Part shown: positions 1 through 64,000 of the stretch, one piece after another
Numbering within the stretch: the stretch's first letter is position 1
Layout: every line of letters begins with the position of its first letter
Assembly: GCA_019693395.1 (NCBI GenBank)
Contig: JAAMXP010000010.1
Location: 1 to 64,000, forward strand
Source of the DNA: Ettlia oleoabundans
Lineage: Eukaryota > Chlorophyta > Chlorophyceae > Chlamydomonadales
Direction of reading: 5' to 3'
DNA length: 64,000 nucleotides
Program-made: the position numbers and the translations under genes
Notes under the pieces: model-generated
The model's database searches: none
The model's input: the letters and a program-made list of their open reading frames with translations, nothing else
What the model was told of the DNA's origin: nothing

Positions 1-145
1 GCCCCAACTCAAATACTACACTACCATTGCCCACACACTAACCAATCCACCAAACCCTCACCTAGAACGCGCCTAAGCCAGTAATTTTTTATGATTCCTT
101 GCTGCGAACGATGCGCCAGTCTCAGCTGATTCCGTTGGACTCAAG

Positions 146-150
146 TTACA
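146..150 (-). terminator. Poly(A) signal TGTAA of the SDR gene
   Basis: TGTAA on the minus strand 140 bases beyond the SDR stop codon. TGTAA is the usual polyadenylation signal in chlorophyte nuclear genes, and the distance suits a short 3' UTR. Confidence 0.55.
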
Positions 151-289
151 TTGTTTTGCCACCACAATTCGTATACACAACAAGGCAGACTGTTTCTTTC
201 AACATACCGTTATCAGTTTGACATGCTTTTACATGTGTCGTGGCGTCAAAAGGGTGATGGCACGCAAATGGCAGCATCTATGAGCGGCA

Positions 290-1891
290 TCAGCCGGACA
301 GGGCCAGCACCTTTGCCACGTCCTCGTCTGACACTCGGATGACCTCACCCCGCTGCTGCCCAGTGGCAATGTTCGCAAACAGGCGGGCCAGCTTGCTGAC
401 CGCATCAGCCGAGACACCAGGGAAAGCCTCATTCTCGGGCTGGCTGTCACGCCGAAGAACGGCTGAGATCCGCAGCTGCAGACAGAGTGCAGGGCAAGGA
501 AGGGGGACACAGGGGCACCTTGGTAAGCATGCCTGTTAGTTAGCAGGGGTAGATGAAAGAAGAAATATGACAGAGCTGCAGCACCCACAAAGCAAATTTC
601 TGCTGGGAGGGCTGGACGGGAAGCTGCAAGGCTCCCGCCTGCCAAGCAGCACGGTGCCCGCATGCAGCCCTCGCAGCTCCTCTCACCTCATTGACGCGGA
701 TGGGTGACTCCTGGTGCTCGAACTGCAGCGCCTTGACCAAACCAAACACGGCCGCATTGGCCACGCACGTCAACGCGATTCCAGGCATGGGGCAGACCTC
801 GCCTGCACGCTCGAGGGAGGCCACAAACTAGCAACAGCAATTCGCTTGGCCGCAGGTGTATGAGAAGGCAGCTGAACACGAGAGCTGGTGACTCGCAGCT
901 GAAAACATGAACTGGTGGATCTGCCTGCTTGCCAGCTCTGCACAGCAAGGTTGCAGCTCCAACCACCGCCAGAAGCGCTCATTGCCACACTGCTGCCATC
1001 ACCCATTGCTCGCCACACGCACCCAGCATGCCATTAATGATTGTCCAGCTGCTGGATGGCTCCTTCCGCACCAGAGGCATTACCGCCTTAACCAGCAGGA
1101 TGTGGCCCTGCACCTTGCTCTTCACTCCCTGCTGGAGCAACTGCGGCGAGATGTCGGTGACCCCGCCGCGTGGCGCCATACCACCTGCTCGCAAGCTCAG
1201 AAGCGGGCAACGGGGGGAGACGCAGCGCTTATCGGGGGTGTGAGACAGATGGGAGCACGAGCAGATGGCAACTAGCTAGCAACAGCTGGGCAATGCGGAT
1301 GTACAAGTAGCTCTGCAACGAGCTGGAAGGTGGTGGCTCAAAGCACCCACGGACCTGATATGGACACTACGTGATCCAGCTGCAGGCCCTTCTCCTGCAC
1401 AAACGCCGCCAGAGCGGCGGCACCCTCCTCTGTGCCCCAGTCAGCTATCGGAGTGTGAAGGCGACCAGTAGGGGCAGTGATGTGGTCAGTGAGTTTGGGC
1501 TTGCTGGCCTCAGAGCGCAGAGGGGCAATCACGGTGGCGCCCTGCCGCAGGAACTCCTGCACCATACCGCCGCCAACCACGCCTGCATGCAAGCATCACT
1601 GCCCGAAAGAACCAGCACAACGGTTAAGCTTTCATAAGTCACCCATGGAACATCAGGGTTGGCTTGGGAACTAGGGTTGACTTGCAGGTCTCAACCCTGA
1701 TCCACATGTTGTTCATTCTCAGCAGGACAAGCGGCACCTCCGGCGGCAACGCCACCAGGGAGCCGTCCTGAGGCAGCGCGCTGCCCACCGCCTGCACGGC
1801 GGTAGCCGCCGCCCTCGTGGCCAACATCGGGAGCTTAGCACTTGCCTGTACCACCAGTGACGAGCGCCACGCAGTTCTTGAGGGAGGCCAT
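290..1891 (-). CDS. Short-chain dehydrogenase/reductase (SDR) family protein
   Basis: Five exons (1846-1891, 1355-1582, 1023-1184, 687-802, 290-475) join in phase to 245 residues. The N-terminus reads MASLKNCVALVTGGTG followed by VVGGGMVQEFL, the TGxxGxxG dinucleotide-binding turn of a Rossmann fold, and continues with a second beta strand (ATVIAPLR). Exon 2 ends in DHVVSISG, where SDRs carry the strand before the catalytic region. The active-site pattern is not a clean YxxxK, so the substrate cannot be named and the protein may be an atypical (NmrA-like or divergent) SDR. Length is normal for classical SDRs (about 250). Intron 1 begins with GC (ACAG/GCAAGT), not GT; the protein only closes if this non-canonical donor is used. 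The gene lies tail-to-head behind GAPDH on the same strand. No targeting peptide is visible, so a cytosolic location is likely. Confidence 0.8.
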
Positions 1892-2740
1892 CGTGATCCA
1901 CGGCTTGAGCGGGAAGGGAAAAAAGCCAAGGCAACAACCAGTCTTACACACGGTAAGGCACACACTCGTTTTCAAAGCGGGGATGCTTTTGGATGCTTTG
2001 TGGGGGATGACCAAATCGCCTGGGGGGATCACCTGGCACCAGCAGTACCACGAGGGCCAGCGGGCAGCTATGTGTTTACAAGCCCCCCTTTCCAACCCTA
2101 ACCACCATAGAGCCACACACCACACCACCATTCCACACACGCCGGACGATCATGCCTGCACTGTAGCCATTGCCTCCCTGCCCACTAGGGTCAAGTGGCC
2201 TCCCCTGATGCTGCTGCACCTTATGTATGCCGCAGCTTGAAGCAGCGAGGTATACACTGAGGAACATCACTCAAGTCTGCTGGCTGAGGGTCGTGGATGG
2301 CGACAGGAGGTATGAAGCCATAGTTCCCGTTCCCTCCCTAGGGTCCAGCGGTGCTGAAGCGCTGCGCTGTTGGCCTACCCTTATTGACCTGCCCTGATGT
2401 GTACAGACAATGCGCAGGGCGACTGCCTGAGCTTCCGCATCTGCTTTCACAGGCTGTAGTTCTTTGTCAGCTGTAGTTACAAGAGACCCAAAGAACCCCA
2501 GACAGATGATATCCAAAAAGAATCGGCCAACTTGATTGCGCACCGAGTATTCATTCTCTGGCTCAGCAGCGGCGCCCAGCGGGTTTAGAGCCAGGCAGGG
2601 CAGGGTCATGACACCCCATCTGCTGAGAAGCTGCTGCTGTCCATCAACCGCTCAGCTCAACCAGCCATTTGCCCAGCAGCTCGACGGCCACCGGGCCCGC
2701 TTGCTGGGGCACACATGCAAGGCAACTGACGGCTCAACTC
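1892..2740. other. Spacer: GAPDH 3' UTR and SDR promoter
   Basis: No convincing gene. The GAPDH 3' UTR occupies the right part, up to a TGTAA signal near 2477, and the SDR promoter must lie left of that. An open minus-strand frame at 2271-2609 lies mostly in this untranslated region and has no recognisable family. Confidence 0.5.
2477..2481 (-). terminator. Poly(A) signal TGTAA of GAPDH
   Basis: TGTAA on the minus strand about 260 bases past the GAPDH stop codon, a typical 3' UTR length for green algae. Confidence 0.55.
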
Positions 2741-6900
<4,160 letters not shown>

Positions 6901-7371
6901 CTTCAGTTGAGCGTATGTAATAACGTCTAAAGATGTAAAGTGAGAGTCGTGAAAGCAGGTTGCACTCTTAGACGTACATGGACTGTGGGGCTTGACCCCT
7001 CACAGCACAGCACGAGCATGGAGCCCAAAAATAGGCTCGATTGACAGCCATACTGCTGGTGCATGATGCCTAAACTGCAATAAAGGCTGACAGGGCGATC
7101 AGTAGGTGCTCATGGTGTTCTCAACATGTTCTGCCTGACATAGCAGCCGCCCTTCCGTCATGTTGGGAATGGATGTCACCATGGCTTTCAGCTGCCTATG
7201 TTGCGGCACAAGAAGTGCTTGTGGCAGCTTTGAATGATGGAGACATTACTAAATGCTGGGGCTACCACTAGTCAGTGAACACACAATCAACTGCTGGTAC
7301 ATGCAACGATTGGCCTTGCCGCACTGCACGGAAATGCGTTGTGGCCACCATCTGTGCTGCTGCTGCTGCTG
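6901..7371. other. Spacer: GAPDH promoter and exonuclease 3' UTR
   Basis: No gene seen. The right part must hold the exonuclease 3' UTR and the left part the GAPDH promoter and leader. No TGTAA signal was found on the minus strand here, so the exonuclease 3' end is undefined. Confidence 0.45.
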
Positions 7372-10300
7372 CTACCGGTAAAGCTCGCTGGACCACAGCT
7401 CTTTCACACGGGTTGTGTGCCGGCTAAACTCCAGCTGCTGGAACTGGTGGAGCAAGTCGGCACCTCGATCAGCCGGCAGCTGCAACCTGCAGGCCCCACC
7501 GGCAGCAGCACACCAGGGTTTTCACCACGTTCACAGGCATGGGCAGTGGGACAATGTGCAGCAACACCGCGCTATCTTTTGCGCGAAGCGGATACCATAG
7601 TGTGATCATGGAGCACACGCTGGTGAGGGCATACGACCACAAGATTAGCAGGCCCAGCTGACGGTTGGGTAGGCCCGTTACATCAAGGGCTGCTTTGCAA
7701 ACCGCTCTGCGTCATTTGCCTACCTCAGTTTATCCAGCGGCTCTTGCACCGGTGGCAGGTCCAGTCCCGTCTCTATCCGCACCAACTGTTGGCTCAACCG
7801 CGCTGCTGCCCTCCCCTCCTCTGCAAGCAGCGCATGGGCAGGACGACGAACCATGTGCGTGAAAAAGCTTGCACTGCTTGGCGAACCACAGACATGACGC
7901 GATCCACAACCTCAGCCCCTCAGGGAATGTGCGCTCCAAGTGTTAATTGTCGTGCATACTGTGGCGCTGCAGCAGCAGCACATGCCCATCCACCAAACTG
8001 CCGCCATGCTGCTGCTTCTGGATATACCAGCTTGGTAGCCACCACCCCAGCCCTTCCATGGTGATGCGCACCACACCAACCTGAGCCCAGCTGCTCCGCC
8101 GCTCGTCTGGGCTTCACCTCCGCCGCATGCTCCAGCAGCAACTCCATGGACCCGTACTGCTTCAGTAGTGCTACCGCGGTCTTGGGCCCTATGCCGGCCA
8201 CCCCTGGCACATTGTCTGCGCACAGTGGTAGCAAAAGGGGTGGTGGAAGGCGCCAAAACTTGTCAGTGTAGTAGCTGTTTTCTTACGTTTTATACCAAGC
8301 TTTCAGTTCGATTTGAGTGCACATTGGGATATGGCAACCAGCGATGACCTAACGACACAACCCAGAAGCAGCAAATGACAGCGGGCGATGCGTGCCTGAG
8401 GAATCTCCTGCTAGTGCCAGCACATCCACAAACTGCTGCGGCTGCAGGCCGTACTCCTGCACAACGGGCACAGCGGCCACCAGGAAGACAGCATATGTGC
8501 ACCTCAGCATGGCACACCAGGAGAGCATGCCGGGGTATGAGTGCGAGGCACCAAAACTGCAATTGCTGCCAACGACAACTGCTTGTACCCAAGTAGAAGG
8601 GGTTCATGCGGCCGTTAGATCAGCAGTTTTAGAGCAAAATATGAACAGGTGCATCACGCAAATTGCCTGCCATGCATTTCTTCTCAGCATCAATTCCTTG
8701 CCCAACCCTGAGTTGTCCCTCTTGCTGTTCGTTAGCATCCGCCCTGCCCTTGCCATATCTCGCCCTGCCCATCTTGCCCTTCTCTCCTCCCCATCTGTCA
8801 TGCTCACCTGCTCGAAATCTGCCTCGCTGTAAGGTATCAGCGCATACTTGTTCACGCGCTCGCCAGGTGACGGCTTCTTGGGTGGGCGGAGCAAAATGAT
8901 GCCTGGGCGCAGCAGCTGGAAGAAATCCTTGTCGGGGGAGGCAATTGCCACAGCAATGCCCTCCTGCACGGGGAGCAACAGTAGTGAGAAACTGTCTGCA
9001 TATGAGCGGGGAGGGTGTAGATTCTGCAGATAAGGAAGAGCCGCGCTGATCACGATTCAAAGAGAAGGGCGTTACAGCAACTCGAAAATGCGCAGCCAAC
9101 CTTGCTTGGCTGGTGTTGGTCAAGATGGCACCTGTGGTGACTGCGGTACACAGCACACCTGTATTGCTCGGTACGCCATGGTGCCAATCACGTCGTCAGC
9201 TTCCACCCCCGGCACCTGCAGTAGCGATCATCACAGTCGCAGCAGGGATGCGTAGGTGCGGGATCACTGCGCAACACCGGCCATACACAGCCTCCCGACC
9301 CTCCATCATATCCTTACAAGCGATTTCGGCCACATGCTTGCCACCCGCAATTATAGCTACACATTCGCCACATCAATTCATAACCCACGTAAACACCAGC
9401 ATACTCACTCACATGCCCACCCCCAGCCCCACCCCACCTGTATGACAGGGATGGCCATGGCTTTGAGCAGCTGCTGCAGGCGGGGTATGGCCTCCTTCAC
9501 AGCATCGGGGCAGGCCGCTCGCTGCCCCTTGTACCCCTCGTACATCTCATGCCTGTAACAGCATGAAGCAAGGGGGTAAAGATTGTAACACTGCAACAGA
9601 TAAGCAAAAGTGTGCGCAATCCTTGTAACCCTTGACCGCCTATCCACAGCATACCCGCCAACTGCAGCGTGGTTGGCCATTGAAGACACTAGTTCCAGCG
9701 ATGCACGTCAAGTTCAAGTCTTAAACTTCCGCCCCAAAGCCCTTTCCCGCCTAACTCCCACCTAAAGGTCTTGCCCCGTGCATCTAGTACCACCGCAAAG
9801 TGGGTTGGCGGCGGCGCCAGCTCCAGCAGGTTGAGCAGGGTGTTGAGGAAGCCAAAGAGCACCGTAGTGTCCTCTCCTGCCAGGGGTCAAGAAGACGGAC
9901 TGATGAGGATTAAAATGATGAAGAATGCAAAGGGTGGGGAGCGAGCATGACAACCAGAAAATGTCTTTGGAAGGTGGCCGATGGATGACAAGGAGGAATG
10001 AAGGCAGTAGTGGGTGGCAGGACCACACGCCAGTATGGTGCCACAGCAGCAGCTGAAGGAGCTTGTAGTGCAGATGAAATAGGACACAGGTTGGGGCAGC
10101 GGCAGCAGCTGATGAATGTAGCAGGGGCAGCTGGGCCTGGGAGAGCACCGCTGTTGCTAACACGGCTTACCTGCAGCATTTCGCAAGCGGTGTGCTTCCG
10201 AGAACGCGAAGTGCGAGCGATACAGCAGTGCCATGGCATCCGTAAGAATCATGCTGCGGGCAGAGCAGACGAAGGAATTATGTAAGGGCACATGAATGAC

Positions 10301-10861
10301 AAGAAGCCGACGAAGTGCGCAATGCCAATAACAACCCTGCTAATGTGGACAGGGAACGGGAAAATCATCAATGCAGCGTGCCGCTGACTATGCTGCTCTA
10401 TAATGTGCAACACAGTTACACGAGGCGCACCGTTTGCCACCGGCTGGCAACTGCATGCCATAGTCGCCATACAGGTTCTGCTGAGGCGGGCCTGCCAGCT
10501 GCGGCGTCGCCTCCTCCGCCGCCGCCGACCCTGAGGCTGCTGCTCTAGCACTGCAGTGCACTTGACGCCGTTGGGCACATCGCCTGATATATGGCACACC
10601 GCTGCTAGACTGCCAACTGCTGCTGCTGCTGCTGCTGGTGGAGCAGGTGCACCACTGGTGGCGGAGCACGCAGGGCGGCGGCGGCGCCTGCTGCTGCCAC
10701 TGTGCCGCAAGCTGCTGCTGCTGCTGCTGCGTTGCCTGGCTCGCTTGTGACCTTTGCGCAAATGCCATAGAGCCTGACATGCTACGAAAGCTGCACGTTC
10801 GACAAAGGGTGCGGGTAGGGAGGCGGAGAACCAGCGACAGCCCGCACTGCACGCCGCTCAT
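7372..10861 (-). CDS. Organelle-type 5'-3' exonuclease (DNA polymerase I 5'-nuclease domain family)
   Basis: Structure-specific nuclease related to the 5' nuclease domain of bacterial DNA polymerase I and the plant organellar exonucleases; probable role in primer or flap removal in plastid or mitochondrion. Ten exons (10431-10861, 10171-10253, 9762-9876, 9438-9552, 9159-9215, 8808-8963, 8396-8456, 8081-8215, 7724-7820, 7372-7486) give 454 residues. About 140 N-terminal residues are Gln/Ser/Ala/Arg-rich and look like a transit sequence. Then follow the PIN-like core RMILTDAMALLYRSHFAF, HFAVVLDARGKTFR, HEMYEGYKGQR, VEADDVIGT, IASPDKDFFQLL, and the helix-hairpin-helix GDSSDNVPGVAGIGPKTA. Acidic metal ligands are present. 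Exon 7 ends with a GC donor (TCAG/GCACGC): only that junction restores GDSSDNVPG. The gene is divergent from the TraB gene, start codons 153 bases apart. Confidence 0.9.
10500..10740. repeat. CTG/CAG and CCG trinucleotide tracts in exonuclease exon 1
   Basis: Runs of GCTGCTGCTG and GCCGCC encode poly-Gln (about six), poly-Ser (about seven) and Ala/Arg stretches in the presumed transit region of the exonuclease. They are likely length-variable and carry no clear function. Confidence 0.6.
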
Positions 10862-11014
10862 CGCGTTACAAAGGGCGATCCCTCCTTGCTGCTACGCCGC
10901 TCCGAAAAGGCTGGGCGGCGTGGAGATTACTCGCTAAGCTACTGGCAAAGCAGATGACTACAGAGGCTGCTTCACTGTCGATCCATCAATCTAGCATATG
11001 TGTCTTCGTGTCAA
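10862..11014. promoter_or_regulatory. Compact bidirectional promoter (exonuclease / TraB)
   Basis: Only 153 bases separate the divergent start codons of the exonuclease (minus) and TraB (plus) genes, so both promoters and 5' UTRs must share this interval if the chosen starts are right. No TATA box is evident. Confidence 0.45.
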
Positions 11015-13514
11015 ATGAGGCAGGAGAGTGCAAAGGCTCGCCATGCTGTGGTTGCTGTGCAAGAGCTAGGCTCCCCGAGCTCCAAGAACTCCAAGCGCCT
11101 TCATATCTCCTTGGTTGAACAACTCAAGCCCCTTGCTACATCATGCTTGCATAACATGTCAGCTGCCACTGTCTGTTCAACCAGCTCCAATCGCACTAAG
11201 CTTGTGAAAGGCCCGCCAGCAAGCTATGACCACCGTCAGCTACAGAGGAAATCGGCCAACCTCGTCGCAAAGTACCCGCACCTGCTGCCGCTTGTGGAGC
11301 AAGGTGCCTGTGCCGCCACTACTGCCGCTGCCTCAACGCCTGCCGGCAACCCGCTGCTGCCACGCATGCCTGCTTCTGCTCCTTGTAGCAGGCCAGATTA
11401 CTCTTTTCTAATCCCTGACAAAAAATAATTTCTACAAATATGCTCCAGGCTCTCTTGTGGCGTTAGAGCGGCCAGCGGACTACCGCGAACGTCGCAGCGA
11501 TGGGTATTCAGAGCCGCTGGAGATTTACATAGTGGGCACGGCCCATGTGTCACGGCAGTCGGCAGAGGATGTGCGGCAAGTGGTGCGAGCAGTGCAGCCA
11601 GATGCGGTGGTGGTGGAGCTATGTAGGTCCCGCCAGGCAGTCATGTACCCGCCGCAGCCACAACAGCAGGAGCAGGACTTGCTGCCTGTGTGGAGCGCCA
11701 GCAGGGGCAGTGTAAGCGATGGAGAGGAGGAAAAGGCAGGCAGCAGCAACATCTTCAGCGGCACGAGAAGTGCGGGTGGCTTCAACCCGCTTAGCTTGAG
11801 TGGTGTTGGCCTGCTGCCTGCCTTCCAGCGCAGTATGGAGCTCGGCGGCAGCACAGCCCTGCTCCTGCGCCTAGTGCTGGGCCGCATGTCGGCGCGGCTC
11901 TCCGGCAGGCTTGGTGTCATGGGTGGGGCGGAGTTTGTGACGGGACGTCAGGAAGCTGAGGCCCTGGGGGCACAGGTAACTTGTTTGGCAATGGCTTGAT
12001 GCTCCTGCGTGGAGAAATTGCTGGCAAGTCGCCCACGCAGCGCCATAGCCTTTTCCGTCGCCATTTACGACTTCTGTTCCCTTAGTACAGGTGTGTCAAC
12101 GCCCCAGGAAGCAAACTATACCAACAACGCATGCACACATCCTCTTGCTGCAGCTTGTTTTAGGCGATCGACCGATTGAGATTACGCTGCAGCGAGCCTG
12201 GGACGCGCTGAGCTGGCGGCAGCGGGGCCGTCTGGCAGCAGAGCTCGTGGGAGGAATGATGGCGGCACAGAGGGTGGGCCCTGCAACTGGCATCATGCAA
12301 CTGCTGCTTCTCTGCATCGATTGCTACGCGATGCAGCTTAACCTGGAAGCAGCAGCGTAGCAGCCGTCTAAACAATCACGTCAGTCATGGTGCTGGTTGA
12401 GGCACCATGCCCCTCAGCTAGCGGTGCTTCCACAGAATTGACTGTCGTTACTGGTTTACACGCAGACAAGGCATGCAACCTTGTTCTCCTAAGCAACCCT
12501 GCCCACCTGTTGCCGCTCGTTGCCACATTTGCAGATGCAGATGGATGCTGCGGCGGTGGAGCGACTTAAAGACGATGATGCCGTGTCGCTATTGTTCAAT
12601 CAGCTCAGTGAAGCTTATCCTGAGGTGGGTGAGGTCGTGCCAAATGCCAGCACACGAATTTTACAGTGCTACAGTGTTACGCTGCCTTCCCTCTCCTGCA
12701 CGACTGTCCTGCATCATCATCCTTACTAATAGCCTCACATACCACACAAGCCTGCAGTTGGCCTTGCCCTGCCATGTTTGCCTTCTTCGCCCCCATCGTC
12801 ACACCACTCTGCCAGGCCATCATCATTTCCAGCGAACCCCTAGTCGGCCCAACGACAGTAAATAATTACTCTGCCCCTCCCCTCCACCATATTTGTTCAT
12901 GAACTGCTTCCCCCTTCCCCTCCACGGCCTGATTGCAACCCTGCAGCTGGTGGGTCCCCTGATTCACGAGCGAGACCTCTACCTGGCTTGGTCTCTCAAG
13001 CGCTCCAAGGCAGTGAACGGCAGCCGCAGAGTGGTGGGTGTGGTGGGCAAGGGCCACCTGCGAGGCGTGTGCTACGCTCTGACTCACAACGAAGGTGAGC
13101 AGCGGCACTAGCACCAGATATTGCACAGCATGCTTGGCACAGGGGATCGGTTCCAACATAGGAGAGGAGTTGGCAAGGGCAGGCTGCGTTTCTGCAGAGT
13201 CCCGGCCAGCCTGCCTGTTGCTTCATCACTGGTGGAAGGTCCATCTGCCTGACATGGCAAACAAGCCAGCCGAGCCAAAGCATGACTCCATTGATGCAAG
13301 TCCTGCACATCTGTACCATGTCAGCTCTCTCACACATCCTGCCGCCATCGATCTTGCAGCGGGCGCGCAGCTGCGGTTCTCGGACCTTGTGGGTGGCAAG
13401 AATGTGAAGGCAGACCGGCAGCGTCAGCGAGCTGCAGCTGCCGGCCGATTTGTGTTGGAGACTGCCCTCTTCGGCGCTCTGTGGTATGCATGGACCGCGG
13501 TCCAGCCGCAGTAA
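11015..13514 (+). CDS. TraB-family protein (plant/algal TraB domain)
   Basis: Six exons (11015-11303, 11449-11975, 12154-12273, 12535-12624, 12947-13094, 13360-13514) join to 442 residues. The TraB/GumN-like core begins with LEIYIVGTAHVSRQSAEDVRQVV and PDAVVVELCRSR, and continues with GDRPIEITLQRAW, HERDLYLAWSLKRS and VVGVVGKGHLRGV, the paired GTAHVS...ExCxxR and VGxGHLxG motifs of the family. A loop of about 60 Ser/Gly/Glu-rich residues is inserted after the first motif. A hydrophobic stretch near the C-terminus (ETALFGALWYAWTAV) may anchor it in a membrane. The first ~95 residues are Ser/Ala/Lys-rich and may be a transit peptide, but the start codon is the least certain part. Eukaryotic TraB proteins are linked to organelle membranes and contact sites, but the biochemical role is unknown. 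Confidence 0.85.
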
Positions 13515-13608
13515 CAGCAGTGCAGCTTGCCTTCTTTGGCAGGCGGCAATTTAGACAACCTGTTGGATTACTCTGTATGTAGCACTGCTATATTTTGCAA
13601 CAGTACCC

Positions 13609-13613
13609 TGTAA
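13609..13613 (+). terminator. Poly(A) signal TGTAA of the TraB gene
   Basis: TGTAA 95 bases after the TAA stop of the TraB gene. Confidence 0.6.
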
Positions 13614-13878
13614 TCGCCCAAGTAGGTTTGCTCTCATGTTCCGGACAGCCAGCACAGGCATTTCACACTAGTATACTGTGCCAATGCCGCCACAAACAGC
13701 TCTGCTTTCCTTCAGCACCAATGGAATAAGGAAGCCGCCTGATACTTACGCCGGCTGCCCGTGCTCGCTGCCAGGAGGCGGCGGGGCCTGGCTCGATGGG
13801 GAGGTCCTGGTCGCCCCCAGAGGTGGGAACTCAGTGAGGGTCCCTTGACGTGGCTCATGGCTGCGTCCATGCCTGACA

Positions 13879-14386
13879 CTAGAAGCAGTTGTGGCAGCAA
13901 AGGCGCTGACAGACACGAACCTCCCGCTTTTTGTAGTTAGCGGCCTTGGCCTGGGCTCCTGGGCAGACGTCACAGGTGCAACTGGAGCCGCCTGCAGTGT
14001 GGGATGGATGCCTGTGTAACAAGGGCGGACAGCCTGCATTGGCGTGCCTGCCATTCTGTCGTTCAACGACAGCAAGCATTCTGCCGCAACTCACAAGCAC
14101 AGTTGTTGCCGCAAGTACAGCCGTCGCGACAGTAGGCGCAGTCGCCCGCTGAGAACCTGCACACCACGTGAATATCCAACACAGCAGGGGCAGTAACCGA
14201 GTGCAGTGAGTACACAAGTCCCCCACCTGCCCCGGCTGGGCAGTGCACCACCCGTAAAATAGTGGTGCCACGAGGGCTGCTGCCGTGCGTGGGGACAGAG
14301 AAGAGGGCGCCTCCCTAGGGTCCAAGGGTGCCTCACCCCTCCTGCTCGGAGGACTTCTGCAGTGGTTTGGCCACAGAGGACGACAT
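13879..14386 (-). CDS. Small cysteine-rich metallothionein-like protein
   Basis: Three short exons (14337-14386, 14095-14156, 13879-13991) join in phase to 74 residues. The first 17 residues are Ser/Lys-rich with no cysteine. The rest carries 13 cysteines in CxxC, CxC and CC groupings: GDCAYCRDGCTCGNNCAC, then GSSCTCDVC, a cysteine-free basic linker (KAANYKKREVR), and a C-terminal VCQRLCCHNCF. One cysteine codon is split across the second intron (T/GC), which supports the splicing. CxC/CxxC density, small size and two cysteine clusters around a linker are the hallmarks of metallothioneins, which buffer Cu, Zn or Cd. No aromatic residue falls within the core clusters except one Tyr. I do not recognise a named subfamily; a small zinc-binding protein is the alternative. 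It lies between the TraB and F-box genes. Confidence 0.7.
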
Positions 14387-14990
14387 GGCTTTCCTAGTTA
14401 TTTGCACAGCAGCACAGCAGCAAGCCTGTGCTCAACAGTGCCAGTGGGCATAAGGGGCCAGGAGCCACCTGCGTGCCAGCCTGTCCAAGGTGCAGGCATC
14501 TTCTCCTAGATGCCTGTCTGGCTCTGGACTGCGAAGGAGTTTGCAAGGCATAACATGTGACTGGTTCTAGCTAAAGCGCCATCACGGGGCAAATCTGTAC
14601 TGCTCATCTGTGTCGTACGTCAGGGGAAGAAATCGAAGTAAATCTCGCACCACCGTTACAGCACCGCACGACTTCTTGTGTGCTTAAGAGTTGCGGTGCT
14701 CGGGCGGAGGTACAGCGCCGCCTCTGTGAGAGGCTTGCAACCCAGGTGACCCCAGCAGATGAACTGTATGGAATGCTTGTGAGACACACGTGCCCGGCGG
14801 TTCAACATCAAGGAAAGTATTGCCGGTTGCAAGACTCCGTTCAACCATCCAGCCACCCCGCCCTGCGCCCCCCGAGCTGCCTAACTGTTGCCGCTCACAC
14901 ATTACTGCGTTGCTTTTCATGTTTGGCAGGACTGAGCCTGCTAGTCAACGATTAGCGGCTGAAAACAGGTTTAAAGCAAGCCTTACGTTC
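14387..14990. promoter_or_regulatory. Divergent spacer between metallothionein-like and F-box genes
   Basis: About 600 bases holding the promoters and 5' UTRs of two divergent genes. An open plus-strand frame at 14680-14955 is probably leader of the F-box transcript and has no recognisable family. Confidence 0.4.
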
Positions 14991-17900
14991 ATGGCACCCC
15001 TTAACACGCGTCAGCGGAGGGACGAAGGGCCAGCAATGCCAGCTCCAGGCGCTTGCTCCGCGTCCACCGCTCAGCAACTGCCCCACCTACCGGACTCCTG
15101 CTGGGATACCATCATGAGCCACTTCACTGACAACAGTGAGCTGCAGTGGAACAGTAATGTGAGAAACCAGCAATCGGCTGTGGTGGGCAGCTATAAGAGA
15201 CTCCCACAGCACCCCATGTTGCTTCCTCCTCCTGACCGCCTCTTTTCCTTTCCTGCCCGTTGCTTTGTTGCTCTGCGGCAGGGATTACTTTGGGATAGCG
15301 CTAGTGTGCAAGCGCTTCCGCGAAATCATCCGGCGCCTACCACTCTGGAGAACACGGGCTTTTTGTGGGACAAGAAACCGGCAAACTCCAGCCTCCGAAG
15401 GTAGAGCCGCGCTTTGGGCCGCACGCATTGCATGCAGCGTGAAGCACTTTTGTCATTAGCGTTGCATATCATCTGCAGACCCTTGCCAAAACATGATCGC
15501 GTGCGTCCAGGCAAACGCTGCACAGCTTACTGTCATGTTGTACCACGGCATGGAGCCAGACGCTTAGCCACCATTCCCTGCCACTGCTCCGAGTGCCGTT
15601 TGTGAGGGGCTCGCTTGCACTCTATAGTACGCCTGCAGAGCGGAGCTGTTCCTCGATTGGCTGGCTGGCAGGGTGGGGCAGCCGCTGAGCAATCTTGATC
15701 TAGTACTGTATCCACCCCTTGAGCAGCTTCCCCTACGCCCATCAATTTGGTAAGGTTTCCTGCGCCCGCTGCGTAACAGTGATGCCTCAGGTTCCCGATG
15801 TCTGCAGGGTTGGTGACGAACCTGGGCAGCTGGATTGCTGGGTTCATTCAGCTGGAAAGATTGGTAAGCCCTCTTTCAACAGGCCTGTACCTCAAAAGAA
15901 GGATGGCATGCAGCACCCTGATTTCCTGTGGTTGTCCAGCTGCATTGATGTGCACTGGTATCCGCCACGTCGATAAGCATATTAGCTGAAGTCCTCAGCA
16001 AGGCACGGACGCCCCGCAACCCTCTCCGAACTCGGTGTGAACATCCCACCGCCAGGAAATCTCATTGCATGCCTGCGTAATTGCGCCAACTGTCCTTGTC
16101 CCGTGCTTTGCAATGTTGTTTCTTTGCTCTGGGGCCGGGTGCTAGCTTCCCGCAGCAGCATGCTGGATGTGCGCACGAGGCTGTCGTCGCTGACACGACT
16201 GACCAGCCTCATGCTCAGTGCCACCTCGCCGCGTGAAGATGTGGATCTGCTGACTACTGCGGTGAGAGGCAGGTGTTGGTGCCTGGCGGCTGGGTTTTGC
16301 TACTTTGAAAAGAGATGTGCACTGGAAATGACAACCAGCTTGACTGCGGAGGCTACCAAAGCAACCTTACGGGCTTACTGCAGGAGGCTTTGGCAGATGC
16401 AGCAGCAAGCCACATTTTCCTGATGTTGCCGCCAGCAAAAGACGCCTGGCTGCCCACCTCTCTACAGTGCGTCCATCTGGCCCCGCCTCTCATGCTGCAA
16501 CAGCAGCCTTGTTGTGGTTATGCGAAACAAGCATATATTCATGCTTGTGGTCTACCTTGACCGGCGGGTTGCAGCAGTTTTTATGCAAGGTTGCCGCAAT
16601 CTCAGCCTGCCTTTAGCTGTTGTGCTTGCAGGGTGCTGCATTTGGACTGTGTCACCCTGGATTCGCTGCCAACCTGCATCACGCTGCTGACTGACCCGCG
16701 GAACCTTGAAGTGAGCAGCAGACGCAGCCTGGCTAATGTCGGGGTGCTCACAAAACTGCCACAAGGTGGGTCAAAAGTTGCTGTGTTTCAACATCTGTCT
16801 AGAAAGTGTGTGCCAAATGGTAAATGGCTGGTTATGCGAGGCCTTGGGCTGGCTATTCTGCAGGCCATGGCACGCCAGCTTATGTATGCTGCCCTGGAGT
16901 AAACAAGTGTGGAACACTTCCTTCTGCCTCATCCTGACTTGCTAACTAGTATGCTGCGCTTTAATAGTCGCCTCCTGAAGCCATGCAGGGCTGCATCACC
17001 TTGGACTGCATGGCTGTGTTCCAGCTGTTTTCCTCCCCTCCTTAAACATTTACAACCGGCTTCAAGTGTTGTCCCTTAGCAAGTATGTCTGCCGGTTCTG
17101 CTCATGTCCTGTCCAAGCCAGCAGGATAAGCTCCTGTCTGCTGTGTTGTGAGGCCTTTACTGCAGCAAAGCCATGCATGACACATTTCTCACCCTTCCTC
17201 ACTTTGCACCTGCCGCCTGTTCATGCAGGTGTAACCTGGGTGCTGTCCCGCGTTTCTTAGAGCAACTGCTGGAGCCCTGACCGGTCTGCAGCAGCTGTCG
17301 TAAGTGGCAGCTCCTCACCTCACTTTGCAGGATCTGCCACGCCTTCTGCACCATTCGCCTGGTGACGCTCGCTCGCCCCTGTGTTCTTGCCACCTAGCCT
17401 TGCTGCGCACCCACGTGAGTGACGCCAACAGCATTGCACACATGACCGTGCGCTGTGCTGCAGGCTGAGGCCTGCAGACCTGACGGAGGTACCTGCACCA
17501 ATGACACTGCTCCTTTCAAACGCTTGGTGGCCTGCAGTTGTGGAGTTGTGCATCACGCAGCAGGCAGCCACCATGGGAGAGATGGTGGATGTGCTGTCGC
17601 GCCTGGCACAGCTGCCCGAGCTAGCAGGTTGGCATCTCTGCCTGTGTCCTCCGCCGCACAGCTGTCAGGTTTCAGTGTGGACGCGTGGTTGCAAGGGGAG
17701 AGGGCTCCCATTGATGTCATCATTATTGCCTGCCATGCACTTGCATTGCAGAATAGCCCAGCACCACACACATGCACGTATGTACCCATGCACACACAAG
17801 CATGGACATGCGGTACATGCGCGCACACAGTTAGATACGCGCACGCAAACACTCCACCATCCACCTAGCCTCACCCACCACATCCATCACCCATTTCCCC

Positions 17901-20900
17901 ACACACCACACCACGTCACCCTTCCTGCATGATGCATCCCTGTGGTTTTGCAGTTGTGTACTTTGAGGCTGGGCGGATGTTGTGGTGAGCCACGATGTGT
18001 TGAATGCTATTGCGGAGTTGGCTCGAGCCAAGCCACAGCTGCAGTTCAAGCGCCTGGAACAATGCCCCTGGTAGCAAGTGCCGTCACGTGCGGGTTGCAG
18101 CGGTCCGGCGGTTGGCGCTCACTGACTGACGAATTTGCTCTTCTGGCTGAACATAAATCACATTTGCTTGGCCTATTGCTTGTACGTATGTAACCATGGT
18201 TGACTTGGATTTCGTGTTGGTTATATAATTATACAAGCACCTGTTCTGCAGGGAGGCGATATCATGCGTCGCTGGTTGCCCTGCATGTGAAGTGGATGGC
18301 AGAGCACAATCTGCCAGCCCTGCCCTCCCTTCACATCATGACCAGTATGTCGGCTCTTTGCACTCCAAAAAGAACACATCTTGCGATGCGCAGATGCCAA
18401 TTGTTAAGGCACTGTGAGAAAGTTGCCGCGCTGAGCAGACTCTGCTTTCGCCACCAGCGCTACCAACCTCTGCCAGGTACTGATTGTGCCAGGAACCCTC
18501 TTTGCCTGCCTCAGCTGTTTGCTGCGCAACAACAAACTTGTGACCTTTCGCCCCGCGTAGCGGCCCCTTGGCCCAGGCTCGAACGGAGCTTCAACCATGC
18601 GCTTCCTCACACCTTCTGCAGAGCCACACTAGCCTCGATTAGCTTCGGGGACAGTTTCAAAGGGAAAGCAACACAAATGTGTATGAAAAAACGTGTCGGT
18701 AGCTTGTGGCAACTACGCAACTGTAGCCCCCCCGCCGGGCGCGTCCGCTAAATGGAAGTCACCTGCACGGAGGAGTTTCTGCCCGCCTCATCACGCCCGT
18801 GCAAGGGCAAGAAGGTTTACTCGGTAAGTATACATTGAACACAGCACTAAGCAGAGCTCATTCCGCAATCAGCTGCGAGGCGCTGTGCCCGCAACCAAGT
18901 CCAATGAAACTGCGCGCAGGAATCGGGCTGCGAAGTTTGTGGAGTGCATGTTAGCTCAAGCTTTCGTTCCGATCCGTATACGAACAAGAGGTGGGTGGCG
19001 GCAGTGATGGCACCGCGTTATTCCTGGTGCACCAAAACACTGCTGACGAAAGACCGGGAACGCTGCCGGCTGCTAAAGTCTAGGTTTTATGTTCTGTGCC
19101 GCAATTCTGCTCCTTGCCGCCGTCGCTGCCGCCGCCAATGGCGGGGTGAGGCTCCGCTTGCTCCATTACACTACGTACAGTTTGCCCTGCCTGCAGGCTA
19201 TGCAACTCATGCCATTGCAAGGCATATCGACGTCGCCGCAAGCTGTCCCGACCGTATTGCGGGACAGGTGGCGGTTACGGTTGTTCGAGCACTCCACCCC
19301 GTGCCACCCGCCTGTGCCGCCATGCATCTGAACCCTCCCTATTGGCCTCTGACCTATCCATTCCAGCCTTGGCACAGGCAAGGAGCTGAACTGCACACTT
19401 CCACCACTGCGTTGGGAAAGGGGCGCTGGCCGGGGCGCGTGGGTATGCTTCGCCAATGTATCAACATGTGCTTGCTGGGCACGGGCATGTTGACAGCTGC
19501 CTGCTGCCAAATGTGCGCTGCAGCTGTCCCAGAGCTTCCCCGCAACCACTACTGAGGGATGGCCAGAATGGGTGATGGAGCTGGATTCCAAACAACTAGT
19601 GGTGGTAGCTCCCGCATGTCCCCAGGCATACTTGGACAATGCCAGTGCCAGCCAGCCGACACTCAGCAGGGAAGCTGTGTTACAGGCAAGTAACCCCGAC
19701 CCTGCTGCCTGTCATAACAATGGGGGTGCTCTGCTTGGCTCCTCAGGAAAGGCTTTGTGCTGGTTCAGTCTGTTGCGGTCAATGCCACTTGGCCTGGGTA
19801 GCTGGTTGAGGCATCGTTGCGACTTGCGACCCTCCGTCATGCCCGCAGGTGGCTGTGGCTGCGGTTCCCAACCATGCACGACTAGTTGAGCTGCAGCAGC
19901 GAGTCTGCAAGGAAGCCAGCAACTCAGTGGGCGATTGGATGGTGGTAGTCCAATGTGCATGGCGTGCTCAGCAGGCCACGCCAAGCTGCAGACACAGGTG
20001 CGTCACCGCTGGCGGCTGCTCATGCTTGACGGCCTGTCTGCAGCTGAAGCCGCTGCGTCTATGTTGGGATAAGGCTACGAGTGAAGGCTGCCTGGTGCCT
20101 AGGGACACTTTGCTGCCGAATGGTGCGGCTCCGCAGCCATCATCGGCTGTCGGTGCATGGCATGCAATATGCCTCATGCTGCCGGCGCCCCATCTGCCTT
20201 GCGATTGCCTGCAGGGTGGTGCTGGGCCTGCTGCCACACGTGATGCTGCAGCTGCCTGATGATCCTGCGGGCATCCTGCACAGCATGGCCTGCCTAGTGG
20301 AGGCTGTGGTGCCCAGCAGCCAGCCGGAGCAGGCAGGGCGACCCTGTGGCCCCTTTGGTCTACAGCCAGCAGATGTGCACTCGCGGTCGCATGCAGTCGC
20401 CGTACGCATCACGCTCTTTGCGTCAGGTGAGCGCTGAGCTTCTTGCTGCTGTGACAGCAAGATGAGCGCCCCCCCACCCCCGCCCCCCCGATTATTCAAA
20501 AACCACAGTTGTGCTGATGATGATGACTCTCGTCACCCTATAAAGGATGGCTTCTGACTTGGTGCTGCAGCGGGTGCTGTGGCGTGCTGGCATGAAGGCC
20601 CTGCTGATCCCTCGCTGGCACTCAGCATCAGCACATCCACTCAGTTGCCCAGCTGGAGCAGCGGGTGAGTCCGGGGGCATGAAAGGCTGGCCACCCATTC
20701 GTCCATAGTGCTGCTCAGCCATATGCCTCCCTTCTATGTGGTGCGTTTAGCAGCCTGCCACCACCATCTGCAGGTGTCAAAGGGCTGCAGCAGTACCCTA
20801 CGCAGTGAGTGTCCAGCCTGACACCACCCAACGTGCCCGCAATGCTGCAGGCATGATGGCTTTGCAGTGCACTTCCCGCATGCCTTCTGCCCCCAGCTGG

Positions 20901-21402
20901 ACTTGTTCCTAGGTAACCCGAGCCGCCACAACACACTGCAGCGCAGCAGGGCTTTTGCAACCTCATCACAGTTTACTCTCTAAGTGGCAGAACCTTCATG
21001 TTGCTGAGCTTCGCTCCCCTCTAAAGACCGTTGCCGCCCGGCCCTTGCGGCCCTTGCACGTCTGCAGCCATCCACCAGCATGTCGCAGCACTGGGCTCCC
21101 AGGCGCTGCTTCAGTCCACGCTGTCACTCAGCGTCAGCAGCGGCCGGAGCTTTGTAGCAACACAGCCACACGCCAGCGCCCCAGTTGTCCCCGCATCACC
21201 CGTGAGCCCTAGCCCTGTTCAGACACCGCAGCTGCCCGTGGCAGCAGCTGCAAACGAGCAGTGTTCACCAGTGGCTGTCTGCTGTCGCCAGCAGGGGGAG
21301 TACATGGCACAACAGCTGGCGCTGGCTCCTGTGCCTTTAGGGCCCCTTTTCTATGCGGCAGACTTGCCTGTTGAGGCATGGCTTCCCTACTTGGAGCTAT
21401 GA
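14991..21402 (+). CDS. Large F-box / leucine-rich-repeat protein (exon model incomplete)
   Basis: The first exon encodes MAPLNTRQRR and then an F-box, LPHLPDSCWDTIMSHFTDN, completed across an intron by DYFGIALVCKRFREIIRRLPLW. F-box proteins recruit targets to SCF ubiquitin ligases through Skp1. Later exons carry leucine-rich-repeat-like segments: LFLDWLAGRVGQPLSNLDLVLYP-type at about 15640, GLVTNLGSWIAGFIQLERL at 15808, LSSLTRLTSLMLSAT near 16190, LRVLHLDCVTLDSLP near 16630. Further exons include ADVVVSHDVLNAIAELARAK near 17970, VMLQLPDDPAGILHSMACLVEA near 20240 and a Ser/Pro/Gln-rich tail ending at the TGA at 21400-21402. Most introns were not resolved, and a second gene could begin near 18.2 kb. 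The first and last exons are solid; the middle is approximate. F-box plus LRR genes of this size are common in green algae. Confidence 0.6.
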
Positions 21403-21454
21403 CATTTACAGGGATGCCTCTCCAACGCATGCCTCCTGACAAGCATTTGCAGTT

Positions 21455-21459
21455 TGTAA
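21455..21459 (+). terminator. Poly(A) signal TGTAA of the F-box gene
   Basis: TGTAA 53 bases after the F-box/LRR stop codon. Confidence 0.5.
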
Positions 21460-22342
21460 TTCTAGCATGCGCTTTTCACCACAGTCTTGTTGCCATTGTT
21501 GATCTCCATAGTACTGGCCTTACGTTCCATTGCAGGCAAAGTTGCCACCATACCCCCCTATGTTTTTACCAACCTGTACCTGAATAGCTGCCTGCCACAC
21601 CGGCCTTACGGGTTTCTTGGCGCTCACCATTTTTGAGGTTCTATTGGAACACATGTACTCTGTTCACCCAAGCCCAGAGCGTTTTTGCCTAGCTCACCCA
21701 TCCACATTTTCGCAGCAACTTGCTAATTCATCATATCGCTGTGTGCACGTGCATGCACCATATGTGACCATGGCCCCTAAAGCTCTTCCACCCCTCACAA
21801 CTTGGTGACATCTTACAAGATGCGTTGCTTAGGCAACCAGCTGCTGATGCTGTGTAGGAGTGTGCAATGCAAGCGATCAAATTCAGAGCACAGCAAGCTT
21901 TTTGTGCAGGCCGGCGCAACAATAAATGGGAACCAAAGGTCTGAGGGAGGTCGAGTAATCAACCGGAAGGGGGGTGGGGAAAACGGCAAGGGGTAGTGGG
22001 AAACAGGGATGGGTGCGAAGAATGGCAAGACTGCCAACATATTTTTTGCATTGCACCAAAGCAGCATGGGTTCATTGAAGGGGAAGCTAACCCATGCGGG
22101 CGGGGGAAGCTTCATAACAAGGGGGGATGGGAGCTTGCTGGAGTGCAAAGGAGGGCTCAAGAGTGGGACAACCAGAAAAGGTCAGATGAATAAGGGAAGG
22201 ACAAGCACAGGTGCCCGGGCAGCTGCCTGGCAGCCATGTATGGGCCTGCAGGTAGGCATGCCGCCATGCTATTGGCGCCTTGTGACGCCACTAAGGCAGC
22301 TGTCCAGGGCCTGTGGCATGCTGAGTGTGTGCTCACGTGAGC
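21460..22342. other. Convergent spacer between F-box and linker genes
   Basis: No gene seen. Contains the 3' UTR of the linker gene, with a possible minus-strand TGTAA at 21813-21817, about 530 bases past its stop. Purine-rich stretch at 21960-22200. Confidence 0.45.
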
Positions 22343-23678
22343 TTAGTGCGCACCGCTGCGCTTGCGCTCCAGGAAATCGCACTGCTCCTTGGACAGGCGC
22401 GCCTGCTCGTCGGCGGTGACGTAGCGGTAGGATGAGGCGGCAGGGGCGCTCCAGGAGGAGGAGGAGGAGGAGTTGAGGGCGGAGCTGGAGCTGCTGTTAG
22501 ACACGGGGCTGGGGCGGAAGGAGGGGCGGCGGGCAGGAGTCGCGCTGCGGCCGCGGGTCGGAGCAGGCGCAGGGGAGCGGCTGGTCTCGCGAGCCTTGCG
22601 CTCCAGGAACGCCTGCTGCTCGGCGCTCAGGCCAGAGGCAGAGGGCGCGGAGGCGGCAGGGGGGTTGTAGGAAGCAGGGCTGCTGTTGGAGGGGCGGAAA
22701 GCGGGGCGGCGGGCAGGGGTGGCGCTGCGGCTGCGGGTCGGAGCAGGCGCAGGCGAGCGGCTGGTCTCACGAGCCTTGCGCTCCAGGAATGCCTGCTGCT
22801 CGGCGCTCAGGCCAGCAGTCTTGGGGGCAGAAGAGGCGGGGGCCGCGGCGGAGCTGAAGCTGCTGTTAGCAGCGGGAGAGCTGGCACGGAAGGAGGGGCG
22901 GCGTGCAGGGGTAGCGCTGCGCCCACGGGTGGGGGCGGGCGCAGGAGAGCGGCTGGTCTCGCGAGCCTTGCGCTCCAGGAATGCCTGCTGCTCGGCGCTC
23001 AGGCCAGCAGCCTTGGCAGGGGCAGTGCTGCGGCCCTGCAGAGCGAACATTGGGCAAGAGCGGTCGGCGGTGAGGGGCCTAGTTGGGCTATGTGGTCTTT
23101 GCGGCAAAAAGCGGATGCTGCACCGCTCTGACTGTGAATATCCGACGCAAAATGCGACAAACGATTTTGGAGGCAACTACGGACAGTCAGCACAGCTTGG
23201 GAGTCCCCGCCAGGGTACATCCGGAGAGCTCACCCGGCCAGCATCAGGGGCGGGTGACGAACTGGTCTCCCGCTGCTTCCTCTCCAAGAAAGCCAGCTGC
23301 TCAGCTGACAGCCTGGCAGTGTCCAGAACCACAGCCTGGACGCGCAGGCGCTGCAAAGAGGAAGGGATAATGGGCAGGTGAGAGTCGCACGGCAGCGGCA
23401 CACGCCAGCAGGGTGGCCTGATACAGCAATGGCAACCGGTGAGCACGGCCAGCAATGGGCACAATGACATCCTTCCGCAATGCCGCGAGGGTGTCAGCTC
23501 GCAATCAACCCCTTGCTGAGCAGCGGCACCATGGGCATGCAGTTGCTGCACCAGTCCTTGCCACCAACGACGTGCTGATCATGTGCAGTGCAATGCTGCG
23601 TCGCACCTGCACCCGGGGTGCGCGAGCAGCAGAGGGCCGCTGAGCAAACACCCGGCTGGACAGTTGAGCAGCCTGCAT
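22343..23678 (-). CDS. Plastid-targeted tandem-repeat disordered protein; candidate pyrenoid Rubisco linker
   Basis: Three exons (23607-23678, 23234-23350, 22343-23035) give 293 residues. Residues 1-30 (MQAAQLSSRVFAQRPSAARA, then RVQRLRVQA) look like a chloroplast transit peptide with a VQA cleavage site. The mature part has five copies of an amphipathic helix, consensus (G/R)LSAEQQAFLERKxRE, starting at residues 37, 74, 138, 198 and 276. Between helices lie disordered spacers rich in Ser, Ala, Pro and Arg; the first 40 residues of repeats 2-4 are almost identical (helix plus SRSPAPAPTRGRSATPARR). The period is 60-64 residues for repeats 2-4. Strongly basic overall, one Trp, one Cys. Transit peptide, about 60-residue period, one short helix per repeat, basic disordered spacers and about 300 residues match the design of EPYC1, the Chlamydomonas Rubisco linker, but I see no EPYC1 sequence homology. 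It adjoins an LCIB gene. Rubisco binding is inferred, not shown. Confidence 0.8.
22400..23005 (-). repeat. In-gene tandem repeats of the linker candidate
   Basis: Three consecutive units run on the minus strand (23005-22814, 22813-22634, 22633-22400; 192, 180 and 234 bases). The first 120 bases of each are near identical at DNA level and encode the helix plus the PAPAPTR/ATPARRP spacer; the remaining bases differ in length and sequence. A degenerate helix unit lies upstream in exon 2 and another at the C-terminus. Confidence 0.9.
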
Positions 23679-24416
23679 TGTTCCTTTAGCTCCTACAAGA
23701 ATATCACTACCGATGTAAGGATTTCGGTTAGAATATTGTTGATTCGGCGCAGGCGATAGAAAGGGTGGTAGAACCGGGGGTTGATTCTACCACAGCACCT
23801 GCAGCAGGGGCTGCTGTGCTGCGCGGGGTGCTGATTCACGCATTCAAATGCCGGTTTTAGTACGAGTTCTGGGCGGTGCGCCTGGCTTCCGATGAGCCAA
23901 ATTGGATCGTGCTTGCTGGCCAGTTACATGTACTTAACCTCGCCGCCCTCCTTGACATTTTGGCAGCCGCTTTGTCAGCGACGGCTGTGTCAAGGAGGTG
24001 CCGTGTCCACCCCTTGATTTGCGCCCAGCCTTATGCTCTGCTGCCTCTTCTGCCTCAATGTACATGCAACTGATGCCTGTTAGTGTCGCTACTTACAGGG
24101 CCGGGCAACAGTGTGTAGGTTCTGGACAAGCGTCAGGCGCGAACCGCTGGACAAAATACAAACTTTGAATATGAAATACATAACATAACCTTTGTCAGGC
24201 TGATACAGTCCAAACGTTTTGTGCGCGCTTGCAATTGCGTGGTGGGTAACAAGTTAACCTGTGGATGCGTTCCCACACAAAAGGGTCATGGCAGGGAATA
24301 AAGTTGCCAGTGGGCGCAATGGCAGGTATTGCCAGTGATGGGCAATAGCAGCTTTGAAGCACAGCCAGGGATGACTAGCAGGATCCATTGAAGTGCCACA
24401 TATAACGGTACATGAT
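23679..24416. promoter_or_regulatory. Linker promoter and LCIB-1 3' region
   Basis: 738 bases between the linker start codon and the LCIB-1 stop codon, both genes on the minus strand. The linker promoter must lie here, as does the LCIB-1 3' UTR. A perfect 9-bp inverted repeat (GTGGTAGAA ... TTCTACCAC) spans 23765-23793, about 90 bases upstream of the linker ATG. No other gene seen. Confidence 0.5.
24093..24097 (-). terminator. Poly(A) signal TGTAA of LCIB-1
   Basis: TGTAA on the minus strand 320 bases past the LCIB-1 stop codon. Confidence 0.5.
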
Positions 24417-27400
24417 TTAGTTGGGCATCTTGTACTTCTCCTCCAGCTGCTCCCACACCTTGCGCAGCTCGGCATCTGCAACAAGCCAAGCAGGGCGGGA
24501 GGCTGAGGCAGGACAGCAACAAGACAAAGACTGTACCAGCCAGCGCGGGACACCAAGGCGATGATAGGCAGCAGAGCATGGTGCGCAGCTGGCTTACAGG
24601 CAAGGCAGCAGCTCGCAGCCTGTCTTACTCTCGGCAAAGCTGGTGTCAATGATGGTTGAGTTGTCGGCAGTGGCGCAGCGCTCTGGCGTGCCCTTCACAA
24701 TCTTGGACTGCCAGCTGGGCACAGCGGTGGCACCAGTGCCGTCCAGCCCCTCCTCCTTCATCAGGGAGAGGTAGCGCTGCAGGCGTGCCCTCTGTGCGCG
24801 GCGCGAATCCTTGGAATCAAAGGCGTAGGGCGCCTCCTCCTCACGCAGCATGGTCTGGCCACCCTGGCTGCACACATCAGCAGGGCCCGCCACCAGGCGC
24901 ATCTGACGGGGCGTCATGGGCTGCACAGCACAGGGGCAGGGGCATAGACCTCATTTCAAGATGGTGGTAGCAAATTTCATCAACACTTGAAGCCAAGTGC
25001 TTGAACCTGGCCTGAAAGTCTTGTGCAGAATGTCCTTGCTATCGGTGCTTCAACTTACTTCATGCAAGAGCTCCACACCTACGACACCTTTTATCATTGG
25101 ACTACTCAAGAGCTCACCGGCATGGCTGACAGGTCCAGGTGGGTCTTCACGCCATCAACCACCACGTAGGCGGAGGTGGGGGCAACAAACTCCATGTTGG
25201 GCGAAGCATCCTCGAAATCATTAGACCAGTTGTGGATTTGCACGCCAGTCACGACTGCATGCAGAGGCGGACGGCAACCAGGAAAAGAGTTGAGCACAAC
25301 TGGTGGTGTGCGGAGCACAGGCAGTGGCATGCGGTGATGTGTGCGGTTATAGCACGCAGTGTTGTGGCTAGCGCCACCTACCCTCCCTACTGTCCACCCA
25401 CCCGCGTAATCGGCCTTGTCTGTGTTGACTGTCTTTGAGATGAGGAACTCAAGGTCGTCGGAGATGGTGCGCTCAGCAACCTTGGTCACATCAACTGCAG
25501 ACATGGGGACAGAAGCGGGCAAGGGCAGGCAAGCAGCAAAGTGAGCTGCATTCCAGTGGCCAGGCTGGTTTGTCCAAGTGACCTCCAACACAGTCTGGTT
25601 TGAGTGCGTTTATCAGTCGCGTGCATCAAGGATTAGGCATTTGCTGGGCACGTGCAGACAGTGAGCAAGAGTGAGGGAACGTACCGAGGCTGAGGCCCTT
25701 GACCGTCTCATCGGTGAAGCCCTCGTGGCGCAGGCGGCGGGCAATGCGCTGCTTCAGGATGCTCATCTCAGGGTCAAGCGCATCGTGCACTGCAAGCGCA
25801 TCGTGCACAGGTAAAGCAGTGAAACAACTTAGTGCAGCAGCAGAAGCTCGTAGCAAGAAATGCCGATCTCGGGCATGATGGCAGCAGCTTGGCAAGGCAG
25901 CGCCCAAAACCAGGCAGCATGTCAGGCTTCCAGTTGGCTCACCTCCGGGAATTTTGCAGTTGCAGGTCAGGCCCTCGCTCTTAATCTCGTTCGTGGCCTT
26001 GATCAAGGCACCGCAGGCACAAGACTGGCCGGGGCGACCGGGGCGGGACATGGGACCAACCTCGCCACTGGCATTGATGCTGCAGCAACATAGCAGCGTA
26101 AAAGCAGGATAAATGATCCCCAACAGCGCATGGTATGACCAAAATGTTCTTGACTTGCTTGAGGGTACTGTAAGGCCAGCCCGTCTGGACTTTTTGTTTT
26201 GGCGGCACCGATTCTTGAATCAGGGGGGGGGGGGGGGGNNNNNNAAAAATTTGTAGGGGCTGTTGCTGCTCTCCTGCCCTTCCCTTGCTTATACTGATCC
26301 CCTAGGGACTTGTTTACACTCAATGCTAACACCCAGAGCCGATAAAAATATACTTTCAGCCACATCAGCCTTTATGGCGGCCACCGCCCCTGCCCGTACC
26401 CCTGCCTCTGCCCCTATGCGAGAGCATGCCGTGACATGGAGGCAGATATGAGCTGCGTTCCTCCATTGCAACCTTCTTTGGAGGCTGCAGCAAGCAGCAA
26501 GAACTGGAGGAATGGCGGCAGCCTGGCCGCCACTTTTCCACCTCGCTGCCGCCCTGCCGACGTGGGCCTGGTGACAGTAGCACCGCTCTTCTTCTGCCAC
26601 CTGTCGTCCCTCTCTACCGTCCCCCCACACCCACACACAACAGGCTTACGTTTCACGACAATGGCGATGCGGCCAGGGGGGCTGTTGATCAGCATGGCTG
26701 GTTAATTCATGCTCTTTCTTGCTGACCGGCTGCGGGTCAGCCCATGACCACATCTACCACCCCCTCACAAAGGCCTTTACTATCCACTCTGACACTTCCC
26801 TGTACTCCCTGACATGTGGTGTTATCATCTGGGGCAACCCAAAGATGAAAACCAGGCTGAAAACGCTGTTTTAAGCGTTTTTGTGTTTTTTGTATCCCCT
26901 CCTCTTTTGACCAGAACGGGGGGGGGGGGGGGGGGGGNAAAACAAAAAGTCCAGACGGGCTGGCCTAAAGGCAAGACAGAAAAATCACTCTAGCATGGAC
27001 CATAAAACAACACTTCGCTGCCATGCTGTGCCAAGTACATGCCTGAAACAATCTGCTTATGCACCTGATGTGTGGGAAGGAGAAGAAGACGTAGCGCTCC
27101 TTGTTGCTGCTGCACAGGGGGGAGTGGCTGAAGCCGGCGCCCATGCCAGTCACGCCGCAGGTCAGCACACCACCCAGGCCGTTGGTGGAGAAGGCGGAGC
27201 CAAACACCTCCTCAATGCGGTGCTTCAGGGTCACAGTCACCTCGTCACGGCACAGGTTCACCATGGCTGCAAGTAGGGGGCCAAGAGGGAGATGCAGGGG
27301 CAAGAGGGGTGACACAACGGCTAACAACGCGTACGATGCCAGTTGGCCGCTGATATCACTCCTGGCTTGAAGCTCCCAGCGAAAATCTTGCTGACAGATC

Positions 27401-28499
27401 GCGGAGGGATGGTCCTCTTAGTTGAGTATTCATGCCTGCCCGGTGATTGGCGCTCACCGATTGAGTTGTCTCCTGTGAAGCCAAAGGCATAGAGCGCCAT
27501 CTCCACACGCTGCATGAAATCGTCAGCACCCAGAGCACCCTCAAACTGCTTCTGCACCGCGTTGGCACGCCCTGCACAGCAGAAAGGCAGGCTCTTCGTC
27601 AGTCTTAATCTAACACTTTCCATGTTTCTGCCCGCAAGCTTAACTTGGCTTGCGGGCAGAAACGCGGCAAGGCCCAGACACGTGCGCTGAACCGGCATGA
27701 CAAGCCCCACCGACCAACTCTCGCTGGCATCTCCCATCCACCTCAGCACCCACCGGTCAGGTACTCCACCTCTGCCGACTCAGGAGCGGCCTCCAGGGCA
27801 TCAGCCTTGGCAGCTGCCCGTGCCACTGCCTCTGGGCCGCCAATGATGATGGTACCGTCCGATTCCACAATGATCATCTTGCCGCCGGCCTCAATTACGG
27901 TCTCCTCATTGGCAGCGGCAGCTGTAAACGGGCATGCAAAGAGGGGGTGGAGCTGGGACTGGAAACAACCATGAGACCAGCTGGCATGCCGCAATGCACG
28001 ACACCCAGACGTGAAGATACCGCGCCTGCAGCAGCCCTGAGGCAGCATACAGCTTAGGCATCAGGCCTGCTCTGCGAGCGAAAGCACTGCGGCTTGCATG
28101 TGCACCAGCTGCACCCATGCCCTGAAAGTATTGCATGCACCACGGGTTGCCAAGTCACCCACGGACCCGAGCGGGACTACCCAGGTCTACCAGCGCTAGT
28201 GGAAGCACACGCATTCAAGGACAGAAATCCCCGCTGGTTTGGGCGTGATGCACTCAACCCATCCTGGGCATGCCTGCAAGGCACAATTCTGAAACCCAAG
28301 CCTCACCGTCAGCAGCTGCCGCGTTGGTGAATATGACCCGCTGGCGGCGAGCCTCAGCCTTGTGCGGAGTGCGGCGGGAGGTCGATCTGCCGGCATGAAG
28401 GTTGCTGCGGGAGGCGCGAGGCGCGGAAGCCTTGTGGGCGCCGCCGCTGCAGCAACTGCAGGTGGTGCGCAAAGAAGCAGCACGGAGGGCGAGGGGCAT
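24417..28499 (-). CDS. LCIB-family protein 1 (low-CO2-inducible B, theta-type carbonic anhydrase family)
   Basis: CCM protein; Chlamydomonas LCIB/LCIC sit in the chloroplast stroma around the pyrenoid and help recapture CO2. Ten exons (28307-28499, 27754-27921, 27458-27571, 27065-27266, 25943-26079, 25685-25789, 25402-25494, 25118-25254, 24629-24920, 24417-24475) give 499 residues. Residues 1-60 are a Ser/Arg/Ala transit peptide (MPLALRAASLRTT). A segment around IEAGGKMIIVESDGTIIIGG precedes the LCIB core: QKQFEGALGADDFMQRVEMAL, NLCRDEVTVTLKHRIEEVFG, GLGGVLTCGVTGMGAGFSHSP, FFSFPHIS, GRPGQSCACGALIKA, VAERTISDDLEFLI, VVTGVQIHNW, LTPRQ-type MTPRQMRLV. Cys164, Asp166/Arg165, His224 and Cys246/248 are candidate zinc ligands and catalytic dyad of this beta-CA-like fold, an assignment to be verified. 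Intron 4 carries a transposon. Head to head with BST-1. Confidence 0.95.
25774..25807 (-). repeat. Short tandem duplication across the intron 5 / exon 6 junction of LCIB-1
   Basis: The exon 6 start TGCACGATGCGCTTG is present twice in direct succession, separated by CAG. Only the second copy follows an AG and fits the reading phase; LCIB-3 has a single copy at this junction. Confidence 0.75.
26239..26244. other. Assembly gap (N) after a poly-G run
   Basis: Six N bases follow a run of about 16 G inside the transposon; the sequence is unresolved at a homopolymer. Confidence 0.95.
26938..26938. other. Single N after a poly-G run
   Basis: One N follows a run of about 20 G immediately before the right terminal inverted repeat of the transposon. 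Confidence 0.95.
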
Positions 28500-28796
28500 T
28501 TTGGCTGGAGTCGTGGCTAAAAGTCGATACTTGTAATGGAGTGACGAGCAGTTTAATGAAGACAAACCAGCGCGAAACCAACTCTACCATTGCAGCTGCT
28601 TCGCGTGCTGTGCTTCTCCCGGACGTCAACACCCCGCTGCCTGCATGCAGTTGCAAGGTTCCTGATCACATCCTTCATCGTAAGACATTCAAATATTGCT
28701 TTTGCCGTTACGACACCCCGCCAGTGCCAGCGTCCCTGAGTCTACCAACGCAGCCATCTACTCCCACGCCTTTAAACCTCGCGCATCCACCCGGGA
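28500..28796. promoter_or_regulatory. Bidirectional promoter of LCIB-1 and BST-1
   Basis: 297 bases between divergent start codons of LCIB-1 (minus) and BST-1 (plus). Both are plastid CCM-family genes, so shared low-CO2 control is plausible. I looked for the GANTTNC enhancer core known from the Chlamydomonas CAH1 gene and did not find it in either orientation. Confidence 0.55.
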
Positions 28797-31491
28797 ATGG
28801 CCTCCAGCACATTGATCAGGCCAATGGTGGCGGCCTCGAACACCAGCGCGGCCCTGGCACGCCCCACCGCCACCCACCGGGGGTTGGCGGCACAGCTCCT
28901 GCGCCAGCGCCGCCAGCCCAGCCTTGCGGCTTTGCGCCAACACACTGCCACCTGCCGGTGCAACCGGTGCCGGGGCGCTGTGGTGCGCACCTTTGCCGTG
29001 GCCACCACCGACAAGTCTGAGCCAGAACACCCATACTTCAGCGACGACTGGAAGGAGTACAACCGCCGCTTTCAGCGCCCGGTGGGTGCTCATACAGGCA
29101 TTCTGCACCGCCAACCATCGTGCTGCTCCCTTTTGGGATACAACAAGACGCATTAAAAATTGCTTCTTGTTTGCTTGCTGATTGTTGATGGTGTGTTCCA
29201 TGCACCTGCCATCAGTGGCACCAATGCTGCTCCCAAGCATCCCTTCAAAGTCCTCCAACAGGACCAATGTTCACCACACATACATGCAGGTGTTTGACTT
29301 TGAGCGCTGGAAGAAGCACCGCAGCTCCAGCCGCTACCTGCGCCATGTACTGGGCATCTCCGACTCTAAAATTGTGAGGCGCTGCCGGTGACTGCAACCT
29401 GGGGCACAATATTGTGGGGACGTGTGTTCTGGCAGAAGGTTGTGACAAGGGGGCATTGTGCTGGGTCGCTCACACCGGAAAGAATCACCAAAGAGTGCCT
29501 CCTCTCTCTATCTGCAGATGCAAGGCCTGGCCAAGCCCCTCGCGTATGTGATGACACTGGCCACTGGTGTGGCCCTCTACCACACTCTGGCAGAGGTGAG
29601 TGGGTATGGCTCAGCCGGGGCGTTGCTGGCAATCCCTACCTGCGTCCGACATTCCGCCGTCATACTTCCTTGTGTTGTGTGCGTGCGACTGGTCGCTCCA
29701 ACCCACTAATGACCTTGAGATTCCACCCTCCCTGCCTGCAGGCTGGCTACCTGACCGATGTGCCCGACCTCAAGGCCACCAACGCGCCCTTTGGCCTCAC
29801 ATCCTTTGCCCTCTCCCTGCTGCTGGTGTTCCGGTGAGCCCAGGCATGAAGGTGCACTGCCTTCTTAGGGCTGTTCTCTGCTTCAACAGCCGGATACATT
29901 TAAGTTTCTGGGCCATTTCACCTGGCAATGATGCTCGACTCATGCCCACTTTCATATCTCTGTGCAGCACCAACACGAGCTACCAGCGGTGGGACGAGGC
30001 GCGCAAGATGTGGGGGTCCATGGTGAACCGCAGCCGCGACTTCACGCGTCAGGCCCTGGGCTACGTGCCTCACTCCCAGCCAGAGCTGCGCTCAATGCTG
30101 GTCCGCTGGAGCATCGCTTACCCGTGCGTCCAGTGCTGCGCTGCCATCCAGCTTTCAACTCGCCGTGCCTGCCTGCCTGCCTGCCTTGCTGCCTGCCCGC
30201 TCTGCCCATTCCTGCCTGCCTGCAGATTGTGCCTGCGTTCTTTCTGGCGTGCTCAGCTTTTAGTCAGTGCAACGCCCCTGCGCTTCACTGTTCCTGTGTT
30301 GCCATGCAGGCGTGCTCTGATGTGCCACCTGCGCCCGGGTGAGAACATTGAGGAGGAGGTGAAGGACATCTTGCTGCCCGAGGAGGTCAAGGCCCTGGTG
30401 GCATCCACTCACAGGCCAAACTACTGCATGCAGGTGCATATATACCTGGCTGTGCAACTGCGTTTCTGGTTAGTGCCTGCACACTGCTTGGTAGTGATTG
30501 CAGGACAGGTACTTTTTGTTGTGTAAAGTTTGTGCAGCCCAAAACACTTATCGAGCACTAACAAGCCGGCACCAGCAACAACATCTTCTTGTTATCCTGC
30601 TGCCCTGCAGGTGCTGACCGCGTGCATCAAGCAGGCCCAGCTGCCGGCAGCCGTTACCAGCAACAGGGACAGCTTTGGCGCTGTGCCGGCGGGTGCTGCA
30701 TACCGCATGGATGAGAATCTAACCGTGTACTCAGATGTGACGGGTGGCTGCGAGCGCATCCTGCGCACCCCCGTGCCGCTGTCCTACACCCGGTGAGAGT
30801 GGGTGGCAGGACACGGCAGTGTGCTGGCTCCACAGTCCTGGGACTCTCAGCATGTGCTTGTTGCTGTGTGATGCAATGCGGGTGCCAATCTTGTTCCCAG
30901 CAACCACTTAATGCCTTGCTTACCACTCTCACTTTCCCTGCCTCTGTTTATGCAGCCACACTTCCCGCTTCATGATGATCTGGCTCACGCTGCTGCCCTT
31001 CACGCTGTGGGACAACTGCGGCTGGGCCATGCTGCCCATCACATTCATCGTCTCCTTCCTGCTGCTGGGTGGGTGGCATGGCTGGTCGTTCCCATTGCTA
31101 GCCTCAGCCAATACTAGCCTTAGTGTTGTGAGATGGTGGCAGTTGCGTGGCTGGATGCCTTTAGTAGTTCCCTGCCCTCGCTGGGCTTCCACTCACCTGC
31201 CTTTGCCCGTTGCCTAATCTGTTGGTGTTCCATGTTGCCGCAGGCATTGAGGAGATTGGTGTGAGCATTGAGGAGCCCTTCACCATCCTGCCCCTGGAGG
31301 CCATTGCCCGCACCATTGAGGCCAACCTGCGTGAGCTGGAGGCCACCCACGGACCTGCAACACTGGGCAAGGCACCAGAGGGTGCACGGGATGCTTATGA
31401 ATTGCTGTATGAGGTTATCCCAAGCACTGCCCCTAACAGCAGCATCAGTGCCAGCTCCAACGGCGCCCCCAGTGTCAGCATCAAGGCATGA
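28797..31491 (+). CDS. Bestrophin-like protein 1 (thylakoid BST type, putative bicarbonate channel)
   Basis: Anion channel of the bestrophin/UPF0187 family. In Chlamydomonas, BST1-3 lie in thylakoid membranes near the pyrenoid, are proposed to admit bicarbonate to the lumen, and associate with LCIB/LCIC. Nine exons (28797-29081, 29290-29373, 29518-29595, 29742-29833, 29968-30123, 30310-30433, 30611-30792, 30956-31068, 31244-31491) give 453 residues. Residues 1-70 are a Ser/Ala/Arg transit peptide. Then YFSDDWKEYNRRFQRP and VFDFERWKKHRSSSRYLRHV; a membrane segment KPLAYVMTLATGVALYHTLA; ATNAPFGLTSFALSLLLVFRTNTSYQRWDEARKMWG, the family hallmark; a late segment RFMMIWLTLLPFTLWDNCGWAMLP; and GIEEIGVSIEEPFTILPLEAI, the acidic motif after the last membrane helix. 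The tail is Ser/Asn-rich. Exons 2-8 match BST-2 and BST-3 in length exactly. Confidence 0.95.
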
Positions 31492-31743
31492 CTGCCAGTC
31501 CGCATAGGTGCTGGCTAGGCAACCTGTGGGGGTCGGCCATTTGCAATTTCCCATCCTTTACAATACATCCCTTGACATCCTGTTCCATGTCTTCCGGCTG
31601 CCAGGGCAACGCATGGTGCAGCGCTAGGCTGCAGAGATGATACGTCTGTCGCCCGCCGCAGCTGTTCTTTACATAACCAGGTAAATTTGTTCCAGCTTTC
31701 GATGGACGTCTCTCTGGTCCCATCTGGACGCCATCGTTTCAAC

Positions 31744-31748
31744 TGTAA
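31744..31748 (+). terminator. Poly(A) signal TGTAA of BST-1
   Basis: TGTAA 253 bases after the BST-1 stop codon, in the convergent spacer with the subtilase gene (31492-32034), which holds no other gene. Confidence 0.5.
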
Positions 31749-32034
31749 ATTTGATGCAAGACTATTCTCACGCTTTTTTGACTAGGTTTCATCCGTCTTC
31801 GCCGGACACATTCTGCAGTTGCTTCCTTTTCTTTGCTACTGTCTCGTTCTGGCACAGTTGGGTTGTAACAAAGGCTTGGGCGTTCCCAAGCACATCAACA
31901 TGTACAGACAGCAAGGCAGTTTGTTCAAAATCGTGGTTTTCAAGTGCAAAACAGACATTTGCAGCGCATAGGTGGGAACTTGCAGGTGAACAGCTTGTAC
32001 CGCTGGCAGTTGTTGCCATTCCTGGCATTTACAG

Positions 32035-35000
32035 CTACTGGTTATGTCCACTGCTGCTTCTGGCCAGCCGGTGTTCACCACCCGTGGGCATCGGTGCTGC
32101 TTCTGTCACAGCATCAGGCGTGGCCCTGGACGACTCCCTTGGCCGCCGTGTGGGCGAGCGCTGTCGCAAGGACCGCCGCACCCCAGAGGGAGAGCCTGTG
32201 TCCTGGCCTGCAATACCAGCAGGGGAAGGTTTTAGGGGTGCAACTTAACATCCACAGAGACGACGGGACGACATGCAAAGCAGCAAAGCCATGAGGCAAG
32301 CGGATGAGGAGATGGTGGGCTGGCAGCAACGAGGTGCCTGGGCCGGTTACCGCATGTTGTGAGCTTTTGTTGTAAGGTTGGGAACAGTTGTTGACTTGCA
32401 CTGGCTCAGGAAGTGCCCATAACAACAGATGGCTGACGGTGAATGGTTTTTTTATTCCTGCATGCTCACCTGCAAACCTGGGTGATGGCATGTGCATGAC
32501 GTGGTAGTCTGAGGCATACTGCTGAAGTTGCCCACCAGCACTTGCATATGCTGCTGAGCCAGCGCCAGCTCCAGACTGTTGCCGCTGCTGATGGTGCGCA
32601 GCTGCTGACCCGGCCGCTGCAGCCAGGTGCCTCCAGGCAGGGCTGGCGGCAGCGGGGGGTGCTGCCGCGGCAGCCCTGCCACGCCCCGTGACGATTGGCT
32701 TCAGGTGACTGGGGGGGCCCACGAAATCCACCTGGCCGCTCTCCTCTGGGCTCCACTTGCCTGCTGGCCGGCCATGCTGCTGCTGCTGGAACTGCTGCTG
32801 TACCACCCGGTGTCTGCGGCGGTACAACAGGAAGCCGGCCACAGCAGCTGCCAATGCTAGCGCAGCACCTGCTGCGCAGGCAGCAATGATCACCGCGGTG
32901 TTGCTGCTGCTGGTGCTGTTCGTGGCGAGAGCAGTGGCAGTGTCGGTGCTGCCGCTGGTAGCAGGAGCACCAGCTGCGGTGGATGGGATGGTGGAAGCGG
33001 CAGGTGCTGCAGCAGGGTTCAGGTTGCGAACCCCGCCGCTGCCGGCAGCGTTGCCCGGCTGTGGGGTGCAATCTGTGCAGGACCGCATGGTGGGTGGCTT
33101 GGTGCCACTCTGACACTGTGCATCCGGCACGATGCTGCCGCTAGCATTGGAGCAGGCCACGGTGCGTGTCTGCAGCACAAGGCGGAGGGCATGGTGGTGA
33201 AGCCACTAACGGCCTGTGGGCATTGTCGGCACTCACATACGGTGGGCAAAATTTAGGGGGGCTTTCCACAATGAAGCAGGGCTGTGAAGAAACAGCGCCA
33301 AGCCGTCGCAGGAGCCACTTGCAAGAAACGACATGCACCGGGAACACAATAGGAGTAACGCTCGCCCCCCAGCATGACTCACTTGTGTGCATTCAGCTGT
33401 GCACCGGCTCCAGGGGCCCAGCCGCCAGGAGTGGCCGCTGTTTGAATTTGTGTGTGCAGCCGTGCTGTGGGCAACTTCACCTGCAGACATAGCAGCAACG
33501 GAGGTTTCTTGGCCATGCATGTCATTAGGACCTTGGTTTTTAGTTTCAGAACGGGAGACACAACAGTGGCAGAGAGGTGCATGCCGTCGTGACTCACTAG
33601 GCGAAGGGGCAATGGCAGCTGGCCCAACAGCAGCCACTGTAGCCGATGCACTCTGGAGGGTTGGGGGTGGCAGCTCGCCTCTAACCTCTGAACCATCAGC
33701 CGTGGCAATGCTGCAGCACAACCCAAGTATTATCCAATGTGTTGCACAGGAGCAGAACAAAACAAGCAGGTTTTCTGGCACAACTGTTTCGCGTGCAACA
33801 CATTGGGATGGCTGCCAGTTTTGCACACCAACGGGAGCACTGGGGTTGCACGCACCTGAGGCTGTACTGCCCAGAGGCCCCCGCCACGCCATCCACAACA
33901 AACGCATAGCCCACACCGGCTTTGAGGGAAGCCTGCACTCAAACGAGAAAGATGCATGGGAGACCCACATTCAAGGCTGTCAGGCTAAGGTGCAGCAAGG
34001 TACGGGGACTCCAGGAACAAACGTGAAGGTGCAGAGCAAGTATTAGCAACCGATGGTGGGCTTGTTTTCATTCACAGGCATGCAGCTGGGACCTCCCAGT
34101 GGCTCACCGTCAGCAAGGGCAGCACTCCGCAGGCATTGTTACTGCAGGCAATCGCCCGCAGCTCGCCGCCGCTATCCACGTCGCTCAGTAGGTACAGCCG
34201 TGAGTCAAAGGTAGTGGCCAGCGAGCTGCTGCCGCACAGCGAGGCAGTGACGGTGCAGTCGCTGACTGGTTTGAAGTAGTAAACCACATCCTGAAGCAAG
34301 GAGCAGAGTCATCGTGTGTTCGGAAACACAGATGCTGTTCATGCCGCATGATGAGAGGGAGAGATGAGAGGGGGCTTTGACCAGGAGCGCCCAAAAGTTT
34401 TCTCCAATGCACATGCGCAACATCCTATGCCAGGCTGGCCAGCAGGAAGGTGCAATGAGTTGAAAGTTTACGAATGTCTGAGATGGCAGTCCTGCCTTTA
34501 TGGTTCCCCACCCATTGCACGCCTAAACTTGTGCCTGCTTACCGGCGCACCCCCTGCATCAGCATCAGCGGCTCCGCACACCACATTGTAGTCATCGCGA
34601 TACTGGTCCGTATTGCCTGCGCTGCCTGTACTGCCCTGCTCGGTGAAGGGAAGCTCCAGCAGCACCTTGGGATAGTTCAAGGTGTCGCCCTTGCAGTCCG
34701 ACAGGGTCACAGCAACCTGAAGAAAGCAGGGGGCAAAATGAGGCATGGTACAGTGCAGTAGTGGAGCATTGAATAGCGATGGCAGCACCGCTTGACAGGA
34801 GGACGATAGCATCCCACGCAGTGCCCACCTGGTTGGCCCTGAACCGCGCATCGGTAGAGAAGGACTTGACGCGCACCGCCATCGGCTTGCTCGATGCGCT
34901 GTAGAAAGGAAACACTGCAGGCAGGCAGACAGCGACACGGGCTAGTGAGGGATTGTACTCACAAGCGTTATTTTTGTTACCAGTCATGATTGGCGTAATC

Positions 35001-38000
35001 TGAATAATCTATGACAGAAGAGGCGGCCGAGAGGTGGTGGCATACCTGTAAGCTTGACCACCTGCGCCTGCCTCCAGTTGGTTGGTGTGAACTGCAAATG
35101 GCGGGGCTGCAGGGCGCCTCGCGAGGCATCTGCAGCAGGGTAGCATACCAGCAGCACGTGCTGCCCGTCAAGTGTAGTTCAGCAGTGCAACAATCAATGC
35201 CGGCCTGGCCTGTTCAGGTGTCACACACATGAGGCTTGATCGTCGCCAGAAGGCAGTAACCTCCTCACCGGCTGAAAACTCAAGGTCAACGGTGTTGGCA
35301 GGCTGCTGCGACAGAATGACTGTGAAGACAAAGGGGCCGGCGTTGGCGGAGTCAATGGAGAACTCGGAGGGGCTGATGCTCATTGGCGCTTGCCCATTAT
35401 TTGGTGGTGTTTGGACCAGCAAGTTGGCTGTGTTGGTCTGCATGCAGATGGAAGAGAGGGTATGATGGGTTAGCCGCTTTTGAGTCACCAGTTGGAGTAA
35501 GTGTCTGTCGCAGTAAGGGGTGCATTACTGCAGCATGAGGTTTGCAACCGGTCGCTTTGCATTCGCCTCCCAATGCCTTGCTATGAAGCCTGCTCGAGCG
35601 GGGCGACTGCGGTTGGCGGTCTCAAATCATGTGACTGCCATCCTGTCAGGAGATGCTTAGCCATTGTCGCACCTGCTCTAGAGAAGCAAACCCACTGCCA
35701 GCCACCTCCCGAAGGGCGTCCTTGGCAGCCAGGGTGATCAGCAGACGCTTCATGTCTGCAGGGCCTGTGCTGCCGGCATTCTGAAGGACCTGAGCCATGA
35801 CTCCCGCCACAAAGGGCACAGACTGGGAAGTGCCCGTGCGCAACCTGTGGAACGTGGTAATACGACACGCACAGCAGGTCGGACATACAGACCAAGCCAA
35901 GGGCTGGAGATTAGGCAGTTTGATGTTGCAGGAGCTACAGGCAGGAGCAGGACGCAGTGAAGTGCTGCTGTAACTTCTCCTGCTTGGCGGCACTCACTGC
36001 TGTGCATCGTCAGAGATGCCAGCAGCGCTCAAGATGTTGGTGCCAGGCGCAAATATGTCCACACACTCGCCGTAATTGGACCCCTTCCCTACAGAGGCGC
36101 AAAGGAACAGCAGCAGCACTGTACGATGGCCCTTTGCAGAACAACAAGGAGGCAGGGCAGCATTCAATTGGGTGTGCAACGTAATGCAACGCAACGATTC
36201 AGCTGCACAAGGGTCCAGGTAACACCAGCTGGCCCTGCCCTGGAAAGACAGCCAGCCACCATGCAGCTTGCAAAAGAAGCCCTGCAACGAACGCACCCCT
36301 GGACAGCCACAGGCGCCAATCATCCTCTGTGCTGGCCCCCACAGTCACCGCAGTTGCCTCCCGAGCTGGACTGCTGTCGCAGGCATCCGCGTCCTCGTTT
36401 CCAGCGGCCACCACCACATGGATGCCGGCCGCAGTCAATGACTGCACTGCCTCATCCAGTTGAAGCTGCACCTGGCCTGCATCAAGAGCCCAGCGGAGGA
36501 ATGCACTAGAGTGCAAGGAATCGGCTACCATATTGAATGCGCAGCACCTAAGTGGCGGCAACAGTCGGCACGGCCAGCAGTGGCGGTGCAGAGTGAAGGC
36601 TGGAAGAGAAGCAGGAGGATATTTCAGAAAGGCAGCCATTTGTACCTTTTTTTGTTAAGAAGAGGCAGCAGCACACCTCCCAGGGACATGCTAACGATGG
36701 CCGGGCGCTGGGCGTTCTGCTTCAACCAATCCAGCGCCAGCAGCACGTCGGACACTGGAGGGGCAGCAATTGTGTGCGTGGTGGTGGTGGTGGGTGGGGG
36801 AGGGGCAGGCTGGGGCGCGAATGCGTGCGCTTGCAGATAATGTGCCACATGGAAACCACCTTGCCAATGAAACCACTTTCTGCTGTGTGCTATGTTGTGT
36901 TGCAACACATGCTGCCAAGCCCTGCCATGCCAAACTCACCTGCACCATTGCCCTCGCAGTCCAAGATACGCACAGCACCCAGCATGGTGTCCTTGGCCAC
37001 TCCAAAAGTCAGCCCGCCCACCACCGCTGCCACGTGCGTGCCATGCCCTTCACAGTCTGCATGCGGGCATGCGGGGAACAAACAGCAGAGAGGCCTCTTG
37101 CGCGGTGACAACATCACTGTCACTGCCGTACACACCTCAGCAAGCCACGCTTGTTATGGGCCTGCCTTGAAAAGCTCTTCCTCGACAACAACCGCAAGCT
37201 GGCCTCCGTAGTTGGCCTGACCGGTAGCATGAACCGCCCTAAACAGCGCAGTGCACCTACCCATGTTTTTGTGTTCCGAGGGAAGGGAAGGCGATGCAAA
37301 GACCTCTATGGCACGGCTTCCTGGCCGGCCATCTAGATGCCTGAACTCTTGATGGCTGGCGCGAATGCCCTGCACAAGGGGCATTGCAACCACAATGCTT
37401 GGGTGAGTATCTTTCCTGTGTTGCTGAGCTGCACAAAGCTGCAGGCAAGTCACAGCATCAATGTGCAGGAGCAACGCAATAGTTGCCCGGGCACACCCTC
37501 AAAACTCCTGCGCTGGACCGTTGCAATGCAATCACACCATCTGCTGTGAAACAAAGCTTAGGCTTGCAACCAACAAACCAACAACCCTCTGCTGGCAACC
37601 ACAGGCCCGGAGTGGAAGTGGCCAAGAGTGATGAGCAACCATAACAGCCCCTCACCGTATCCATGACGTAGACATGCACTCCGCTGCCAGTGGCAGCGTA
37701 CTCGTAACGGCCATCCAGGGGTAGGGAGGGCTGATCCAGCCGGTCTAGCCCCCATATTCGGTGGTCAGGGGTGCTGCCCCCCACCTGTTCTGCCCCCGAG
37801 AGCCTGCGTCGCTTTTGGCCCTCGCCTGCCATTGTAGGGGCTGCCGTCAGCGCACCAAGGCGGGCCTGGCGGCCGCGCAGCGACACACGGCCGTCTACTG
37901 CCACGCTCTCCAGCTGGTCTGCATAGAGCTCCAGGAAACGTGCCAGCTGGCGACGGGAGAAGCGCGCGGCAAAGCCCTGCAGCGCCGAGTCGTAGCGGTG

Positions 38001-38612
38001 GGTGCAGCTGGCGTTGAAGCGACCAGAGTCCGGTTCTTCGGCCTCGCTGCACACTATGCTGCTGAGATCCGGGCGGTGGTGCTGCCCAGGATTCTGGCCA
38101 AGCTTCTCATGTCGCCACACCGCAATCCAGCGCTCCGCTGCAGCAGCGCCAGCGCCCTCGTCCATCGATTGAGCCTTCAGCTCTGCCATGCCTTCCTTCG
38201 GGCTGCAATAGACATATGGGCCAGCATTGAGCAATTTTTTCAAGGCTCAATGCAAAAACCAGCATGCATGCTAGCACCACCCCTAAGGCTTTGTTAGTCG
38301 ACGCCAGCAAAACGCCGCCAGGCACGCCTGCTATGCCCAAAGCAGGCACTTCAAGCTCCTGGCACACTCTCTCCCAGGGCCTTGCTGGTCGACACCTAAC
38401 CTGCAGGCTCCCAAGATTGCCACGCGCATTGCCAAGTGTTCAAGCTCCGGCAACTCGCTGCAGGGTACCGTGGCGGCACGACTGCCGCCGCCACCGCTGC
38501 CGCCGACGTCCCCCAGGTCCACAGCCGCCTGCGTACTGCCGACCAAGGCCAAAACTGCCATCAAGGCTGCCAAATAGCGTTGTCGGGCACAAGCTGCACG
38601 GATAGCAAGCAT
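32035..38612 (-). CDS. Subtilisin-like serine protease (S8A, proteinase K type) with thrombospondin repeat and C-terminal membrane anchor
   Basis: The first exon starts at 38612 with signal peptide [20 protein letters not shown], then [10 protein letters not shown]. An inhibitor-I9-like propeptide ([20 protein letters not shown]) precedes the catalytic domain: Asp in VHVYVMDT (about 37665), GIRASHQEF, His in [15 protein letters not shown] (about 37035), [29 protein letters not shown], and Ser in [16 protein letters not shown] (about 35830). Downstream come beta-rich segments resembling a pre-peptidase C-terminal domain ([17 protein letters not shown]). A thrombospondin type-1 repeat spans 33383-33437 plus 32470-33169 ([20 protein letters not shown]). 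A membrane helix follows ([20 protein letters not shown], then [10 protein letters not shown]), then a Gln/Ala-rich cytoplasmic tail ending in the exon 32035-32207. All three catalytic residues are present, so it should be active. Likely secretory pathway or cell surface. Middle exons are placed approximately. Confidence 0.8.
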
Positions 38613-39046
38613 TGTGCCGCTTCGCGCAACTGCCAATGGATCTTGTTGCGGCAGGGGCCGCGCCGCGTGTAGGCCGCAGCCAACCGTACAGACTTGCCCA
38701 ACCACTTCTAGCAGCGTTCCTTAACCGGCCATCAGGAAACGGGGCTCAGCTGTTGAGAATGGGTACCTGGGCCCGGCTGCGACAACCAACCGCTACTCTG
38801 ACGAATAATGCAGACCCGCTGCCCCGATAACCTTCACGTTAATGACTCACGGACACTGCCGAGGCAGCACATTCATGTCTGTCAGCCTGCTGCCAACTCA
38901 GCGGGTACTGCCGCGACAGGTCGCCCAGGCATACACTTATGATTCCTGCAAAGATCAAGTATGTGTTGCAGATCCGTATGGTTTATGAACCTAGCAGGTG
39001 CTCGTTAGAAACACTGCATGAAGTTCTTGGTGTGGAAAAACGTGCC
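38613..39046. other. Spacer between subtilase and MPP6
   Basis: No gene seen. Holds the subtilase promoter and the 3' UTR of MPP6. Confidence 0.4.
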
Positions 39047-39819
39047 TCAAAAGTATCGAGCAAGCTGCTTCTTTGGTTTAAAATCCCGCTCCTCTCGATC
39101 GCCGCGCCGCTGCTGCTTTCTGTTTCGTCGACTACCACCATCCCCAGTTCCCTGCCCATGCTTTCTGCCCTGTGGATCTTGGCGGGGCTGCTGTTGCTGA
39201 TGCTGGGTTGCCCCTGGGCGCCGCTGCTTGAGGCTAGCTGCCATGGCTTCATCCGACACAGACTTCCCGCCAGGGTTGGCTGCTTCCGCCGCAGCTGCTG
39301 CCACCTGTTGCTCCTCTTCCGCCGCCGCCGCCTTAAGTTGGTCTGTTTGAGCACTGAAACCGCCAAAACTCATCCGCCCCACTGCACCGCCGCCGCTGCT
39401 GCTGGGGGGTGGGTCTCCCTCGGCAATTACTACACACCGTGTGCGTGCTCCCTCCACCACCCAGTGTGCCTGCAATTTGTACAGATGTAAGAAATCAGTA
39501 GTGATAGATATGAAAGGCAAGTTTGAGCAGGGTACTTCAACATGTGGGCTATGCAAGCTCCTGACCAGCCCTTCCTCACGCAGGTGCAAAACGCATGATG
39601 GTCAACCAATTCTGACTACTAGGCGCATAGGAGCATGGAAACCAATTTTTTGACTACTAGGCGCATGGGAGCACGCAGTCATAAACTTTGATTCAACCAC
39701 ACCTCTGCATCTTCGTTTTGTACGGCCTCTTCTGCCTCCTGTTTCTCGACCTTTTGTTGGGCTCGCTGCATGAACTTGAGTCCCATTAGCCTGCTGCTGA
39801 GCTGCGGCTTTGACGTCAT
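39047..39819 (-). CDS. M-phase phosphoprotein 6 homologue (nuclear exosome cofactor MPP6)
   Basis: MPP6 binds RNA and tethers the helicase Mtr4 to the nuclear RNA exosome. Two exons (39703-39819, 39047-39469) join in phase 0 to 179 residues. The N-terminal exon reads MTSKPQLSSRLMGLKFMQRA, the family's signature (LSSRLxxxKFMQR), followed by a charged helix QQKVEKQEAEEAVQNEDAEAHW. The second exon carries GRMSFGGFSAQTDQL, the conserved RMSFGGFNPxxxxL motif that contacts the exosome. The C-terminus is basic and low in complexity (HQQQQPRQDPQGRKHGQGTG, then KPKKQLARYF), as usual for nuclear RNA-binding tails. Length is near that of animal MPP6 (160 residues). Confidence 0.88.
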
Positions 39820-40348
39820 CGTCGATAAGAAAAGTAATCCGATGGCAACTAGGCTGGGAACCCTGGCTGCAGGATGAGTGGGGCGTGAAGAGCAAGGGTG
39901 ACGGTGGGGCACCGACGGCTGGCAAGCGTGCACTGTGGGAAGGTAGCCGCAGCCTTGGGCGCCCTGACATACAATGAACGCACGAAGTTAAGGCCCCAGG
40001 CTGTTAGCTGCCCCAGCACAACGCCCGCCGTGCTTAAAGCGAGCGCTCGCCTTAGCAAGAACTCCCGCGATACTAGGTGAGAAGTAAAAGTCAGTGTGCA
40101 AGGCCTGAAGAAGGCCCCAGCATGCATGCAGTCCTTTGGACGCCATTCCAGCAAGCGTGAGCTGGCAGCCTCCGTGGCAACTAGTTGAAAGCTTTCAGCC
40201 GCTTAGTCTCCTCCCTGCTACTTGCAACTTGTCGAGCGACGGGTGGCGAAGTTGCAGAGGTGCTGGCGTGCGTGCCCTGCGCTTGCTAAACATTGTGCTG
40301 CAACCCTGCAGCGCGAGACGCATGGGGAATAGTCTCTAAGGTGGAAGT
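39820..40348. other. Divergent spacer between MPP6 and the Tudor/TFIIS/SPOC gene
   Basis: About 530 bases with promoters of two divergent genes. Open frames on both strands around 39900-40150 overlap one another and have no recognisable family; the minus frame contains a hydrophobic stretch but no splice context. Confidence 0.4.
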
Positions 40349-43300
40349 ATGGCGGAGACGCGGAGACTGACGAAGGCGGCCTCCCGTGAGGCGGGTGCGT
40401 ACTCCGCTAGCATGCTTGCGCGCTGTGCAGCGTGCATGACATCAAGCATGATCCCTGCAGGCGGATGGACGTCTTGTCAGTTGCGATCGTCACCCACATG
40501 TCCCGCCCCCTGCTAGTGCAGACGAGGCCCTTGGGGTGGGCAACAGGCGGCAGTCCAAAGTGAAGTATGTGTACCGTTTGGTGCGGACTGGGGATATTGG
40601 GGAGTCGCTGACCAGCAAGACGGTGCGTGAGGGCCGCGGCAGTGTGTCGCCACGGCGCCGCCATTCACCGCTACTGTTTGCTTCAATGTGTAACACGCAC
40701 GCGCTGCCTGCGCCACGAGCTCTTTCTGCTGACCATGGCATGGCAGTGAGAAGCCAGGGTGCCACCAAGCAGCCAAAGCGCCAGATTTTGGACCGCACTA
40801 GAAACACAGGTTGTGCTTTGGGTGGCGCCTGCAGGTGTATGTGCTGTGGCCAGATGATGGCACATGGTACAAGGGCAGGGTAACGGCTTGCGACGTTTCC
40901 CAATCGAAAGCGACGATTTACTACGACGAAACGGAGGAGACGGAGGAGTGCGACCTAAAGGAGTTGATTGCCGACGGCCAGATTGCCTTCAGTGAGCCGT
41001 CGCCCTGTCCTGCCTGCTGCTGCTGCCGTTCTCGTTGCTTTCCAGGTTTTGACAAGCGGCAGTGTGTGAAACGTCCCTTACACGCTTCCTCTATGCTATC
41101 AGCTGCTCATCACCCCGCTGGCCTGCCGAACGCACCAGCCGCACACCTCTGACTAGCCGCCTGCCGCGCGGTAACCCTCGCGCCGCACCCTGCCTGTGCA
41201 GAGGAGCCTCGCCCTGCAGGCCACAAGTGCAAGACTGGTGAGATCGGGTTGAACCAGCGCTACTTTGGGCGGCAAGCGGGTGAGGCCGAGCTTCAGGACA
41301 GCGACAGCGGCGGACAAGCTGGCAGCGGCACTGAAGACGATGTGGCTGATGCTGGCGCCTTGGAGGACGATAGCGACTCGGGTGGGGAACTGCAATACAT
41401 TACACCTGGCAAGGGCTTTTTTTAGATGAGCGGTGCTGAAGCCTTGCTTGCAACGGTGGCCGACGAGGCCTCGGCAGGAAAGCTTGCGACTCCCCCAGGC
41501 CGTACTTGCCACCCAGCACGGCCCACCCACACAGCCATACGCTAGGGTAGGGCTCACTGCAAGCGCTCACTGCCTACCTGCCTGCTCCTGCGGCGCGTGT
41601 TAATGCACGGTAATCACCACTGCTGCAGACGTGTCTTTTTCTTCTGCTGAGCTGTCGGGGCGCAAGCGCAAGCGGGGCGGCGACTCTGACCAAGAGGTTG
41701 AGCTGGAGGACTTTGAGAAAAGGGAGATCATGCGGGTGGGTGGATGGTCAACTGCATCGTCTTGGTTGTTCAGTGCCTTACCTCTGTCGCCTGTTCCATG
41801 TGTAATCCAGCCTTCCAGCTTGCAACAGCCTAGTGGGACCGGTTGCTCCCAGGGGCCTGCCAGTTGCAGAACCAACAGGGCTGACTGCTTCTGGGTTCAC
41901 CGTAGTCAAAAGTTCAGTCGATTATGTTTCCTGTACAATTTTGTGCCTAGGGGGCCTGTGGCGGCTGTGTGGCGCAGGACATGAGCGATGATGAGAAGCC
42001 GCTGGGTTTCCGGGCTGGTGAGCTGGAACGCAAGCTGAAACGGCAGCAGGCGCAGCAGAAGCGGCAGCAGCAGCCGCCCAGGGCAGCAGCCAAAGGGGCG
42101 GACCCAGCACCCGCGGCGGCCACCAAGACGGCAGCAGCTGCGGCGGGGCAGCAGGCGGCCCTGCAGCGGCGGCGGCGGGAGGCCGCTGCCGGTGTGGCGG
42201 CGGCTGTGCAGGCGGTGGCTGCTGTGCATGCAGCGGCGGCGGCAGATGGTGAGTCTGGCATTCTGCACCTGCCCTGCGCCCTCCCTCCATACCGTGCTCC
42301 CCCTTGATCCACAACTGGCTGCACACACGTTGACCCTGCAGTTACTCTTCTGGCTGCCCCCCTAACGGACAGATCCCAGTTTGCCACCCGTGGCAATCCC
42401 TGGCTGCTATTATGGTTTTGCTCTACGAAACGGCACTAGCAGTATATTGAAATATGTTTAGGTTCCCACCTGCAGCCTCCTCTGATGAAGAGCCGCCCTC
42501 GGCGCGGAAGCACCAGCAGCGGCAGGCCGCGGCAGCGCCTGCAGAGGAGGAAGACGAGGATGCAGCGGCGGAGGCGTTTGCGCGAAACCTGCTGGCACGG
42601 GTGACAGGCAAGCAGCAGCTGGCCCCGCAGAAGGAGGCAGGAGCGACGGCATTCTACGGACGGCAGGGGTCTGGGGGCCGCGATTTGGAGCGGCGGGTGT
42701 CCATGGGGCAGAGCGAGGACGAGCTTCGGCAGAAGGTGGGCAACTGGGCATGCCTTGTTTTTGGCTGGGATGGAACAGGCACGCACTGGGGAACGTGGGC
42801 ACCCAGGGCTTAGTCGGCTGGGTTTTGACAGGTGCTGCTGAACAATGCTGACCCATGCTGCCATGCCTCCCAACTTGCCGTAACAAACATCACGACACCT
42901 TATGGCCAGTGCAGCAGGCTTCCCTTCCTTTCATTCCCAGCATCAAGAACAGACAACATTTTAGACCCGGCTTGCTGATTTTGCCACTGGCTGGCCGGCG
43001 TGTCCCCGCAGGTGCGTGGCGGCATCAAGCAGGCCCTTGAACTGGTAGCCAAGGAGCCGGCAGGGCAGGCAGGGGAGCTGCCTGAGCCCGAGGTGGTGGC
43101 AGAGGCCGTGGAAGTCGCACTGTTCACACTGTACGGTGAGTTGCTGTGGTTATTGCCACACAGCTACATGGTGGGGCAATGGCTTGGAACAGACCTACAG
43201 CGGAACGGAGCATGTCACGGCATCGCACACATCCGTGATGTTGTGTGCGGCACTCCACAGCTTGGGTTGCGCAGCTGCCCTGGGCATTCAGCTTCTCTCT

Positions 43301-46300
43301 ATTTACTAGAGGGGCCTGTGCCATTTGCTGGTGGCTAACGACGACCTCTTACCTTGCCCTGCGCTGTTTATGGAATCATCCCAAGCCCAACTGCAATGAC
43401 GATTTCAATTTGACCAGCCCACCTTCCCCCCAGCCTCATCCATCCAACCCCCTCAAAATGCTGTGCAGGCGGCATCACTAAGGATTACAAGCAAAAGTTC
43501 CGCACCCTGCAATTCAACCTCAAGGTGGGCACACCGGTTCAAGGGGTTGACTGCCTTCAATTTGAATCCCAACAGCCTGCCGCAACGCCTGGCATGAAGT
43601 GTCGGCAGCCAACTTTCCTCCTTGCTTGTCAAAATTGCGCACCTTCTTACGCTGCCATATAGCCTTTGTTCTATTCCCGTTAACCTGCCCGGCTGGATGC
43701 ACGCAATAGCCTACACATATGGTTACTTGTATTCATTGTGGATTGGCTGGCTGGCTGCTGTTGCAGGATCCCCACAACCCTGACCTGCGTGCCCACGTCT
43801 TGCGTGGTGACTTCACTCCCGACGCATTTGTGCGCATGACGGCCACAGAGCTGGCCAACAAGGTGAGACCAGGACAAGCAGGTCAAGTGCGGCACCCGCC
43901 ACCTGCATTCAGCTTCTGCCGTCATGCCACAGGCTGTCCCGACTCATGCCGCCACCTGCCACACCCTGTGTACTGCCATCTGTACCATAGGAGCTGGCTG
44001 CGTACCGCAAGGCCAAGGAGGAAGAGGCGCTGAAGATGTCTGTGCTTGATGCCGAAGCAGCAGCCAAGTTTTCGACGGCAGCCGCGCTGGATGCGCGCGA
44101 CAAACTGGCCATCCCTGCTTCAAGTGAGTGGCTGGGAGGCAGTGACTATAAGGTTGTTGTGCTCGCTGGCATGACCTGGTGGGCAGATAGGGTGAGGGTG
44201 AGCGGCATGTTCATGTAGGCATGTCCAATGTTTGTTCTTTGCTTGCCGGCCCGCCTTTCTGCCTGCCTGCTGGCTGGCCTGATCACTTGCTTTCCTGGCT
44301 TGGCCGCCGCTTTATCCGCCCTTCCTTGCCGCAGTGGTTTCCAACAAGATGCTGTCTGCACGAGAAACCACGCCAGAACCCCCAGCCCGCAGCGGTCACG
44401 GCAAGCGCAGCCCCTCCCCAGCGCCCACCGGGGCCGCAGCCGCCGCCGCAGCTGCGCCAGCAGAAGGCGCGGCTGGGGGCACGGAGGTTGCAAGGCACGG
44501 GGTGCAGCAGTCGACTCTGCTTGGTTCAGCTGTGTCTGCGCCGCTTGAGAAGGTGGGGGCGGGCGTCGGTGGTGGCGGGGAGTACCGCGTGTCGGATACA
44601 ATGGAGGCTGACCTTCCTCCAGCTGGCGCTGCCGATGATGAATACGACCCGGAAACCGCTTATGCCGATGATGTCAACGCCGGTGCCAGCACTGTGCCAG
44701 CGGCTTCCAGGGCCCCTGCCGCTGCTGGCCCCGCTGGGGGAGCGGCACCTGCAGCTGCGGGCCTGGACTGGGCAGCCATCAAGAAAGCGGCGGCGGTTGC
44801 AGCGGCAGAGGAGGAGCGGCAGGGCAGCCTGCAGCCGCCGAATCTCTCGCCGATGGACTCTTTCCACACTGCCACTCAGAAGCAGCCTGAAGGGGGGAAC
44901 AGTAAGCGTCAGAAGCACCACCCTCACCACAACAAGCGCGAGCATGCCTCGCCCCTGGAGCTGCCCTCACCACACGAGGCAAGTGGCCGGGCAGTCAGCT
45001 GTGCAGCCTGCTGGTCTCGCCCATCTAGGTGCTCATGCATTGCTGTTCTACCTTCTGGGATATGTTGTGGTCAATGTCGGTGCCGCTGAGCCCAGGTAAC
45101 TAGAGCGCTGCCCAAGATTTGCTGCTGTTTTGAGCTCCACAATATGCCTGCCCTGTTTCGGTGCCTTGGTGCCTGCTGTCTGTCCCTGCAGGTGAACGAC
45201 CACGTGATGTCCAGCCCAGCTGAGCCCGGGTCCCCCCACTCTCTGCGCCACCTGGTGCTGCCCCCTGCGGACCCCGCTTGCCTGTTTGGCAAGGGTGAGC
45301 GGCACATGGCTGCCAGGATGCGAGCAGCTTCGCGTGGGCGCAGAGCGTGCTTGGCATTGCATACAGTTACACGTTGTGGGACTTTTGCAACCGGTTGTAA
45401 ATTGCTCATGTGGACGCCGTGGACGGCTCGGTTTATGTTGCTGGCTGGCTGGCTGGCTGGATTGCTTGCTTGGGCTGAGTCGCAAGCTAAGCGGGCTGGC
45501 CTTATGCTGAAATTGCAGGGGTGTGGGAGGGGCAGTTCGTGGTGCCTGGTGCTGGCGCCTTCCAGCTGACCGCTGACGCACTGGCAGGCTCGGGTGACGT
45601 GGCGGCTTTGCTGGGCAATCAGGAGGTGGGCTAACCATGTAGTGGGCTTGTTGACATTGGGGACTTGTGTGGCAGAGTTTTGATGTGCGGAAGGCATGCC
45701 GGGCCGTCTGTTGACCTGTCCTCACTTCCGACAGTTCGCTTGACTAATAGCTGGCTGCCTTCCGGTGCATGTTATGCCCGCCTTATCACCGCTGTCAGAC
45801 TGTCGCCGCTTGGTGTTGCTGGCTTCCTGTTGTGTGTGGCGCAGATTGAGGTAAAGGGGCGTCTCGCACTGGAGAAACTGGATCACTTTTTGCTGGAGCT
45901 GCGACACTCACGCAGCAGGACGGGTGAGCAAAGCGCGCACAGCATTATGCCAACTGGTTGCCCGCCGAAAGCTGGCAATGAGTCAAACTGACTGCACTGT
46001 GGCCGCAGCAGAGCATGGCGCGGTTGTGCTAGCAGACCATGCACATCATGCTGGCAGACGTTGCCCAGTGCCAAGCGTGCCCTTTTGTCGTTGAGGACTG
46101 CCTGTGCTGCGCTCACTAAATTTGGCAGCAAGCAGTGCATTCCGCATGCCGCAGCAAGCCGACGGTTGCTCCTTCGTTTGAAGTGGCTCTCCTTGCCTGC
46201 TCCGAATGGCTGCAGTTACTTTGGGCCTACTGTCTCTCGCCGATGACTGTCAGCCTCAGGAGCGAGCGGCCCTGCAAGAGGTTTGTGCCGCTGTGCTTGT

Positions 46301-48569
46301 TGGCTGCTAGCTGCCCCTGCCTGCTGCCAGCCCTGCCAGCAACCTTATCTTGCCAGATTACCAGACGTCACAAGGGTGCACTGGCCGGCTGGGTTCCGGA
46401 TCCATTGCTCCCGCGGATGTATAACTTGGTGGATTACAGTTGGTTTTCACGTGGAGTGACAGCTGTACGCAAACTTTCACTGGCCCAACCTTTTTGTCTC
46501 ACTGTGTTGGCTGCAGTTGATTGGGCAGTACACTACCCGGAGCCGCACGGGGGTTGCCACCCCGGCTCCCGATGTTGAGGCCTATATACTGCCTGCCTGC
46601 CACATCACTGAGCGCTTGATGGCAACTGCACGCAGTGCAGCAGGACCGCAGGTGTGACCATGCTGCAGCCACTACTGCATGCATTGACGGCAGCAGCGGG
46701 AAGTAACGGAAGTCTATAAGAGGGGCTCAGCAGTAGCGCTTTCCGAGCTCGTCTCCAACTGGGCTGCTGTTCCAAGCATACAGCCAGCTGATTTGACAAA
46801 CCCCTCTGCGAGCTGCTCATGCTGTGCCATCTGCATGGTTTTCTGGTGCCGCAGGTGCAGGATCTGCTTCCCACGGGCAGCAACCAGATTGGCGCACACC
46901 AGCTCTTGCTGGTTATCATCCACAGACGGGTGGGGTGCCTTGCCTGTGCTGCAATGCCTGCTGTGGCACGCGCCTCCACTTTGGCATCCTGCACCTGTCA
47001 ATACACTTCTCTGCCCGATATAATACGGCTTCTGCTGTGGGGCACTTGCAGCCAGTGCTCCTTTTTGTATCTCCGCTGATCAGCTAGGGGTCTGTGCTGC
47101 AGGATTGGCGGCCTCCCTTTGGTTTTGCACGACCCGTCCGGCGAGCACGCGTGCACCCTGCACCTGGGGCACCGGCGGCAGATCAATCTGGGGCAGCAGC
47201 AGCAGGGGAGGCATCGCACGGCACCTCCACAGCCGCTGTGCTGCCACCGGTGCCTGTCCTATCCGGGATGCAGCCACAGCTTCAGGCGACGCAGCAGCCC
47301 CAGGACGGTGCGGCAGCCCCAGTGCCAGCTGTTGCACTGCCGGAGGGCTTGGACCTTAGCGCAATCAGTGCCCTGGCTGCTGCTTTTGGTGTGGCCCCGG
47401 CAGCTGCAAACCAGCAGCAGCAACATCCTGGGGCAGCACCGGCTTCCCCCGTGGTCAGTGGGCCGAGCCTGGGGCCGCCACAGCACTCCCCAATGGGAGC
47501 CGCGCCGGCAGCGTTGCCGGGGCAGCAGCAGGTGCCGCCGCCACTCACGGCCGGGCCACCCATCCAGTTTGACCAGTTGCAGCAGCTGCTGGCCAGCCTA
47601 CCACCCTCCGGTGTGCAGCCAGGCTCGGCACCAGGACTGCCTGCTGCAGGATCCCAGCAGCCAGAGGGCCGGAGTCGGCGGTCGCGGTGGGAGGGAGGTG
47701 AGGAACCAATGCCGGCGCCACCAACGCAACACCCTGGGCAAGCACCACCGCTGCTGCCGTCGCTGCAGCACCAGGACTCGCAGGCTCAGCAGCAGCAGTC
47801 CAAGAAGCGCCGGTCGCGGTGGGAGGGCTCAGAGGAAGATGGTGGTAATGGTGATCCGGAGGCACAGCAGCGGCCAGAATTGGCAGCCGTGCCAGTGAGC
47901 GGCCCTCCCGCCGCCGCTGCTGTTGCGCCGCCTCCCGGGCCACTGGGTCCCATGCAGAGAGCAGGCGTGCGGCAGCCATCGCCACAGCAGCAGCAGTATG
48001 TGGCCCCGCCCGGTTCGCTGCCCATGGCAGGGCCGCAGCCCCCGCCGCAGCCGCACCTCTACCAGCAGCCGTTTCCGCAGGCAGACTCACAGCACCAGCA
48101 GCTGCACATGCCCCCTCCTGGTGCTTATGGCGGTGCACCACCTGGCGTGCCGCCTCAGCAGCAGTACGACATGGGGGTTCCTTCGTACCAGCAGCAGCCA
48201 GTGATGATGCCACCACCACAGACAGGTGGCTTCCCTGTTTCCAGCGGGCCTCAACAGCAGCAGCAGCTTCCTGTTGGGCAGTTGCCTGTGGGAGGTGGGC
48301 CTCCTCCGCCGCCGCCGCCTCCTCCCCCTGGAGGTTTCCCTCCCCCTGATAGGGCACCTGGACCACACATGTATCCCCCACAACAGCACCCTGACAGCGG
48401 CGCGCCGCCGCAGCACTATGGCGAAGGCGGGTTTGGTGGCAGGGGCGGCAGGTTTGCGGGCCGGTTTGCCGGCGGGCGCGGTGGACGCTGGGGTGGCCGG
48501 GATGGGGGCCGAGATTGGGGTCGAGGCAGGGGCAGGAGAGCGCATGGCGGACGGCCTCGTTATGACTGA
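40349..48569 (+). CDS. Tudor-like / TFIIS-middle / SPOC domain transcription elongation factor (PHF3/DIDO/Bye1-like)
   Basis: Multi-exon gene. A Tudor-like fold is encoded at 40835-41000 (VYVLWPDDGTWYKGRVTACD, then KATIYYDETEETEECDLKEL). An acidic and Lys/Arg-rich linker follows (SGRKRKRGGDSDQEVELEDF). The TFIIS central domain, which binds RNA polymerase II, runs over four exons between 43013 and 44122: VRGGIKQALELVA, TLYGGITKDYKQKFRTLQFN, LKDPHNPDLRAHVLRGDFTP, MTATELANKELAAYRKAKEE. A SPOC domain, which reads phosphorylated polymerase C-terminal repeats, follows at about 45190-46650 (VWEGQFVVPGAGAFQLTADA, LALEKLDHFLLELRHS, YILPACHITERLMATA). The last exon (47102-48569) is Pro/Gln-rich with two RSRWEG repeats and an RGG tail (GGRGGRFAGRFAGGRGGRWG). 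Start codon and early introns are uncertain. TFIIS-M plus SPOC defines the PHF3/DIDO/Bye1 group; no PHD finger is seen. Confidence 0.78.
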
Positions 48570-48624
48570 CTTTCACATTGCTTTCAACATGACTTGCTGA
48601 AAACTCATAATGATTCAGCAATCC

Positions 48625-48629
48625 TGTAA
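48625..48629 (+). terminator. Poly(A) signal TGTAA of the TFIIS/SPOC gene
   Basis: TGTAA 56 bases after the stop codon. The rest of the convergent spacer to 49206 holds no gene. Confidence 0.5.
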
Positions 48630-49206
48630 GGAGTACCAACTGCGCGTATGCATAGCTTACATTGGAGTGTTGCTAGGATGCTACCCCCATACCCAATCCG
48701 TGTGCTTTGTGCACAGCGGTTGGAAGTGTGAACTTGATTTACATGTGAGATTGTAAGGGATGTGGTTGTCTTGGTGGTGACTACATTTAAATAACTGGGG
48801 AGGGCATTGTATTGTTCATAACACAGTAAAGGTCAGTGTAACCTTGACAATGGGTGTTAAGTTTCAAGTGTGTTGAACCATGTTTCCACCCAGCAAGAGG
48901 AGCAGAATGACGTGAAGTTGTGCGTGAGCAGAGGAGTCAAACTACCGAGTCAAGCTACTTGAGTGCAGTTGGGGGGGCGGCCTTATTCAAAGCAGCAGTA
49001 CATGGGCACACCCGCAGTCAATCGCGAAACAAATGGACGAGTTGCCCTATGCGGGCCCTAAAGCAGGTGAAGCCACAGGATTAATGCCCCATGGGCTGAC
49101 GAGCCGGTGAGCTAGCACTAACAAACACCCATCAGCAGTGTATAGCCAGGGCCCCCAAATATTGAAGGCAGCAGAAGCCTTGAACTTCACCACAGCAGGT
49201 ATTGGT

Positions 49207-51875
49207 TTATGCATTGATTGTAACCTTCCCTGATGGCGCGGAAGAGGAGATCACGTCATACAGAAGCTCCGTTGCATTCTTGGCACCCTCTGGTGCCTTG
49301 CCTAGTGTTGCGGGTCCATGGGTGGCCTCCAGCTCACGCAGGTTGGCCTCAATGGTGCGGGCAATGGTCTCAAGGGGCAGGATGGTGAAAGGCTCCTCAA
49401 TGCTCACACCAATCTCCTCAATGCCTGCGGGCAACATGGAACACCAACGGATCAGGAAAGGGGCAAAGGCAGGTGACTGAAAGCACAGCGACGGGCAGGG
49501 AACTACTGTAAGCATCCCAGCCACGCAACTGCCACCAAAATGAGAACGCTAAGGCTAGTATTGGCTGAGGCTAGCAATGGGAACAACCAGCCATGCCACC
49601 CACCCAGCAGCAGGAAGGAGACGATGAATGTGATGGGCAGCATGGCCCAGCCGCAGTTGTCCCACAGCGTGAAGGGCAGCAGCGTGAGCCAGATCATCAT
49701 GAAGCGGGAAGTGTGGCTGCATACACAGAGGCAGGGAAAGTGAAACTAGTAAGCAAGGCGTGAGTGGCTGCTGGCCTAAAACTTGGGGTAACGCCAATAA
49801 GATAGGCCCAAGCACATGCTGAGAAGCCCAGGACTGTGGAGCCAGCACACTGACATGTCCTGCCACCCACTCTCACCGGGTGTAGGACAGCGGCACGGGG
49901 GTGCGCAGAATGCGCTCGCAGCCACCTGTCACATCTGAGTACACGGTCAGGTTCTCATCCATGCGGTATGCAGCACCCGCCGGCACAGCGCCAAAGCTGT
50001 CCCTGTTGCTGGTAACGGCTGCCGGCAGCTGGGCCTGCTTGATGCACGCGGTCAGCACCTGCAGAGCAGCAGGATAACAAGAAGATGTTGTTGCTGGTGC
50101 CGGCTTGTTAGTGCCCAATTCGTGTTTGGGGCTGCACCAAGTTGCACACAACAAAAGTACCTGTCCTGCAATCACTACCAAGCAGTGTGCCGGCACTAAC
50201 CAGAAACGCAGTGGCACGGCCAGGCGTTAATGCACCTGCATGCAGTAGTTTGGCCTGTGGGTGGATGCCGCCAGGGCCTTGACCTCCTCGGGCAGCAGGA
50301 TGTCCTTCACCTCCTCCTCAATGTTCTCACCCGGACGCAGGTGGCACATCAGAGCACGCCTGCATGGCGACAAAGGAATAGACAAGCGTGGGGGCGTTGC
50401 ACTTACTAAAAGCTGAGCACGCAAGCCAGAACGCAGGCACAATCCGCAGGCAGGCAGGATTGGACAGAGCGGGCAGGGCAGGCAGGGCAGGCAGGCTAGG
50501 CAGGCAGGCAGGCACGGCGTGTTGGGCAAGCTGAGTGCCAGCGCAGTAGTGACGCACGGGTATGCGATGCTCCAGCGGACCAGCATTGAGCGCAGCTCTG
50601 GCTGGGACTCAGGCACGTAGCCCAGGGCCTGACGCGTGAAGTCGCGGCTGCGGTTCACCATGGACCCCCACATCTTGCGCGCCTCATCCCACCGCTGGTA
50701 GCTCGTGTTGGTGCTGCACAGAGATTTTAAAGTGGGCATGAGTCGAGCATCATTGCCAGGTGAAATGGCCCAGAAACTTAAATGTATCCGGCTGTTGAAG
50801 CAGAGAACAGCCCTAAGAAGGCAGTGCACCTTCATGCCTGGGCTCACCGGAACACCAGCAGCAGGGAGAGGGCAAAGGATGTGAGGCCAAAGGGCGCGTT
50901 GGTGGCCTTGAGGTCGGGCACATCAGTCAGGTAGCCAGCCTGCAGGCAGGGAGGGTGGAATCTCAAGGTCACTAGTGGGTTGGAGCGACCAGTCGCACGC
51001 ACACAACACAAGGAGGTATGTCGGCGGAATGTCGGACGCAGGTAGGGGATGGCCAGCAACGCCCCAGCTGAGCCAAACCAACTCACCTCTGCCAGTGTGT
51101 GGTAGAGGGCCACACCAGTGGCCAGTGTCATCACATACGCGAGGGGCTTGGCCAGGCCTTGCATCTGCAGATAGAAAGAGGAGGCACTCTTTAATGATTC
51201 TTCCCGGTGTTAGCGAACCAGCACAATGCCCTCCTTTCACAACTTTTTCACAACACGCGTCCCCAAAATATTGTGCCCCAGGTTGCCGCCCAAGTCAGCG
51301 GCAGCGCCTCACAATCTTGGAGTCGGAGATGCCCAGTACATGGCGCAGGTAGCGGCTGGAGCTGCGGTGCTTCTTCCAGCGCTCAAAGTCAAACACCTGC
51401 ATGTATGTGTGGTGAACGTTGGTCCTGTTGGAGGACTTTGAAGGGATGCTGGGGAGCAGCATTGGTGCCGCTGGTGGCAGGTGCATGGAACACACCATCA
51501 ACAATCAGCAAACAAGAAGCAATTATAATGCCTGTTGTTGTGTCCCAAAAGGGAGCAGCACGATGGTTGGCGGTGCACAATGCCGGTATGAGCACCCACC
51601 GGGCGCTGGAAGCGGCGGTTGTACTCCTTCCAATCGTCGCTGAAGTATGGGTGTTCTGGCTCAGACTTTTCGGTGTTGGCCACGGCAAAGGTGCGCACCA
51701 CAGCGCCCCGGCACCGGTTGCACCGGCAGGTGGCAGTGTGCTGGCGCAAAGCCGCCAGGCTGGGCTGGCGGGGAAGCAGCAGCGCTGCCGCAGGCTTTCG
51801 GGCCGGGCCCTTGGTAGCCGGCCTCGCTGCCAGTGCAGCTGGCTGCAGCCTGCTGGTGGCGAAAACGCGGGGCAT
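49207..51875 (-). CDS. Bestrophin-like protein 2 (thylakoid BST type)
   Basis: Same family and likely role as BST-1. Nine exons (51600-51875, 51313-51396, 51087-51164, 50848-50939, 50558-50713, 50236-50359, 49877-50058, 49604-49716, 49207-49424) give 440 residues from MPRVFATSRLQPAALAARP, chosen because it opens a typical transit peptide; an in-frame ATG lies further upstream at 51989. All hallmark motifs are intact (RTNTSYQRWDEARKMWG, GIEEIGVSIEEPF). The tail after the last motif is shorter than in BST-1. Exon 1 and intron 1 are nearly identical to BST-1, whereas exons and introns 5-8 are nearly identical to BST-3, so the gene is a mosaic. Divergent from LCIB-2. Confidence 0.94.
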
Positions 51876-52662
51876 GTGAGCTGCAAACGCCTGGCAAGAA
51901 TTCGAGGTGGTCGCCGGGCCCGGTTGCTGCAAGATGCTCGACTCGTCGCACTTCCGCAGTTCAAGGCATTGCACTGTTAAGTGGAGCATTCCCTCCTACA
52001 AGGCAGAGTCTACTACATGTACTGCCAGTGTAGTGCCTCACGAGCTTCGGCTAGAACAACATGTGTAGATTGGGGTTGTGTATACATGGGATATGCATGA
52101 TAGCACCGGCTTCTATATCAGTTGTGGCCAGGTTACCTGCAGCGAGGCAAAGGCAACAAGACGGGCAAGGTGATGTCAACAACAAGAAGAAGAGAATACG
52201 CAGAACCGTGATTTGTACCACGGCCGTACAGGGAGGAACGGGGCAGGGCCCCTGGCTCCCAAAATTTAAAAAAATTTATAAAAACAAGGTGCAGATCAGC
52301 CAGGATCAATCCTCCGTCGCTTCCCAGCCGGCTGCTGCGCTCGCGGGCGCCGCCCTATTATCACCCGTCTTGCACCCCCGCTGGCGGTGCAAGCTTGGAC
52401 GTCGTAGTGCTGTTGCCACACCATGGCGAAATCTACATTTATTGCAGAGCCGACAACAGAAAATTATCATATGCCATGTCGTCACTACTGCTGCATTCGG
52501 ATATGGTGGCAGCAACGGCGGCAGCACAGCGTGCCTAGCAGCTCTACCATCCTGGGGTGGGGTTAGGCTCAGGTCGGGTCATTGAGCTCGGACTAGGCTC
52601 GTTCTTTATTCCTGTTTAGGCTCTTCTGTCCCGAAGCACGAGTGCAGACTGCCGTCGGCAAC
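51876..52662. promoter_or_regulatory. Bidirectional promoter region of BST-2 and LCIB-2
   Basis: 787 bases between divergent starts, the longest of the three BST/LCIB intergenic regions. An open frame at 52061-52585 has no recognisable family and is probably chance or leader sequence. Confidence 0.5.
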
Positions 52663-55600
52663 ATGACGAACTTGGCACTCTGCAGCGCGGCATTGTTGGT
52701 GCGGGCCGATTCCCGCGCTGCCGTCAATGCTGCCCGTGGCAAACTGCTGCGCTCCAAGATTCCGGCGCAGCTAACAAGCCGCCGGGAGATTCAGGCTTCA
52801 TTCTGGGGCCGCAAGAAGGAGGCTGCAAAGACGGAGGCGGCTCCTGAAGCGGCAGGTAAGCCGATGATCGTCGCTCGCCGAGGTGTGCCTGCGCAAGGGG
52901 TGTGGACTGAGCCGCTGCACAGACCCCACTACCACACGGGTGCCGCTGGAGCGTGGCATTTTTGCAGACCATTGCGTTTTAGGATGGGGTTTCTGATGTT
53001 GAACCTGCTCTTCTTCACCAAACCATGTTGGATCATCAATCCATGTTGGAACCATTTTGACACAGAAAAGGTCCACAATGCCCCGCTTACCATCCTGTGC
53101 TTCTCATTCATGATTTGCAGAGCCCGCTGCAGCTGCTCCGGCTGCTGATGCCGCCGCCGCTAACGGCCCGGTGGAGATGACCGTGGAAAACTCGAGCCAG
53201 ATCATTGACACAGGCGACAAGATGATCATTGTGGAGCCCACCGGCACCATCATCATTGGCAATGCTGAGGCTGTGGCGCGTGCACAGGCGGTTGAAATTG
53301 AGGCAGCCCCTGAGTCGGCAGAGGTGGAGTACCTGACCGGGCGTGCCAACGCGGTGCAGAAGCATTTCGAGGGTGCTCTGGGTGCTGACGATTTCATGCA
53401 GCGCGTGGAAATGGCGCTCTATGCCTTTGGCTTCACAGGAGACAACTCCATCGGTGAGCGCTGGGTGGCAGCGAGTTACCAGCAACTTAGCCAGGCAGCG
53501 GCACCAGTCACCTCTAAGCAGCCGGAATCCCACTCACACTGCGTGCAGCCAGGTGGCAATGTCAACCGCCAAATCATTGTTCGCCAAGATGTACACTCCA
53601 AGATGTACAAAATGTTGCAACATCACCCTCCTTTCCCCGTGTCCTCCCAACTGCAGCCATGGTGAACCTGTGCCGTGACGAGGTGACTGTGACCCTGAAG
53701 CACCGCATTGAAGAGGTGTTTGGCTCCGCCTTCTCCACCAACGGCCTGGGTGGTGTGCTGACCTGCGGCGTGACTGGCATGGGCGCCGGCTTCAGCCACT
53801 CTCCCCTGTGCAGCAGCAACAAGGAGCGCTACGTCTTCTTCTCCTTCCCACACATCAGGTGGAGGAGGCAGGGGGGCCGGGTGCCACCAGGCTTTTAGGC
53901 TGTTATATTTAGCCTGGGTCACTATTGCTGGGTCCCAGCTGCCATGAGCTGCGCGCTGCTTTGACGGAGGTCAAAGTGCAGCTGGCTGGCAGATGTTTGC
54001 AACTCAGCTTGCTTCTTGTTTGCTATCATCCCTGCAGCATCAACTCCAAGGGTGAGGTTGGTCCCATGTCCCGCCCCGGTCGCCCCGGCCAGTCTTGTGC
54101 CTGCGGCGCCCTGATCAAGGCCACCAACGAGATCAAGAGTGAGGGCCTGACCTGCAACTGCAAGATTCCCGGAGGTGAGCCAGTTGAAAGCCCGACAGGC
54201 TGCTACGTTTGGGTGCTGCCGAGCTTCCCCCGCAATAGCCCTCTCTCGCCATTATCCCCCTTGGTCGTATCTACAGCTTAGTTTGTTCCCTCGGTGCCGC
54301 ACTAACTTGTCGCACTGCCTTGCCTGCAGTGCACAACGCGCTTGACCCTGAGATGAGCATCCTGAAGCAGCGCATTGCCCGTCGCCTGCGCCACGAGGGC
54401 TACAATGACGAGACGGTGAAGAGCCTTGACCTTGGTACGTGCCTGCTTGCCTGCCTTCCTGGTGCTTGTGCCCTGCATGCTTCTGTGTGTGATTGCCTGT
54501 TTGTGCTTGACGCCTAGCTGGGAATTTGTTTCTTACCACCTGAAATAAGCTTGTTGGTTGCTCACTGCCTGCCCTTGCCCACTTCTACCCCCCACGTCTG
54601 CAGTTGATGTGACCAAGGTTGCCGAGCGCACCATCTCCGACGACCTCGAGTTCCTCATATCAAAGACAGTCAACACAGACAAGGCCGACTATGCCGGTAG
54701 GTTGGGACACCGGCCTGAAAGAAAAATTCTCGCAGCACCTGTACTCACAGCTCAGTGCAAACGGTTGGAGAGATGTGTTACAGGTTGAACACAGGCTGAA
54801 CTTACAAAGATTGCCCCACCATTTGCGAGGTTGTTGCGGGATGGTTCATATGTCCCCCGCCTTCCTTGCCTCTGTTTGCAGTTATCACTGGTGTGCAGAT
54901 CCACAACTGGGCTTGCAACTTTGAGGATGCCTCGCCCAACATGGAGCTTGTTGCCCCCACCTCTGCTTACGTGGTGGTCAATGGTGTGAAGACCCATCTG
55001 GACCTGTCAGCAATGCCGGTGAGTGGTTAAGCCTTGCTGGTAGGTGTTGCCACAATATAGCGGAGTTGAGGCAATATATGCAGCTTTGCTTCTCCTCTGG
55101 AATGCACAGGTGCTATCAGCCTCCTTGTCGTTTTTCGTCGCAAATGCCCTGCCCTCCCTGCTGCAGCCTCTGACGCCCCGTCAGATGCGCCTGGTGGCGG
55201 GCCCCGCTGATGTGTGCAACCAGGGTGGCCAGACCATGCTGCGTGAGGAGGAGGCGCCTTACGCCTTTGACTCCAAGGATTCACGCCGCGCACAGAGGGA
55301 GCGCCTGCAGCGGTGGGTTTACAAAAATGTTTGCTTGTCAGCAGTGCATGCATCGACAGTTTGCTGCTTTGGTGTTGGTGTTGGTAGCCTGAGGTGGTCT
55401 TTTAGAAACTAAGCGGCACTGCTGCTGGGGCCTTTCAACCTGTCCTCACTTGTTCTGGTCTCCTATCTAGTCTCACAAAGTCGGCCCTGCTCGTCACTGC
55501 TGCAGGTACCTCGCTCTGATGAAGGAGGAGGGGCTGGACGGCTCCTCTGCCAGCTCCGCGCCTGCCTGGCAGTCCAAGATTGTGAAGGGCACGCCAGAGC

Positions 55601-55856
55601 GCTGCGCCACTGCCGACAACTCCACCATTATTGACACCAGCTTTGCAGAGGGTGAGCACCCAGCTGTGCCCAGTGCAGAATTTTTTTGGTGCTGGCTGAC
55701 CCGTCCTGCCTCAATTACTACATGCAGGTTAGACTGCCGTCACTGAAATTTACTTGGTTACCATACCTGGTTTCTCATGCATTGCCTGCTGCAGATGCTG
55801 AGCTGCGCAAGGTGTGGGAGATGCTGGAGGAGAAGTACAAGATGCCTGCTAAATAA
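52663..55856 (+). CDS. LCIB-family protein 2
   Basis: Same family and proposed role as LCIB-1. Ten exons (52663-52855, 53121-53453, 53657-53858, 54038-54174, 54330-54434, 54604-54696, 54882-55018, 55167-55312, 55506-55651, 55795-55856) give 517 residues. The transit peptide begins MTNLALCSAALLVRADSRAA. The pre-core segment is present (IDTGDKMIIVEPTGTIIIGN) after an Ala/Pro-rich insert. Core motifs NLCRDEVTVTLKHRIEEVFG, GGVLTCGVTGMGAGFSH, FPHIS, SCACGALIKA and ERTISDDLEFLI are intact. It differs from its paralogues in two introns: the one separating YLTG from RANAVQK is precisely absent, and an extra one (55313-55505) splits QR/YLALMKEEG. The exon 7 product has NWACNFEDASPNMELV, which diverges from the NWSNDFEDASPNMEFV of the other two. 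Confidence 0.95.
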
Positions 55857-56148
55857 GCACAGCACAGTTGCATACAGCAGCACACTTTGTCCTGGTTGAC
55901 ATCTGCCACTCAGGGCACGTTGTTTGACTGCCGCTAGATCGCTTGAAGAACGTTTTTTGTCCGTAGGAATCATCACTGTTCAGTCCAACCGAACCGAACC
56001 GTATACACGATCACAATTTTATGTGGCCTAATGGCCACATTTCGGTCTTTGTGCAACAGTTGTTCTTTCATCCGCACTGCCTTGTAGGCGCTGTTCCCAT
56101 GTCTGTTTTTGTGCACCAATTTTCCAGACCCAGAAGGTGCTGGAGTGC

Positions 56149-56153
56149 TGTAA
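56149..56153 (+). terminator. Poly(A) signal TGTAA of LCIB-2
   Basis: TGTAA about 290 bases after the LCIB-2 stop, in the convergent spacer 55857-56503, which holds no gene. Confidence 0.5.
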
Positions 56154-56218
56154 CATGCTCCTCTGCTGTCTGTATTCCTAGCGTCTGACCCCTGCCTAGA
56201 ATCATGGTGGAGCACGAA

Positions 56219-56223
56219 TTACA
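56219..56223 (-). terminator. Poly(A) signal TGTAA of BST-3
   Basis: TGTAA on the minus strand 281 bases past the BST-3 stop; the signals of the two convergent genes are under 80 bases apart, so the transcripts may just overlap. Confidence 0.5.
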
Positions 56224-56503
56224 AGCAGCAGATACAGGGCAGTTGCATCTCCCTTTGGCGCTGCATGAATAGGCAAGGATGATTTCAAGCAAACAGAGGC
56301 CGGCACGTTGGCACGGAAGCAATGGGTCAAGTTCAGAGGATGGTTGGTTGATAGGTCGGATATCGTTTTCCTGTTCTGTGTTGCCTACATTGAAATGCAT
56401 CGGCAGTGCCGGCGATATGATGAAAAGAAATGAACTGGAGCGCCAAGTCCTGGGTCGCCTTGCAGCCAAGTAAACATGTTACCCAGGTTTGGTGCCTGCT
56501 GCC

Positions 56504-59201
56504 TTAGTTCCATGTGCTTGCGCCATTGGCACCAGCCAGAGCCCTCTCAGCAGCCTGGCTGCCATTTCCGTTAGCGGACGGAGCTGCATTAGGAATCATC
56601 TCATACAGAAGCTCCGTTGCATTCTTGGCACCCTCTGGTGCCGTGCCCAGTGTTGCGGGTCCATGGGTGGCCTCCAGCTCACGCAGGTTGGCCTCAATGG
56701 TGCGGGCAATGGTCTCAAGGGGCAGGATGGTGAAGGGCTCCTCAATGCTCACACCAATCTCCTCAATGCCTGCGGGCAACATGGAACACCAACGGGTCAG
56801 GTAAGGGGCAAAGGCAGGTGACTGAAAGCACAGCGACGGGCAGGGAACTACTGTAAGCATCCCAGCCACGCAACTGCCACCAAAATGAGAACGCTAAGGC
56901 TAGTATTGGCTGAGGCTAGCAATGGGAACAACCAGCCATGCCACCCACCCAGCAGCAGGAAGGAGACGATGAATGTGATGGGCAGCATGGCCCAGCCGCA
57001 GTTGTCCCACAGCGTGAAGGGCAGCAGCGTGAGCCAGATCATCATGAAGCGGGAAGTGTGGCTGCATACACAGAGCCAGGGAAAGTGAAACTAGTAAGCA
57101 AGGCGTGAGTGGCTGCTGGCCTAAAACTTGGGGTAACGCCAATAAGATAGGTCCAAGCACATGCTGAGAGTCCCAGGACTGTGGAGCCAGCACACTGACA
57201 TGTCCTGCCACCCACTCTCACCGGGTGTAGGACAGCGGCACGGGGGTGCGCAGGATGCGCTCGCAGCCACCCGTCACATCTGAGTACACGGTCAGGTTCT
57301 CATCCATGCGGTATGCAGCACCCGCCGGCACAGCGCCAAAGCTGTCCCTGTTGCTGGTAACGGCTGCCGGCAGCTGGGCCTGCTTGATGCACGCGGTCAG
57401 CACCTGCAGAGCAGCAGGATAACAAGAAGATGTTGTTGCTGGTGCCGGCTTGTTAGTGCCCAATTCGTGTTTGGGGCTGCACTAAGTTGCACACAACAAA
57501 AGTACCTGTCCTGCAATCACTACCAAGCAGTGTGCCGGCACTAACCAGAAACGCAGTGGCACGGCCAGGCGTTAATGCACCTGCATGCAGTAGTTTGGCC
57601 TGTGGGTGGATGCCGCCAGGGCCTTGACCTCCTCGGGCAGCAGGATGTCCTTCACCTCCTCCTCAATGTTCTCACCCGGACGCAGGTGGCACATCAGAGC
57701 ACGCCTGCATGGCGACAAAGGTATAGACAAGCGTGGGGGCGTTGCACTTTTAAAAGCTGAGCACGCAAGCCAGAACGCAGCCACAATCTGCAGGCAGGCA
57801 GGAATGGACAGAGCGGGCAGGGCAGGCAGGCTAGGCAGGCAGGTAGGCACGGCGTGTTGGGCAAGCTGAGTGCCAGCACAGTAGTGACGCACGGGTATGC
57901 GATGCTCCAGCGGACCAGCATTGAGCGCAGCTCTGGCTGGGACTCAGGCACGTAGCCCAGGGCCTGACGCGTGAAGTCGCGGCTGCGGTTCACCATGGAC
58001 CCCCACATCTTGCGCGCCTCATCCCACCGCTGGTAGCTCGTGTTGGTGCTGCACATAGATATAAAAGTGGGCATGAGTCAAGCATCATGGCCAGATGAAA
58101 TGGCCCAACAAATTGAGTTGTATCAGGCTGTTGAAGCAGAGAACAGCCCTAAGCAGCAGTGCATCTTATGCCTGGACTCACCGGAACACCAGCAGCAGGG
58201 AGAGGGCAAAGGATGTGAGGCCAAAGGGCGCGTTGGTGGCCTTGAGGTCGGGAACATCAGTCAGGTAGCCAGCCTGCAGGCAGGGAGGGTGGAATATTGC
58301 GTTGATAGACTATCGCATGCAGCATGGTGGCCACCCAATTAGCTGCGAGTAAGAACACTTCCAAGCAACGAAGTGTTGACTAGAGCCAGGGCAGCTGCAA
58401 CTGTCACCTCTGCCAACGTGTGGTAGAGCGCCACACCAGTTGCCAATGTCATCACATATGCCAAGGGCTTGGCCAGGCCTTGCACCTGCACCCAGAAAAT
58501 AGCGGCACCGCATGGTCGGTAAACTTGATGCCGTAAACTTGATGCCACATAAAAGCGACCCACACTATACGCATAGCTCGTGCTACTGTCACAATCTTGA
58601 ACCACAAGACAGATTGAAATCTGGTCTTCTCCCCAAGTTGCCGCCTCAGCCAGCAGCAGCGGCTCACAATTTTGGAGTCAGAGATGCCCAGCACGTGGCG
58701 CAGGTAGCGGCTGGAGCTGCGGTGGGTCTTCCAGCGCTCAAAGTCAAACACCTGCATGCATGGGAAGGGTATAATTTGCATTTACAAAACAGTGTGAACA
58801 GTGATGGCTGCAAGTGATGGTAGGAGTACAGCACCGTAATCCTGCAGGCTGCCGGCGGCAAGTCTTCTGGCAGTTGTAGGAGGTTTTGACTCCAAAGCCA
58901 CTTCCAAGCCTGACACCCGACCACGCACCGGGCGCTGGAAGCGGCGGTTGTATTCCTTTCGCTCATCGCTGAAATAAGGTGGAAGCTCATCAGACTTGTC
59001 CGTTGTGGCGGTGGCAGAGGGACGCAAACCCAACTGCTTGCAGCGGCTGGTGGAGCATTGGCGCTGGCTCAAGGCGGCAAGCCCGGGCTGGCGCTGCCGC
59101 AGCTGTGACACCAGCTCACTGCTGGGTCGGGGCTGGCGCGCAGCGCCGAGGCATGTTGCTGCTTTGGAAGGGAGCCTGCTCACGCCCAGAACGCAAGACA
59201 T
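56504..59201 (-). CDS. Bestrophin-like protein 3 (thylakoid BST type)
   Basis: Same family and likely role as BST-1 and BST-2. Nine exons (58929-59201, 58668-58751, 58408-58485, 58182-58273, 57893-58048, 57581-57704, 57222-57403, 56949-57061, 56504-56769) give 455 residues. The start MSCVLGVSRLPSKAATCLGA was chosen as the opening of a transit peptide; an in-frame ATG at 59276 would add 25 residues. Exon 1 has YFSDERKEYNRRFQRP where the others have SDDWKEY, and exon 3 starts VQGLAKP where they have MQGLAKP. Exons 1-3 and their introns are diverged, while exons 5-8 and their introns are nearly identical to BST-2. The C-terminal tail (NGNGSQAAERALAGANGAST) is unique. Hallmarks RTNTSYQRWDEARKMWG and GIEEIGVSIEEPF are intact. 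Divergent from LCIB-3. Confidence 0.94.
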
Positions 59202-59458
59202 TGCGCTGGTTTCGCTTTCAACCACACAAGGCAAGCTGGTTTTGCCAAGCCACAAGGCCGTATAGAACGACAGCAACTTAGCTGATAGGACTGCAAGCAG
59301 TGATCAACGCCTCTGAAGCCCGCGAAACTCTCCAACGTGGTCGCTGCTGTGCATGCGTTGACACACCGCCTCTTTCCGGAGCATCGCTGTCCACTCATTA
59401 CAGCTTAACAACGTTCATCAATACACTATTATTGTTCGATATCAATAAGGACAGCATA
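59202..59458. promoter_or_regulatory. Bidirectional promoter of BST-3 and LCIB-3
   Basis: 257 bases between divergent start codons, similar in size to the BST-1/LCIB-1 interval. AT-rich just upstream of the LCIB-3 start (about 59425-59445). Confidence 0.5.
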
Positions 59459-62348
59459 ATGGCCGCTCTCGCCCAAAGCACCCTCCAGCAAGCCCGCGCC
59501 GACTGCAGCGCCGCATTGAACTCGGCTCGCAGGCTGCGCAGGAACACCAAGGCCGCCCAGCTGTTCGCCACCCGCAGCACACACAAGGTGGACCGCAAGA
59601 CTGTTTTGCGGGCCACAGCTGAGGGTAAGTACACCAGCAGATGCCAGTTTGAGGATAATGTGTGTATGGGACGAATGCATGGCGCCGTGCCCAAAGATTA
59701 GTGTCCACCTGCCGACGCTGAGCCAAGTCTACCACCGACTGGTGCCAGCACTAGGGGCCAGCAATGGCACCAGCAATGGCCCCTAGTGCTGGCCGGCTGT
59801 GACCTATGTGTATGGTGGCATCCTGCCACTCCTCAATCAATGGGATTCCCCCAACTTGTTGTTTCTGCCCCCCTTCCGCAGCCACTAGTTCGGTCATTGA
59901 TGCTGGCGGCAAGACCATTATTGTTGAGTCTGATGGCACCATTATTATTGGCAGCCCGGAGGCGGTAGCCCGCACACAAGCAGCCAAGGACACCACTGAG
60001 AACGTGCCCGAAACCGTGGAGGTCGAGTATTTGACCGGTGGGTGCTAACATGCAAGTGCCACATGGCGGTCCCACTGGCCACTTGTATGCGCACTGGTAG
60101 TTGCTGGCTGAGAACCCATGCTTGTGACACATGTGCTTTGTGCACAGTTGACTGTAGCTGCCCATCAGCTTACACTTCTTGCACTCCCTAGTTGTCTTTG
60201 TATGCACACTTCACCGCTGCCCCGTGACTGCTGTGCAGGCCGTGCTAACGCGGTGCAGAAGCAGTTTGAGGGTGCTCTGGGTGCTGACGATTTCATGCAG
60301 CGCGTGGAGATGGCGCTCTATGCCTTTGGCTTCACAGGAGACAACTCCATCGGTGAGCGCTGGGTGGCAGCGAGTTACCAGCAACTTAGCCAGGCAGCGG
60401 CACCAGTCACCTCTAAGCAGCCGGAATCCCACTCACACTGCTTGCAGCAGGTGGCAATGTCAACCGCCAAATCATTGTTCGCCAAGATGTACACTCCAAG
60501 ATGTACAAAATGTTGCAACATCACCCTCCTTTCCCCGTGTCCTCCCAACTGCAGCCATGGTGAATCTGTGCCGTGACGAGGTGACTGTGACCCTGAAGCA
60601 CCGCATTGAGGAGGTGTTTGGCTCCGCCTTCTCCACCAACGGCCTGGGTGGTGTGCTGACCTGCGGCGTGACTGGCATGGGCGCTGGCTTCAGCCACTCC
60701 CCACTGTGCAGCAGCAACAAGGAGCGCTACGTCTTCTTCTCCTTCCCACACATCAGGTGCATAAGCAGATTGTTTCAGGCATGTATTTGGCTCAGCATGG
60801 CAGCGATCTGATGTGTTGTTTTATGGTCCATGCTAGTTGCAATACCTGTCTTTGCCGGTACAAATACCCTCAAGAACATCCTGGTCATACCAGGTGCTGT
60901 TGGGGATCATTTTCCTGCTTTAACGCTGCTATGTTGCTGCAGCATCAATGCCAGTGGCGAGGTTGGTCCCATGTCTCGCCCCGGTCGCCCCGGCCAGTCT
61001 TGTGCCTGCGGCGCCTTGATCAAGGCCACGAACGAGATTAAGAGCGAGGGCCTGACCTGCAACTGCAAGATTCCCGGAGGTCAGCCAACTGGAAGCCTGA
61101 CATGCTGCCTGGTTTTGGGTGCTGCCTTGCCAAGCTGCTGCCATCATGCCCGAGATCGGCATTTCTTGCTTCGAGCTTTTGCTGCTGCACTAAGTTGTTT
61201 CACTGCCTTACCTGCAGTGCACGATGCGCTTGACCCTGAGATGAGCATCCTGAAGCAGCGCATTGCCCGCCGCCTGCGCCACGAGGGCTTTACCGATGAG
61301 ACGGTCAAGGGCCTCAGCCTCGGTACGTTCCCTCACTCTTGCTCAATGTCTGCACGTGCCCAGCAAATGCCTAACCGGCGACTGATAAACGCACTTAAAC
61401 CAGACTGTGTTGGAGGTCACTTGGACAAACCAGCCTGGCCACTGGAATGCAGCTCACTTTGCTGCTTGCCTGCCCTTGCCCGCTTCTGTCCCCATGTCTG
61501 CAGTTGATGTGACCAAGGTTGCTGAGCGCACCATCTCCGACGACCTCGAGTTCCTCATCTCAAAGACAGTCAACACAGACAAGGCCGATTACGCGGGTGG
61601 GTGGACAGTAGGGAGGGAAGCGGGCATTATTTAGACACAGAATGCTGGCAAACACACGCGAGGGACGCCCGCCAATGCCCATGCCCCTGCACTTCACCCG
61701 CTGTGTCTAACCACTGTCTGATTGCTGTCCGCCTCTGCGTGCAGTCGTCACCGGTGTGCAGATCCATAATTGGTCCAATGACTTTGAGGATGCTTCGCCC
61801 AACATGGAGTTTGTTGCGCCCACCTCAGCCTATGTCGTGGTCGATGGCGTGAAGACCCACCTGGACCTGTCAGCAATGCCGGTAGGTGTTGCCACAATAT
61901 AGCCGAATTGAGGCACTATATTCAGCTTTGCTGGGATTCACAGGTTGTTATCAGCCTCCTTGTCGTTTTCGACGCAAACGCCCCGCCCTCCCTGCTGCAG
62001 CCTCTGACGCCCCGTCAGATGCGCCTGGTGGCGGGCCCTGCTGATGTGTGCAACCAGGGTGGCCAGACCATGCTGCGTGAGGAGGAGGCGCCTTACGCCT
62101 TTGACTCCAAGGATTCACGCCGTGCACAGAGGGAGCGCCTGCAGCGTTACCTGTCCTTGATGAAGGAGGAGGGGCTGAAGGGCGAGGTCGCTCCTCCTGC
62201 CTGGCAGGAGAAGATCATCACCACCACCCCCGCCCGCTGCGCCTCTGCTGATAACTCTGTGATCATCGACAGCAGCTTCACTGCCGACCCCGAGCTGCTC
62301 CAGATCAGGCAGAAGCTGGAGGACAAGTACAAGATGCCCGCTAAGTAA
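59459..62348 (+). CDS. LCIB-family protein 3
   Basis: Same family and proposed role as LCIB-1. Nine exons (59459-59624, 59882-60037, 60239-60352, 60555-60756, 60943-61079, 61218-61322, 61504-61596, 61745-61881, 62001-62348) give 485 residues. The transit peptide begins MAALAQSTLQQARADCSAAL. The pre-core segment reads IDAGGKTIIVESDGTIIIGS. All core motifs are intact, including NLCRDE, GGVLTCGVTGMGAGFSH, FPHIS and SCACGALIKA. The last intron of LCIB-1 and LCIB-2 is absent, so the last two coding exons are fused, and the C-terminus differs (VIIDSSFTADPELLQIRQKL). Intron 3 and intron 8 match LCIB-2, whereas introns 4-6 match LCIB-1, showing a chimeric history. Confidence 0.95.
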
Positions 62349-63048
62349 ATGTACGGCAGGCTAATATACCACCTCTCGCCGTGCATCTCACGCTGCAGTG
62401 GTGATGCCTCTGAGCAGCCAGCGTGCCAGTCTTTTCCACTGACATTTGCTCAATAGGACTGACCAAGTCATTGAATCAGTGGTCCACTATCTGCTGATTT
62501 CATATTGGCGCCTCTTGGTGTGCCATGTGGTGAATTTCATGCTAGACCATGCAGCCTCTTTACCACCGCCTGCCAACCACTTTGCGCTGGTATAGACTAC
62601 TTAGCTGCTGTCCCCGCTACCATGCACCTGCGCATGGCTTACATGCCTTGGTTTGCCTTTGAAATGTACCACTGCACCTTCTGGTTTGCTGATTAAAGCA
62701 GCCAGCTGTTATGTGGAATTGTCCCACCGCTACATTCTTACAGGATCTGAATTGTTTTGAATTCCAACACATTTCCTTCCTTCCTTCCTTCTAGACCCTG
62801 GCCTTATTTACACCCTGGGCTTGTAAGGACACGCATTGCACTTTCCTTGTTGTCACAATCAGCAGTCCAAAAGGGGGTGACAGTCAACAACGTGGTAACG
62901 TTGTGCATGATATGGGTGGCAGGCAAGAGTAAAAATGGAATATAAGCCCCAATGCGAGTCAAGAGTCCGTTGTACAGTCACCATAGTCAGAGCACATTCC
63001 TGTGCACAACTCCCATCTGCAGGTTCCCAGGCCCCCGGCAAGCTGTTA
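62349..63048. other. Convergent spacer after LCIB-3
   Basis: 700 bases with the 3' UTRs of LCIB-3 and of the acidic gene on the other strand. A (TTCC)n run lies near 62775. No gene seen. Confidence 0.45.
62822..62826 (+). terminator. Possible poly(A) signal TGTAA of LCIB-3
   Basis: First TGTAA found downstream, 474 bases after the LCIB-3 stop codon. Confidence 0.4.
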
Positions 63049-63655
63049 CTATTGGTTCAGGCGTTGGCTCCTCCGTACCCGAGGCCTCAGCTGCTTGGCC
63101 TTCCGCTTCTGCTGCTGCGTGCCCTTCTGCTTCTGCTGCTGCCGCTGCGCCTGGTCATCCCCGTCCTCCTCCTCCTCCGACTCACGCTCTGCTTCCTCCT
63201 CCTCTTCCTCGCCAGCATCTGCGTCATCTGCAGGCAATCAATCAACCCAGCATGCCACCAGTTAGCAGCAGCCACCATGCAGCGTTTTCAACCATGGCAA
63301 GCTGCTCACAACATCTAGTGTGAATGGCGCTACCACCTGCTACTGGCTGGTCAAAGCGCTTTGGCCTGGTGCAGGAGTTAGCAGCAGCACAGCGGCGCGG
63401 CTGTAAGGCGGTGCCTTTATGTGAGGCTCATTTGGTATCAGCCACTCGCAAGTTATTCTTCTGGCTGGTGTGTAGGCACCCACCCGCATCCTCCACAGAG
63501 TCGGGCTGCTCCTGCTGCTGCTGCTCCTCCTCCTCCTCCCCTTCGTCGTCGCTAATGGCCTGCCGCGGGCGCTTGGCCTTGGGCGACACAAACTTTGGGG
63601 GCCGCCCTGCACGCTTCTCCAGCCTCAGCTGCTCTCGCAGCTCTGCCTCACGTGC
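63049..63655 (-). CDS. Acidic, Lys/Arg/Gln-rich nuclear-type protein, 3' part of gene
   Basis: Two C-terminal exons are clear: 63484-63655 and 63049-63227, joining in phase. The first encodes a charged helix, REAELREQLRLEKRAGRPPK, then FVSPKAKRPRQAISDDEGEE and a Glu/Gln run; the second an acidic block (DADAGEEEEEEAERESEEEE) followed by a basic tail (QQQKRKAKQLRPRVRRSQRL) that resembles a nuclear localisation signal. RGRPPKF-like AT-hook character (RAGRPPKF) suggests a chromatin protein, but no domain is recognised. Upstream exons lie between 63.7 kb and beyond the window edge; a reading frame near 63830-63930 could be one. The 5' end is not in view. Confidence 0.6.
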
Positions 63656-64000
63656 CTGCAGGCAATGGAGCAGCAATGAAGCGGCAGTGAGGCAGCCAGC
63701 AGCAGGAACAAAGCACAGCCATGGCTTGATGGTGTGGTGCACTTTGGGGGGGGGTTCATGCCATGCAGCCGCCCCAGCATAGTAAAGACCATGCCTCCGC
63801 CATGATCCATGCATGCTCCCCTGGCAGAGTGTGGGGGAAGTCGCTGCCCAGGCCAGCCAACCCTGCCACCGCAGCTGCTGCGGGGACCACCAGATACTGT
63901 TCAGCAGCCAACGCCCTAACTCTCGATGAAACACATATCTTGAGGCGTCTTGTCACCAACAAAAGGTGCCACCTGTCCACCCTCACCCAGCCACCCAGCC

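Follow-up and report, generated by a model that had tools for sequence, protein, structure and literature searches.

The segment at 22343..62348 of the window (the whole stretch of 64,000 nucleotides analysed here) is very probably a nuclear pyrenoid and CO2-concentrating-mechanism (CCM) locus of a Chlorella-like alga, in which a CsLinker-type Rubisco linker is accompanied by a BST/LCIB gene pair present three times. The idea of a CCM locus and the identities of its genes, put forward in an earlier note on this DNA, were borne out by Pfam, by matches to solved protein chains and by gene models.

Gene content and layout of the locus

All seven genes of the segment, one linker, three LCIB and three bestrophin (BST) genes, were recovered by a self-trained gene finder with a two-strand model (our own predictor, its models made without RNA support; Table 1). 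The lengths proposed earlier for the LCIB proteins (499, 517 and 485 residues) and the bestrophins (453, 440 and 455 residues) agree with the gene models, in the case of LCIB-a after correction of its start. The first LCIB-a model, of 495 residues, contained a doubtful first exon that was rejected on reading the DNA, and the start was provisionally moved to 28499. Whole-protein Pfam scans were made for LCIB-a and BST-a, and the four b and c copies were assigned by exon matches and by alignment to a. The LCIB_C_CA domain is present in the LCIB copies and the Bestrophin_2 domain in the BST copies (a as a whole protein, all three copies by exon). With the PF01062 profile, neither this genome nor any of 14 control genomes gave a bestrophin, so PF25539 was used instead. 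CrLCIC and CrLCIB of Chlamydomonas are the best solved-chain matches of LCIB and, unlike the LCIB/LCIC pair of that alga, three closely similar LCIB copies are found here.

Table 1. Features of the locus, in positions of the window.
Feature	Positions	Strand	Description and evidence
Linker	22343..23678	-	CsLinker homologue, 293 aa, 3 exons (22343-23035, 23234-23350, 23607-23678); gene model, PF24429, PDB 8q05_Z
CSLinker motif copies in linker	22355-22402 (below cut-off), 22526-22639, 22706-22819, 22898-23011, 23222-23320	-	PF24429 search of own genome
LCIB-a	24417..28499	-	499 aa, LCIB carbonic-anhydrase family; PF18599 E 5.6e-81 (scanned as the 495-aa model)
Divergent intergenic region a	28500..28796		297 bp between LCIB-a and BST-a start codons
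BST-a	28797..31491	+	453 aa, bestrophin-like channel; PF25539 E 1.1e-91; solved bestrophin-like protein 7ek1 E 2.6e-61
Subtilase-like gene	32114..38561	-	Two model pieces; PF00082 E 7.5e-23 in piece 35994-38561; not of the CCM set
One or more genes	40349..48566	+	Not of the CCM set; pieces tried without Pfam match
BST-b	49207..51875	-	440 aa; gene model, PF25539 exon matches
Conversion tract in BST-b	49245..50961	-	In the 3' part; identity with BST-c 56591-58295 is 97.0%, across introns too
Divergent intergenic region b	51876..52662		787 bp
LCIB-b	52663..55856	+	517 aa; gene model, PF18599 exon matches
Conversion tract in LCIB-b	53339..53861	+	97.7% identical to LCIB-c 60238-60759, intron included; LCIB-a intron differs
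BST-c	56504..59201	-	455 aa; gene model, PF25539 exon matches
Divergent intergenic region c	59202..59458		257 bp
LCIB-c	59459..62348	+	485 aa; gene model, PF18599 exon matches; CrLCIC 5b5x E 1.5e-108, CrLCIB 5k5w E 3.2e-108

The BST and LCIB genes are arranged head to head in all three pairs, their start codons being 297, 787 and 257 bp apart. The linker lies directly downstream of LCIB-a, its start 738 bp beyond the LCIB-a stop and on the same strand. An exon-by-exon search of the genome (32.9 Mb) gave at least four LCIB loci (three here and one on contig C218), and bestrophin exons at three or more loci on C4, the contig of the linker, and on six other contigs; these counts are lower bounds because the search was made exon by exon.

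The subtilase named earlier among the non-CCM neighbours was found (PF00082, E 7.5e-23), its model pieces 32114-35798 and 35994-38561 being joined by eye only. The TFIIS/SPOC and MPP6 genes named with it were not confirmed by the Pfam scan, the pieces tried giving no family. A minus-strand model at 47545-48545 was provisionally set aside because a plus-strand frame there scores about equally. Pairs a and b are separated by ~18 kb of unrelated sequence. At gathering scores, Rfam matched nothing in the window.

The linker and other proteins with the sticker motif

By its sequence, the C4 protein is a CsLinker-type Rubisco linker, so that the candidate linker of the earlier note can be named a CsLinker homologue. 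The protein model matches PF24429 (CSLinker) in four stretches (E 8e-63), and the sole solved chain matched up to E 10 is the CsLinker alpha3-alpha4 chain (PDB 8q05_Z, E 3.8e-17). In the genome-wide control of PF24429, 1 of 14 control genomes gave a signal, which was below the cut-off. The gene model is intact and the N-terminus is transit-like (plastid-type) by eye. The five sticker helices are spaced by 37, 64, 60 and 78 residues, all inside the range of 20-120 residues reported for stickers (PMC11570498), and F-L-E-R-K is kept in 5/5 helices. Residues F173, L174, R176 and K177 of CsLinker are reported to contact RbcL (PMC11570498), and the alga's own RbcL (rbcL on contig C1228) keeps all four contact residues on its side (E51, D86, I87 and Y97).

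The window protein is thus like CsLinker of Chlorella sorokiniana, as described by Barrett 2024 (PMC11570498), in the repeated helix LSAEQxxFLERKARE, the plastid-type N-terminus (by eye here), the spacing within 20-120 residues and the kept RbcL contact residues. Unlike CsLinker, it ends in an extra helix, VTADEQARLSKEQCDFLERKR, common to Micractinium relatives (alignment of eight rows, namely 7 of 14 matches and the window exon), and its gene adjoins LCIB and BST. For CsLinker itself, Rubisco condensation and low-CO2 induction have been reported (PMC11570498).

The PF24429 search found the sticker motif in at least four further genes of the same genome, outside the window. The gene on C653 encodes a second soluble linker, with an N-terminus similar to that of the C4 linker and the same motifs, and might be regarded as the working linker with the C4 gene as a minor paralogue. 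This is quite unlikely, as the C4 gene is intact: its N-terminus looks transit-like by eye, and its five stickers are complete and normally spaced. The C653 gene is cut at the contig end. No LCIB or BST match was found on the C653 contig by the exon-by-exon searches.

On C266, a 549-residue gene model without transcript joins PF00686 (CBM20, E 1.2e-20) and PF24429 (E 1.3e-82) in one polypeptide. A chance merger of two genes is unlikely there: in the 563-residue model no Met precedes the motifs within their exon, stops are met if exon 4 is read through, and a tandem paralogue shows the same intron phases. By gene model only, C266 has a SAGA-type architecture, with CBM20 and putative Rubisco-binding motifs, and is a candidate starch tether. 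A less certain gene model, on C957, carries sticker motifs together with a predicted membrane helix; C180, and perhaps C792, encode further sticker proteins. The pairing of parts in C266 is like that described for SAGA1/SAGA2, and the one in C957 like that described for BST4/RBMP1 (PMC13167743, PMC11638005). Unlike in those proteins, the motif is the RbcL sticker of CsLinker and not the Chlamydomonas Rubisco-binding motif, and the likeness is one of architecture, with no sequence kinship claimed. SAGA1/2 are described in PMC13167743 as conserved among Volvocales and not found in other algae, and a 2026 Chlamydomonas paper expects a SAGA-type architecture in other algae. Among the titles and abstract openings of the papers listed, we found no report of such a gene cluster or of a sticker-CBM20 protein.

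Three copies of one BST/LCIB pair

The three LCIB and three BST genes counted in the earlier note are present, but the conversion tracts and the mosaic identity indicate that they amount to a single divergent pair, present three times and evolving in concert. As evidence of gathering, they count for less than six genes of independent origin would. Identity between the copies was read in 200-column alignment windows. In BST columns 450-1200 the a-b identity is 0.90-0.97, against 0.61-0.73 for c, and from column 1650 to the end the b-c identity is 0.97-1.00, against 0.86-0.98 for a. In LCIB the tracts alternate (b-c, a-c, b-c). The site-pattern runs number 142 (BST) and 289 (LCIB) against shuffle minima of 232 and 452, respectively (5,000 shuffles), and the longest BST pattern run (30) falls inside the shuffle range (maximum 32).

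The upstream regions and the LCIB N-terminal exons show identities of 0.42-0.57 between copies, near random, and several introns are barely alignable. BST-a and BST-b share much of the N-terminal region (20 of 99 codons are nonsynonymous). A recent tandem triplication was dropped in favour of older copies with conversion because the upstream regions and the LCIB N-termini barely align. Gene conversion, confined to bounded tracts, has evidently homogenised the copies there, with divergence of the promoters and most N-termini, which would allow different expression or targeting. The stretches of 97-100% identity, and the N-terminal region that BST-a and BST-b have in common, could also be read as an assembly artefact, with haplotypes or repeat copies falsely stacked in tandem. 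This is very improbable in view of the near-random upstream regions and LCIB N-terminal exons, the poorly aligning introns, the intact gene model of each copy and the ~18 kb between pairs a and b.

In Chlamydomonas, BST1-3 are reported to lie within 130 kb of chromosome 16, and BST1 and BST3 to interact with LCIB/LCIC (PMC6708349). Likewise, three very similar bestrophin genes are found near each other here; unlike BST1-3, each of them is paired head to head with an LCIB gene, and the copies are mosaic.

The three divergent regions and the region upstream of the linker have no more short words in common than random non-coding draws. GANTTNC, an enhancer word of Chlamydomonas, occurs once in region c and once upstream of the linker, which is about chance level. 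The genes of the locus may be co-regulated under a shared low-CO2 control.

Neighbourhood in relatives and the proposed function

Position in relatives was judged by proxies (locus tags and contig sizes) among the best 120 of 253 LCIB matches, the best 120 of 624 BST matches and 14 linker matches. By locus tags, linker ABPG77_006254 of Micractinium sp. CCAP 211/92 adjoins BST 006253, and a second linker (009883) is two tags from LCIB 009881; in M. tetrahymenae, linker ABPG75_003711 lies between LCIB 003707 and 003724; in Parachlorella kessleri, BST N2152v2_006044 adjoins LCIB 006045. In C. variabilis, and likewise in C. sorokiniana, one BST relative and one LCIB relative are on contigs of the same length, a proxy for position; the C. 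sorokiniana linker listed is on a contig of 2.17 Mb, and the LCIB/BST relatives of that alga are on one of 1.68 Mb. Among the matches listed, 3 of the 14 linkers are near an LCIB or BST; the second M. tetrahymenae linker has a contig in common with listed BSTs, hundreds of tags away, four linkers are on contigs shorter than 7 kb, and six share no contig with the matches listed.

Of the 120 matches listed for each family, 24 (BST) and 23 (LCIB) entered the trees, where P0015 was used without its first 260 residues and the C218 LCIB is a partial row that fills 29% of the columns. The larger groups that hold the genes of the window also take in BST 006253 and LCIB 009881 and 003707 (supports 92/88 and 100/98), and LCIB 003724 falls in another LCIB group; the BST tree is without Chlamydomonas BST1-3 and has a single Volvox row as a long branch. 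By locus tag, retention in sister species, suggested earlier as a check on the cluster, is partial: a linker is beside or near a BST or an LCIB in two Micractinium species, and a BST is beside an LCIB in Parachlorella, with the C. sorokiniana linker on another scaffold than its LCIB/BST relatives.

These data also bear on proximity without meaning, in which BST and LCIB came to lie head to head once and were copied in tandem, the linker is next door by chance, and likeness comes only from conversion between neighbouring repeats. One pair copied three times accounts for 6/7 genes, the C. sorokiniana linker is unlinked, and no promoter words are in common beyond chance. We still consider this explanation unlikely: both Micractinium species, too, have a linker near LCIB or BST, one of them at two separate sites, BST adjoins LCIB in Parachlorella, and a sticker gene, an LCIB and a BST fall within 10 kb in only ~3.5e-5 of random placements (2 LCIB, 7 BST and 5 sticker loci, copies at the locus counted once).

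Under the preferred reading of a CCM locus, the linker would hold the pyrenoid matrix together by cross-linking Rubisco, its repeated helices binding the large subunit. LCIB-a shares its short divergent upstream region with BST-a and has the linker directly downstream. As proposed for Chlamydomonas, CO2 that leaks out of the matrix would be converted by LCIB to bicarbonate again, and BST would let bicarbonate through into the thylakoid lumen. We infer a pyrenoid function of these very proteins and a selective reason for their clustering. Extra copies of the pair would raise dosage, and gene conversion keeps their mature domains alike.

The joining of the sticker to a starch-binding part and, less surely, to a membrane-anchor part points to a shared code by which the organelle may be built. 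We give about an even chance to a single RbcL-binding sticker being the address code of the whole Chlorellaceae pyrenoid, one linker being embedded with CO2-recapture and bicarbonate-channel genes. The soluble linkers (C4 and C653) would form the matrix, the CBM20-sticker protein (C266) would fasten the starch sheath, the sticker protein with a membrane helix (C957) would fasten the thylakoid membranes, and C180, perhaps with C792, would join as clients.

Pyrenoid parts that bind the conserved Rubisco large subunit are wanted for pyrenoid transfer to crops (Barrett et al., PMC11570498), and this genome supplies a candidate starch tether and a candidate membrane tether with the Chlorella sticker. 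The conversion pattern offers a clean case for asking what keeps the copies at three, dosage or separate regulation, and in a natural CCM locus the linker, CO2 recapture and the bicarbonate channel can be followed together. If true, the address code, acting on the large subunit, would parallel by convergence the Rubisco-binding-motif system of Chlamydomonas.

The linker and the LCIB and bestrophin genes

The predicted protein of the linker contains the motif LSxEQxxFLERK (the sticker, a repeated RbcL-binding helix) five times, with spacings of 37, 64, 60 and 78 residues. It matches the Pfam CSLinker motif with E 8e-63; among solved chains, the CsLinker fragment on Chlorella Rubisco (8q05_Z, E 3.8e-17) is the only one matched at E 10 or below. 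In that structure, CsLinker residues F173, L174, R176 and K177 touch RbcL E51, D86, I87 and Y97 (PMC11570498). The F, L, R and K are retained in all five helices of the linker, and the rbcL of the same genome keeps 4/4 contact residues. These matches and retained contacts identify the linker, by sequence, as a CsLinker homologue, which supports the candidate linker of the earlier note more strongly than could be shown there.

The contig (C4) is 75.9 kb long, the window being its first 64 kb, and the genome comprises 32.9 Mb in 1,230 contigs. Because the genes are intron-rich, a small gene finder was self-trained on the window and ~145 kb of the same genome; its learned splice signals are plausible (GTGAG-type donors, CTGCAG acceptors), and the models reproduce the protein lengths reported earlier (for LCIB-a once the start had been corrected by eye). 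The best protein matches indicate a Chlorella closely related to C. variabilis (90% over 90% of the length for BST-a, 95% over 55% for LCIB-c). Family domains are full-length in LCIB-a and BST-a (Pfam scan); the solved structures of CrLCIC and CrLCIB match LCIB-c (both E about 1e-108), and a solved bestrophin-like protein matches BST-a. In each of the three cases the BST and LCIB genes are divergent neighbours, with start codons 297, 787 and 257 bp apart.

Features of the window (contig C4) and of sticker-related loci on other contigs
Feature	Contig	Position	Strand	Basis and remarks
Linker, 293 residues	C4	22343-23678	-	gene model; Pfam CSLinker
Short-chain dehydrogenase piece	C4	290-1179	-	PF13561
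GAPDH-like gene	C4	3584-6900	-	by eye, within stretch 290-13514
5'-3' exonuclease domain	C4	8349-10768	-	PF02739
TraB-family protein	C4	11156-12360	+	PF01963
Sticker protein, 822 aa	C957	2370-6056		gene model; possibly longer at 3' end
Short sticker protein	C180	41510-42141		PF24429 E 8.3e-7; 5' end unsure
CBM20-sticker protein, 563 aa	C266	17873-20639		gene model
Tandem paralogue of the latter	C266	21778-23747		CBM20 E 9e-20; without stickers
Variant sticker match	C792	5075-5170		one, weak; E 1.8e-4

Origin, conservation and regulation of the cluster

The BST and LCIB copies a, b and c are mosaics when aligned. In BST columns 450-1200, a and b are 0.90-0.97 identical, introns included, and c 0.61-0.73; from column 1650, b and c reach 0.97-1.00 and a 0.86-0.98. 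In LCIB, tracts alike between b and c, then a and c, then b and c follow in succession. Site patterns fall into 142 runs for BST (mean 263, minimum 232 in 5,000 shuffles) and 289 for LCIB (mean 508, minimum 452, likewise in 5,000). The longest single-pattern run exceeds the shuffles for LCIB (51 versus 23) and not for BST (30 versus 32). Upstream regions are only 0.34-0.57 identical, more than half of the codons for the first 110 LCIB residues differ nonsynonymously between copies, and in the BST N-terminal region such codons number 20/99 between a and b, and 45/98 and 44/97 against c. A brand-new triplication is disfavoured by the mosaic tracts and the diverged upstream regions and N-termini; the copies look like older ones held alike by conversion.

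In trees, which conversion among the copies biases, the three BSTs form one clade adjoining C. variabilis 32075, the three LCIBs join C. variabilis 8957 at a fork that is not strongly supported, and a fourth LCIB (contig C218, partial row) clusters with C. variabilis 33527, away from the window copies. The cluster is real, as are its LCIB and BST genes, but the gathering of six genes is weaker than first stated, being made of mosaic copies of a pair.

The neighbourhood in relatives was read from locus tags on equal-length contigs, a proxy for position. In Micractinium sp. CCAP 211/92 a linker adjoins a BST and, in another place, lies two tags from an LCIB; in M. tetrahymenae two LCIB genes 17 tags apart flank a linker; in Parachlorella kessleri a BST adjoins an LCIB. 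C. variabilis and C. sorokiniana each have a BST and an LCIB on the same contig, and the C. sorokiniana linker is on a different contig from its LCIB/BST relatives. Among 14 linker matches, set against the best 120 of 253 LCIB and the best 120 of 624 BST matches, three are near a listed LCIB/BST, one is distant on the same contig, four are on contigs too short to tell and six have none listed. By this proxy, the neighbourhood is partly kept in both Micractinium species and Parachlorella, but not for the C. sorokiniana linker.

Two other predicted proteins of relatives were observed. The 848-aa N2152v2_000217 of P. kessleri combines LCIB (E 5.4e-70) and CBM20 (E 1.6e-13) domains, and could be a genuine fusion putting LCIB on starch or a product of merged gene models. 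The 756-aa model COHA_007383 of Chlorella ohadii has, by eye, two consecutive LCIB domains, and is probably two tandem genes joined by annotation.

Low-CO2 induction is described for CsLinker (PMC11570498) and has been published for Chlamydomonas BST1-3 and LCIB/LCIC. We infer that the window locus, proposed earlier to be co-regulated, may respond likewise. The three divergent regions and the linker upstream region have no 8-base word in common, and their common 6- and 7-mers show no excess over random non-coding draws.

Sticker proteins elsewhere in the genome

The sticker is also found on contigs C653, C957, C266 and C180 of the same genome (PF24429 and motif query); of 14 control genomes searched with PF24429, one gave a signal, under the cut-off. 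C653 encodes a second soluble linker, truncated by the contig end, and the C180 model has two variant stickers close to the C-terminus. In the C957 model, nine stickers (seven Pfam stretches) are followed by a hydrophobic stretch, likely a membrane helix (mean hydropathy 2.0 across 19 residues), and a long charged tail of P/K/A/E-rich repeats; the 3' exons of this model are less certain.

The C266 protein consists of a plastid-type N-terminus (by eye), a CBM20 domain (E 1.2e-20, scanned as a 549-aa model) and seven to eight stickers. The sticker exon is unlikely to be a separate gene: its first Met is residue 349 of a 355-residue frame, hence there is no independent ATG start, and exon 4 read on meets stop codons, so that splicing is needed. 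The paralogue has identical intron phases and a second exon of equally 185 bp. The C266 protein is a candidate for a starch tether in the Chlorella pyrenoid.

Similar architectures, with a different motif, are those of Chlamydomonas EPYC1, SAGA1/2 (with CBM20) and the membrane protein BST4/RBMP1 (PMC13167743, PMC11638005), the last later judged to be no tether (PMC11638005). The authors of the SAGA work suggest, as speculation, that algae other than Chlamydomonas have proteins of this kind as well (PMC13167743); no report of one was seen among the papers listed in our literature search. The chief value of the analysis lies beyond the window, in Chlorella proteins that are candidates for tethering starch and membranes by binding RbcL.
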